A stretch of 64,000 nt of DNA from Punctularia strigosozonata HHB-11173 SS5. Lineage: Eukaryota; Basidiomycota; Agaricomycetes; Corticiales; Punctulariaceae. The translations under genes and the position numbers were made by a program. Shown one piece after another: positions 1-64,000 of this stretch (positions are counted from its first letter, which is position 1; each line of letters starts with the position of its first letter). Below the pieces are notes generated by a model that was given only the letters and a program-made list of their open reading frames with translations, did not search any database and had not been told where the DNA came from. The DNA lies in assembly GCF_000264995.1 (NCBI RefSeq), contig NW_006767435.1:62001-126000 (forward strand). Reading direction: 5' to 3'.

Positions 1-690
1 ACTACTCGTATACGACAGGTCACCGAGTCTCCCTCAAAACGGGCCAGCGAGAGGGCTAAGCAATCTGTGCGCCGTGCCGATAGCGGGCCAACCAGCCCGG
101 CGAAACCACCCGCTTCGCGGACCAGAAGAGCGCCGTCTGCCTCGACCAGCAGCACCGAGGAGAAGAAGAGCACGCCTTCGACGTCCAAGGCCGCTACCAG
201 GACAGCAGTTCCTACAGCGCGCTTGCGTAGGCCTTCCACCACCCGTAGAACAGCAACTGTTCCAGCATCGCAGGCGCTGTTCGGCGACGCCGCTTCGAAA
301 CAACCATCGACTTCCGCTGCCTCCTCGTCGTCATCCGCTGCCACCTTAGTCCCGCCTAGGCCCGCCGCCGGGAACTTGCCCAGGTCGAAATCGGCTTCTT
401 CGTTGCCGCTAGGGCCGCCTCCTTCGTACGATCTGAACGACGAGGACAACCTGCCCAGTCCCTTCCTGAAAAAGATCGACCGCGACCGAATATCAATGTC
501 CAATACCGCGCCTACAACAAAAGCTACTGCACCATCCGCCGTAAACGGCGCGACTAGGCGGAGGAGTGACGTGAATCGCTTGAGAAGCGTGGCAGCTGCG
601 AACATTGTCAAGGCGGACCGCGACCGATCTTCGGTGGCGAGCGCGAGGAAGGCAGCGGAAGACGGCCGAAAAGCGTTGCTTAGGACATGA
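1..690 (+). CDS. C-terminal part of an unknown Ser/Ala/Pro-rich basic protein (5' end outside window)
   Basis: The frame is open from base 1 and stops at 688-690, so this is the 229-residue tail of a gene that starts upstream of the window. The tail is low in complexity. It is rich in Ser, Ala, Pro, Thr and Arg, with many S/T-P sites that suit phosphorylation by proline-directed kinases. One better-ordered stretch near residue 150 reads DEDNLPSPFLKKIDRDR, after which the chain becomes basic and probably helical. No catalytic domain is visible. Tails of this kind occur on cell-cycle kinases and on spindle or kinetochore proteins, but nothing here decides the identity. The gene converges on the Zn2Cys6 regulator next door, with 663 bp between the two stops. 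Confidence 0.6.
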   Translation, partial: TTRIRQVTESPSKRASERAKQSVRRADSGPTSPAKPPASRTRRAPSASTSSTEEKKSTPSTSKAATRTAVPTARLRRPSTTRRTATVPASQALFGDAASKQPSTSAASSSSSAATLVPPRPAAGNLPRSKSASSLPLGPPPSYDLNDEDNLPSPFLKKIDRDRISMSNTAPTTKATAPSAVNGATRRRSDVNRLRSVAAANIVKADRDRSSVASARKAAEDGRKALLRT

Positions 691-1353
691 CCGTGCTATT
701 CGTCCATCATAATCCTTGTTTACTAGACTGTTTTCTTCCATCATGGTTCACTATCCATTAATGCAGTGTACAAGTGCAACAAATTTTTCGTAGTATTCCA
801 CGTTTTAGTCACGGCGACAATACTTTGGTAGGATGGGGTGTCCGGTGGTCTTTGAATATACCAGATGTAATCTGATAAATTGGGACACAAACTCAGATGG
901 CCTCGAGAAAGACTGGTCGCTGATAGTGTGCTAAATATGTTGGTTGAATGTTACATTTGCTCTAGGCTGGCCATACGTATGGTCGCGCCCAGAGATATGG
1001 TTCCGTCTGACCCGTGTATACAGACAGAAACTGCGGGTATAAGCGACTCTAAAAACGCGTGATGGGAACAGTACAGATGTGAGGGTATAAGCTATGAGTA
1101 AAAGATTGAGCATGTCGGCCAACAGCGACAAGATGATGATACATGACATATGCTACACAATCGATATGCCGAAGGGGAACGGGAGCGCCAGTAGGTTGAT
1201 GGGGAACGGTAGGTGGAGCAAGTAGCAGCGAGTGGAAACTTTGAATGAACCTCAGAGAACAAGGGTATCGGGGTGTCACGCTGAGTGACGAATACTGTCG
1301 ATCAACGAGTGTGTTGTTATAGAGAGCGGCCGGCCGTTGGATGATAACGAAGG
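691..1353. other. Convergent intergenic region, no gene seen
   Basis: This stretch lies between the stop of the unknown + strand gene and the stop of the - strand Zn2Cys6 regulator. It must hold both 3' UTRs. I see no RNA gene, repeat or convincing coding frame in it. Confidence 0.6.
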
Positions 1354-4300
1354 TCAGTTGCGTACAACGCGTAATACAGGAGGGAGCGAGAAGTCTGGGG
1401 GAAGCGGCGGCGCGATTCGAGCGACCAAACAAGCTTCGTTGAGTTTTTCACGCAGGTCGGCGCAGCGACCGCGTTGAGCTGCAGCGCCTTGTGCGTGAGC
1501 ATTTCCCAATCACTCAGTGGTGTGCGGATAAACGTACCAGGGCAAGGCCACAGGGCATTCAGAATGTCCAGGGGTCCGAGATACATTTTTGCAAGATCCA
1601 AAGCGCCGGTGAGCGTCCGATCGTGGTCCCAAAGACTTAAGCACCTATGGCAGGATTTAAAACGCTGAAAAAGGATTTGGCGCTTGCATTCGGAGACTTA
1701 CGTGGCGATCTGAACGGCGAACCAAGTAAGCTGCCACGGCTGCCTGGTCAAGAGATAGCCCTCCGGTTCTCCGAGATGGTGCGCCGTCGCCTTGACGCGT
1801 TTCACGGTTTGCTCGTTATGGGCAACTGCAGATCATCGGACAACGTCAGCGAGCTCACTATAATGTGAATCAAATGGAAACAGACTCCATTGCTCTGCTT
1901 GGCGACGAGGCAGCACTATCTTTGGACCACCATCGGCCCTGTGGCTTTGGGACCTGGATAGACAGTCGGATCAGTACTCCACAAGAGACAATACCGACGC
2001 ACGAGGGCATTACTAACCGGCGCAGCGTCCTCGTGAGGAGCAGGCGGGCACTGAAGATCACGAGCGCAAGTCAGCTCAATCACGCCACGTTATTACGGTC
2101 AAAAAAAAAAAAAAAAAGCTCCGGCGTACTTGTGGAGGAACTCGCGGGAGACGAAGTCGAGCGCGGTGTTCACGTTGCACGTATGCGCGCGGAGGGTGTC
2201 CTCTATCGCCTGGCACTCCTGCCAGGCTTCGATGGCAAACTCGGCGGGGTCCTCCGTGCCCGGAAGCTGCGCCAGATTCTCGCTCAGGTTCAGGAAGCAG
2301 CTGTTCCAGAGGAGCATCGATCGGCAGAGGAGGGCCCACATGCCGTCTTTCGGGGAGAGGCGGGCGGCGGGCGAGCGCGGTGAGCGAGCGTGCAGCTCGG
2401 CGTACTCGCCGGGGAACAGGATCCGATACTGAGGGGGGGAAGGGCAAATAAATGAGTTCGGGCGGATCGCTTTTTTTTTTTCGGCGGGGTTCAGTAGGTC
2501 GACGACGTACGTTGCTGGGCTCGGCCAAGAACAGTTTGGCCACTCGCTGGCTCCCGCCGAATACGACGCTCTGCGACGCGTAGTTGGACACGAGCGCGAG
2601 CGCGGTCCAGACGAGACGACGTTCCTCCTCGCGACGGATCTCGTCGTCCGTCCAGTGCGCGGGCCACGGCGGTGGCGACCACGCCCAGGCGCTCGCCAAC
2701 TCGGGCGGCACGCTCTTGCAGTTGCAGGTGAGCGGACTATTCGGGGTGAGCGGAGGCATCTCGCCGCTCGACTCGAAGCCGGACGTCTGAGGAGACACCG
2801 ACAGAGGCGTGGTCGGCTGCGACGGAGGACGCGGCTGGGAGGGAAGGCCAAAGTCGTATCCCGGGTTTTGCTGCGTCGGCGTATGGGTGTAAGGCGAAGG
2901 GTTCGACGGATCGCCCTGCCTTTCGGAGTAGCCAAGGGGAGGCGAAGAGAGCGGAGGCAATTGGGTTACGACTACGGGGACCGAGTGCGGAGCGAACGCC
3001 GACACTTGCGGGTTACCGTTGTCGATGAAGGTGAGGTTCAGGGTACGGATGATCTCGTCGACGAGGGTCAGCGAGTTCCATTCCCGCTCGAGGCTGAAGT
3101 GGCTGTGGGCGGAGGCTTCGAACACGGCGAGGATCTACGGCGAAGACACGATTAGAAAGCTTGCATATTTTTTTTCCCGCAAGGGGGACCTCACCATGGC
3201 GGCCTGAGCCAGTCCTCGGTCGACCCACGACGCCGTCCAGCTCTTCTCCAGCTCAACTTGGGCCACGTCGCGCAGCCACATGGCGCGATTCCTGCCCGCG
3301 CTCCCGAGCTCGAGCTCGCTCGACTTGATTAGTGTCGCCAACGCGAGGCCGGCGTAGATTAGTGCCGGCTGCACGTTCTGGCGAGATTCGGCGGAGGCCA
3401 GGGACCGGAGGAATAGGTCCTGATTGATAAAGCACATAAAGTAGGACGTGGAGCCGAAGAAGAAGGACAGGTCGTTGGTGATGGCTTTCAAGCTGAGGAG
3501 TCGGTAATGAGCACCTGACCGAAGCTCAGAGTATACAGCTGTATTGCTCACGATTGTTCCGGGTGGGGTGTGTACTGCGCAACGAGGTCATCCCACCAGT
3601 CGGCGCGGCCCTGAATAGAGTAGTGCGGGTCGATCGTTCCATATTGGGAAGGCGGAGACGCAGAATTGGAGGTGCGGTAGGGGCCCTGGGTTTGCCAAGG
3701 CTTGTCCGACACGCTGATCTCCTGCGGCGGCTGGAATACGTTGACGTCCACCGGCCGCGCGAAGCTGCTCTTGCTAATGTTCACCGTCGCGTGCGGGTTC
3801 GGCGCGCCTCCGAGCGGGTGGTGCTGCACCGGGCTGCCGGGGAAGTACGGGAACTGCGTCGGCGCGGACGCGCGGCGCATCCCGGGCGTCGCGAGGTTGC
3901 GGTTGATGAGCGCAGGGGCGCTCATGGGGCTCACGCCTTGGGGCGTCGCGCTCTGAGGCAGGATGCCGGCCGTTCGCGGGGAGCGGTCGAGGGACAGGCT
4001 GGGCGGAGGCCCGACCGTGCCGGCGGCGCGGGCCAAGGTGGTGTTGATCGTCGGCCTGGTCGGAGGACGGCGGGCAGGTCGAGTGCCGGTCACCGCAGAC
4101 GTCGTCGCGCTTCGAGGTCGGCCGGTGACGTTCTCCTTCAAGCCTTCGGGTTCCGCTGCACAAGCAACACGAGCGTCAATACAAACGTGGCATGGAGATG
4201 GAAACTATGTGAGAGGGGGCTAGACCGACCTTTCGCTCCTGTGTGATCGCCCTCGGCGCTCCCGCTGCTGCCGCTCGTGCGTCTCTTCTTCTTGCGCGGC

Positions 4301-6910
4301 GGCTCCACGCCGCTGTCGACATCCGGCGAGTCCTCGTCCCCTGATTTGTCGCCGGCACTGCCGGCGGGCTGGTCCTTGTCGCCCTTGTCGCGCTTCTTAG
4401 GCCTCCGACGGCGCGTGCCTGGGAAAATCGTGAGCATTCGCCAGGGGGGAAGGGGGGGGGGGGCATTCGGTTCTGGGGTGCTCACCCGGGACTTTGTCAG
4501 GCCCCCTGCGCTTGGGCACGGCGTCGTACTGGCACTCGTTGCATCGCCTGACGCAATTGTTGCAAACGGGTCGGGTCGAGTCGCACCGTATCTTGCGTGC
4601 GCGGCTGGCGAAGAGACGGAGAGACAGGAGATCAGCATCGGGGCGATGACAAACGGAGGGGAGAGAAGGAGGACGAGAGAACGCCAAGGGGGGGAAACTG
4701 AATGGCCCATCGACGAACGCGAAAGAAGCCAACGATCACATGGCGTCGAAGAAAGGAAAGGAAGCCGACACGCCAGCAGCACGTGGCGACCGAAGGACAA
4801 ACCCAAACCTCGGGTGGAGTGCCCGCGGTCATTCAGTCGCGCCCCGGGGCCGAAGCGTATGGAAACGGAAGCACGCCTCCCTCGACCGACCGCCCGACCG
4901 TGGAAGTTGCCGAGAAAGAAGAAGAAGGAAGCATAGCCCGAAACGCCGAGCTGGCGCGAAGAAGAGCGCTAGTACGCAAGGCGGCACGGAATCCGAATGT
5001 CAATGTCTCTGAGAACGGAGGACGATGCAGGGGGTCCTGGGCCGCATGGACCACGGCGTCGACGTCAACAAACGGAGATGAACGAGGGACCGTGGTGATG
5101 CAGCACGAAGGCCTGAGCAGCCGCACAATCCCAGCGCCGAAATGCCTGAACAACGAGCGCGATAAGATAAGGTCAAAGCGCATCACTGTCGCCGTGGGGT
5201 CGCGGTCGAGGTGCCGTAAGAGTGGGGAGAAGGAGAGGGTATAGAGCAGATAAGGAAACGAAAGAAAAAACGTCTGTTCGGCGGACGAGCCGCAGATCGC
5301 CAAAGGTATCTGCCTGTCTTGCCCAAGTTTGGCAAAGCATAGACACGGAAAGGTTAATGGTGGCAGCTGCGTGGGCATCGCCGGGCAGAGTTGGACCAGA
5401 GCGTCAGAGCCCCGTATAGCGAACCCGAGTCAAAGGCGGGGGGAAGATGGCGCAATCCCAATGCTGGGGGGAGAATCCATCGACCGCCGGTCCGGGTGTG
5501 CGTGTTTTGTCGGATAGGTGTGCGCGGGCATCGACGAAAGCGGGCGCGGCGTGCAGTAAAAATTCCGGAAAATATGGGCGGAGAAACCGGCTGCGGCGTT
5601 TCCCACAGCGGATCCGAGGCGGCGCGCCCCCCCTTCCCCCCGGGGGAAGCACGGTGAGCGTAACAAGGCGGGTTTGATCGACGGTTGGTAAGAAAATGAA
5701 TTGCGGAACGCGCTCGGCGCGGGACCGAAGCACGGCCCTCGACTTCGAATCCGGAAAAAAAAGGAACAGGGAAAGTGAATGGCCAGGGATCGCAGCGGAT
5801 CGCACGGACGGGAGCCCGCGCAGCAACCGTATACGATGCGACCCTGGCACGAAGGCGCGTACGAAACACGGACGAGGGATGCCTGCAACCCACGCAGGAC
5901 GGTCGCACAACTCCACCGGGCGGCCAAAAAAAAGGCAGAAATAGGAAGAAAAAAGAACGGAAGGAAAGCGAACACAAAACAAAAAAAGATTCCACGACCA
6001 AAAAAAAAATGAATACGAAAATCGCGCAAAATGACGTACCATTGTCGACAAGCGATGACAGTCGTGCTGGCCTCCCGCCGAAGTTTGCCCCCAGATAAGC
6101 CAGCCGCGGTAGTATCAGCCGGCGCGGCGTTGGCGGCCGTCGTCGTCGTCGTCGTGCTCGATACCGTGTCGGAGCGGGGCCTCGTCGAATGGGGCGATAC
6201 GGGAGATCCGGTCGTCGGCGAGATGTTGCCCGTCGCATCGTTCGCGGTCACCGGGCGCGAGGACGACGGGGAGTAGGACAATGGCGAAGATAGCGAGGAG
6301 GCGGTGCGGGGCGAGAGCCAGTCGAGGCCCATCGGCTTCCGGGAGGGGTCTTGATGGCCCTGGGCGGGGTGTGGGTGGTGGTGCGAAATAGAATGAGGGT
6401 GCGCGTTCGGGAAGGATTGGCGGGAGGATGCGATCTCGAGAGGCTGGGGAGACGCCGCAAAGAAACAGAAAACGATGGATAATCAGTTTTTATCGGGCCC
6501 CGTATACGCATGTCAGCCCGGTTGGGGGGGAGGAAAAAAAGGGACGTTACCTCGAGCATCTGTTGCGCGGATACTTGGACGCTCGATACGGAGGGGACGT
6601 TGGAGAAGACGTATTGGTCTCCGCCGACGGGGGCGTACTGCGGCGGCTGCGGGTACCCATGGGCAGGCCCGACCATCCCGGAGACGGAGCCGAGCAGACT
6701 ACTGCTCTGGTCTGCGGCTTGCTGGACATATCCTTGAGCAGCGGACGATCCGTAGTGACCTTCGAACTCGAAGGGCGAGACGGACGATCGGAAGGTAGTA
6801 GACGGTGAAGAGAAGGAGGCCGATGTGGTGGTGGTAGATCGGGGGCGTCCGAGCTGCTGCTGCTGCTGGGACGGATGCTGCTGCTGGTGATACTCGGACG
6901 AGCCGCTCAT
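1354..6910 (-). CDS. Zn2Cys6 fungal transcription factor, about 1,130 residues, 13-14 exons
   Basis: A nuclear DNA-binding regulator. I traced exons 6910-6551, 6443-6040, 4604-4486, 4418-4230, 4155-3552, 3492-3195, 3134-2511, 2428-2130, 2050-2018, 1953-1859, 1825-1702, 1644-1538 and 1487-1354; their summed length is a multiple of three. The start at 6910 (MSGSSEYHQQQ) opens a Gln/Ser-rich arm. The zinc cluster begins near residue 252: ACRQCRARKIRCD, then two further Cys pairs and KRRGPDK, followed by a Lys/Arg-rich linker. The C-terminal half matches the middle-homology type of fungal regulators, including LGPLDILNALWPCP and a conserved tail ending LPPVLRVVRN. Two oddities: intron 4605-6039 is 1,435 nt long and splits the second Cys codon, and 1826-1858 is either a 33-nt intron or coding sequence holding an in-frame TGA. 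The target genes are unknown. Confidence 0.92.
4605..6039 (-). other. 1,435-nt intron inside the zinc-cluster codons
   Basis: On the minus strand the donor is GTACGT at 6039-6034 and the acceptor is CGCCAG ending at 4605. Joining the flanking exons restores the pattern ACRQC-RARKIRCD, so the splice is well supported. It falls after the second base of the codon for the second zinc-binding Cys. Other introns of this gene are 50-107 nt, so this one is more than ten times longer. It contains several A/T homopolymer runs and purine-rich tracts but no domain that I recognise. Confidence 0.85.
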
Positions 6911-9900
6911 GGCGAGCTTCCAGTTATCCAGCGCGAAGGCGTGGACGGCGGCTGCCTTGACGGTGCCGCTGGTGTTCAGGAGATCGCCGTGCCAATCGAG
7001 GCCGCCGAACGGGGCCGAAGCCAGGGGAGGGAGAGAGGATGGTATAGCCACGGCGAGCAAGCGGGCGGCGACTTGGGAAGGAGCGTCGGAGGGGTGGTAA
7101 AGGCCGGCGGTGGGATTATTAAACGCGGGCCCGAAGGTTGCGACCGAGCACGCGGTGCACGAACCGGGCTGGCGTAGGAAGCGATAGCGTCACGGCCAGG
7201 GTAGGCGTGGTGCGCTCAGGTCTGCCAGAAGACCGGGCGAGGGTTTTCTTTCTGTTCTTGGGGATCTGACTCGGTCGGACCTCGAAATCGATAAGTGAGG
7301 GGCGATTGCGAGTAAATGTGCGTTTTGTTTGTCTTTTATCCGGGAAACTCTGTTTCCCGGGGGAGTCAAAAGTCAGATTAGAGCGCGCGCCCGTCCGGTT
7401 TCGCGCACGTACGCAATATGGAGGGCCGCGAGGCCTGGCGAACCCTCGAATGCGGGATGAATGGGCGTGGTGCCAAAAGAGCCGGCTGAGGTTCCGGCCC
7501 GCGCTCCAATTACGCCGGCCGCGGCACACGCTCGCTCCAAGGAAAGGACAGGACGGGTACGGTCGGTGCGAACAAGGAACGGACGGTTAGAGAAACGAGC
7601 GAGGAGGTGAAAACGAAGGTGGGGGACGGACGAGGAGGAGGACGAGAGGAACAGCGCGCGCAGTTGGGTTGAAGCCCGGGCATCGATCCATGGACAACTA
7701 ATACACGCTCATCAGACTCGCGCCCGGGCGGCTGCCTTGCCAACCGCAAAACGCGATCGGGGATCGTGCGCAGACCCAGACCGGAGGGCGACGGCCCGGG
7801 CCTGGTGCCTGGCCATCACGTCGTCACCCAAACCTTCTTTCCTTTTTTTCCATTTCACACTGCCGTCGCCTCGGCCGGCACGCCCGGGGAGATCCCGACT
7901 ACTGGCGCTTTGCAAAACTCAGTAACATCTCGTCATCGGGACCGCACCAGTTCCACCTTTTTTCCCTGCGCCATTCAGCCCCGTCGGTTTCCCCAACGAG
8001 GAGGTATCAGCGCGAACCGGGAGACTCCCTCGTTTCGCCGACGATCTCACCCAAGTTTAACCCGGGAAAACACCCTCTTTCGCGTCAAGCCCAACTCTAT
8101 CGCGTCGTAATAATTCAAATATACGCACGACTTCGGAGCGCAGCTCCTTCGCACTTCCGGACTGTGATCTGCCCTCTTCGCTACTATCATGATTCAATAA
8201 TCCCAGAAAAGAAGGAACCCTCATAATAACCCAAACCCCGATATTACATATCTGCGAAAATTCGAGTTGCCCCCATCCAGGTACGCGAGTCCTTCCGGCC
8301 GAATTGCCGTTTCGGCCGCGAACACCTGATTCCGCGCGTGGCTTGACCCGAGCAACCCTCCGGGCGCCCAGCTTTGGTCCCTCCCATTCCCGGAGCTTTT
8401 TCTCGAAGGCGCCAATCCACGCGCGATAACACCATGGCATCATCCACCACATGCTGAGACCACTCGCAAAATCAATTTCGAAGTGATGCACGAGATGCGA
8501 CTTTGGGGCTCGGGACTTTGCTCGGGTAGCTACCGCTCTGCTTTGGCTACATACATGGCAATGCTCTTGGGCTCCATGCAAGCTCCAACCTCCAGCTCAG
8601 GGACAAACCAACGCACACTCGTGATTTTGACGTTGGTCAGTGCCACCGTTGACAGCGCCTCCCACTGCCAGCGATATCGAGATCACCAAACCTTAAGTAC
8701 TTTACTCAAGAGTTCTCATCGTTCCCACCCCGGCGGGCCCGTTGTTCGTTGCCTCCGCCGTTTCTTGAGGAAACATCTCGTGCCAAAGCGCTTACCGACC
8801 CGGCCTCCCAATCATCGCACGGCTTAGCATGGGGGCCATTGGCCAGTGACCACTCTTGCACCGATCGGCCAATCGCGTCCCATCGCTTCTCGTACCCGCC
8901 AATCGCCTTCGATCCCATCCAGATCACGAGCAAGTAACGTCGCTATGCTCGTTTTGTTTCAAGCTCTCAGGTCCAGTCAAACTTCGCTTTGTGGTGGAAC
9001 TCGGAGTTGCGCCCCAAACTCTCTGCAGTTGATGTACCCGCCCCAAAACCCTGCCAAAGTTCTTTGCTGGCTCCTTGTCCATATCGGTTCTCCAGCGCTC
9101 TGCCTCCCTCGCCAATTCTGGCCATCTCTCTCCGGGCATATCATGTTTTCGGTCTCATGAGTGATATGACCCACTCATCAGCGGGCAACTACCCGCTCCA
9201 CTCGGCTTCTTACCCGCACATGATTATGGGACTTACGTGTATACGGACCACGTCCGAAGGGAACCCGATGGATCAAAAGCGCGCTCTCGGTGCATTCCGC
9301 GTGCAGCGTACGATATGAGGTCTACCACTCCCATCGCCGCTGACAGAACCGCTTGCGACACATAGCTTACATGAGCGCGCCCGGCCTTGAGCGCGCGGAA
9401 GGAATCGATGACGCTCGGGGCGCTCACCTGGGTCTCCGTATCGCCACGCCCGCATGGGGTGTGTGCCACTTCCGTGCCGGACGTCTTCCATAACTGGGGG
9501 ACTTGCGAGCTTCAACTTTCCGGCTCATCGTGTGCATACCGATCCCATTATATTAATTACGCCGACACGAGTCCGTCGCCGGATGCCTAAGTGAAACACA
9601 AAAAACGGCGTTCCATCGTGTCCAAACGTTCCACATACGTCCGAGACTTCATCGCGCCGAAATGCATACAATCAATAACGAAGCCGTTTCGCGCGCGCTC
9701 ATCACGGATACGCCTCCACCGGGAGGAGAATGACGTCATTGAACGATGCAACAGGTAGTGGCACTCCTGCTTGGGCTTTCATTCGCGTACTGAGCATGCT
9801 TTCGTCCGCAGCCGATAGGCACCAGACACATGCACAACTTCAATTTGGTCGTTCCCGGACTGGGCGGACCGGCCTCAACCTAGTTCGTCCGTGCGCATGT

Positions 9901-11649
9901 ATTCATTGCAATAGGGCGTTCAGCAACTTCACGCAGTTCGTCGGACTGAAGAGTACAACGTTCATCTCCCTTCCGCAGAAAAATATGACCACGTGGCGCC
10001 CTTCATCGTCGGTACGCCAAATGTATTACATCTGCATGGCTCCACCGACGTCCATATTCTCGGTAGTACGGACATCACTTCATACGTCTCCTCCCGATAC
10101 AGTTTTCTAAGAACAGAATCGGCCCGGAGATGACCGCTCTGGATGTGGCGGACTCCATGTGAATGCCCGATATTCACCTGAGACAAGTTATTCTCCAGCT
10201 TGTGTACGTTATACTGCCCGTTGCTGCGGCCCGCATCTCTTCCATTCTGAAGGCTGAGAACCGGGATGCGTTAAAAGTCAGTACTTATCAGCTCTTCTGC
10301 TTGCCTATTCTCAAAAGGCCTAACGTACGCTCATGGTCAGACAAACCGAACGGACCATGTTCCGCGAGAAACGTTCCCTCTTACAAGGGCACCTTACTCG
10401 GTGCTTTTCTGCAGGAGCTTACGTTTCCCTCCGCCACCGGCGCTTCATCGGGCAGTTCGACTTCCCCATACTCCAGGCACTTGTCAAGGGTCTTCTTATG
10501 TGCCGGACTCTTATCATCCAGTCCAGGGTGAACACTTCCATCTAGGCGCCGCAGGGCCCCGATGCGACCGTCGAACCGCACCGACTTTTTCCGCATCTCG
10601 CTGAAATGGCTCTCACCCACTCTTCCCCGTTACAATCTTCTCTGGGGTCACTGTTAAGCACGGCTGCTCCATCGCCCCCCCCCCCGGAAGACCGTCGGAT
10701 TAACCTTTAAAGGGGCTTTCGAATCTCAGGGTAGTCGCCGGATAATCAACTAGAATTCAGCCCAATCCAGCCTACATTCGCGTCCTCTCTCACAAACCGC
10801 TGAAGGGACTCGAGTCCGACGTCGCCGCGGACGTTCGGAAACTTATTATCGTGCACTCTCATCGCGGCGGGCGTACGATATCTGCGCTACACGCGCCCAG
10901 GCGATACCGATCGTGTGTATACGTTTTCGCGTGGAACCGGAATGCCCTCATGAAGTGATGTGCTCACGACCAAAAAGCCACCGACGACGCTCCGTTCGCA
11001 TCTGCGATGCGTTTTGATGATCATCCGCCCGGGACTCCTCAACCGCGCGGACCGACGCGTCAGCAACAAAGCAGGTTATCATGGGTACGTTTAGGCTTCT
11101 CCCGGCGCCCAGGGGCTCGTCTTGTGCGCAAATGGATATCATTACCCTAGTTGGAGCTACGCCAAGCGTGGCCGTTTTTGCGTCTTGAGTGCAGTTTGCC
11201 GTCCTATCTGTCGCTTGCGTCCGCTAGAAAATCGATATAGTTTCTAATGTTGTTATATCGACAAGAGAACAGCCGAATCGACCACTCATCGCCGATTCAG
11301 GATGGACCCGATCCGAAGAAGTGCCTGTGTACAATTGCCTCCGGCCCCCAGGAATAATCACCAGGCCCAAGCCTTTGACGGCCGATCCGAAGTCAAAAGC
11401 TTCCTGATCACAATGAAGGGGCTGTGTCCGGAGAGCCGGCTTCATTCTGCAGTATGGCAGACGCAAGGATGGGGATCCACCGCTGTCGACCGTCCTCGGT
11501 GGACAGAAGTACAATGTATAAATCTTCACTGAATGTTAATAGCGGACATCTCCGCGTATGATGCGGCATTTTTACCAACGTTCACTCGAAGAATTTCCCT
11601 CGTGATCTCATGCCTGCAACGCTCCGGATAATCCGCGGGAGAACGCGGG
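6911..11649. other. Gene-poor region of 4.7 kb
   Basis: The proximal part (6911 to about 7800) should hold the promoter and leader of the Zn2Cys6 regulator. Beyond that I recognise no gene. A few short stretches look protein-like but are broken and match no family I know: minus strand near 9240-9470, minus strand near 10385-10620 and plus strand near 10160-10530. They may be decayed genes or transposon coding remnants. A run of 12 C lies at about 10675-10686. The block ends at the left target-site duplication of a hAT-like element. Confidence 0.5.
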
Positions 11650-11657
11650 GTTCTGCT
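11650..11657. repeat. Left target-site duplication of hAT-like element
   Basis: The 8-mer GTTCTGCT lies directly before the element's left terminus and is repeated without change at 13689-13696. Eight bases is the duplication length known for hAT transposons. Confidence 0.9.
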
Positions 11658-11664
11658 CAGTGTT

Positions 11665-11684
11665 GTGCGAGTCGCGACTCGCAC
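11665..11684. repeat. Perfect 20-bp palindrome in the left hAT end
   Basis: The left arm GTGCGAGTCG is followed at once by its exact reverse complement CGACTCGCAC. It sits 7 bp inside the element terminus and is a plausible transposase-binding or hairpin-forming site. Confidence 0.9.
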
Positions 11685-12289
11685 CTTGTGGCAAGTCACG
11701 ACCTGGACGACTAGTTGACGACTAGCCACGACTAGTCGACCGACTCGACTTGGCCGACGCGTGAGATGTACGAATAGCACAGCCCATATACCAGAAAAAG
11801 AAAACGCCCCTTTCGTATGATTATAACTCCGCTCGCCTTTTACGGACGAGTGAAAAATCGCCTCAAGCTTGTGCGCTACGCCAATGTATGCATCGTGGAT
11901 TCCCCGAGAGTATCTAGCACAGGAGACGCAGGATCTCTGGCAGTACTGTGTCCGTCGCATCACTTCAACGGGCAAAGCCGGCTACAATATAAACTTATAG
12001 CATTCCCTGAGGACAGTACTATCACTTAGCCCATCCCCACCGGCTTAGCTTAGCACCACTACAACGTCACTGAACATACTTCTTCATTGCATTGACTGCA
12101 TCTCTGACTGTACAAAGTACCACCTACATATATGTACGTGTGCTTTCGCGTTTCGCAACGATACTCGCTCTCGAGCTCGTTAACGCTCTACAATTGAAAG
12201 TCCGCGCCCGACGTCGGCATTGCTGCCGTCGACTCTCCCACGCCCCTGGTCTGTTAGTCGCGACTTGCACCGGCTAGCCACAAAGTTAC

Positions 12290-12313
12290 GGTAACCGAAT
12301 GGGGCACGCTCAA
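12290..12313. repeat. 24-bp internal inverted repeat, left copy
   Basis: The 24-mer beginning GGTAACCGAATGG is repeated perfectly in inverted orientation at 13607-13630 within the same hAT-like element. The bases before it also resemble the subterminal region of the right end, which suggests internal duplication or nesting of related ends. Confidence 0.85.
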
Positions 12314-13606
12314 AACCGCGGAGTTCGGACCCAATGCCGGGTGGCGGAGCTCAATAACTGCCATGTGGGCACAATCTAAGCTCCGGTGGACCTCTGGAAC
12401 CCTGCTGATGCAGAGTAATAGTACTACTCTATGCACCCGCTGCTTTACACGAAGTGAGTATCGCGCCCTCAATATCGTAGGCTAGTATTGTTATGGCGAT
12501 GACAGATCGTAACAAATTGTTTCACGAGATACGACAGCACACGAGCGAGCCAGTCTCGAGATCTCCGTGAGCGACGCGCCCGACCCCCGACGCAGCCACG
12601 CGAGCGAAGCCCCGCCACCTGCCTAATTAGGTGTGGGAATCTTCCCTTTCTGGAATCACCGCGCCCCGTCCTCGCTCGACACCTCCTATCCGACTCTAAG
12701 CAATACCTTCATCCTATACATCCTATACGCTCTTTAATGTTCCTCCTGTTCCTCTTCAAGTCTCCAGCGCCCGAGAGTCCACCCTGGGCGCCCTAGTTAT
12801 CTCCAGAACGAATTTCCTCTTCCTATCCTTCCCTCCTAGAAGTTTTATTGTGACTTGTCTGTGTACCTAGACATGGGCCTCCTGACAATATAATACCTTT
12901 GTAAGCCCATAACATATGTTCTTACGGTCTCAAAATGATGTCTTATCGTCTCCAAGCAACTGGTGTGCTATTCAAGTTCACAACTAAGTGAAATTAAGTC
13001 ATTTTCAACATAGCGTTTGCCACGCAATACAAAATCGTTATCCCCTAGAAAAATAAGCTACAGGAACACTCTTAGAAGCCGTATCTTACTTTGTTAAGGG
13101 CTACGTGCAGCCGCTCTCGCTCGACATCCCGAATAGTCTGTCATTCCGGCTTTCCCACGGTCTTCCTGGCACACACTCGGGCTCGTTTCGTCTCTCGTAC
13201 TCTCAGGGATATTGTACACAGTAATAGGCTACTCTACGGAGCTCTACAACCCCTACCGACCTCTGTAGCCCTACGCACAACGGCGGCGTGACCGTGTTGC
13301 GCTTCCTTTCTGGGTGGGAGGGCGTGGGAATTGCTTATGCAGAGCTTCCTCTTTCAGTAGGGGTGCGTGGAAATATGCAACTTGAGCCGCGGAACAGCTT
13401 CTGTACTCCCAGTTCTCGCGTATCATATGTTTGTACCACCTAATCTTATGTATATAAAGCAATGCTACATGCATGTATTTTAGAGAAGTACCATGTGCGA
13501 TGTCGCTCGCGAGTTGCAACGCTGAATGGACTATTCGGGGTCCTCCTGTGGCGTGGTACCATCCACGTGACTGTTTCTGGGCTTCGCAAGCCGGCACTGG
13601 CTCGGC

Positions 13607-13630
13607 TTGAGCGTGCCCCATTCGGTTACC
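13607..13630. repeat. 24-bp internal inverted repeat, right copy
   Basis: Exact reverse complement of 12290-12313. It lies 58 bp inside the right terminus of the hAT-like element. Confidence 0.85.
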
Positions 13631-13688
13631 ATACAAAGTCATCGACTTGCGGCTAACTTGCGCCTAGCCACTGACTTGCCCAACACTG

Positions 13689-13696
13689 GTTCTGCT
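13689..13696. repeat. Right target-site duplication of hAT-like element
   Basis: GTTCTGCT, identical to 11650-11657, directly follows the right terminus CAACACTG. Confidence 0.9.
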
Positions 13697-13857
13697 AGCT
13701 TGAATCAAAGTCTATACTTCAATATTGGCACAGTACAATACACGTCGATCCCAAGAGGAGAAAGAGATAGCGAGAGAGCGCAATAATACAGAGTGTAGAA
13801 GCATACGTGCACGCTGTCCTTCATTGAGCTTGTGCCTCCTATGGAATGCAGATCGCA

Positions 13858-18327
<4,470 letters not shown>

Positions 18328-18633
18328 CCCGGGCAAAGAGGGAAGGGGTGGGGGGAAGCTAAACGCGCTATATCGTTTCACGTGGTCCCGTCGCGTCCGA
18401 GCGCGTTTGACGCGCCTCTCCGCGTCGTTACAATATACACCGGTCGCTAAGCCTGGCGAATCAGGATAGAGAGGCGAGAAAGGATGCACAACCCCTGCTG
18501 TCGAGATTCTGAGCGAGAGGGAAAGGACTAACGACTGACAAGGAAGATGGGAGCTAAACGCGTGGGCACGTGGCATTGATCTGCTTCGTCCACGCCGCAC
18601 GGTCCATGAGTTTGCTCTGAAGGCCACTCGTAT

Positions 18634-18729
18634 GGCCTGATGGTCTAGTAGCATGATTCCTGCTTCGGGTTTCCCGGAACTTCGAGTTCTCGCATGCAGG
18701 AGGTCCCGGGTTCAATTCCCGGTTAGGCC
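18634..18729 (+). tRNA. tRNA-Pro(CGG) with a 25-nt intron
   Basis: The acceptor stem GGCCTGA pairs with TTAGGCC. The anticodon stem is CCTGC (18659-18663) with GCAGG (18696-18700). The T arm is GTCCCGGGTTCAATTCCCGG. The anticodon loop reads TT-CGG-G before a 25-nt insert at 18670-18694, the standard intron site after position 37, so the anticodon is CGG (18666-18668) and the tRNA reads CCG proline codons. CCA is not encoded, as usual in eukaryotes. A pol III terminator of four T follows. Confidence 0.94.
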
Positions 18730-18732
18730 CTG

Positions 18733-18736
18733 TTTT
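18733..18736 (+). terminator. Pol III terminator of tRNA-Pro
   Basis: A TTTT run begins four bases after the tRNA discriminator end, where RNA polymerase III would stop. Confidence 0.7.
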
Positions 18737-20002
18737 ATCTCGACAAAACGCCGTCCACAGTCGTTTTGTCCAAGTAGACGTCGGCTCAAGCTCCGCACAA
18801 CGACGGTCGGGCGGGACGATCCTGTCAAGCGTTGTGCGCGCGAGCGTCGCCGTTCCCCAATGCGGGGCCAGCAAACGCCGGCGACTGTCATACAGCGGGT
18901 GGTTGAACATCCCAAACTTCTACCTTTGTCCATCACCATCGGACCGCGGTAGAGGTGAGGAAAGCTACATCATACGTGCATGCCTATCGTACTTACATGG
19001 CGGCCAGGATACGTACTGACGTACCGACCAGGTGAATATGTTATACCTTTGTCCGTCACCATCGGAGGATACGTACTGACGTACCAGCCAGATGATCTTA
19101 TAGTCGCTGTCACAGCGACCGCTGCGCTGCGGCCTTAGTTCGAATCAACCACTTCGTATAATGTTCGCGACAGCTGCCTCCACTTCTGCACATCGTGGCC
19201 CAGTGCCGTCAACTACAATGCCACATGAGGAAGCCTATTGATATCACAAAGGATGTCGTCCCTCTGCACCTGTTGTCCCTGCGCAAATTTGCTCAGAGGC
19301 TTCGCGTACACGCGCGCTCACTTCGGACATCCACTCCATGTCGATGCATCAGTATCTGTGCAGTGCGCGCACAGCAGCGAACGAGGGGACCAAGGAACGT
19401 ATGGCCTTGCCTGGGATTTTTCCACTCGGAATCTTGTTCCGCTGTGCCACATTCCAAGGATGCTGTGAACGTCCCAGCGCATTCCGATGGATGTCTACGT
19501 TGAATGGTTTCTGGATAACATCTGATCGGTCAGTCCTTGCGTAGCTCGTTACGTGTTATCGCCGAAAGGACTGACGGTTGATTCGCCTGGAGAAGCACAT
19601 TGCTGTGTATCCGCAGCTGCGCAGTCAGTATCGAAGCCACGCCAGCCTGGTCGCGGTTCGCCATGCTTCTTGGGCGCGAGAGCTCTGAGAAGCAACCAGC
19701 AATCCCTTCTCCGTTCTCAGTACGAAGCGAGACGCTGCATGCGATGCGTGGGTTTCTTATGCCTTTGATGTGGCGTTGCTGCCCATGCTACAAAGATACG
19801 TGGACGAAAACAACGAGAGCCGTGATGGTTACGATGCCGGGCTCAATTACATCAAGCATCTCCATTGGCATACATTCCTTCTCTGCCTGAGCTATGCCTT
19901 CGTGGAAAGACGCTGAACGCGAACATCGTCGGCTGTCTACTCTTCTTATAGAACAGGCGGACACGAATGAAGAGCCCACCGCATTGTCGCAACGACAGCT
20001 CG
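18737..20002. other. Intergenic with short direct repeats and a coding-like remnant
   Basis: Short repeats occupy 18921-19094 (listed separately). The frame 19689-19916 is open for 75 codons and reads like protein (DGYDAGLNYIKHLHWHTF near its end), but no start, family or intron context is clear. The last part up to 20002 should hold the promoter of the first aspartic protease. No other feature is seen. Confidence 0.5.
18921..19094. repeat. Interspersed direct repeats of 23 and 28 bp
   Basis: A 23-mer starting TACCTTTGTCC occurs at 18921-18943 and 19044-19066 with one mismatch. A 28-mer starting GGATACGTACTGACGTACC occurs at 19007-19034 and 19067-19094 with a few mismatches near its end. The second copies lie side by side. 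The pattern suggests a small segmental duplication or a fragment of a repeat family. Confidence 0.75.
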
Positions 20003-21566
20003 ATGGCACACACACTCGCTCTCGTCTTGGGTATCGTCTCTGCCGTACGAGCCTTTAATCATCCCCGACGCGTCGTCTCCTTGCCCTCGAGAACCCCGAG
20101 CTATGAGGTCCTCCCAACTGCCAGTTTCTCCGCGAGCCTGTCGCGTGCAGTGACAAACAGTTCGCGCGCCTTGGAGGCTCTTCGCGCGTCCAGCTTGGAC
20201 AGTTACAACTTGACAAGCGTTCTGACTAGTGCAGACGGAGGTTTCCGGTATTATGCGGACATCGATGTTGGTGGGCAGGATTTCAAGGTGCTCGTGGACA
20301 CTGGCAGGTATGTTGATGAATCCAACCACACGATGAAGGTCTGACGTTGCCCGCAGCTCTGACACATGGCTTATTCAGAAGGGCTTCAGTTGCTTCGACA
20401 TTGACTTCAATCCAGAAACTGAAGATGAATGTGGTTTCGGTACTGCGGGATTTGACCCCTCGCAGTCGCCGACGTTTGTTCCTCTTGTTGGCAAAAACCT
20501 CAACATCACTTACGGAGACGGCACGTTCGCAGTCGGCCCCGTCGGCACCGATACGATGACCGTCGGCGGATTGACAGTCACAGCGCAGGAGTTTGGAGTG
20601 CCGAATATGACTGCATGGGAGGGGGAAGGCATCGAGGGGGGTCTGCTGGGCCTCGCGTACCCCGCGCTCACGACAGTACATAACGAGAGTGATCCGACCC
20701 TAGACTCTCCCACGAACCTAGCTCTATACAATCCCTTCCTCTTCAGTGCTATCAACCAGGGAGTGCTATCGACACCAGGTGAATTCAATGGATGCCATGA
20801 TACTTCGCAGGGCTAATACGAGCCCTTTAGTGTTCTCTGTGTCTCTCGATCGGGGTACGATCGCGGACGAAGAAAGCGGCGATGAAAAACCCAATAAGGG
20901 AGTCCTCGCATTCGGCGGAATTGCTCCTGTATCGGTCACCAACACGACCGCCTCCGCCCCCGTGTTGCTTTTCAGTGGATTCGTTCCAAACGCTAAGGCG
21001 GACGTCTTCTACGGCGTGACCGTGGATTCCTACGTGTTCCCGGGTTCGACTGCGCTGTCGACGCGGAGTTTTGCCGTCTTGGACACAGGGACGGCGCTCT
21101 CGTTCATACCCACTCCCGTACGTGTATATCAATCTTCTACCGCTCAGATGAGGGCTATTCGTTGATCGCTCGGCATCGTTATTGCAGATCGTGCAGGCGG
21201 TGGTGGAGAAGTTTGTACCTAGCGCGACCGTGCAGGATGACGTGTTCTTCGTCGACTGCAATGCTACCGCCCCGGCCTTTGCGGTCACGATCGCCGGCAT
21301 CGAGTTCGCGGTTGATCCCAAGGATTTGATCTTGCCTGGCGGCATCGACGACGATGGAAACGATATCTGTATCAGTGGCGTGCAGGATGGCGGACCGGAC
21401 AATGGCGGGGACATCTTCATCCTGTGAGTGCTTTGATTGCACTAGTACGTGGTCAAGATGTCGAACTGATAAACTGATCAGGGGCGACACGTTCCTTCAC
21501 AATGTGGTCGCATCGTTCGACGTCGGGGCAAATGTCGTTCATGTTTCTCAGCGCACGCCATACTAG
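20003..21566 (+). CDS. Secreted pepsin-like aspartic protease, copy 1
   Basis: An A1-family endopeptidase that would act outside the cell or in an acidic vacuole. The start at 20003 gives the signal peptide MAHTLALVLGIVSAVRA and a propeptide of about 70 residues; an in-frame ATG at 19967 would place charged residues before it. Introns are 20308-20356, 20779-20830, 21118-21187 and 21424-21481. After splicing, the first active-site loop is VLVDTGSSDTW, the flap region includes YGDGTFAVGPVGTDT, the second site is AVLDTGTAL, and the end reads GDTFLHNVVASFD. Both catalytic Asp residues are present. A close paralogue follows 2.6 kb downstream on the same strand with introns at the same positions, so the pair arose by tandem duplication. 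Confidence 0.93.
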
Positions 21567-24147
21567 GGGTTCTCTTTGGCGGTGGACCATGTTGCAGGTT
21601 GCGCATAGGTCCCCCTTAAGCAGTAACCTGACATCGGACCGCGATAAGGCCCCTGGAAGATAGTACGGGACTGTGGTTACCCAGCGTGGCATACGATGTG
21701 TGAAGCATACATTGATTTCTTGACACCAGCCGATTGTGTTGCCTCTCATGTCAGACGAGGTCTTAGCATTCAGATATGAGGCCACATGCAATGTGTATAT
21801 GGACCCGATGCATGTAAATCATATCAACCGTATTTCGCGACAATGACATTAGTCTTGTAATCTAAGCAATTTCTTGCGGCCGTGAGACCAGCTTCGTTCC
21901 TCTAACATTTCCCTGCTGTAGCAACTCCACGCCGCCTTGGATACCTGCCGAACCACCAGAAGGCACACGGATGCGATCCCGCTAGCAAAATTAAGGCATG
22001 AGCACTATTGCAGGTGTAACAGGAGCGTGCGACGAACTTTGGAACTTTGATAGATCCATCAGCAAGGCAAGCAGGCAGACGCTCGACCAAGTTACCGACA
22101 AGCTCCTCTGCGTCGGAGATACTGTAGCTGCTGAAGACGCGGGAGATGTGCTTTCCCGTCGCGGCAGCGCGAAGGCCTTCATTGGGTCAAATCAGCGCCA
22201 CGAACATTTCGCCAGGTCGATTCCCGGCTTCTGCACCTCTGCGTCCCCGGTGGCGTCGAAGACAAGTCTACTCGGGGAGGAGGTGATCTTGGCAACCTCG
22301 GCCGCGATCGACGACGGGGGCACCCCGTTCCATTTCCCCCTGCCTCTCGCTCATTGCTGCGCCCTGGCCTATAATCCTCTCCTCCTGCTCCTAATCCACC
22401 CCTGCAGCCTAATTCCCAGCTAACTGCCCCCCAAAACCGCACCGACGAACCCAGCATCGACCTTCCTTAAGTCCCTCTCGACCAGCACTAGCGCGGTGAG
22501 CGCTGAGAAGTTTGAGGAACGAGCAGCCCAGGAGTGTGCATCGGTTGACGAGGTCCCTTGACTCCGAGTCTGAGTGGCGAATGAGCAATAGTGACAGGGG
22601 CTGAAAGGATAACCGCATACCTCCTACGACGGGGATCCTGATAAGCGTACGATGTCCTAGAAATCGGTTGCTGTACTCGAAAGGGCGTCGTTATATGTGT
22701 TGGAGAGGGTGAACAGGATGGGAGAGACAGTAAGGCTGTCAGGAATTGATAGCTGGAAGCAATGCAGATGATGCAGCAATAGAGCTTTTGGGTCTGAGCA
22801 TCGAGCCCGTACTTATACGGTTGGCGCCGCGGACGGGTAATTGCAGACAGTGGGGTTCAGTGGGATGAATGGACATACGACGAACTCCCCGTCGTATGCT
22901 CGAGAGATTGCTATGGCCCTCTGTCTGTCTATGCTTGTGTATCTATGCAGCATGAGCTGCCAGCAAGTGATGCAACCAAACGAAGAATGAGGGCCAAACG
23001 CGAGTTGCGCGGCGCAGTAATCATGCATCATGCCTTGCTTCCTCTGTTTTGCCTTGCACGGCATTCCAACGCATCGACAGGCTTCTAACGCGTCTCTTTA
23101 TATTCTTGAGTGTCTCCTCTTGGACAATACACCAGTCAAAAAAACTCCGGCGGAAGTTATAATCGAGCGGCGCCCGCCGACAGTCCTTGCAAGCCTACGA
23201 ATCTTGTCCCAGAGCCAAACTCAGAGGAACGTGAAGACCAGGAGTTATGAACCACAGAAACATGGTCACAGCTTACAGCCTATTTGTCGATTCGTAGCAC
23301 TTTGCATGCCGAATCCTGCAGCGCCGAGTGAGTTGGTTGTCATACAACTACTGTCTTCTCATATTCATCAGACAGCACAGCTACTTCTGCATGCTGCTAT
23401 TCGCGAAGAGTTCTCGAACCTCGTGGCTGCATCAGCAACAGCCATGGATGATCAAGGGTGTGGTCAATTTCTAGCTTGAACCTTATGAAACAGCCATTGA
23501 GCTTCCTCCACACCCGCGCCGCCCGATGAAAGACATGAACCAGTGCTTTCAATAAGCTGATTGGCGAAGTCTTCTGCTATATACGTTGCAAGTACGTGGC
23601 GGGTCTTCCTCAACTTCTGGTTCGGCCGCTGAGCATTGCGCGTTCTGTATCAAAAGCGTGTCTCCTCGCCAAGGCCATGCCATCTCCATTGTCATCAAGT
23701 TCCGCGATATTCTTGCTCTACCTATGCTTGGATGCCGTCATGCAAACGCGTCCTTCGTTTCACCCTTGCGTCGCCGATGAACACTCTTCAATGATGCTAC
23801 GCTTCTGGACCACTCGGAGGAGTCGTTATTTGTATTCCAGTGCGATGAATCTTCGCCGGCGGTGATCGAGATCTTACTAGAAGATGACTTGCCGGCTACC
23901 GAACGATGCGCGCTGCGTCCTACGCGCCTGCAGGGCTCCCTTGGGAGGTGCGTCTTTTGCTACCATTGTTGCAGCCGTAATCTGATGTTTCAGAAGAAGA
24001 AAAATCAGGGCGGCGCTGGCGCCTCAGAACAGCTGGTAGTCACGAAACTTGCGGTGGAGTTTGTGGCCTTCCTCACTGCCCCCGCTCCAGCTCGTATAAA
24101 TCGTGCATGTAACAGAGCGAACCTCACTGCACTCCACTCCGAGCATC
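21567..24147. other. Intergenic region between tandem proteases, 2.6 kb
   Basis: No gene is recognised. One protein-like stretch runs from 23781 to a good donor at 23948, followed by an acceptor at 23993 (46-nt intron); it encodes the acidic peptide EESLFVFQCDESSPAVIEI among others. It may be the last exons of a small unknown gene or a remnant. The last hundred bases hold the core promoter of protease copy 2. Confidence 0.45.
24095..24100 (+). promoter_or_regulatory. TATA box of protease copy 2
   Basis: TATAAA lies 48 bp before the chosen ATG at 24148, in the context CTCGTATAAATCG. This would place transcription start close to the codon and give a very short leader. Confidence 0.6.
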
Positions 24148-25712
24148 ATGGGGCGTGTCACCTTCCTCCTCGCCTTGTGCGCCGCACCTATCGTACAAGG
24201 TTTCCGCCAGCTTGGTCCTGTCGTCCAGCCTCCCCATAAAACGGGGCGAAGTGTCAACTCCCATCGGACAGCAAGCCATGGGGTTACGCTCTCGGGCAGA
24301 GTGACGAAAAACTCCCATGCTTTGGAGGCATTTCGGGCGTCCAAAGCGGATAGCAATAACCAGACCGGTGTCCTGTCGAGCGCAGGTGGAGGATCCCGCT
24401 ATTACGCACCCATTAACGTTGGTGGACAAGATTTCGAGGTTCTTGTCGACACTGGCAGGTGAGCTCGCTTCATCATGAAACAAAGCCACCACGAGATTGA
24501 GCTGCGCCCGCAGCTCCGATACCTGGCTCGTGCAGGTCGGCTTCAGCTGCTTCACCATCGACGGCGCGCCCGCGTCTGCCAATGAATGCGGATTTGGCAC
24601 TGCGGGGTTCGATCCTTCGCAATCCTCGACGTTCACGTCCCTCCCGGGCAAGAACATCAACGTCACGTACGGAGACGGCACTTTTGCGGCTGGCCCTGTC
24701 GGAACCGATACCATCACTGTTGGCGGGTTAACGGTCACCGCGCAAGAGTTCGGCGTGCCGAACGTGACGGCATGGGACGGCCTGGGTGTTGAGGGTGGCC
24801 TTCTGGGTCTTGCGTACCCGGCGCTGACGAGCGTGTTTAATGGTACGAATTCGACACAGGACTCGTTCGCGAATCAGGCGCCCTACAACCCGTTTTTCTT
24901 CACGGCCATCCAGGAAGGCAAGGTCAATGCCTCTGGTGAGCACGGCTCTACCGTCACGTATGCGATGCGTGGCTGACCCTACACAGTGTTCTCCGTCTCG
25001 CTTGACCGCGGGACGTTCGCGGAGCAGTCAAGCCCCGATGAAAAACCGAACAGGGGCTTCCTCGCGTTCGGTGGTGCTGCTCCTGTCGCCGTCACCAACG
25101 CGAGTGCGAGCGCACCCGTGCTACTCGCGACAAACTCTGCGGGTAACACAACGGAGGCCTTCTACGCAGTGAACGTGGACGCATACGTCTTCCCCGGCTC
25201 GACCAAGCTTTCGACGAAGGGTTTCGCTATCCTGGATACAGGCACCTCGCTCACGTACGTGCCTACACCGGTAAGCCCTCTCGCTTCCCTGGTCTTGGTG
25301 GTACACCCGGGTGTTGACATGCACGGGTCAGGTCGCGCAAGCGTTGACGAAGCAGTTCAAGCCACGCGGGTTCCTCGACGAGGGTTCTGGTCTGTTCATC
25401 GTCGGTTGCAACGCGACCGCACCTGCTTTCGCGGTGCAAATTGGCGGTGTGCAGTTCAGCGTGGACGCGAAGGACCTCGTTTTGCTCGGCGGGACGGACG
25501 AAAACGGTAGTGATGTATGCATCAGCGGAGTGCAGGACGGCGGGCCAGACAATGGCGAAGACATCTTCATATTGTGAGTTCGACCCGCGCTACACTTTAT
25601 CATTCGCATGACTGACTCGGTGAACAGAGGTGATACGTTCCTGCACAATGTGGTCGTGTCGTTTGACGTCAGCGACAATGTGGTGCATGTGTCTGAGCGA
25701 CAGCCGTATTGA
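24148..25712 (+). CDS. Secreted pepsin-like aspartic protease, copy 2
   Basis: A paralogue of the protease 2.6 kb upstream. The start at 24148 gives the signal peptide MGRVTFLLALCAAPIVQG. Introns are 24459-24513, 24936-24986, 25271-25331 and 25574-25627, at the same codon positions as in copy 1. The mature enzyme carries VLVDTGSSDTW and AILDTGTSLTY at its two catalytic Asp sites and YGDGTFAAGPVGTDT in the flap region. It ends in GDTFLHNVVVSFD and a Tyr, as copy 1 does. Many N-x-S/T sites suggest glycosylation. A relic of a CHAT gene begins about 140 bp after the stop, so its 3' UTR probably runs into that relic. Substrates are unknown; such proteases serve in nutrition or in processing secreted proteins. 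Confidence 0.94.
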
Positions 25713-25849
25713 TCAGATGGTCTACTCAAAGGACCAGCATGAATCAGGGCCTTTATGTCTGTATACCATATACTGTTTTACTGTAGAGTTCGAGGATATA
25801 AATAGCTATCAACTTCAATCCCCGGAAAGGGCGAAATCACATACCTCAG

Positions 25850-26298
25850 CCGTCTAGCGGCCGCCTTCGTCCCCGGTTGTGGTGGTGTCCTACGGGTAGC
25901 CTCGTTCATCTTCCGATCCATGCAGCTGGCACTAACGGAGTTCGATGCTATGACTACGTCGTTTCATCCTACACATCGACTCTGACGCTCCAGGAAGGAG
26001 TATAAGTCGGTCGACAGGAAGCACATGAAGATGCTCGTTGACGTTGTCCCTCGATCCAGTTCCGTGCGCGCAGAATTGCCTTGTACAATTGACGAAGTGA
26101 ACGCGATCACATTACTGCAGGTCTATGGAAGATGCAGACGGACCGTTGGTGGCGCGCATGGTGTACGAAGAAATCCTCCGAAAGCGATTCAGAGGTGCTC
26201 AACCCGGACGATGTTCCCTACGCGCTCGACGCGGCCGTTCAGCATCGGCGATCGCTCCTACCCAGAGCCAAGCCGATGGGGCTCTCTACGTGCGCGTC
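25850..26298 (+). pseudogene. Relic of a TPR-CHAT gene lacking the catalytic core
   Basis: Two segments match the C-terminal region of the TPR-CHAT protein at 30774-34408. The first runs from GRLRPRLWWCPTGSLVHLPI through HAAGTNGVRCYDYVVSSY and, in a shifted frame, KSVDRKHMKMLVDVVPRSS and ELPCTIDEVNAIT. The second resumes at about 26125 with MEDADGPLVARMVYEEI and drifts out of frame. The roughly 450 bases that in the intact gene carry the catalytic His (HLACHG) and Cys (SACETAKG) are missing, and no TPR part lies upstream. This is a non-functional fragment on the opposite strand to the intact gene, joined directly to the 3' flank of protease copy 2. Confidence 0.85.
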
Positions 26299-28207
26299 TC
26301 CACTGTAATTTTCTGGCACGATCGGCACGGGAAACACACGATGACCCCCGGCACAGCGCATGGCTCCGGCGATTCGAACGATTCTTTCGCGTGTCACGGA
26401 ACGTCAACAGTACCTAGGTTTTCTTTCCGAAGATACGGTGCTGGCTTGATATATAATGAATAAGGCGGACGCGCGACTCGTAAATTCGACTATATGAATG
26501 TGCAGGACGAGGCTGCGGGTTTTCACCTGAGCGATTTCCGTTCTTTCGAGTCTGGGAGCACGCACGTGTGGGCTGGCCTGTACAACCTCTTCTTCCCCAG
26601 ATTATGGCGTGATATGGGGGGGCGAGGGTTTGTCGTGCTGGACCGGAGTGTCGGTCGCGACGAAGGAGTTCGCGGGGATGGATCGGGGCATCTTCCACGT
26701 CGTAGTCTAAGCTCTCCGAGATATGAGCGAGCAGCACCGGTCGCAGTAAACCAAGTTCCTCGAGTACGTCCACCATGCGTGATTCATATCGAAAGAGATA
26801 TGCTCGGCGTGCTGATAGGTCTGCGTCCGAGCCATTGCCGCGCAAGGTCCCCACGAACTCGAATCGGATTCGTAGGCGGGCGAAAGGAAACCAATATTAG
26901 TCGTAGGGCGCGATTCGAGGAATGCGCAGCATTTCCGTGCGGACGATATTCGGGGAATGACGTTCCAAGTCGATATCCAGTTTTAGACGGTTTTCGTGAC
27001 GGCACGGCGTGCGGCCTATACGCCTTGCGATCACATCGGCGCGACAGCATCCAGAGGCTGATTATACTGCATCTGCTGAGAAGGACGCGCCGCAGAAGAT
27101 CGCGGCAAACACATCTTGAAAGAGGCGAAAACCGCGTTGTATGGAGAAGCAGACATCGTCGCAAGCGTCGCGCACAGCTGGGAGGCACAGAAGCGTGAAG
27201 GGAACAAGCCGCGCCGGAGCTGGATGTGGCGAGGCTGGAGGGCTGGAGGGCGTTCCCACCGTGTCCGAGTCCGGCGCGGCGGCGGGAATGCGTGGTCGGT
27301 CGGGTGACCTTCATCCGCCTCCAGCATCCAACTTGATATCGGCGTTCTTGTGTGCTCGTGCTGAGACCTCTCGCAGCCGTTGTCTTAACAAACCGCAAGG
27401 CCACGCAGGGAGACGTCTAGCAAGCTAAGCCACACGGCAGGTCGTCGGAGCATCAGCGCACGGGGCATCCGTGACTCGTACGGCAGATAAGCTGGGCTTC
27501 TGAGCGCGGGATCAGATGGAGTCCTCTTGTGATCATGTATGTATTCTATTTTGCATTCCGGCGAAGAGCGAGGAGGTTCGCGCGGGTCGGTGGCTCCTGC
27601 CCCGAGCCGTTCGAAGATGGGCAAGCAAGACAGGAGGCACAACACCGTTATGGACTTCTCTTTGGGTTATCCGGGCTCCATCGCCGCGCTCCATGCGTCC
27701 TCTTCCATTTTCACAAGGCCATCCGTACGGAGATGGGGCCATCGATGGGTCAGGCTGGCAGGGATGGGGAAGAGCGAGCGGGATGAAATTGAGGTCACAT
27801 CAAATCCCGACGCTTCCCCTCGTCTAACTCGTGACAATATTCTCTCCCAGGCACGACGAGAAAGCAAACCAACCAGAGCCGATATGTGGCAGTCCAAACG
27901 CTGTATCGTATCTCGGAGGCAGCCCCGAGAGACAGCCAAACGCTGCACCGCTATCTGGACACCGTCTCTTCAAATTTGCAGGACTAACGTTCGTTATCGG
28001 ACACGGACCCGGGCACCTGCGCCCCTGCCATACCATGCCGAAGTCTCGCCCCACATGCATCCCATCAGCTCCGAAGCCGGTGGCTTCGAAACACCTTCCT
28101 CCTCCCGCGGGATAGATATGGACCCGTCGCGCGCAGGCGGAGGTTCTTTGCGCTCCCTTGGCCCCCTCCTCCTCTTACCCGTCCCCTCCACCGCGAGCGA
28201 GTGAGAC
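26299..28207. other. Intergenic region, no gene recognised
   Basis: Both strands carry medium-length open frames (for example plus 26494-27198 and minus 26784-27404) that overlap each other, lack good splice context and match no family known to me. I treat them as chance frames or remnants. The last few hundred bases should contain the promoter and leader of the UNC93-like carrier at 28208. Confidence 0.45.
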
Positions 28208-30198
28208 ATGCAGCTCCCGGCTTGGTACACGTGCGTACCTCCCCCTTCCGTCTTACGATACGAACGACAACTGATACGATTACTCTAGAACGCCGACGAC
28301 GCAGGTCGTGCTCGTCGGCATCACCTGTTTCGCCACCGTCGGCATGTTCAGCGCCGTGTCTAACCTCGGCGCCGGAGGAACCCAGGACGTCTCCCTCTCC
28401 GACACCTCTAACGGTGTCCTCTACGGCATGTTCGCCCTCACCGGTCTCATCTCCGGCGGTATCAACAACCGTGCGTGTTCTCGCCCATGTACAGCCGCGT
28501 TTCTCCAGTTGACGCGTTCAATTATGTAGTGTTGGGCCCGCGGTTGACCCTCTTCTTCGGCACGCTCGGGTACGCGCTCTACGTCGGCGCTCTCTGGTGG
28601 TACGCACCCCTTCCCTCATTTCCTTCCCCATCTTCGCCGCAAACTCACGTCGTCTCTCCGCTCTCGTCGTGCAGCTTCCAAACCCAGGGCACGCGCTGGT
28701 TCCTCATCTTCGCCGGCGCGATCCTCGGCGTCACCGCCGCCCTGCTCTGGTCCGCGCAAGGCTCGATCATGATGTCCTACCCGCTCGAGAAGGACAAGGG
28801 CAAGGCCTTCTCCATCTTCTGGGCCATCTTCCAGTTCGGCTCCTTCATCGGCGCCCTCATCGCCCTCGCCATCAACATCCGCTCCGGCGGCCTCTCCGCC
28901 GTCTCGACGAGCACCTACATCGTGCGTTCCCTCTCCCGTCGGTGTGATCGTCCACGGTTTCTGACCTCCACGGGATCCGCGCACGCGCATTGCAGGCCTT
29001 CCTCGTGATCATCTTCGTCGGTATCGCCTCTTCGGCCCTCATCCTGCCCCCGCACCGCGTCGTCCGCGGCGACGGCACGCTCGTCACCCTCGCCCACCAC
29101 TCCTCCATCCACTCCGAGCTGCTCGGCATGGCCAAGCTCTTCACCGACTGGCGCGTCGCCGCCCTCCTCCCCATGTTCTTCTCCTCCAACTACTTCTACG
29201 CCTACCAGGGCGCCGTCAACGCCGGCATGTTCGACGGCCCCACGCGCGCGCTCAACGCGACGCTCGAGGGCGCCGGCGCGATCGTCGGCGCGCTCCTCAT
29301 CGGCTTCTTCGTCCTCGACGCGCCCGCGGGCCGGTTCAGGTACGGCCGGCGCGCGCGGGGTTATATCGGCCTCGGCGTCGTGACGGCGATGACGATCATC
29401 ATCTGGGCCGTCGCCCTCGGCTGGCAGGTCACCTTCACCCGCGCGGACGCCGCCAAGCTCCTCGCGAACGACGCGCTCATCAACTACCACGACGCCAACT
29501 ACCGCGGCAAGGGCGCCCTCTACTTCTTCTGTGCGTTTTTGCCCCTTCTTTTTTGAGAGGATCGGAATGGACTCAAAAGTTGCGCGACGGACAGACTACT
29601 TTGGCGACGCGTGCTACCAGGCGCTCGCGTACTGGATCATGAGCGCGATCACGAACGACCCCTTCCGCCTCGCTCGTCTCGCCGGTATCTACAAGGCCCT
29701 CCAGTCCGCCGGCGCCGCGGGATCCTTCGGCATGGACGCCGTCGCCACGCCCTACCTCAACGAGCTCGTACGTTTTTAACTCTCCCCCTCTAACCCTCTC
29801 ATCTCACCTTCATGGGATATATTCTGTAGCTCGCGAGCTGGTTGATGATGCTCGTCTCGTTCCCGCTCGCCTTCCTCGTGATCCGGACCATCAAGGAGAC
29901 CAACTACGAGGACGAGGAGGTCGTCTACGTCGACGACCTCAAAGCCGGCGCCGTCGAGTCCGGCGAGCTCCCCGCCACCACGCCAGCAGAGAAGGCCGAG
30001 ACCGAGAAAGCGAGAAAGCGAGCGTCGCGTCCCACTCGGCATGATGACAGACACCGACCGACCGACCGACCGGGGCTCTCCCCCTCTCTTCTGCTCGGGT
30101 TAGAGGCCTCCCCCACGCTCGGGGTTGAGGACGGGAGAGGAGGGGCCGTTGACTTTTCTTTGGTTACGACTTCGGACGGAGATTCGAACGACTGTTAA
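28208..30198 (+). CDS. UNC93-like major facilitator membrane protein, copy 1
   Basis: A polytopic membrane protein of the UNC-93/DUF895 branch of the MFS fold, with about 11-12 predicted helices. Exons are 28208-28230, 28289-28470, 28531-28599, 28675-28921, 28995-29530, 29595-29767 and 29830-30198. Motifs shared with copy 2 at 58.5 kb include SNLGAGGTQDVSLSDTSNGV, PLEKDKGKAF, DWRVAALLPMFF, NAGMFDGPTRALNATLEGAG and AITNDPFRLAR. The start at MQLPAWYT lies two codons after an in-frame stop, so this copy lacks the longer N-terminus of copy 2 unless an unseen exon exists. The tail after KETNYEDEEVVYVDD runs about 60 residues longer than in copy 2, through a GACC repeat, and looks unordered. Cargo is unknown. 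It converges on the TPR-CHAT gene. Confidence 0.88.
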
Positions 30199-30773
30199 TG
30201 GGTTTTTTTTGTTCTGTAGACGAGGCTTTTTCTTTTACGCGCGACGACGATATTAATGGCCCCCCCGCGCTCTCGGCACAACGATACGTATCATCAGCAT
30301 TGTATGTTTGTACGCTCGACTTGCATGAAACAGCGAAACGGTTTTTTTTTGTTCTTGTGGCGAGATCACGGGCGTCGACGTAGCGAATGAGGGCTGCCGG
30401 CTGCACAATGACACATACAACGACTTTGAAGCCCACCCAATGACCTCGCATAGTATCACTCCGAAGACATCTCATTACGTCGATACATCCCATGAACCTG
30501 AATACACTGAATAACCTCGAGGCGAAAGATACATCCACGGGCACCGCCATGCCCGTTATCCACCAAAAGAATGACAAGATTTCGAATTGTACGCTACCTG
30601 CTAGCTCTGGACGAGTACGCGCAGAGCTCCAGGTCTTGAAGTAGGTACGCCCGAAGCTTGACAGCATGCAAACGAATAGCTGAAAGGAAGAAAGGAACGA
30701 AAACTATCGATAATAAATACACTCGGTGCGCCATATCAAGTCGCGACCATGGCGAGCGGCAGAGGGGATTCTC
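30199..30773. other. Convergent 3' region between UNC93-like copy 1 and TPR-CHAT
   Basis: 575 bp between two facing stops. It must hold both 3' UTRs. Several T runs are present. No gene or RNA is seen. Confidence 0.6.
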
Positions 30774-33700
30774 TCACATCCCAAGATGCACGTAAAGAGC
30801 CCAGCGGCTCGGCTCTGGATGTTCCTCGCGCAGCTTCTGCACAGCTGCATCGAGCGCGTAAGGCACGTCGTCGGGATTGAGGACCTCCGAATCGCCTCTG
30901 AAGATTTCTTCGTACACCATCCGCGCGACCATCGGGCCGTCTGCATCCTCCATGTTCCTACGCCATACTCTTGGTTTCCATACCAGACGCGCGGAACAGT
31001 CGGAAGCTTACCACAGTGTCGCAATCACGCTCTTAAACCCGGCGTAAAGCATCATGGCCGCGAGATGGATCGCCTGATCGGGTTGATCCTGTGTAAATGT
31101 GGTCGGTGGGCACGGCATATGCATTTGAGAGCACCGTCGCGCTGACCTTGTACCCCTTTGCGGTCTCGCACGCGCTCAAGAAAGCCAGAAATGCCCCCGG
31201 AAGCACAACCGGCATCAGGCGCTCCATCGTCAGTATACCATCCCGCATTACAAAAGCACTCTTCAATGGGTGCTCCGCGTCTTGAATGCCGTGACATGCG
31301 AGATGAAGGAATGTTGCATCAGGGAGACGATCAAGGAGCGTCTGCACACCTAATCCTCCCTTGCCTCCCTTTTCCGTCGAGAGCAGCGCGTTGTCCTCGT
31401 CCGGGAGCGGAATGAGCATTGCACTTGGAACGACACTGGTTATCGACTTGACTTCGTCAACGGTGCAAGGTAATTCCGCATATGCAGATTTCGCTCGAGG
31501 GACAGCTCCGACGAGGACCTTCGTGTGCTTCCTGTGGACGGGTTTGTAGGCCTCACGGGAGCCAGACAATACCGTCAGAGTTGGCGTGTAGGATGAAACG
31601 ACGTAGTCCGAACATGAAACTCCGTTGGCGCCGGCTGCGTGAATCGGGAGGTGGACCAGGCTACCCGTGGGGCACCACCACAAGCGGGGACGGAGGCGGC
31701 CGTTCGAGGGCTAAGGTGTATTTCTTGTTAGACAGGCTTTCGGTGACGTATCGAGTTCCTACCGTCAATCCTAGTGCATTGATGATAGGTTGAACGACCT
31801 TGGACCACAGGCTTTCCAGGATATCGACACCTGCAGGGCGATTGACTTTGCGTGGCCTCGTCATGTTCAATCTGTCCCGGCTCACGGCCGATCTTGCTTC
31901 ATCCATGGCGGATCTCCACCGTGCGCTTGACTCCGTCACCCATGATTCAGTCAAGTCATCTAGAGAAACGTGGATTGGTGCGACATTGGCCTGTACGATT
32001 ACCGCATGAGACCCATTCGTGCTTGCTATCAACATGACGACCGGCCCTTTGTTGGCGGCTTCGACAAGTGTCGAATACTGATCATGCAGCATGAATCTCT
32101 CGAGGCCAGGTAAAGACCGGATGACGGTCAGAAGTGCGTGGAACTCTTCGCTTTGTCTCCGACGGAGCGAGGCCGCTTGTTCTACGTGCCGTTGGTCCGG
32201 GAAAGCGTCTGAGATGTCCGCATTCTTTTCGAGACGTTGAGCTAGCTCGAGAAGCTTCGTACGGTACTGTTCGGGGACGTTGTCGAAGTGAGAACGCAAT
32301 CGAAGGGTGTGGGCCCAAAATATGGCCCGACCTTGCTCGAGTATCTCCACGGCCCTTTCGGGTTGCGAGATCTGAAGGGCGAGGGAGGCGCATGTGGGCG
32401 TCAGCCGCTGGCCTGCTTCCAAAGACTTCAGACGTGAGTCGAGGTCCAGCCCAAAGTAGGCCACGCGAGGTAACAATGATAGCAACACTGAGTAGGTATC
32501 GAGGAGCTTGGTTTTTGCGGAGATTTCGTCTACCGATGACACTTGGATGGACCGGAGTACCCTCATAGAGCCTTGGACACGAGATCGGACATCACGCGCG
32601 TCGTCAGATATCGCTTCCAACAGGTAGTTCAGAGCAGCACAAATATCGTTGAAAGGGGTGCCCACTTCTAGGTATGTCTCGGAGGCGTTGAGGAGACAGT
32701 CAAAACGGTCTGGGCGCCCAGGAGCCAGGCGTCCCAAAAGGTTTTCGAACACGGTTTTGGCTGCTCGGGCGTCGTCTATGCGTCTCCCCATGCGATACTT
32801 GACCATGTATACTGAACCCAGCATACTCCGGTAACGTGGCCCATGTGAAGAGTCAGGCGCAACGACGGTCACATTATGCTCCAACAGGTGCACCGCATTG
32901 CACACATCGCCCAGATTCCCACTGTCTTGGGCGCGCATAGCCAGTGCGTTTGCGTGCGCAAGTACGATTTGGGAGCGGAAGGAGTGGTCAATGGAATAAT
33001 GGTCGAGCATTGCCGAAGAGATAGAGATGGCTTGATTCAGATCTTCCCTATCGCCAAGGGCCTTGAAGCGAACAGATAAGGCAGACGCCATTGCGAGATA
33101 ATGTTCCCCGTATGTGGTGTTTGTGATAGCAGCCATGTCGTAGGCCTCCTGGTAAAGCGCGATGGCCTCCGAAATGTCGTCGATGTGCCCAAGCTCCCTG
33201 AAACGTATGCTGAGGCTATCAGCCAGATTTCCCATGCGAATGCGCCAAAAAGTGCTGCTCCTGGGAGTGCTATCAACTAGCTGACGTTGCAAATCGAGGG
33301 AGTCCTCGAGGTCATCCAAAGACCCGCGCCAGATGAAGCGCTTCTGCAGGCCAATGGCCAGGTTACTGAGGCAATTGGCATGGGTGTGATTACCGGGACT
33401 GGTCAGCTGGAGTGTCTCCTGCAACCACGCAACCATCTGGTCGAGATCCTCCTCTGTGACGTCCGCGACCCCAAGCAGGAGATCCAGGGTTGATGCCGCC
33501 GCGGATAAGATATAAGGCCTCCACGCTCCGTTCGGAGGCCCTGCCGACAATGCTTGCATGGCCATCTCGTGTGCTTCGTGCAGGTCGGTTAGCTGACCAT
33601 CGCGACCGAAGAGACACCGTAGTGCTTGATTTCGCCTGCTCAAGATATGCTCGCGGCCGACATATGATATTGGACAAAGATCAACCGATGTCCTGTGCAA

Positions 33701-34408
33701 AGCAACGGCCTCATCCAAATCTGCAGGGTCGCCCAGGACCTGGAAGCGTATATAAAGGTACATCCCCAGAAGGCTGAAATAGTTATGCTCGTCAGGATAC
33801 TTGTGTATGGATGCTAGTTCAAGTGCGATTCGCTGCGAGGCAATCGCTTCATCGATATGCGAGCGCTCGTGTGTCATTTCAAATAGCCGCCATGACGCGT
33901 TGTTGACATTACGGAGGGCATTCGCGCGAAGGGGGTGCTCGTAGGACAGTAATGGTACTGCCTCGCGACACAGATTGTCTCCAAGCTTCCGGTGTGCGGC
34001 ATTGCCGCGTTTTTCTGCATCCAGGTGGAGGATGTTTCCTGACAACGTCAGCACTGTGGGACAGGAGAGAGATCGGGCTTCCGCTGCGGCTAATGCCTCT
34101 TTTGCGCGAGTGACGGCATCTACAAGGTCTTTCTGGTCTCCGACAAATTTATATCGTTCACTATAGGCGCGGGCGAGGTAGGCGCAGGCATGCAGCCGCG
34201 AAGCGGGTAGCGCAGCCGCCTGCTTGTGCGATGATTCAGATGGAGACAATCGGGAGGCTGTAGGTAGTACGAACATCGGGATTTACTCCGGCCAGTCGTT
34301 CCCACTTGTGGATACAATCTGCTGCCGCATTGAGGTCCCCAGTCTTGCGGAATTCCTCGAATAACCGCAAGGCCTTGATGTGGTTCACATCCGTGGCATG
34401 TTGGATCA
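30774..34408 (-). CDS. TPR-CHAT protein (tetratricopeptide repeats plus caspase-like CHAT peptidase), apparently whole
   Basis: Likely a cytosolic protease whose CHAT domain is controlled by a long TPR solenoid. Exons traced on the minus strand: 34408-34275, 34219-31763 (819 codons of TPR-type helices such as DLDEAVALHRTSVDLC and ADSLSIRFRELGHIDD), 31710-31147, 31088-31012 and 30957-30774. The CHAT domain has the catalytic His in FLHLACHGIQD and Cys in FLSACETAKG, followed by AIHLAAMMLYAGFKSVIATL and the tail RWALYVHLGM. That makes about 1,140 residues; the first exon is not resolved, and its acceptor is taken at 34409-34410 by comparison with the paralogue at 62416. The donor at 31146 (GTCAGC) is non-standard but needed to keep frame. 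CHAT is a caspase-clan fold; in bacteria TPR-CHAT proteins are defence proteases. A role in fungal cell death here is inference. Confidence 0.88.
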
Positions 34409-37400
34409 CTGTCGCCCATCAGCGGAACGCAGACACACGAGGGAAAAGAACGGAACCCGCAGTGCATGGGCATGGAGTCTTCTGATGTTTGCTCATGAGA
34501 TGGCTGCTGGACTGCAGGGTTGTAGAGGAACCTGCAGTGTCTGACGATCAGCAGATGCGGAGAAGGGAAGGAGGATGTGTACTTCAAGAAGACCACATCC
34601 ACGCTCTTGTAGATGCTGCACGATTGTTGCTGTAACGCATTCTGGCGCGCTTGTTATGGCTATACTGGCTTGAGAGTGTGCGCATGATGCATTCCGGACT
34701 GCCAAATACGAGTACGACGGATTGCATTGGAATGACAAAGAATGCAATGCAAACCTGCGACAGGTGGTGATTCTACTGGACGAGGAAGTAATGGTTGGCG
34801 CTGACTGTGTGTATTTCGATCGGCATTTATCTTCGAACTCGGGGTAGGGAGGTTGTTCCATAGTGATGTTCGACGCGGTACCAGAACTATACAGCCACCT
34901 TGCAGCCGTGAAGCTGATGTACCGTTACGATTCCATTTGTCACCCACGGTGCGACCTGCGCGCCCTCCCGCCCAAGCATAGTCCCCCATCTTCCATGCAT
35001 CTTCGGAATGGAACCAAACCCAAAGCCAGCCATGGCCTCCTTACCGCCGTTCTGCATTTGCCCGGAACCCGAGCTCGATGCTGGACATCAGATTGAGCTG
35101 CTACGCACGGGTTCGTTTCGCCAGTTCGCTAGCGATGTGTCCCGAGGACGTTACGAACATGGTGCAGACAACCATAATGCGGTGCCGTCGACCGAGGAAG
35201 GTGGCCCGGTCGGCAGATGGCGCAAACTCGCGCTTGTCCGGTCGAACAGACATTGCCGTCCATGATAGTTGGCTCCGGCCATCCGATACAGTAATGATAT
35301 TCATCAGGTTTCAACCGCACGCCCACATCAGCCCCTCCGTGTTCGCAGCTGTTCCTGCCCTCCGCTACCCCCGCCTTGACGGTCAGTCAAACGACTCGCT
35401 TGTTGTCCAAATCTTCAACGCTGACATACCCCGCTCGTCCAGAAGTCGACCACGAACCATAATCTACCGCACTGGAAGTTATCACCCTCGACTCATGGTG
35501 GTACCACACTTGGACACAACGGCACCACTACACCCGTCCAGCCTTTCTTCCTCAACGTCTTCCCTCTATCTTTACCGCTTCCCGCCTGCAGCTCCTTCAG
35601 GCATTAGAGTGTATCTTCAGCACAGGCGAGGTGGGGTGGCTGTTTTACCATGCACTGCATTTCTGGCGGGGCTCCCCGCCAACATCTTTGGCTACTGCGG
35701 AGAACTTTTACCACCTGTAGGTCCATTCCATTTCTACCTCCTCTCCCGTACACCGACCACCGCTCCCCCAGAAATCTTTCGGAAGCGTGGGATCCGTCCC
35801 TCAGAGATTCAGGGCCTTCCTAGGGAATCAGGGCCCGGACGTGGCGATATCTCCCGCCCACGTCTCCGCGCGCTTCTAGCGCGCCAAGCTAGTGAACGAC
35901 TGTCTTCGCTGCGCATCGAGTGGTTGACTGGGAAGACTAGTGCCAAGCTACACCGGTGGCAGGCATCGGGCGCAAGATTCGTACGCGCGTCGGCAGCACC
36001 AGCTAGCGCTCGGCTTCATTCTCCGGCTCGAGTCGTCGACAAGCCTATTGCACGGTCCCATCTCGCACCCGCGCGCCGCGTCGTGGTCCTGCTACTCGCG
36101 CTCTGCATCATATGCGGGCCCTCGCCCCGTTGTTGACTAAGCCTAAGTTGAGCCACGCACTCGAGCCAACACTATAGCTGGTCGTCGACGTTAATTCTTA
36201 GCCGCAGGCTAGCGCCCTCTGTCGTCCGCCTCTTCTCCCGCCTTGTCGACATCTTCCGCAACGGTGACTCTTGGAAACCGCTGGCGATTTCACGCAAGGT
36301 CGCACTCGCACTCGATGCAACAACTCGTTGGACACCCCAGCTCGCTACACTGCTTCCGGTTATAATTATCCCCGTATCCCGCGATATCTATTTCCGATTG
36401 CTATGTCTTGTGCAGACGCGCATCAAGCCTCGAACGATTGCAGGATCCCCACCTTAACCTTCAACAATTCTGGAATCCCGACGCACTCACGGGCTGCCCT
36501 GAACCTGCCCCAAGCCGCTGATAGCTCACATGAGAAGCCATGTAGGCGGTGCCCAGCTCCAGTCTACAACTGGCATGGCGCCGGCGTACCCGCGATCTCC
36601 CGCTGTGTCAGTATGCATCCAATCTTGTTTCGCGCGGGGTTCTTGAATCCCATTCAGTGTTCCTCCATGTTGAAGCACACTACATACGGGGAACCGACAT
36701 TGCCATAAATCCGAGGGTATCATTCTCACCTCATCGATTGGTTTCAGCTCCTGCTTGTTTGCGCCAGGTTCGGGTCATCATGCATGTCTCTCACTGAGCC
36801 GTCCAAGAAGCACCAGAAGCCGCCTCCCCGTCAGACAGCTTCCGATCTCGACATGTGACTAAAACGCGCGCCAAAACGAGCGATCTGGATGCGAAATCTC
36901 GAAATGAATATCCATTTTGAAAGCTGTCTGTCGAAGCAGGCTACCCATTGGAAAGCTGATTGAGCCGCATTCCAAATTCTGCATGTGCTCCGTGGAAATT
37001 TTGGACTGCGACGATGTTGACTCGATCTAATTAGATCTACGCATTGCCCCTTGGGGACGTGTCTCGAGTTTCGAGGGAATGATGAACACTTCCTGTCGCC
37101 TTTCAATGTGCATGAACCATAGAAGCCGTCGCGGGATGCGTTAACGGCACAGCTCAATAGCGCTCGACCCGCCTTGATCGCGATCCTACGACGCAGTCAT
37201 CACGAGTTTGCTATTTCTCGCACTGTACGATCGTCGCCGGAATGCATTCGTGGCACAGCCGCTGCTTGCATGGGAGTGCGCAGCCATACGATTAACCTCC
37301 CCCGCTCATCCTTGCATCCCCATTCAGAAGATAACCATGAGCCCGTGGAGGCTAAACTGGACGGTGCTACCTGGGTTCATGGTCCCACCATGCCCAGAAA

Positions 37401-37480
37401 CGACGACACCGCTCGTCACTGCAGGAGGCATCAATGTTTTTGTGTACAATGCCATCTTCACCCATTATATCGCCACATGC
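34409..37480. other. Intergenic region of 3.1 kb
   Basis: The first few hundred bases should hold the missing first exon and promoter of the TPR-CHAT gene. The centre carries an unassigned 352-codon frame (35078-36136, listed separately). The rest, up to the stop of the third protease at 37481, shows no gene that I can support. Confidence 0.45.
35078..36136 (+). CDS. Unassigned intron-free frame of 352 codons
   Basis: An ATG-to-stop frame of 352 codons without introns in otherwise gene-poor DNA. It is long for a chance frame at this base composition, but its codon choice is mixed and it matches no family I know. The first 120 residues are nondescript. The middle is Pro/Ser-rich (SLSSSTSSLYLYRFPPAAP). 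The end is Arg/Ala-rich and closes with a hydrophobic VVVLLLALCIICG. There is no signal peptide, zinc motif or repeat. It could be a young orphan gene, a remnant of a mobile element or chance. Confidence is low. Confidence 0.25.
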   Translation: MLDIRLSCYARVRFASSLAMCPEDVTNMVQTTIMRCRRPRKVARSADGANSRLSGRTDIAVHDSWLRPSDTVMIFIRFQPHAHISPSVFAAVPALRYPRLDGQSNDSLVVQIFNADIPRSSRSRPRTIIYRTGSYHPRLMVVPHLDTTAPLHPSSLSSSTSSLYLYRFPPAAPSGIRVYLQHRRGGVAVLPCTAFLAGLPANIFGYCGELLPPVGPFHFYLLSRTPTTAPPEIFRKRGIRPSEIQGLPRESGPGRGDISRPRLRALLARQASERLSSLRIEWLTGKTSAKLHRWQASGARFVRASAAPASARLHSPARVVDKPIARSHLAPARRVVVLLLALCIICGPSPRC

Positions 37481-39109
37481 CTAGTAGGGTTTCCGCTCGG
37501 TGAGCGAGATGGTGTTCGCAGCGATGTTGAACGTCGCGACGACGTTGTGTAAGAAAGTATCGCCCCTATCACGCGCAGAAAAGAACGTCTCAGCAAACTT
37601 TCGTCGCAACCTCGCAGTCTGTTGCTCTGGTACTCACAGGATGAAGATGTTGCCATCCTCGTCCGGCCCGCCGTCCTGCGTTCCAGAGATGCAGAGCTGT
37701 TTGCCCTTCTCGTCCGCGCCGATGGGCAGGATGTTGTCCTTCCCGCTCACGCTGAACTCGACACCGCCGATGGTCACCGCGAAGTCGGGAGCGGTCGCGT
37801 TGCAGTCGACGTAATACGTCCCTTCGTCCTCGACGTACTTGGCCGCGGGCTTAAAGCCTTTGTTGAACGCCTTCGCGATCTGTGACAAGACAACCACGAG
37901 TTAGAATGTGCGAAGGTAACCGTGTAGTGATATAAAACGCACGGGGGTGGGGACGTAGTTGAGCGTGGTGCCGGTGTCGAGGATGGCAGAGCCGTTGGTC
38001 GCGAGCTTATGCGAGCCGGGGAAGACGTACGAGTCGACGTCGACCGTGTAGAAGAAGTCTTCCTTGGCTGGCGAAGAGGACACCGTGTAGCCCTGGACGG
38101 CTACGGTGGTGGTCTTGCCCGTGACGGGGACGGGGGCGATACCGCCGAAGGCGAGGTAGCCAAGGTGGGGATCGAGGGTCGAGTTTTGTTCGGCGGGGAT
38201 CGAGCCGCGGTCAAGCGCGATGGAGAAGACTGCATGGGTCCCTTAAGTCAGCTTTCCAGAAGAGAAGGTACGTGGAAGAATGACGCACAGGGTGAGGAAA
38301 CCTTTCTTTCCTTCACGGCGGTGAAGAAGAACGGGTCGTACGGGACAAAGTTGGAAGACGAGTCGTCATCCGGGTTGGAGCCGTTGTACACGCTCGTGAT
38401 CCCGGGGTACGCGAGACCGATGAGCCCAGTGTTGACGCCGTCGCCGTCCCATGCCGCAGCGGTGACCACACCGATCTCCTGCTTGGTCACAGTGAGGCCG
38501 CCAACGGTGACGGTGTCGAAACCGACGGGTCCGTTCAAGAACTCGTTGTCGCCGTAGGTGATGTTGAAGTTCTTATCCGGGTATGACACGAACGTCTTTG
38601 ATTTAGAGGGGTCGAACCCGGGCGTGCCAAAGGCACAATCGGCCGCAGGCTGAGGCGTGTCGGAAAGGTCGAAGCACTTGAAGCCAACCTCCGCGAGCCA
38701 TGTATCGGAACTGGAAGGCAGTAGGCGCGATGAGCGACCTGAAAATGGAGTATTGTACGCGCCGCACACACCTTCCAGTATCGACGATGACCTTGAAGCT
38801 CTGACCGCCAACGGTGATGTCGGTCAGGTACTCCTCGTCCTGGTCCGAACCAGCCAGCGTAGAGGTAGGCGTCTTCGAACCCTTGCCCGGCTTGCCACCG
38901 CGGAAGCCGCGGATGGCTTGTATCATCTCCTTCTTGCGCGAGCTGCGGGGCGCCTTCGCCGTCAGGCTGACGGCGAATTCGGCCGCGGGCAGCGTCTCGG
39001 GCACCGCGTCGGCCTTGATCGGGAGCGAGACCGGGCGCACGGTGTGCGTCGTGGCGGCGCTGGCGGAGCCGGCAGCGGCGGCGAGGACGAGGAGCGCGAG
39101 GCGGGCCAT
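37481..39109 (-). CDS. Secreted pepsin-like aspartic protease, copy 3
   Basis: A more divergent A1-family relative of the two proteases at 20-26 kb, on the opposite strand. The start at 39109 gives a strong signal peptide, MARLALLVLAAAAGSASA, then a propeptide with a basic segment (SSRKKEMIQAIRGFRGGK). Introns are 38711-38771, 38230-38288, 37880-37942 and 37566-37637, at positions equivalent to those of the other two copies. Both active sites are present: VIVDTGSSDTW and AILDTGTTLNY. YGDNEFLNGPVGFDT replaces the usual flap-region sequence. It ends GDTFLHNVVATFN and ERKPY. It lies 3 kb from the TPR-CHAT gene. Secretion is clear from the sequence; its natural substrate is not. Confidence 0.93.
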
Positions 39110-41615
39110 GGCGGGAGGGTAGGGCGACCGGTGGTGTGGGGTGTCATGACTTCGGCAGCGCGGGCGTCTTTATGTAGTGACGAGGTGAAGAAGTCGAAGG
39201 GAGGAGCATATGGACGACCGGAAGGGCGTATGACGACTACGTTGATTGCTATTCTTAGCGCATGTGTTCTATTGCCGGTCGCGGTACCGAAGGTTGCTGG
39301 TAATAATATGTGCGGGTCGACGTTCGTCGATGGGATTGCTGATCCTTGATGTTAGGCTGAGTTGATAGGTGAGTTGAAGAGGCAGACGACCTTCAGGGGA
39401 TGTCCTGGCGACGGCGACTTACTCGTGATCGCCCATCAGCGTTGACATCGTGCACAGGTTATTCTGAGCCCTTGCGCACAAACCCCGGACGAGAATCCTG
39501 GAAGCATATCGCGTGCTCAGCGACCGCTTCGCAATGCGGCGAATACACAACGCGATTAAGGTAGCGTATATATGCGGTCACTTTTGTCGACCCTTCGACC
39601 GCAGAGGATTGATGTTCAAACTCCTCGTTTCCTTCCGTATCAGTGACCTGGAGGTCCTGAGCTCTTGCAAATCATATGGTGCTCATGTAAAGGGGGGCGA
39701 GGAGCGTCGGTCCGCGAACATGGGTTTTCATATCGTGGTGGATGGAAGGTGCATACAGGGCTGCCTTGTGGACGGAGCAATCGAAGGGAGCGCAGACTCA
39801 ACGGAGAAGAGTGACAAACTACAGTGACTGATGCCAGCTCACGCGTGATGGTACTCAGTGATGCCGTGACGCCGTGACCCGGCGCTTGGCCGCTTTGGGT
39901 ACGACCTCGAACAAGCAACCACAAACACGAAAGCGCTTCGGCGAACTTCCTCGTCCCTGCTTGGTCACCACTTCCACGAACCCAAAGTCTGTTGCCTCGA
40001 GATCTAGAGGACCCCCCAATGCCCGTTACACCTAGGATGGTATAGGTCCTCCGAACACGATGTATGACATGGACTCCTATATTGTATTCGACTTCGACGT
40101 TCGCTTCGGGTGCAGTATGCCACGTTCATACCACGTTCTTCGACAATTCGCCGCTTCGCTCACAGTCGATGCGCGGTCAAGCAACCAAGGTCGTTAGTCA
40201 CAAACTAAGACATACAGGACGCTGGTATGAGAGCGCGGTGTCATACCGATTCGGCGCGTGATGCAATCCATGCCCGTTAATGGCGACTCTACGCTCTCCG
40301 CGCGTCCGACGAGATACCACAGTAGGACGGGGAACTGAAAGTGGAAGCACATCGCACCCTGAGCGTGCTATGCCCTTTACGATACCTCCCGCTGAAAAGC
40401 GGCGACGATCCCTCTTCACCTGCAGAACATGAAAGCTTGTCGCTATCGCCCATACACTCCCAGAATCCACCTCGAGCATTTGCCCACTGACCCTGAGGCG
40501 TTTGCACCATCGCATTAGTCACGGGCAGTCGTCTCGTCTGACCGAGCTCCGCAGTCCCGCCGGTATCGCCGTCGCCCTACGCTTCTCATCACGCGCCATG
40601 GCGGTCGTGAATCCCATCACAGCAAAGAACCAGCCAGCCTTCCCTTCTTCCTCGGGGAGAGCGGGATAAGCTGGCGAGCGTTCTTCGTACATATTCGCGA
40701 GGCCGTGGTTGCGCAGCACAAAGGCAAACAATATCAAGGGAGGCCGGCGAGTTCAGTCACCGTGGTCGCTATTCCGCAAAGATGTTCGCCCTAGATCTTA
40801 CCTTCTCAGCCGCGCCTCGCGGCCAGAACCTTTGTACCCATTCTTTTATGTACGACACGCGCGGTGCCTTTGGCGGTGACAACGCAGCTTGGAAGGAGAA
40901 AAAAGCGGGGGTGAAAGGCGTCATGTGTCGCGTTCGGCGCGGCCAGAGGTCTCCAGAGGCTTGGGTTTCGACCCGTCATCGCGCAGCGCTTCTGGTGGGC
41001 GGAAGCAAAAAGAACAAGGAACACAGACAGGCCACGCGCGTCCGCGTTGCCGCATGTACCGATTCGGGACCCTGTCTCCACGTCACTCGGTCTGCTGGAA
41101 ATCGTGATTTCACGTTCCACAGGCCTCCAGGCCGCTCGCGGACGCCGTTTTAGGCAGCGCGGATCCCTATCCAACGCAAGGGATCAATTGAGACTGTGCG
41201 ACGGGAACGGCTGGGCACGCGGTGTGTGATGAGTTGAGAGGGCACCTTATTGGCGCGCTGGATTGCATGGTGGTTGGCCAGGGTACGTATACAACAGTAT
41301 CGACGGGTCGCGGGATCACTAAGCATTACTTAAACTAGGGTCGGGGGGCGAACTATGCACAAGGGATTAAATATCTGGTCGAGCGATACTACCTGGGAAT
41401 AGAACAGTCAATGAGCATCCACGCGCAGACGAACGAGTCGAGGAAGTACTCACAGGATGCAGATAGTGTACATGCACGCGATATGGCTTGACAGATGCGG
41501 GAGACGAGAAGGGCTGGAATGCGGCGAGAGAGAACGACGGGGGGGGATTGCATGATGGAGACCGAGAGACGGGCGATCACGGAGATAAGGTCAGAAGAGC
41601 CTTGACGCGGAGGAG
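39110..41615. other. Intergenic region of 2.5 kb
   Basis: The first bases hold the promoter of protease copy 3; a TATA-like ACATAAAG lies about 60 bp before its ATG on the minus strand. On the minus strand, 40737-40519 reads like part of a protein (ILFAFVLRNHGLANMYEE) but has no clear start or partner exons, and I do not recognise it. Nothing else is supportable. Confidence 0.45.
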
Positions 41616-42313
41616 TCACTTGTTGCGCTTTTCCAGATGGCGGAGGATAGTCAGCGTCGCAATGATTTCTGTAACCACAACGTTCAGTACCTGCCGAAAA
41701 GAGGGAGACATCGGGGATAGGTCTCACCGATAGCGTGCCCAACGTACGCTTCCTGAATGTCGAGAACGTATTGCGTCGCGTTCGGTTCCTTCACGTACAA
41801 CGCAGCGGAGTAATTGCTATTGGTGATGCACTAGTATAACCATATCAGCGCCGCTAGAGAGAACGACCAGAGAAAACCAACCGTGTATTGGTCCTTTGCA
41901 TTGTCTCGCACCCAGAAGTACTCGGTGCCGTCTCTGGTGACGAACCGCCGGCGGCTGCATTACCGGAGTCAGCCTCTCCCCAGAACGGCGACGAGGTCCA
42001 CATGCACTCACCCATTCGACACGGCCGTAAGATAACGATGAGTGGGGACGAAGTCACTGTCCCGGATGGATATCTGGCCAGCGGACCCGTCGTTCGGGAA
42101 GTCGATGACGACGACGGGGTCCGGGCAGCCACCGCGTATCATGCGCGTGCGGTCATGGCGGTCGTAGATCATGTACGCGGTGCGGATGTTGTCGTGCGCG
42201 GTGCGTCGGAGGGCGATATGCATCCGGTCGTACATGTCCTTGTAGTCGGTTCCGGAGAGCGAGCCGGAGGAGTCCGTGAGCAGGTAGGGCACCCCAGAGA
42301 CGACTGTAGTCAT
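41616..42313 (-). CDS. Small uncharacterised protein, DUF6593-like, 176 residues
   Basis: Four exons on the minus strand: 42313-42012, 41954-41882, 41830-41728 and 41668-41616. The lengths sum to 177 codons with stop and every junction has GT-AG ends. The product has no signal peptide or membrane segment. Its build, with a mid-protein strand RRRFVTRDGTEYFWVRDN, an aliphatic segment NSNYSAALYVKEPNATQYVL and the end EIIATLTILRHLEKRNK, resembles the DUF6593 family that is expanded in mushrooms and has no known function. The family call is from memory of the pattern. A strong TATA box lies about 90 bp upstream, which suggests regulated expression. Confidence 0.7.
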
Positions 42314-42401
42314 GGTCGAGAACGTTTAGGACAGGAGGGACGGCGCGGTGCGAATGGAGGGGAGGGGGGTTGGAAGCGACGGGAGGGAGAAGAAACGCGT
42401 C

Positions 42402-42411
42402 CTTTATATAT
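42402..42411 (-). promoter_or_regulatory. TATA box of the DUF6593-like gene
   Basis: On the minus strand TATATAAAGG lies about 90 bp before the ATG at 42313. It is the clearest TATA element in the window. Confidence 0.65.
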
Positions 42412-45400
42412 GTTGCGATGATATTTCAACCGCAATCGCGGGGCGCGTCGCGAGAGAGGACCGCGAGGCGTGATATCCAGGATGGATAGATCGATTGGAT
42501 GCGATAAATAAACACGTCGCGATGGCCATTACCCAATTTGTGCCGTAACGGGTTGGGTAATGGGCAATCGTCGTTCGGTGGGGAATCTGACATCTGGAGA
42601 TGCAGCCAGGTCGTTGGAAGCAAGGGGGGGACGGGAGGACGTGAAAGGGTTCTCAGAGAGGAAAGCCCGGGCCTGCGTGGGGACACCTGCCGAGAAGGGT
42701 TTAGCGCGTGCGGTCCATCGGGGGGGCCCGATACGTGGACGTGAAACGTCATAAAATCGTCGTTAACCACACTGGCGAGTTTCCCGGTTATCAGCGTGCG
42801 TGTCGATCGTAATCTGGCGAAAATCTTTGGCGCTGAAATTGGGATGAAACGCCTCCACTGCAGGTGCCCCTGCGCCGTCTCCCTTTGCGCTGGATACTGT
42901 GGTTATGGCTACCCAGCGGCTCCCAGCGTGGTATCTGGTGCACGCTCGACCCGCGTTTATGCAGAGCGTCCGATGGCCAGAGTAACGCCGAGGGGGACGA
43001 AGAGCCAGAAGGATTCAAGGAGTCCTTGGCGCCTGGCTGTCGCCGGCAGTGCCCGAGCGGGCGTTTATCGTACGCGGTGGCGGTGTCCAGCCGGATTCTC
43101 TCTCCTTTGTCTCGCCAACATCAGGCCGACATCGCGCGCACGAAGCAACCAACGCTTTGGCGCAAGTTGGCGTCATACGTGCTCGTCGAAGCATCCCCAC
43201 AGACGCCATCCCTGTCATCCTCTCGCCAGCAGGCCGGAACGCACCCTGATAATGTCTTGCCCGAGCCGATCTACGCGTGATCTCCTCCGAAACAGCATTG
43301 TCCTCGCGACAACACGTGTATACTGTGCAATCGGCCTTCGGATCGCGGGTATGACTGCCGCGATAATCTCTCACCGAGGGCAAGGATGTCCTTCATACCT
43401 ACCTGCTTCGTCATCTTGGCGGAGGACGTAGCGATCAAAATCACGTTGGCGGAGCTCGAGGCTGGCGCGCTACGCATCGTCCGGAAGGCTCGGAACACGC
43501 TCGGTTATGCCGCTGTAAGCCGGCATCACGCTCCGGCTTATGCATTGTTCACCGGACCGCACGAGGATGGTCATGCCGAATCCAGAAGATGATTTGACAA
43601 GGCGTTCGCTGCCCTTTGTCCCCCCCTTTTGTTCCTTTGCGCACTGATGCCATCAGAGTTCCAGGACCTATGGGAATAAGTCATGACGCGACCCGGTTCG
43701 CGCGTACACGATTCGAGCAGGAGTTGCACGCACTATCTCCTTCTGTCGCCTTTGGTGGACTTGCTAGCTCAGATCGACTGCTCGGCTAGCGCTCTCCTGG
43801 TCCGCAGCATCTACGCTAGTCGTCTCGTTTCAGGGAGCACTAACGCCATACTCGGTATAACATATTTCTGCACCCTCGGCCTCAGTTGGTGTCCTGAAAA
43901 CATCATATTGGTTCAATCACGACGTCGACCAACCGCTGGAGAGAACAAATATACGGTGGAACACGACCGAATCTGCGGTCACCTCTTTCGTGGTCCTTTC
44001 AGCCACTAGCTATTGAGTGTCGGGTCTGGCCCTTATTGTGAGCTTGGTGAGCATTCTCTTTGCACCTGCGTGGCTGTTCCCAGTGCTTGTTTGGCACAGG
44101 CAGCTGGATAACTTGAGTCATTTACACATGCGACCGAATTGGGGTACTACCGCATTCTTCCAGTCCCTCTGCTACCAATTACTGCATTTCCTCAGCCGCT
44201 CTCAATCGATCCATTTGACAGCCACTCGAGTCTTTTTCCAGCGACACACGGACGTTTTCAGACACTGAATACCGACGGACGCAGTAGACTCGGAGCGGGC
44301 CCGTAGTCGTGCGGCTCGTGCCAAGTGAAAGAGGACCGAAGGGACGTCACATTGCTTGTGTTGTCTCGTCTTAGTCAACGATCGCGGTGACACGTTTGTG
44401 GAGGGTCGTAAATGTTGTCTGGAAAAAATGGGAATTGGGACCTTCTGGAACCGCAAAGCGCATGATGAAGAAGCGTTAAATGGGCGGTCATCGACCGCGT
44501 GCGGGTACGCATGCTCTGAGCCACTATAGACACGTAATTCCCAATCCCGTCGGTGGTATTCAGAGACTTCTGGCTATGTCGATGTCTTGTGGCAGGATCT
44601 GAGACGGATCGGATTCAAACGAATAAGTCAAGTTATCCATTGCAATGCTTACCCTGATGTGATTTTGCGCGTTCAAGTTCATTGACTGGGAACATTGCAG
44701 GTGGCGATGTGGTTTTGAGCCTGTAGCCAGAGATTAATCTCATTAGAAGGCGGGGACAGTGTGTAGACGGCGCGCGCACTATGAGGTCAAGATAACATGC
44801 CTACTATTCATCTCTAGATCCGCGAGATCCGCCTCTCCATAATCCTTCCTGAGGAATGCCCCCGCCCTCGTGCGGCAATGGCTGCCTAGCCGCAGCGGCA
44901 CCGCGCTTTTGAGTTGAGTTTCGCAATTAAATGACGCGGAGTCGCTGGTGGTTCGTCAAGGACGCGTGATGGTAGCGTTGCGAGTTGCATAATGAGAGGC
45001 AAGTCGATATATTCGGACATGACTATCCTCTTCAGTTTTCTATATGTGGGGTGAGCCGGGGAAATGCTGATTAGAATGACCTTCTCTCACTAGTATCCCA
45101 AGCTTGACTGCCAGAGAAAACATTACATTGTTGGTCATGAGGGGCGGGAGAAGGAGGACGAGCAAAGCACTGACGGAATCAATTACGCGTCTTTTCGAAA
45201 GCGGACGAGGCGGGTCGACGGTCAACGTCTGCTGCGGTTGTAGTCGACATTTTCCCTTGTGCATATTCAATTGAACCCGCAATGAATCGTCTTGTGCCGG
45301 TCACCAGTCAAAGGGAGGCGTAAGGAGGACGTCGGTGGTCACGGCGGTTCATGGGGGAATCGGTGCCTGACCGATCCTGCGGGTAGCACGACGTCCATGG

Positions 45401-46818
45401 TGACAAATAACATCGTCGTCTGACTCTCAGGCGCATTGCAATTGGCACGCACATCATCGGCGGAGAAAAGGTTGGTCACTGGTGTCGTCATCGGGACAAG
45501 GCTCTGCGAGAAGGGGGAATATCTCCCAAGTCGAGTCCTAATATCCAGGCGAAGATTTTGTGATGATAGAATCAACGAAATCGACGAAACGCTAACTCCC
45601 GACCGGCGTAGAAACGCATATGATTTTCCTCCGCGGGGAAGATGTCCCTTTGAGGCACACCAAGAGTCATGAGCAAGGTCAGCCTCGGAGATACTGCCTT
45701 CGAAGCGGCAGATAAGGGAATAAGCCTAGCGCTTGAACCATCCAGGAAGAAAGATTGATTGGCGCATCCCGCGGGCGCTGCCTGGGTCAAGGCGGACGAG
45801 GAGCGCCACGTACCGTCCACCACCACCGCCATTTCCAGTTCTACTTACACGAGGTTGTCATTATGGTGAAACCCAGTCAGCGGCAGTTGCGGTGCTTAGG
45901 AAACGGAAATGGAACACGTGTTTCTGCGACCGCCACGCCGCCAACAGCCTCAGGGCCGGAACGGCGCCCACCCATCCCTCGACATCCACCGTGAGCCTTT
46001 GAATTACCGTCCTGGAAAAGCTGCAACGGCGCCAACGAATGCCACTTTACGTCCATGCCGCACCGGGGAAACCGGGGGCGGGCACAGGCCATGCGAAGTG
46101 TCGTAGACATCTGAGCTCTGTGCGGTCGCGGGACTAGAACAGTGGTGCGAGCGCGCCGCCGTCTGAACGTCGAGTGAGAGGTCCGGAGACCCACTGACAA
46201 GCCTGGTGAATATAGGACTCGGTACCAGAAGGAGCTGTGCGACGGTCAAGGGTGTGAGCCGCCGAGTGGCGACCCGTAGGACACGCCTTGAACACGCATA
46301 ACGCTTGAATTTTCGTTGCACCAATGACCAGGACGCCAGCATTGGCTTCGCACGCCAATACGTCAGGACTTTTCGAGGGTGGCGAGGTTTGAAAGTTGAG
46401 TCGAGGCTTCATCTCTGGGCCTGGGTGCAAAGCAGGGTGCCCGGATTGATTGGCAGGTGAGTTTGAGCATCGTGCACGATAAGCAAGGAGCGGATAGTAC
46501 TCGAAACGGGTGGTCTTGTCGTTATCACGTCAATGACGAATTCGGGTGCCCACATATGAAGGAGGCGATCGTACGAAACGGCGAACACAATCGTGGGATG
46601 GGCGTTGCGGACCGTGATATACGGAGATGAACACTCGGATATGATTCGCCACCGCCAAAAGGGCCGGATCGTCCGTCGAAATACTCGATCGACCGTTTGT
46701 TTTCAGCCTGAAACGAACACAAGCCACAGGACTGTGCAAGACGGAAATCAGTTTTTGTATTTCCGGAGTCTACGATACGAACGAACACGGATCACGCCTG
46801 CAAGCTCTGCGGCGCCCT
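42412..46818. other. Gene-poor region of 4.4 kb
   Basis: I can support no complete gene here. Short stretches look protein-like: plus strand near 43386-43520 (FVILAEDVAIKITLAELEAG), and minus strand near 45580-45830 and 46030-46430, where hydrophobic and Leu-rich pieces in different frames hint at a decayed membrane protein. None has a clear start, splice set or family. The region ends at the stop of the MMTAG2-like gene. Confidence 0.45.
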
Positions 46819-47815
46819 TCAGCGACCCCGACCCCACTGCCGGTCGCCAGAGCCAGGCGCCTCCCTGCGAGCGTTCGACTCCCACCTCATGCGATCCCGC
46901 TCCCGCTCCCGCTCGCGATCTCGCTGTTCATACTCCAAGCCCTCGTCTCGACGGGGCCTCGGCGGCGTCCGCGCAAGTGAGCGAGAGCGCGATCTCCGAC
47001 GTCTGTATTCCGGCGAGTCATGCCGCCGGCGGACGGGCGACGCGGAGCGCCTCAGCTCCCTCTCCGCGGTGTATCGCCGAGGCCTGTCGCGCTCCCGCTC
47101 CGGCTCGTTTCCATGGCGCCGCGCAGGGGAACGGGAACGAGACTTGGACCTGGGCGGCGAGCTGGCCCGCGAGTGCCCTCGGGCGCGGCGTCGTTCTTCC
47201 TTCCGAGCGCGTCTCTCCTCCTTCCGGGCACGTTTTTCCTCCTTCCGCCGGCGTTTCTCTTCTTTCTCCTTCAGTTTCTCCGTGAGCGCGTCTGGGTCGA
47301 GCGCGGACGTGTCCAAGGCGACGGCTGGCGGAGGTGCTTTCGCCGAGGGCGCGACGGGGACGGCGTTTGCGCCGGAAACGGTTCCAGTGCCGGCTCCGGC
47401 GCCGCCTGCGGTCTTGGATGGTGCGAATCCTCTATAGAGCGGCGTTTCAGAAAGAGAGAGAGAGTCAGACACGGCACCGGATGGCGCAACGGGGAGGTCT
47501 GGAATTCACGCACAATGCAACGGCCATGGCTTCGGCCTCGGCTTCTTTGACCTTGCGGATCTCCTCCAGCCTGTCTGCCTCGCTCTGCTGCTTGTCACGG
47601 TTGTACCAATGCACATCCTTGTTCTTTTGCCATCGTCCTGTCGGCGCGTTGACACTGTGCCCGAGGTAATGCTGCCATGATGTTGATCAACACCGACACC
47701 GGAGAGAGTATGTGGAGAGTGTAATACGGACCTCTCTGTCCTTGTCTGCGGATACGTCCGACCACTTAAACTCTCCTTGTCCGCCGCGGGTGCCACCCCT
47801 TGTAGGTTCGAACAT
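46819..47815 (-). CDS. MMTAG2-like protein (multiple myeloma tumor-associated protein 2 N-terminal domain)
   Basis: A conserved eukaryotic protein of unclear role with a basic, RS-rich tail, probably nuclear. Exons are 47815-47732, 47671-47514 and 47431-46819, giving 284 residues. The N-terminus MFEPTRGGTRGGQGEFKWSD followed by VSADKDRE, then HYLGHSVNAPTGRWQKNKD and VHWYNRD, matches the domain that defines the family. A Lys/Glu-rich coiled stretch (TEKLKEKEEKRRRKEEKRAR) follows, and then about 110 residues of RS/RE/RD repeats such as SRSRSPARR, typical of splicing-associated proteins. The gene is divergent to COG3, with 256 bp between the start codons. A link to pre-mRNA processing is inferred from the tail alone. 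Confidence 0.88.
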
Positions 47816-48071
47816 AGCTAGGCTGACAACTCTGGAAGCCCAAAGTGTCGCGAGCGTGGGTGGCGAAGACCGAGGGTGGCCGCACTGCCACAGTGGTATT
47901 CCTTTCGATCGTCGGACACGTCTGGGCTGAGCGTGAATGGTGGCCAGCTTAGTTGCGAATACCATCTGGACGATCTCTTACGGATTATATCACTAAAATC
48001 TCTGTGACTGCATACCCCGCTGAAGTATACTCGCTGGAGGCCCGCCATAACGAGTCTGGAAAAGATCCAGG
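47816..48071. promoter_or_regulatory. Shared divergent promoter of MMTAG2-like and COG3
   Basis: Only 256 bp separate the two start codons, so both promoters must lie in this stretch or overlap each gene's leader. No TATA box is evident, as is common for housekeeping genes. Confidence 0.6.
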
Positions 48072-51000
48072 ATGGCCAGGCCGCCGCCCTTGAGGCGTAG
48101 CACCACCGCGGCAGCGGCAGCAACACCTCCGCCCAAGCTAAAACCGGTCATCAATCTGGAGGAATGGGACGCGAAGACGCAACTCAGCGAGTCTGCGCTG
48201 CGGACCGTGCACCGAATCGAGCTGGCCAGCAAGAAAACGCCTTTGCCACCGAAGGTCAGCCCGAACTCGACCGGTGCTTGCGTCCTTTTTGTGCATCTGA
48301 TGACGGAGAGAAAGTCTAGTTTAGCTTGGAAGATCCGGAGAGTTCATCTCGTCCGTCCACCCCTGCTGGACTCCGCAACAAGCTGGGTGGGATAGCGGGC
48401 GGCTCACGGCCGTCTACGCCGTCCAATCGCCAGCACACGAGTACACATCCGCTCCACCCCAAAGCACCCATTCAGACGCCCCAACAGTTTTACGACTGGT
48501 ACGCGCTCATCGAGCGGTCGGTCGCGCGCAGCCAGGAGGCGCACTTCAGGGCACATCTCGACAATGTATCGTCGCACCTCGCTACTTGCGAGGAGCTTGC
48601 GCACAAGATCGACGAGGTGGACGGAGATATTTCGGGGATGTTGGAGCATTGGAAGCTTGTCGAGGATGGGGGGAAGAACTTGAAGGAGGCCTGTGAGCGC
48701 CTTCTCGAGGAGAGGGTGAGCAGCCGTCTTTCAAATTATCTCGCGCTGCTATACTGAACGAAGAAACTAGGACAGGTTGATCGGCACGACGGAGGAAATT
48801 GGACAACGACTGGAGTATTTCCAGGAACTCGAGCATGCGACTCGCATGCTCAATCATCCCGGAGAGTCGCTCGTCTTGCAGTCGGATTTCCTGTACATGG
48901 TAGAGAGGGTGGACATCTGCATCCAATACATGCAGTCTCACGTGGGTGTTCACGCTTCGAACCTCAACCCGGGTCTGACACGACTTCACAGCGGCACTTC
49001 CGCGAAGCCGAGCTGTACCTCCTCCGATTCCAACAATGCATGACCCGTGCCATGACACTCATCAAGATGTTCTTCGTCGGTTCCCTGCGCGCCCTGACGG
49101 CCGACGTTACGCGTCGCATATCGGAAAAGGTGAACCTCCCATCCGCTCGAGCAACGCAGTCGGCTCATGCAACCGCACAGGACGTTTCCCTCACCGCCCA
49201 ATCTCATCTCTTGTACACCCGCTTCAAGACTGTCGCGAACACCGTTCGCCCGCTCTTGAACGAGCTAGAACGAAGAGCCGCCGCCCACCCGGAGACGCTT
49301 TCGGGGCTGCTGGACGACTGCCATCAAGCCTATTTCACAGCGCGCCGGCGACTCCTCATCGACCGGCTCACGGAGGAGATCCGAGGCCTCGACCCTTCAC
49401 GGACGGAGTTGGTGGAGCTTGTGCGTTCGCCCCTCGATATTCATGCCAATCGTTGCCCCGTTGACCGTGACGCGACGCATGTGCATTTAGACCAGAGCGG
49501 GATGTAGCTACCTCAAGCAGGTGTGCACGGACGAGTTCATGCTTTTCCGATCGTTCTTCAACTCTGGCGAAGAGCTGCTCTAGTGAGTCTCCTAGCTCCC
49601 TGACGGGTAACCCGAATCTCATCTAGCCTAGCGAATACCTCGAGAAGCTGTGCGACTATCTCTACGACGACCTTCGTCCTCGTATCCTCCACGAACAGCG
49701 CCTCAGCGCCCTCTGCGAAGTCTGTACCGTCCTGCAGGCGCTTATGGTGCTCGATGTTCCAGTCGTCGAGGACGGCTCCGACGACGAAGACGACGAGGAT
49801 CTGCTTTTGATGATGGACCCCACGGCAGGCGGAAAGGCCGACCATCGCGGCCTGAGGCAACTCCAGATCGGCCACCTGCTCGAGATGGTCTTGCAAGACG
49901 CGCAAACCCGGCTGTTCTTCAAGGCCCAGGCGGTCATTCAATCGGATATCCGGTACTACGTACCCATAGCGGAGGACCTTGCATATCCTGACAAGCTGGT
50001 CGGTCAGTGCACGGGAACCCTTGGTAAAAAGATATGACGCAGCTGAGATGCTATATAGACGCGCGGAAGCCTCCACCGAGCAACGCGATCCGAGAGAAGG
50101 AGAGTGTCAGCGAGTTGTTCCATCTTCCGTCGATGGAAAGAAGGAGCACGTGGTATCCGACATTGGAGAGGACGGTATGGGTCCTGTCTCAGTTGCACGA
50201 CTTCGTCAAGGTAGGTTACGGATCTGTCTCCTCAGGCGATCATCAGCCACTGATAATCTTCCTGAGCAGCCCGAGATCTTCAATGACATGGCTCACGAGG
50301 CCATCAGCGTGTGCCTACAGTCGCTGGTCGTCGCGTCCGACCACATCAAGCAGCGGAACACGCCTAACAGCGCCTTGGATGGTGCTCTCTTCCTCGTTCG
50401 CCACCTCTTGATCTTGAAGGACATGACGAATACGCTGGACCTTGCCTCCAGGGCATCCGATTCTGTGACGGATCCTCACGGAATCAATGGTGAGTCAATA
50501 ACGAGTATTTAATTGTGACATGGCTCGAACTTTGCTTGTAGAAACGTTAGCCAACGTGTTGGGCAGGACGACATCACTGCTGCCCGCCGCGCTCTTCACC
50601 TCGCTGGGGTTGCCCCATGGCGAAGAGAGTATCTCGGACGCCAAGCATGTTAGCACTAGCGTTTCGTCAACACCCTCGGGAGCAGATGCACTGACCCAGA
50701 TCAACACAGGGCATCGACAAAGAGCTCCAGCGCGCCTGCGAGGAAGTGATCTTCCACTGCGCGGAGCCCATCTGCGCGCCGCTGCGGAACTGGCTCGATC
50801 GCGCCCGGATGTACAACCAGCAGAAACACGAGGCGCCGCTGATCTCCCAGGACTGGGCGACGCAGCCGAGGGCGGAGGAGCTCGAGAGCCACTTCAGGCT
50901 CGCGTGCGAGCGCGATCTGAGGGCGGCGGTGATCAGGATGAAGCTGTACCTCGAGGACGAGCGGACGGTGGGCGTGCTCGTGGTGCACGCGCAGGAGCGG

Positions 51001-51132
51001 ATCGTGGATGAGTATGTGGGGTTCGCGGAGATGGTGGGGACGCTGTATCCGGGCGATATGCGGTCGAAGCTGATGTCTGTGGAGGAGCTGAAGGGGATGT
51101 TGTGGAGGGTGTGTAATGAGTCGGGGCCGTGA
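48072..51132 (+). CDS. COG3: Conserved oligomeric Golgi complex subunit 3 (COG3/Sec34)
   Basis: A subunit of the COG tether, which captures retrograde vesicles at the Golgi. The start at 48072 (MARPPPLRRS) opens a Pro/Ala-rich leader. Introns include 48255-48319, 48716-48770, 48942-48991, 49421-49490 and 49583-49631, with further ones near 49999, 50212, 50491 and 50650. Diagnostic segments in order: QQFYDWYALIERSVARSQE, the Sec34-type helical region around YFQELEHATRMLN, SYLKQVCTDEFMLFRSFF, YLEKLCDYLYDDLRPRILHE and a C-terminal alpha-helical half ending KGMLWRVCNESGP. An acidic insert DGSDDEDDEDLLLMM sits after the RPRILHE region. The full subunit appears intact. It forms a divergent pair with the MMTAG2-like gene. 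Confidence 0.94.
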
Positions 51133-52862
51133 CGGGGCCGGCCGATTGGGATTTTTCTCGTAGCATATTTTATGGGCCTTCTTCGTCACTCTTCGTTGTC
51201 CCATGGCCAGGCGTGGAGGTTGCAACGACTGCATGCCTCACACTTGGCGCCTGAACCTCATTGGACGCTGGCAGCTGGCAAGATCTTCACACGGGCTGCA
51301 GTCCTCCCGACTCGGGCTCCCGACGCTCTCCGGCTCTCCCTCCTCCTTCGACTGGTGTTGTGCACGGACGATCTTCAATCAAGAGCACGTCTCTGGAGTA
51401 AGGATCCGGACTCGATGATGGCTGGCAGAGTATAGGACCTGGATCACTTGCCCGCTCGACGTCGTTTCGCTTCCGTTTGGTCTGCTCAGCCCATCGACCG
51501 GCATATGCGGTAACGTCAAACGCTCGTTTGCTATCAAGATCGATACAGGAAATTCTTGCACATATGTATGTGCTACGACGCGCAAGGCGATCCCGGAGGC
51601 GTTGCCGATCACGTTGTATGCCTTAAATCTGCGCCATTACTAGCGTATGCTTCGCTCGACTTTCAATCGTGGACCAGTACTTTGCTCAGCACATGGACTC
51701 ACGCATCTTGATCTTGGGCTCAAGCGTTCATTCGCATTCGCCTGCGAGCCAGGAGAACGTGCACCTCCATGGTTTGCGGCGGCGTCCTCGGATTCTTTTG
51801 AACGCCATGTGCCATGCCCTACGGCCGACGGATGTCCAATGTATGCAAGATTGCGAAACCATCTAATGACAATGCTGGACCAACGTGGAGCTGCACATGC
51901 TAGCGAGCGTAATTTCCTCGCAGCTAACCCCCATTCGAGCTGAGCCCTCCGTTATACAGGGCTCCTCTGCCTTCACGGCCCTTCGCTGTTACCGCTCAGT
52001 AAATCCACAGACCAACGACTCCTCTACCCTTGCTGTGCCTTTGTTTTCATCTGTGAGTATCTTTGGAGGTTCTAGACGCTGTTTCTGACGTCTTCGAAAC
52101 CCACAGACATATAGACTTTCATTGGCCGTTCCCCCCATGCCGCCTCCAGCCGACATGCAGAATAAGGCTCCCTTTCCGTCTCGACGATTCTGACAGTGAA
52201 CAACGTGCTGGAGGCACGCCGTATCTCCTGCTTGTCGCCGGAAGACCGGGCACGGCGTTCCATGTGAAGTGGGCCATTCACCCTTCCCTTCGTCTCCATT
52301 TTTGGCTTATCGTGCCGCCATCATGTGTTTAGGGTCCGCCCGCTCTGCCGTCATCGTCAGCGACGTCGACGAGCAGCGTCCTTCAGCACTCGACATGTCC
52401 CATGGTGGTCAATGTCGACGGTGTGGGCGCTCGCAGCATGCCGGCGGACGAGGTCGCTGTGGCCGGTCGTCCGAATAACTGGGGGATGGGTTCGGATGCA
52501 CTTATCAGGCGATGCGCGTCACTCCGAACATTTCCGACTCAATGCGGTCAGACCTCGGCATCGCCCAAATCCTCGTCTTCCGCCATATTCATCAATATCT
52601 TGTCGTCCCTGCGATGTGTCGTCTCGTCGAGCACGTCTGCCCGTTGTGTATGCGACCTTTTTCGCGCTGTGTAGCACGGCCGTGTGGAATATTAGAGTTG
52701 ATTTTGCGGTTATTTTGACTTGGTGGATACGCGTGACAATTTAGCGTGAGAATGCCGAGGAAGGGGGGGGGGGGCGATCAACTGAGTCTGGAGGCCTCAA
52801 ACTCTTCCACCACCGACGCGCTTCACTCCCCCGCCAAGCTCGCCTGCGCCACTGACACGAAA
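51133..52862. other. Intergenic region of 1.7 kb
   Basis: Lies between two plus-strand genes. Open frames on both strands are short and match no family. A run of 12 G at about 52765-52776 lies about 90 bp before the PWWP start. No other feature is supported. Confidence 0.5.
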
Positions 52863-54476
52863 ATGCCTTCAGCTAAGGGAGCCAAGGGCGCGCAGGCGAC
52901 CTCCTCCTCCTACGAGGTCCGCGACATCGTCCTCGCCAAAGTGCGCGGCTTCCCCGCCTGGCCCGGCATGGTGCGTTGGCGCGTCGGAACAATCCTCCCT
53001 TCGCCCCCTTCCCCTTTCCTCTGACCTCGGTTTTTTTTGGTCACCCAGATCGTCGACCCGGAGGACATACCCGCGAACGTGCGCAGGGAGCAGCCGAACA
53101 GCAAGAAGACGACGTTCTACTGCGTGCGCTTCTTCCCCGCCGGCGACTAGTGCGTGTCCTCAGGAGCACCTTTTTTTATTTTTATTCACGCGTCCTGGTC
53201 GCTGACCGTGCCCCGTCCAGCGCTTGGACGATCGCGAAAGATCTCTCCAAGCTGCAAAAACACGAGATCGAGGCGTACATCAACGAGCCGTTCCGCAAGA
53301 ACGCCGACCTCCTTCAGGGATACAAGATCGCGCTCAACCCCGAGAAGTGGGAACAGGAACGCGAGGCCGCGCTCGAGGCAGAGGCCGAGGCGCTCGCCGA
53401 GGTCGACGAGCTGGAGGGCGAGGAGGAGGAGGAAGAAGACGAGGACGCGCCCAAGAAGAAGAAGGCGGTCGCGAAGAAGAGAAAACGCGAGAGCGAGAGC
53501 GCGCCGGCCTCCAAGGCCAAGGCGACCAAAGCGAAGGCTAAGAAGGACTCGGCCGAGCCTGCGGGCAAGAAGAAGGCGACCAAAACCAAGTCAAAGTCAA
53601 AGGCGGTGGTGGAATCCGAGGATGAGGGTGCAGGAGAGGACGACGCGAAGCCCTCCCCGCCTCCTGCCAAGAAGTCTAAGCGGGAGGAGGAAGATGAAAA
53701 CGGTACGGGCCTTCTGATGGTGCTTCTTGGCTCAAATTGTGGCTTATTGACCCCCCTTAGCTGCCCTGGCGAACGACAAAGAGGCGCAAAGGGTCAAGGA
53801 CTGGAGGCATAAGCTCCAGAAGGCGTTCTTGGGCAAGAATCCATCACCAGACGAAGTGAGGACTCGAATTTTCGCTCGTCGCAACACTTCTTACCGCCAA
53901 GCTAGGCCATGCCCGACGTAGATAAGCTCCTTAAGGAGGTGGAAGAGTACGACGGGATGTCTATCGCATATCTCCAGGTACGGATACACATATTCTGCCA
54001 CGTCAGCATGCTGAAGGCCCGGTTTCAGTACTCAAAAATTGGCAAAGGTTCGATTTCTCGCCGACTTCTAGCGCGTATTTTGACTTGCTGACTAACATCC
54101 ACTAGTGATGCGACACGTCACCTCCAAGAAAGACGACGAGATCCCTCGCAACGACGACTTCAAGTTCAAGGAGCGCGCGCAGGCGCTCGTGAACAAGTGG
54201 TCAACGATCCTCAGCGCGTCGAAGGGCTCGAACGGTACTTCGGAGGAGGCGAAGCCTGCAGCGCACGGAGACTCGATGGACGTCGACAAGGCGGAAAAGC
54301 CTGAGAAGGCGAACGGCACCGAAGAACCGAAGGAGAACGCGGAGGCCGCGGAGGCCAACGGCGACGCCGCTGCGGACGGCGATGCGAAGCACGACGTGTC
54401 CGTGCCCGAACCCGAGCCAGAGACGGAAGCGGGCGACGTGTCAGCCCTCGCCGACGTTACGATGTCGGAGGCATGA
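52863..54476 (+). CDS. PWWP-domain chromatin protein with TFIIS-N/LEDGF-like C-terminal module
   Basis: A nuclear protein likely to read methylated histones. The start at 52863 leads into the PWWP domain: DIVLAKVRGFPAWPGM, IVDPEDIPANVRRE, TFYCVRFFPAGDYAWTI. It is followed by a highly charged linker (DELEGEEEEEEDEDAPKKKK) with AT-hook-like Lys runs. A helical module then follows, DWRHKLQKAFLGK ... LLKEVEEYDGMSIAYLQ ... IGKVMRHVTSKKDDE, which has the look of the TFIIS N-terminal or integrase-binding fold of LEDGF/HRP2-type proteins. Introns are 52971-53048, 53150-53220, 53703-53760, 53856-53905, 53978-54028 and 54048-54105. The exon 54029-54047 is only 19 nt. The acidic tail ends at 54476. The order PWWP, charged linker, helical module suggests a role in transcription through chromatin. 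Confidence 0.91.
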
Positions 54477-55075
54477 AATTGTTTTGCGAAGCGGGGCGAA
54501 TACTGCTTGTGGGGGAGTTTCTGCTCGCCCCTTCGCTCCGGCGAGACGTTGTATGATTGTGCGCGGGCGTGGAGATGCGCACGACCGTTCGGCGCGCCGA
54601 TTTTCTCTCCTGTGTCTCGACTCAGCCTTTAATCCTTATTCGTGTGCGCGACCTCGACTTTTCGCTCGTGTCCAGCGTCGTTTCAACGCCGAACTCGTAT
54701 TCGGAGGGCGGCGCAACGGACCGTTCTACCTCATTTTTTTTTGGTACACATGTCCTTTTTGTAGCCTATGATACGATCGTATGTGTAGCCTTTATGGCTT
54801 GTAAATAGCGCGTGAACGTGCGTATTGGGCTCCAACTGCATGTGCTCGATGGGGACGAAGTAGTGCAGACACTCGCCGGAGCAAACGCGACGAAATTCGA
54901 CTTCGTCTCGATCAACGTCCTCGAAGTCTATGTAAGCACTGATGGATGTCGGACTGCGAGTGTCTGACTAGTCCATTGCGCCTACTCAGGAACTTCACGT
55001 AACACAAGGGCGTACATACTACTTGCGTACGATCAAAACCATCACATGATATCCAATGCTTTGCTGCAAACCACC
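54477..55075. other. Intergenic region with a spliced orphan frame
   Basis: Contains the 3' UTR of the PWWP gene and the leader of Trs65. It also holds a protein-like frame at 54809-55049, interrupted by a good 58-nt intron, described separately. Confidence 0.5.
54809..55049 (+). CDS. Orphan spliced frame upstream of Trs65, start not found
   Basis: Exon 54809-54931 reads LQLHVLDGDEVVQTLAG, then ATKFDFVSINVLEVY. It joins across intron 54932-54989 (GTAAGC donor, CTGAC branch-like box, CTCAG acceptor) to ELHVTQGRTYYLRTIKTIT and a stop. About 60 codons look like real protein, but an in-frame stop lies just upstream and no ATG is visible, so a first exon would have to lie before it, inside or beyond the 3' end of the PWWP gene. 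It is not in frame with Trs65. I do not recognise the family. Alternatives are a remnant of a gene or an upstream frame in the Trs65 leader. Confidence 0.35.
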
Positions 55076-58000
55076 ATGGCCGATTACGAACAGCTGTTCT
55101 CCAACTGTACGCTGGATGTTATCGTGCCCAGTGTCCAGGTCGAGTTCCCGAAGGGTCCCAGCAGCTCACCTGGACCCGAGTGGTGGTCCGCGTTGAAGGA
55201 CGAAGCGCGAGCGCGAGACCAGACATTCTTCGGTGAGGTAGAACATCCTGTCACTCAGGACGCGCACAATACTGACCGGCTTTTTTCAGACGAGCTCCTA
55301 GAGTTCTGGCTCGCGTTGCGCATCGACAGTACAAACGCCGAAGACGTGCCCGCGGATCCTGCAAAACCGCCTATCCACATCCTGGCCTTCCTCGCGCACG
55401 TCCAAGTCGCCTTGGAGGCCATGTACATCGCGCCTGCGCCCACGCAGAGCAGCTCGACGCTGCGGACGCCGCCGAGGACGGCGGCGTCCATGGGCAGACT
55501 GAAGCCGCCTCCGCAGAAGCGCGGGGCCGCGGCGCAAGCGGGCATCTCTATATTCCCGCCCACGACTCCACATCCGACGCCCGCTGCGAACGAGGCGGAT
55601 AAGCGCTATGCGAGGAGCGAGGGCACGATGCTGCTGGCTAGCGTGTGGGGCGAGAGTCCATCAAAGGAGGCGCAGGAGACGGAGACGTTCGCGCTGGCGT
55701 GGAATGCGACGGACAAGGTCTGGGTGGCCTTTTACAAGCTATCGTTGTCTGTAGGTGAATGCGCCATCTTGGTGGCTCACATACGGAGAGCTGATGCAAT
55801 TGTAGCGTTTCTTCGGATGAATGTCGCCAACCCGTTGTTGTGCTTAACGGTGTCGGCGACGTTGCGTGATAAAGCCATCGCCGTCACACCCGCTCGACAA
55901 CCGTTGCAAGATCTCATCGACGCAGTCGGCGGCCTACCCGCGGTGACATCCACCTCTGACGACTCATCGAGAGGCCTTGACGGCGACAAGCACACGAATG
56001 ACCTCAAGGGCCTTGATGAGGTCAATCTCCTCGAGGGACTTGCAGCAGGTACGTTATTGCTTTATCACCGGCGCAGCCTCCATCTCATTCACCAATCCAT
56101 AGCTCCTACGTTCTCCGATGACAAGTCACTTGTACTACCTTCGACACGATTGGGACCCTCCACCCGCAGACAGCTCTCTCTTGTCCCGCTTTCCGACTCA
56201 CCCTCTCAGAATGCCTCTCCCGCATCCAACATGACGACGGCACGGACGGCTCTCACGGGTACTTCGACGATGCGCAAATCCTACCGCAAGACCCTTCCGG
56301 CCGTGTCCGGCTTCACCGTGCGCATGCGCACTGTCTTCGTGCCCTACGTTCTCCTGCCTTCGTCCAACGTATCGGACGAGCTCGAGGCGGGAAGCGAGGA
56401 GAACACCGTCGTGCTCTGCGTCGAGATCGACAACACGGGCGACTCAGGCGTTGGCTTTGCGGTGGAGAGCGTGGACGTTAACATCGGTGGCGAGGGTGCG
56501 ACGGCCCGGTTGATAGGATGGGGAGAGACGGGGTTCCGCGACCCGGACAAAGTCTTTCCAATCCGGGCTGGCCCCTTGGAGCAGTACAACTTGCTTTATG
56601 CCGTGACGTTCTTGCGTCCGCCGGATGCGGACGAGGTGAGGCTCGGCCGACCCGATGCCAGGGCGGATCCACTCAAGGCGGGGGACTTGCAGAGGGCGGT
56701 GTCAATCGTGGTCAATGGGCGACCCTACGCCAAGCCCGAAGACGCTGCAACCAAGACCGAATACGAATATCCTACGCATCCGTTCTCCTCCCGATGGAAC
56801 TGCATCCTCGATCTCTCTCCGCGACGGAATCGGACGAGCCTTCGCGATTCGCGCGACCTTGAGAGCTTCGGCCTCTCTTCCGCGCGGGACGCCCTCCCCG
56901 AACCCGCTTCACCTTTCCCGGAAATAATGAGTCCGCACACCGCCAAGGCATCTACGTTCGCTCAGGCGCAAACGCAGGCATCCCCCGCTGCTGTAGCAGG
57001 CAGTAAGCGGCATACACTCGCCGCGATTACCACTAATATGGATCCTGGACTGCGCAAGACGGTGCCAGCGAACTACCGCTTGTCGACGTCGATGCTAAAC
57101 CCCGCCTTTCAACGAGACCGGGATTCGTTAGGGACGTACTTTCCCGCTGGCAAGGCGGGCTCCGCGACGGCGCTTCCACCCTCGATCAACATTCCGTCTG
57201 CTGGTAGACGTACGCCAACCACGTACGACGGCCCGAGCCCTGGCCCTGTGCCGCGCTCGCCCCCTCTTCCCGCTCTTCCACCCGGCGCAACTCGACCGAG
57301 CATCGACTCGAGCTTCGCGCAGGACGTGTACGCGGCCATACCCCCGACGCCCGCCTATCCGGCGTACGACCCGCAATCGCCGCTTCCCCCGATGGCCCAT
57401 TCTCAGGGACCCGTGCAGGGGCAGCACGCGGACGCGGTGGGCGTCGGCCCCAGCGTGGAAGCCCGCAGGCAGAGAGGGGTCGCGATGAGGGACGGTGTGG
57501 GCGCCGTGACGCCCGGTACTCCGGGACCTACGGCCGGTCTGAGCACCGGCACTCCGACCGGGTTCAATCAACTTGGGTTTGGCCTGAGAGCGGCGGGATC
57601 TGTGGGGCCGGACGAGGGAGAGCCTATCGTGGTCTCTGTGAGCTTGCTACCTCAGGAACGTTCGCGAGGCTCCAGCACCGATGATGAAGTCGACGAGGAC
57701 GAGGCGGATCAAAGAATATACCCATTGGACAAATTCACGCTGGACGTGTTCGTGTTCAACCAGTCGAGTTGGACCAGAAGGTTCGAGCTCAGCGTACCGG
57801 ACAAGAGGAGGAGGCGGCAGGAGAGGATAGAGGGCACGTACTTTTCCGACGTGCCCGAGGTATCTGGTGGTGGAGTGGACAGCGCATTTGCGAGCTCCGA
57901 GGCTCCCGGAATCGTCGCGCTGGAAAATCGGATTCGTATCGGGTGCGTTGCGTCGATGGCGTCGGTGTTAGACAGGAACGGAATACGTGCTGATGCAGCA

Positions 58001-58133
58001 TGACAGGCCGCTCAGGCCGTCGACGTGCCAGTCCATACGAATGGACTTCATGGCCCTCACACCTGGCGTGCATTGTGTTGATGCTCTCACATTGACCGAT
58101 GTCGAGACCGGATATACCGTGAACATGCGGTGA
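55076..58133 (+). CDS. TRAPPII complex subunit Trs65-like protein
   Basis: A subunit of TRAPPII, the exchange factor for the Ypt31/32 (Rab11) GTPases in late Golgi traffic. The start at 55076 (MADYEQLFSNCTLDVIVP) has good context, CCACCATGGC. Four introns are inferred: 55233-55289, 55755-55805, 56049-56102 and 57944-58006. The first three do not interrupt the frame, so they are easy to miss, but removing them restores TFFDELLEFW, LSVAFLRMNVANP and LAAAPTFSDD. The last joins VALENRIRIG to PLRPSTCQSIRMDFMALTPG and the end VETGYTVNMR, the conserved C-terminus of this family. A long Pro/Ser-rich insert (about 57000-57600) lies between the two beta-rich parts. About 950 residues. It converges on UNC93-like copy 2. 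Confidence 0.88.
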
Positions 58134-58527
58134 GTGCTGGGCGCGCTGTCTTTAAGGGTCGTTCTGATCCAGCAACCAAAGGTCTGTGTTGGACGTTGTC
58201 GTCCACGAGGCCGGAGCGAGCTAGCCGACGACAATGAATGAGCAATGATTGGTGTCTGTCGGCATAGTAGCTGTCTCTCCGTCGGGAGAAGCAATTTGGA
58301 AGACGATTGTCCACTCTGCCTACGTACTGAAAGCGTTGCCATGCTGCTTGTGCAGTTCACTGCAGCCAGACCGGAATTTTGATATCAACGAACCCTGGAA
58401 TTATCACTACAACAAATCTGGACGTCTGTCCGTGCGCCAAAAATCACCCCTCGATTTACAAGAACGTCGAAACACTCATGGATGTACTCGTGACGGACAA
58501 CTCGTGATTCGTGGACGCGGCATGACA
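58134..58527. other. Convergent 3' region between Trs65 and UNC93-like copy 2
   Basis: 394 bp that hold both 3' UTRs. No gene or RNA is seen. Confidence 0.6.
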
Positions 58528-60429
58528 TTATGCGCCGGTCTGGGATGATATGCTCCCCGTGTCCTTTTCGTTCGGCGGTGCAGGGGAATCACCAGCATGA
58601 CCGCCCTCAACGGCGTCATGCTTGACGTCGTCGACGTAGACGACCTGCTCGTCTTCGTAGTTTGTCTCTTTGATTGTGCGGATCACAAGGAAGGCGAGTG
58701 GGAACGAGACGAGCATCATGATCCAGCTAGCTAGCTACGTTTCCAACATTGCACGATTAGCGAACCCCAGACGTCGAGTTCGGACAGGAAAGCTCACGAG
58801 TTCATTGAGGTACGGCGTTGCGACGGCGTCCATGCCAAAGGAGCCAGCGCCACCAGCGGACTGAATGGCCTTATATATGCCAGCGAAACGAGCAAGGCGG
58901 AAGGGGTCGTTGGTGATGGCACTCATAATCCAGTAAGCGAGGGCCTGGTAGCACGCGTCGTTGTAGTAGTCTAGTGCGGAAGTCGCATCAGAACGGACTC
59001 CTGCGCATAGCGCATAAACCGAGGAAAACGACCTACAAAAGAAGAAAAGGGGCCCTTTCCCTCTATACCTCGCCTCTTTGTAGTTGATGAGGCTGCCTTC
59101 GGCGAGCATTCGCTTTGCGTCCGTGCGATCGAATTTGACCTGCCAAGTGAGGGCCACCGCCCACACGATTATGGTGATGACGGTGACGACACCGAGGCCG
59201 ATATATCCACGCGTGCGACCTGGACGTCCCACAGTCAGGGCAAACAAAGGAAACGAAACCGCGATGGACGTACGTCCGAATTTGAACCTGGAGGAAGGAG
59301 CGTCGAGCACCAGGTAGCCGATCATCAGTGCTCCGATGATGGCCCCAGCACCTTCGAGCGTCGCGTTGAGGGCCCTAGTCGGTCCATCGAACATCCCGGC
59401 GTTGACGGCAGCTTGGTAGGCGTAAAAGTAGTTGGAAGCGAAGAACATCGGGAGTAGGGCGGCAACGCGCCAGTCGGTGAACATGCGTGCCATGGCAACG
59501 AGCTCCGTGTGGATCGAGGAGTGTTTTTGAATTGTCACGAGCGTGCCGTCGCCTCGGACGATGCGATCCGGTGGGAGGATCAGCACGGAGGAGGCCACGC
59601 CGACGAAGATGATCACGAGGAATGCCTGCGTGACTGAAGATAAGACACCGCCGTGAACTTGCGAGATGCGACGTACGATGTAAGTACTCGTGGAGACCGC
59701 ATCCAGCTTCCCACTCTCGATGTTGATGGCCAGCGCGATGATCGACCCGATGAACGATCCGAAAGAGAAGATCGCCCAGAAGATCGCGAACGCTTTGCCC
59801 TTGTCCTTCTCCAGCGGGTACGACATCATGACGGCTCCTTGCGCAGACCAGAGAAGGGCGGCGGTGACGCCCAAGACCGCACCTGCGAATATGAGGAACC
59901 AGCGGGTGCCTTGCGTCTGGAAGCTAGCACATGGGAATAGATCAGTACCGCGGTTCCAGACGCATCGGCGAACAGCTGGCGTACCACCACAAAGCGCCGG
60001 TATATAACGCATATCCCAGAGTGCCCAAGAAAAGCGTCAGACGGGGACCAAGTACTGATATATGAAATGAGCCAGGAGAGCGCCCGTTAAGGAGGGTCAC
60101 ACGGCCTACGATTGTTGATACCGCCACTGATAAGACCGGTGGCCGCGAACAGGCCGTACAGAACGCCGTTGGACGTATCCGAGAGCGAAACGTCCTGGGT
60201 ACCACCGGCTCCAAGGTTGGAGATGGCGCTGTACATTCCGGTGGTGGCGAAACAAGTGATACCCATGAGTACCACCTGCGTCATCGGCGTCCTGGATCGG
60301 TCCGACCAAGTCAGACAATTCATTTCGTCGAACATGCAAAAGGGCAACGTACGTGTACCAGGCCGGGAGCTGCATGTCTGCGAAATGACTGCCTGGGTAG
60401 GAGGGGGGTTGGGCGAATCCAAGCTGCAT
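58528..60429 (-). CDS. UNC93-like major facilitator membrane protein, copy 2
   Basis: A paralogue of the carrier at 28208-30198. The start at 60429 (MQLGFAQPPSYPGSHFAD) gives 18 residues before the MQLPAWYT with which copy 1 begins. The exon pattern matches copy 1, plus one extra intron after RFKFGR (about 59220-59276). Shared motifs: SNLGAGGTQDVSLSDTSNGV, PLEKDKGKAF, DWRVAALLPMFF, MFDGPTRALNATLEGAG, AITNDPFRLAR, KETNYEDEQVVYVDD. The tail ends 33 residues later at SSQTGA. About 11-12 membrane helices are expected. The substrate is unknown; relatives regulate potassium channels in animals, while fungal members are mostly unstudied. It is divergent to the TPR-CHAT paralogue at 62416. Confidence 0.9.
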
Positions 60430-62415
60430 TCTCCAGCTGGGGCCGAGATATAGGAAGTTCTCTAGTCTTGGCTATGAATAGCGTCTCCGCACCGAGAAGC
60501 GGTCTTGATTGCTTCCATGTCAGTCCCACACGTGAACCGAGGAAACGCCTTGGCCATGTCAATATAAATAGCTGGAATTGTGGTCATCCGGTCCGTTCCA
60601 GAAGGCGAGGCAGTGATGGGTCTTTGTCCAGTCCCAGAAGCTTAATGGACGATAGCAAAGTTAGTTAGATATCTGCCATGGAGTACGTGTGAGCGTGTAT
60701 TTACCAAATCAAAGTAATCAGCAATGGGTGATAGCCCCATCGGTGGCTCTGTGAACAAGAGCAAGGTCTTCGGGAGGCGTCCGAATTCCCCGTTCGGCGA
60801 GCTGACGGCTGTCGTAGCGTGACGGACGACGACGGTATGCTGGCCCGTTATCAATTGCATTCACCTTATCCCTACGTTTTCGGAGATTCATGCCGAGGCG
60901 CATATATTACGACCCGGCGGTTAAGAGGCCGAAAGCCGGATAGAAGATGTTTGATTGACCGAATGGGCGCGATCTGCGCGCAGTACAGATCGCGTAACGA
61001 CATGTACAGCTAATGCAGAAGTCATTGCAGACTCTAAGGTGCGAGATGAGCTGTCACTGATAATCCGAATATCAAACGCACATACAGCTTGTATCACATA
61101 CCTGCATCATTCCTTTCGCCTCTCGCACGTCGTAGACATGCAGGATAGGGAATTTTGAAAACACGAAGTGCAAGCACGTTGCTATCCGTGAAGTTGACGA
61201 CGGGTCCTCATGGTCGGAAGGCCTGGGATAAGACATGAGTGAACCCTCAACACAGGTGCATGAACACTGCGTTGGCCCTCCACATCACTCTCGGAAACAA
61301 GACACCAGGAAGGAGGGCTGGGCAGCTGGATAAAACGAATTCGCCACTCTCGCATGACCGACGCTCTCCGTTTTCTCTCCGTTTTTTTTTTCTTCTTTTT
61401 TCTGTCTGTGCACGGGATCAAGGCCGAGAAAGGCTGTAACGATGGTAGAGATGCAATCATTCATGGAGGGCCTGCATCAGACAACGCTCAGAACGGATGG
61501 CATGAAGCAGGATGATGGAGTACATGACACGAATCGTACCTGTCTTCATTGGAAGCCACAACGCCCATCGAATCCCGCTGGGCCGCATGGCATCATGCTT
61601 CGCAGGTTGCACGCTCAGCGCTCGAGTATTCTCGTCCTGTTCGTCGCATGGATTTACCTCGCTGTTTGCATCGACTCTGTAGTTGATCCCGTACGATTTA
61701 TCTTTGATGGACCATGACGGCCAGCAAAAGCCCCAGCGACAATGTGACATAGTCACATAGTGTTGAATTTTCAGTGATGATGGTGCAAGTGGTCAAGACA
61801 CGCGCCCGACTTTCCTCAGGCTCCGACCTACCTACTACCTACCTCCCAGTCCTGTCGCGGCTCTCTCTTGTCCCTCGCCTCATCCGCTACTCTTCGCCCT
61901 CTATCGGAGGTTCACCTTCAAATATTCGCAACACTGTCAATACTACTGCTTGATGCACCTTCTGATTGGACGTCTGCGAAGTTATAGCGAACTAAAGTGC
62001 GCGAGCTCTGCGTGGGCTGACGACAGTGATGTACCGCACTTTTTATCCTCTCTGTGCACAATTCAAACAGGATGCAACTCGTTCGAGAATCCGTGCCCAA
62101 CGGAACGTGCTGATTAGCAAGCCTTGAGGGTTCACAATGGCCATTCATGTGCACACTCCCATGCGATGCAAACATAGCTGCTGTGCGAGCATTCATTTCG
62201 GCGAAGATTTCACTTGCAACAGCAATTCAACCTCGGCGCGTGAACCACGGTTACGTTTCTCCCTGTACGTGTACCGCCGCTCGTTCGCTGCACCGTTCAT
62301 TCATCACCGAGCATCATAGGATTCTCGTCAGACAGCCTTGTAGTCGAACCATCTTCTAAGTCTGCGAGTTTCATGTGCACACATTCGAAGACTATCTGCG
62401 GATGCGCTGCCGGTA
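60430..62415. other. Divergent intergenic region of 2.0 kb
   Basis: Should hold the promoters of UNC93-like copy 2 (minus) and of the TPR-CHAT paralogue (plus). An AT-rich TATATTTATAG-type element lies about 130 bp before the UNC93 ATG (near 60560-60570). Remaining open frames are short and unassigned. Confidence 0.5.
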
Positions 62416-64000
62416 ATGTCCTCCACCTTGGTGCACAGTCAAGACGCTCACGTCTCAGGGAACGCAGTACCTCAAGAGACGCTTGATGATGGCAACGCTG
62501 AGGCCCTGCGCTTATACGAAGAATTCTGCAAGACTGGGAATCTAGGAGCTGCTGCGGCGTGTGTTCAAAAGTGGGAGGACATATCAGTCGCAGATTCCGA
62601 CGTACGTACGCCCTACGATCTCCTCCTGTCAGCCGTCTGAGACGTCATAGAATCAGGGGGCTAGGCCACCAGCGCAACTTCACGCTTACATCTACCTCGC
62701 TCGCGCACTTCTCGCTCGATATCACTTCGCTGGAGACCAGCAAGACCTCGTAGACGCCGTTACCCGCGCGAAAGAGGCGATAGCCGCAGCCGATACGCAA
62801 AACGTATCATGTACGACTGTGTTGGCATTGTCGGGCAATATCCTCCGCGTCGACGCTGATTCCCGCGGCAATGTCGAACATCGAAAGTTAGCGGACGACC
62901 TGTGCCGCGAAGCAATTGCACTGCTCCAGGACGATCATCCCCTGCGCGCAAATGCCCTCCGCAACGCCAGTGTCACTCCAATGAGACTCTTCGAAACCAC
63001 GGGCGAGCGCTCGCATATCGACGAAAGCCATCACGTTCCAGCGAACAGCGCTCGAACTCGCATCGACCCACCACTATCCGGACGAGCACGACTACTTCAG
63101 TGTTTTGGGCCTGTACCTCCTCCGGCGCTACGAGGTCCTGGGTCACACGCCGGATTTGGACGAGGCTGTCCCTTTGGTAAGGACGTCGGTTGATCTATGC
63201 CCATCGTCACACGTCGACCGCGAGCGTATCTTGATCAGACTAAGTTGGCCCTGTATCGCCGTTTCGAACGCGACGGTCAAGTAGCCGATCTCTACGAAGC
63301 ATTCGAGGTGGCCAAACAGGCGTTGTCCGCGGGACCTCCCAACGGATCCGCAAGGACGTATACGTTGGCCACAGCGGGAGGAATCCTTACGGGTCTGTTT
63401 GAGGTCTCGGATGTTACGGAGTCCGATCTCGATCAGCTCGTTGCATGGCGGCAGGAGGCTCTTCGGTTGGCCCCTCCCGGCCATCATTCCCGCCCCTATC
63501 ACCTCAACAACGTCGCCGAGGCCCTCCAGCGACGTTTCTTCTGGCACGGGTCGTTGACCGACCTTGAAGATTCCATCGAAGTTCAGCGCCAGCTAATTGA
63601 TAGCGTACCGAGGAGCGACACAGCCTGGCGTGTTCACGTGGGTAATCTAGCGGACAACCTTGGCACACGCTTCAAGGAGCTCGGCCACGTAGACGACATT
63701 TCGGAGGCCGTCGCGTTATACCGTGACGCCCATGACGAAGCCGCGATCACGAATCCTACATATCAATCTCATTATCTCGCGATGATGTCTGCGTTATCCC
63801 TTCGCTTCGAGGTTGTGGGGGACAGGGAAGATTTGGACCAAGTGATAACTCTGTCCAGTGCCATGCTCGATTACATGCCAGCGGACCATTCCGTCGTTCC
63901 CCAAGTCTCACTTGCGCGCTGCGATGCCCTCATTCTGCGAGCACGAGACGGGGGCAGCCTGGAGGATGCGCGTGACGCGGTGCAGTTGCTGGAGCGAAAT
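62416..64000 (+). pseudogene. TPR-CHAT paralogue, 5' part only, with two frame breaks (3' end outside window)
   Basis: Close relative of the gene at 30774-34408. Exon 1 (62416-62601, MSSTLVHSQD ... KTGNLGAAAACVQKWEDIS) joins across intron 62602-62656 to the TPR region (LHAYIYLARALLARYHFAGD ... LALSGNILRVDADSRGN). The frame then shifts near 63025, after GERSHIDE; it continues as ITFQRTALELASTHHYPDEH and shifts again near 63240, after which KLALYRRFERDGQVADLYEA runs open to the window end. Both breaks fall in sequence conserved in the intact paralogue, so introns do not explain them. The CHAT part, if present, lies beyond the window. Either a young pseudogene or a gene with base-call errors; protein similarity to its paralogue remains high. 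Confidence 0.75.

What the first reader, a model, noticed from the sequence alone, without database searches (positions are those of the whole stretch)
28208..64000. UNC93-like carrier and TPR-CHAT gene duplicated as a pair
Each of the two UNC93-like genes sits next to a TPR-CHAT gene: 28.2-34.4 kb (convergent) and 58.5-64 kb (divergent). The pairs are 30 kb apart with core genes between. Gene order and strands cannot be explained by one simple inversion, so the partners moved or were retained together through rearrangement. A membrane carrier repeatedly linked to a caspase-like TPR protease is not an association I know of, and it could mark a functional module.
Basis: partly seen in the sequence, partly recalled or inferred. 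Interest (0 to 1): 0.75.

Follow-up and report, generated by a model that had tools for sequence, protein, structure and literature searches.

The report
Rearranged cluster of duplicated neighbouring genes
Two neighbouring genes, for a membrane carrier and a caspase-like protease, occur twice in this stretch of what looks like a fungal chromosome, but they are part of a larger, partly decayed patch of local gene duplications that includes a third protease family, and nothing yet shows that they work together.

Summary
In detail: UNC93-like gene A (+) faces TPR-CHAT gene A (-) tail to tail at 28.2-34.4 kb, and UNC93-like gene B (-) lies head to head with TPR-CHAT gene B (+) from 58.5 kb to beyond the window end. 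The "duplicated pair" picture is too narrow. A pepsin-like aspartic protease family accompanies both pairs (three copies plus a relic), and a CHAT relic lies left of UNC93-A. The genome holds four close UNC93 paralogues, all on this contig, two remote ones, and about 78 CHAT gene regions. In neither family are A and B sisters: UNC93-B groups with a copy that has no CHAT match within 20 kb, and CHAT-A with a copy not beside any UNC93 found. CHAT-B's reading frame is broken. 4 of 6 UNC93 genes lie within 5 kb of a CHAT gene, but copies share descent and CHATs are dense here; collapsed to lineages, P is about 0.004-0.02. Best reading: linkage inherited through local duplication, rearrangement and decay. 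A functional UNC93-CHAT module, by analogy with CHAT-gasdermin clusters, is possible but weakly supported. The decisive test across related fungal genomes could not be run.

The parts
20149..21553 (+). pepsin-like A1 aspartic protease copy 1
   Evidence: Pfam Asp E 3.5e-15 on ORF 20337-20813; 65.6% DNA identity to copy 2
24300..25699 (+). pepsin-like A1 aspartic protease copy 2
   Evidence: Pfam Asp E 2.9e-16 and 2e-4 on two ORFs; inverted match to copy 3
25839..26293 (+). relic of a TPR-CHAT gene: front and rear parts of the CHAT domain, the middle with the His and Cys motifs missing, frames with stops
   Evidence: blastn to CHAT-A 74% and 79%, also to CHAT-B and the 354-kb CHAT; frames read
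28204..30198 (+). UNC93-like gene A; spliced model 28290-29959, 5 introns, open frame; 5' exon not resolved, stop no later than 30198
   Evidence: model; Pfam UNC-93 over cut-off; 70.6% DNA identity to gene B; ORF end
30774..34418 (-). TPR-CHAT gene A, open in the model; motifs HLACHG and SACETAKG present; probable N-terminal exon within 34236-34418
37632..38823 (-). pepsin-like A1 aspartic protease copy 3
   Evidence: Pfam Asp E 2.1e-15 on ORF 38251-38823; inverted relative to copies 1 and 2
48758..49504 (+). COG3-like gene (one ORF of it) between the pairs (context)
   Evidence: Pfam COG3_C E 2.7e-16, COG3_N E 2e-10
54968..58003 (+). 1011-aa ORF, weak Trs65-like hit, left of UNC93-B (context)
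   Evidence: Pfam IgD3_Trs65 E 2.6e-4, below cut-off
58528..60379 (-). UNC93-like gene B; spliced model 60290-58602, 6 introns, open frame; 5' exon not resolved
62344..64000 (+). TPR-CHAT gene B (continues to about contig C3:128084, beyond the window); reading frame interrupted: a stretch at about 63025-63240 lies in another frame and the original frame meets a stop there
   Evidence: an A1 protease relic follows at C3:128162-128500, outside the window

Best explanation
This is a local cluster of duplicated genes in birth-and-death turnover. A neighbourhood on contig C3 with an UNC93-like carrier gene and a TPR-CHAT gene, at two of the places together with a pepsin-like aspartic protease gene, was copied locally more than once. 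Small tandem or inverted copies, inversions, single-gene copies (UNC93-D, the CHAT at 354 kb) and decay (CHAT-B, the CHAT relic, the protease relic) then scrambled order and strands. The two families remain neighbours because they were neighbours when copied (inferred). Shown here: the copies, their order and strands, the third family, the trees, the broken copies. Inferred: the order of events, and the activity of the single proteins, which follows their families: UNC93-like proteins are MFS-fold membrane proteins linked elsewhere to potassium channel regulation, and TPR-CHAT proteins are caspase-like proteases in sensor-type proteins.
For: Four close UNC93 paralogues (72-86% protein identity) all lie within about 405 kb on C3. 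Of the 64 matches listed for the CHAT-A repeat region, the ones above 50% identity other than itself are all on C3 (354 kb 63%, B 58%, a fragment at 21 kb 54%). The A1 protease subfamily is local: the best 4 of 8 matches (the query itself included) lie on C3:2-101 kb, and a relic lies right behind CHAT-B. Left of UNC93-A the order protease, CHAT relic mirrors CHAT-A, protease on the right. In neither tree are A and B sisters. With the local CHAT density, at least 3 of 4 C3 UNC93 genes within 5 kb has P 0.047.
Against: 4 of 6 UNC93 genes within 5 kb of a CHAT gene is more than expected even after collapsing to three lineages (2 of 3; P 0.0035 at genome density, 0.0175 with local density for the C3 lineage), and the C2 case is on another contig with remote sequences. 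Pairs A and C share the same tail-to-tail arrangement with about 0.5 kb between (estimated gene ends), which drift need not keep. The protease is seen at A and B only: no match near UNC93-C or D, so a three-gene block is not shown for those. The older nodes of both trees could agree (p-AU 0.11 for one C3 CHAT clade). No intergenic DNA similarity between the copies was found that would mark block ends.
Confidence: 0.72

Rival explanations
1. Functional two-gene module: the TPR-CHAT protein senses a signal and cleaves or controls the neighbouring UNC93-like membrane protein, so that linkage is kept by selection, as with fungal gasdermins and their proteases.
For: 4 of 6 UNC93 genes near a CHAT gene; CHAT A, B, C1, C2 and the 354-kb copy keep HLACHG and SACETAKG motifs; 19% of fungal gasdermin genes lie within 10 kb of CHAT protease genes, and a TPR-bearing CHAT protease activates a gasdermin in Podospora anserina (passages of PMC10197012, and PMC12881547).
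Against: CHAT-B is broken while UNC93-B is open; UNC93-D and F have no CHAT match within 20 kb; about 74 of 78 CHAT gene regions are not within 5 kb of an UNC93 found; at A and B an aspartic protease is linked as well; A and C are tail to tail, so they share no promoter.
Confidence: 0.12
2. Chance neighbourhood: a large CHAT family, dense at the start of C3, happens to sit beside a few UNC93 copies.
For: 80 CHAT matches genome-wide, 8 of them in C3:1-510 kb, plus a fragment and a relic there; with these 10 regions the local chance of one UNC93 lying within 5 kb of a CHAT is 0.244.
Against: Genome-density P for 4 of 6 is 2.1e-5 if genes are counted singly, 0.0035-0.0175 by lineage; the third family and relics at A and B point to real common descent.
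Confidence: 0.13
3. Clean co-duplication of the pair as one unit at matching nodes, followed only by rearrangement.
For: Rooted on C, the UNC93 tree (C,(A,(B,D))) can be laid on a CHAT tree ((C1,C2),((A,354k),B)) with single-gene copies added.
Against: A and B are sisters in neither tree; UNC93-D lacks a CHAT nearby and the 354-kb CHAT is not beside an UNC93 found; a CHAT copy from contig C17 joins A/B/354k ahead of C1/C2 with 88/89 support. A third family is also copied.
Confidence: 0.03

Closest known systems
UNC93 family (PF05978), MFS superfamily
   Same: Pfam UNC-93 and MFS_1 over their cut-offs on gene A
   Different: Four close local copies and two remote ones here; Hebeloma cylindrosporum is stated to have one UNC-93 gene (passages of PMC7678990). 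A profile of the four copies matched no solved structure by sequence
TPR-CHAT proteases (PF12770, caspase HetF associated with TPRs)
   Same: CHAT domain over cut-off, His and Cys motifs present, repeat part alignable across 16 copies of the genome
   Different: Repeat part hits TPR only weakly; neighbour is an UNC93-like gene rather than a gasdermin; Pfam gasdermin gave no hit in this genome, but that search rang in no control either, so it shows nothing
Fungal gasdermin-protease two-gene clusters
   Same: A CHAT protease gene beside a gene for a membrane-acting protein
   Different: UNC93 is a multi-pass carrier-like protein, not a pore former; no cleavage or cell-death evidence; a third protease family is linked at A and B
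Birth-and-death gene clusters from local segmental duplication
   Same: Several families copied in one region, inverted copies, relics, single-gene copies
   Different: Nothing that sets it apart was found

Membership tests
UNC93-like MFS protein | UNC-93 profile over its cut-off | tested here: met
   59.9 bits against 22.9, gene A
UNC93-like MFS protein | open full-length gene | tested here: met
   A, B, C, D modelled without frame shifts or stops over about 442-445 residues; 5' exon unresolved
UNC93-like MFS protein | regulates a potassium channel or receptor trafficking | not testable with these tools
   needs an experiment
TPR-CHAT protease | CHAT profile over its cut-off | tested here: met
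   74.2 bits against 24, gene A
TPR-CHAT protease | TPR repeats before the CHAT domain | tested here: inconclusive
   TPR_10 at 20.3 bits, cut-off 27.5; weak matches to kinesin light chain structures, E 0.32-0.5
TPR-CHAT protease | His and Cys of the catalytic pair | tested here: met
   HLACHG and SACETAKG in A, B, C1, C2, 354k; that these are the catalytic residues is recalled, not tested
Conserved two-gene module | co-occurrence as neighbours in other genomes | not testable with these tools
   no collection of related eukaryote genomes is held; own genome only
Conserved two-gene module | both partners intact at each locus | tested here: not met
   CHAT-B frame interrupted; UNC93-D and F without a CHAT match within 20 kb
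Conserved two-gene module | matching tree nodes | tested here: inconclusive
   tips conflict, deeper nodes not excluded
Local segmental duplication cluster | more than one family copied, with relics, in one region | tested here: met
   UNC93, CHAT and A1 protease copies and relics

The most novel reading that the evidence does not exclude
UNC93-like carriers and TPR-CHAT proteases form a selected sensor-effector pair in this fungal lineage, in which the protease controls the carrier's amount or activity, in the way that CHAT proteases control gasdermins; the remote case on contig C2 would then be an old member of the same association.
Probability: 0.1. Interest if true: 0.7.

Novelty: new member of a known kind. 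Interest (0 to 1): 0.3.

Why it matters
If the link is only inherited position, it is a clear example of how a dense protease family produces suggestive neighbourhoods by local duplication, and a warning against reading function from two copies in one genome. If it were functional, it would add a carrier-type target to the known CHAT-gasdermin clusters and give the large CHAT families a second testable partner. Searches for papers holding both 'UNC93' and 'CHAT domain' found 0, and 'CHAT domain' with 'Agaricomycetes' found 0, in the held open-access library only; subscription journals and preprints are not in it.

Tried and rejected
Pfam alone undercounts UNC93 genes (4 matches); protein queries added a remote one on C2 and another on C9 (the C9 one was not fetched or modelled). 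Synonymous distances were computed to date the copies but are near saturation (fourfold-site differences 0.54 for UNC93 A-B, 0.62 for CHAT A-B) and UNC93-A has GC3 0.955, so they were not used for dating. An UNC93 tree with the remote copy E as outgroup has branches of 4.6-4.8 to it and weak support inside, so the root stays open. The gasdermin search was uninformative: no hit here and none in the controls. Profile searches of solved structures gave none for UNC93, only weak matches for the repeat part (11 listed, best E 0.027, a designed helical repeat protein), and none for the CHAT exon. tblastx of the segments gave many short pairs that were disregarded as noise because their E-values are summed, and part of that output was cut. 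Subtelomeric location was considered: a pattern of four TTAGGG units was found at ends of other contigs but not on C3, so it is not shown. Paper searches were seen as listings; passages were read in three papers.
Full report
What is there. The window is C3:62001-126000 of a 33.6-Mb genome in 32 contigs. The two UNC93-like genes match each other at 70.6% over 1837 aligned columns in inverted orientation, and the two TPR-CHAT genes at 66.1% over 3648 columns, also inverted. Spliced models of both UNC93 genes are open. CHAT-A is open. CHAT-B is not: a stretch at about window 63025-63240 continues in another frame, and the original frame meets a stop. Whether that is decay or an assembly error cannot be told here. 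A further stop that one search reports near the start of CHAT-B lies where CHAT-A probably has an intron, and is not counted.

How many copies. A Pfam search finds 80 CHAT matches, all over the cut-off, which merge to 78 gene regions with estimated ends. For UNC93, Pfam finds 4, a protein query 5 genes, and a query with the fifth one a sixth: A, B, C, D on C3 within about 405 kb, E on C2, F on C9. A-D are 72-86% identical in protein; E is about 31% from them over some 285 residues. Counts from these searches are lower bounds by the tool's own statement.

A third family. Comparison of the region with itself shows more than the pair. A pepsin-like A1 aspartic protease (Pfam Asp) has copies at window 20.1-21.6 and 24.3-25.7 kb (+) and at 38.8-37.6 kb (-), and a frame-broken relic begins 78 bases behind the CHAT-B match end, at C3:128162. 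This subfamily is local: a query with part of copy 3 gave 8 matches, itself included, of which the best 4 are on C3:2-101 kb. No protease match lies near UNC93-C or D, so the third family belongs to A and B only. Left of UNC93-A lies a CHAT relic at 25.84-26.29 kb that lacks the middle of the domain. Around UNC93-A the order is thus protease, CHAT relic, UNC93, CHAT, protease, with the two arms inverted. Around B it is UNC93, CHAT (broken), protease relic.

Trees. CHAT: in a tree of 14 of the 30 modelled repeat regions, A pairs with the copy at C3:354 kb (100/98) and B lies outside (100/100 for the three); holding A and B together is rejected at p-AU 0.024; C1 and C2, the CHATs beside and next to UNC93-C, pair with each other (100/100). 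The five C3 CHATs as one clade are not rejected (p-AU 0.11); in the best tree a copy from C17 joins A/B/354k with 88/89, and copies from C10 and C7 lie unresolved in the same group of eight (the 30-row tree agrees). The 30 rows are the best-scoring matches to CHAT-A, so they are not a fair sample of all CHATs. UNC93: the unrooted tree of A-D has the split AC|BD with 100/99 support, and 20 amino-acid sites favour it against 3 and 2. UNC93-B's sister D thus has no CHAT match within 20 kb (nearest region 20.6 kb away), and CHAT-A's sister is not near any UNC93 found. A clean copy of the pair at the tips is not what these trees show; one older shared split is not excluded.

Statistics. Gene ends are estimates there: 2700 bases before and 450 behind each CHAT match, and typed ends for the UNC93 genes; for E the CHAT reading frame starts only at C2:665404, which makes the gap about 3.5 kb. 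Between E and its CHAT lies another gene, judged by eye from its translation to be of the 2-oxoglutarate oxygenase type (recalled, not searched). At genome density 3.5% of positions qualify; counted gene by gene P is 2.1e-5, by three lineages (A-D, E, F) 2 of 3 gives 0.0035, and with the local density for the C3 lineage 0.0175. For the four C3 genes alone with local density, P for 3 or more is 0.047. These are rough tests of a hypothesis suggested by the same data.

Mechanism. The plainest account is local duplication followed by rearrangement and decay. One route, inferred, that needs a single inversion: a small array U> <C <C U> (locus C still shows U> <C <C) with one end inverted together with adjoining genes gives both arrangements seen. 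Pairs A and C are tail to tail, so no promoter is shared; B is head to head with about 2 kb between. Low dN/dS among UNC93 copies (0.04-0.13 in the 5 of 6 comparisons with finite synonymous distance, which is near saturation) suggests that the carriers are kept, including B, whose CHAT is broken, and D, which has none found beside it. That speaks for UNC93 working without a linked CHAT.

Known context. Passages of two reviews state that about 80% of fungal gasdermin genes are clustered with protease genes, 19% within 10 kb of CHAT protease genes (PMC10197012), and that a TPR-bearing CHAT protease activates a gasdermin in Podospora anserina (PMC12881547). A CHAT gene beside a gene for a membrane protein is therefore a reasonable lead. 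UNC-93 proteins are tied to potassium channels in the nematode and to potassium translocation in Arabidopsis, and the one UNC-93 gene of Hebeloma is induced in ectomycorrhiza (passages of PMC7678990). No paper in the held library holds both 'UNC93' and 'CHAT domain'.

Verdict. The genes and their order are as described, with corrections. The reading as a duplicated functional pair is only partly supported. The finding is a rearranged, partly decayed local duplication cluster of known families, with a mild excess of UNC93-CHAT proximity that only other genomes can judge.

Noticed in passing
window 28290-29959: UNC93-A has GC3 of 0.955 against 0.65-0.74 in its three close paralogues, which suggests high expression or biased gene conversion.
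   Followed up: no
C3:2000-2272, C3:82-101 kb, C3:128162-128500: The A1 aspartic protease subfamily of the window has its closest matches only in the first 130 kb of contig C3.
   Followed up: partly
L048, L049, L050, L053, L061: Five CHAT genes on contigs C14, C13 and C9 have end branches of only 0.06-0.09, so a subfamily has spread recently between contigs.
   Followed up: no
L068 and L035 (C2:659-669 kb): Remote UNC93-E lies within 5 kb of a divergent TPR-CHAT gene with motifs HIACHA and SACGTARG, with another gene between.
   Followed up: partly
C2 both ends; C9, C19, C30 starts; C24:2590: Runs of TTAGGG lie at contig ends; C2 looks telomere to telomere, C3 shows none with this pattern.
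   Followed up: no
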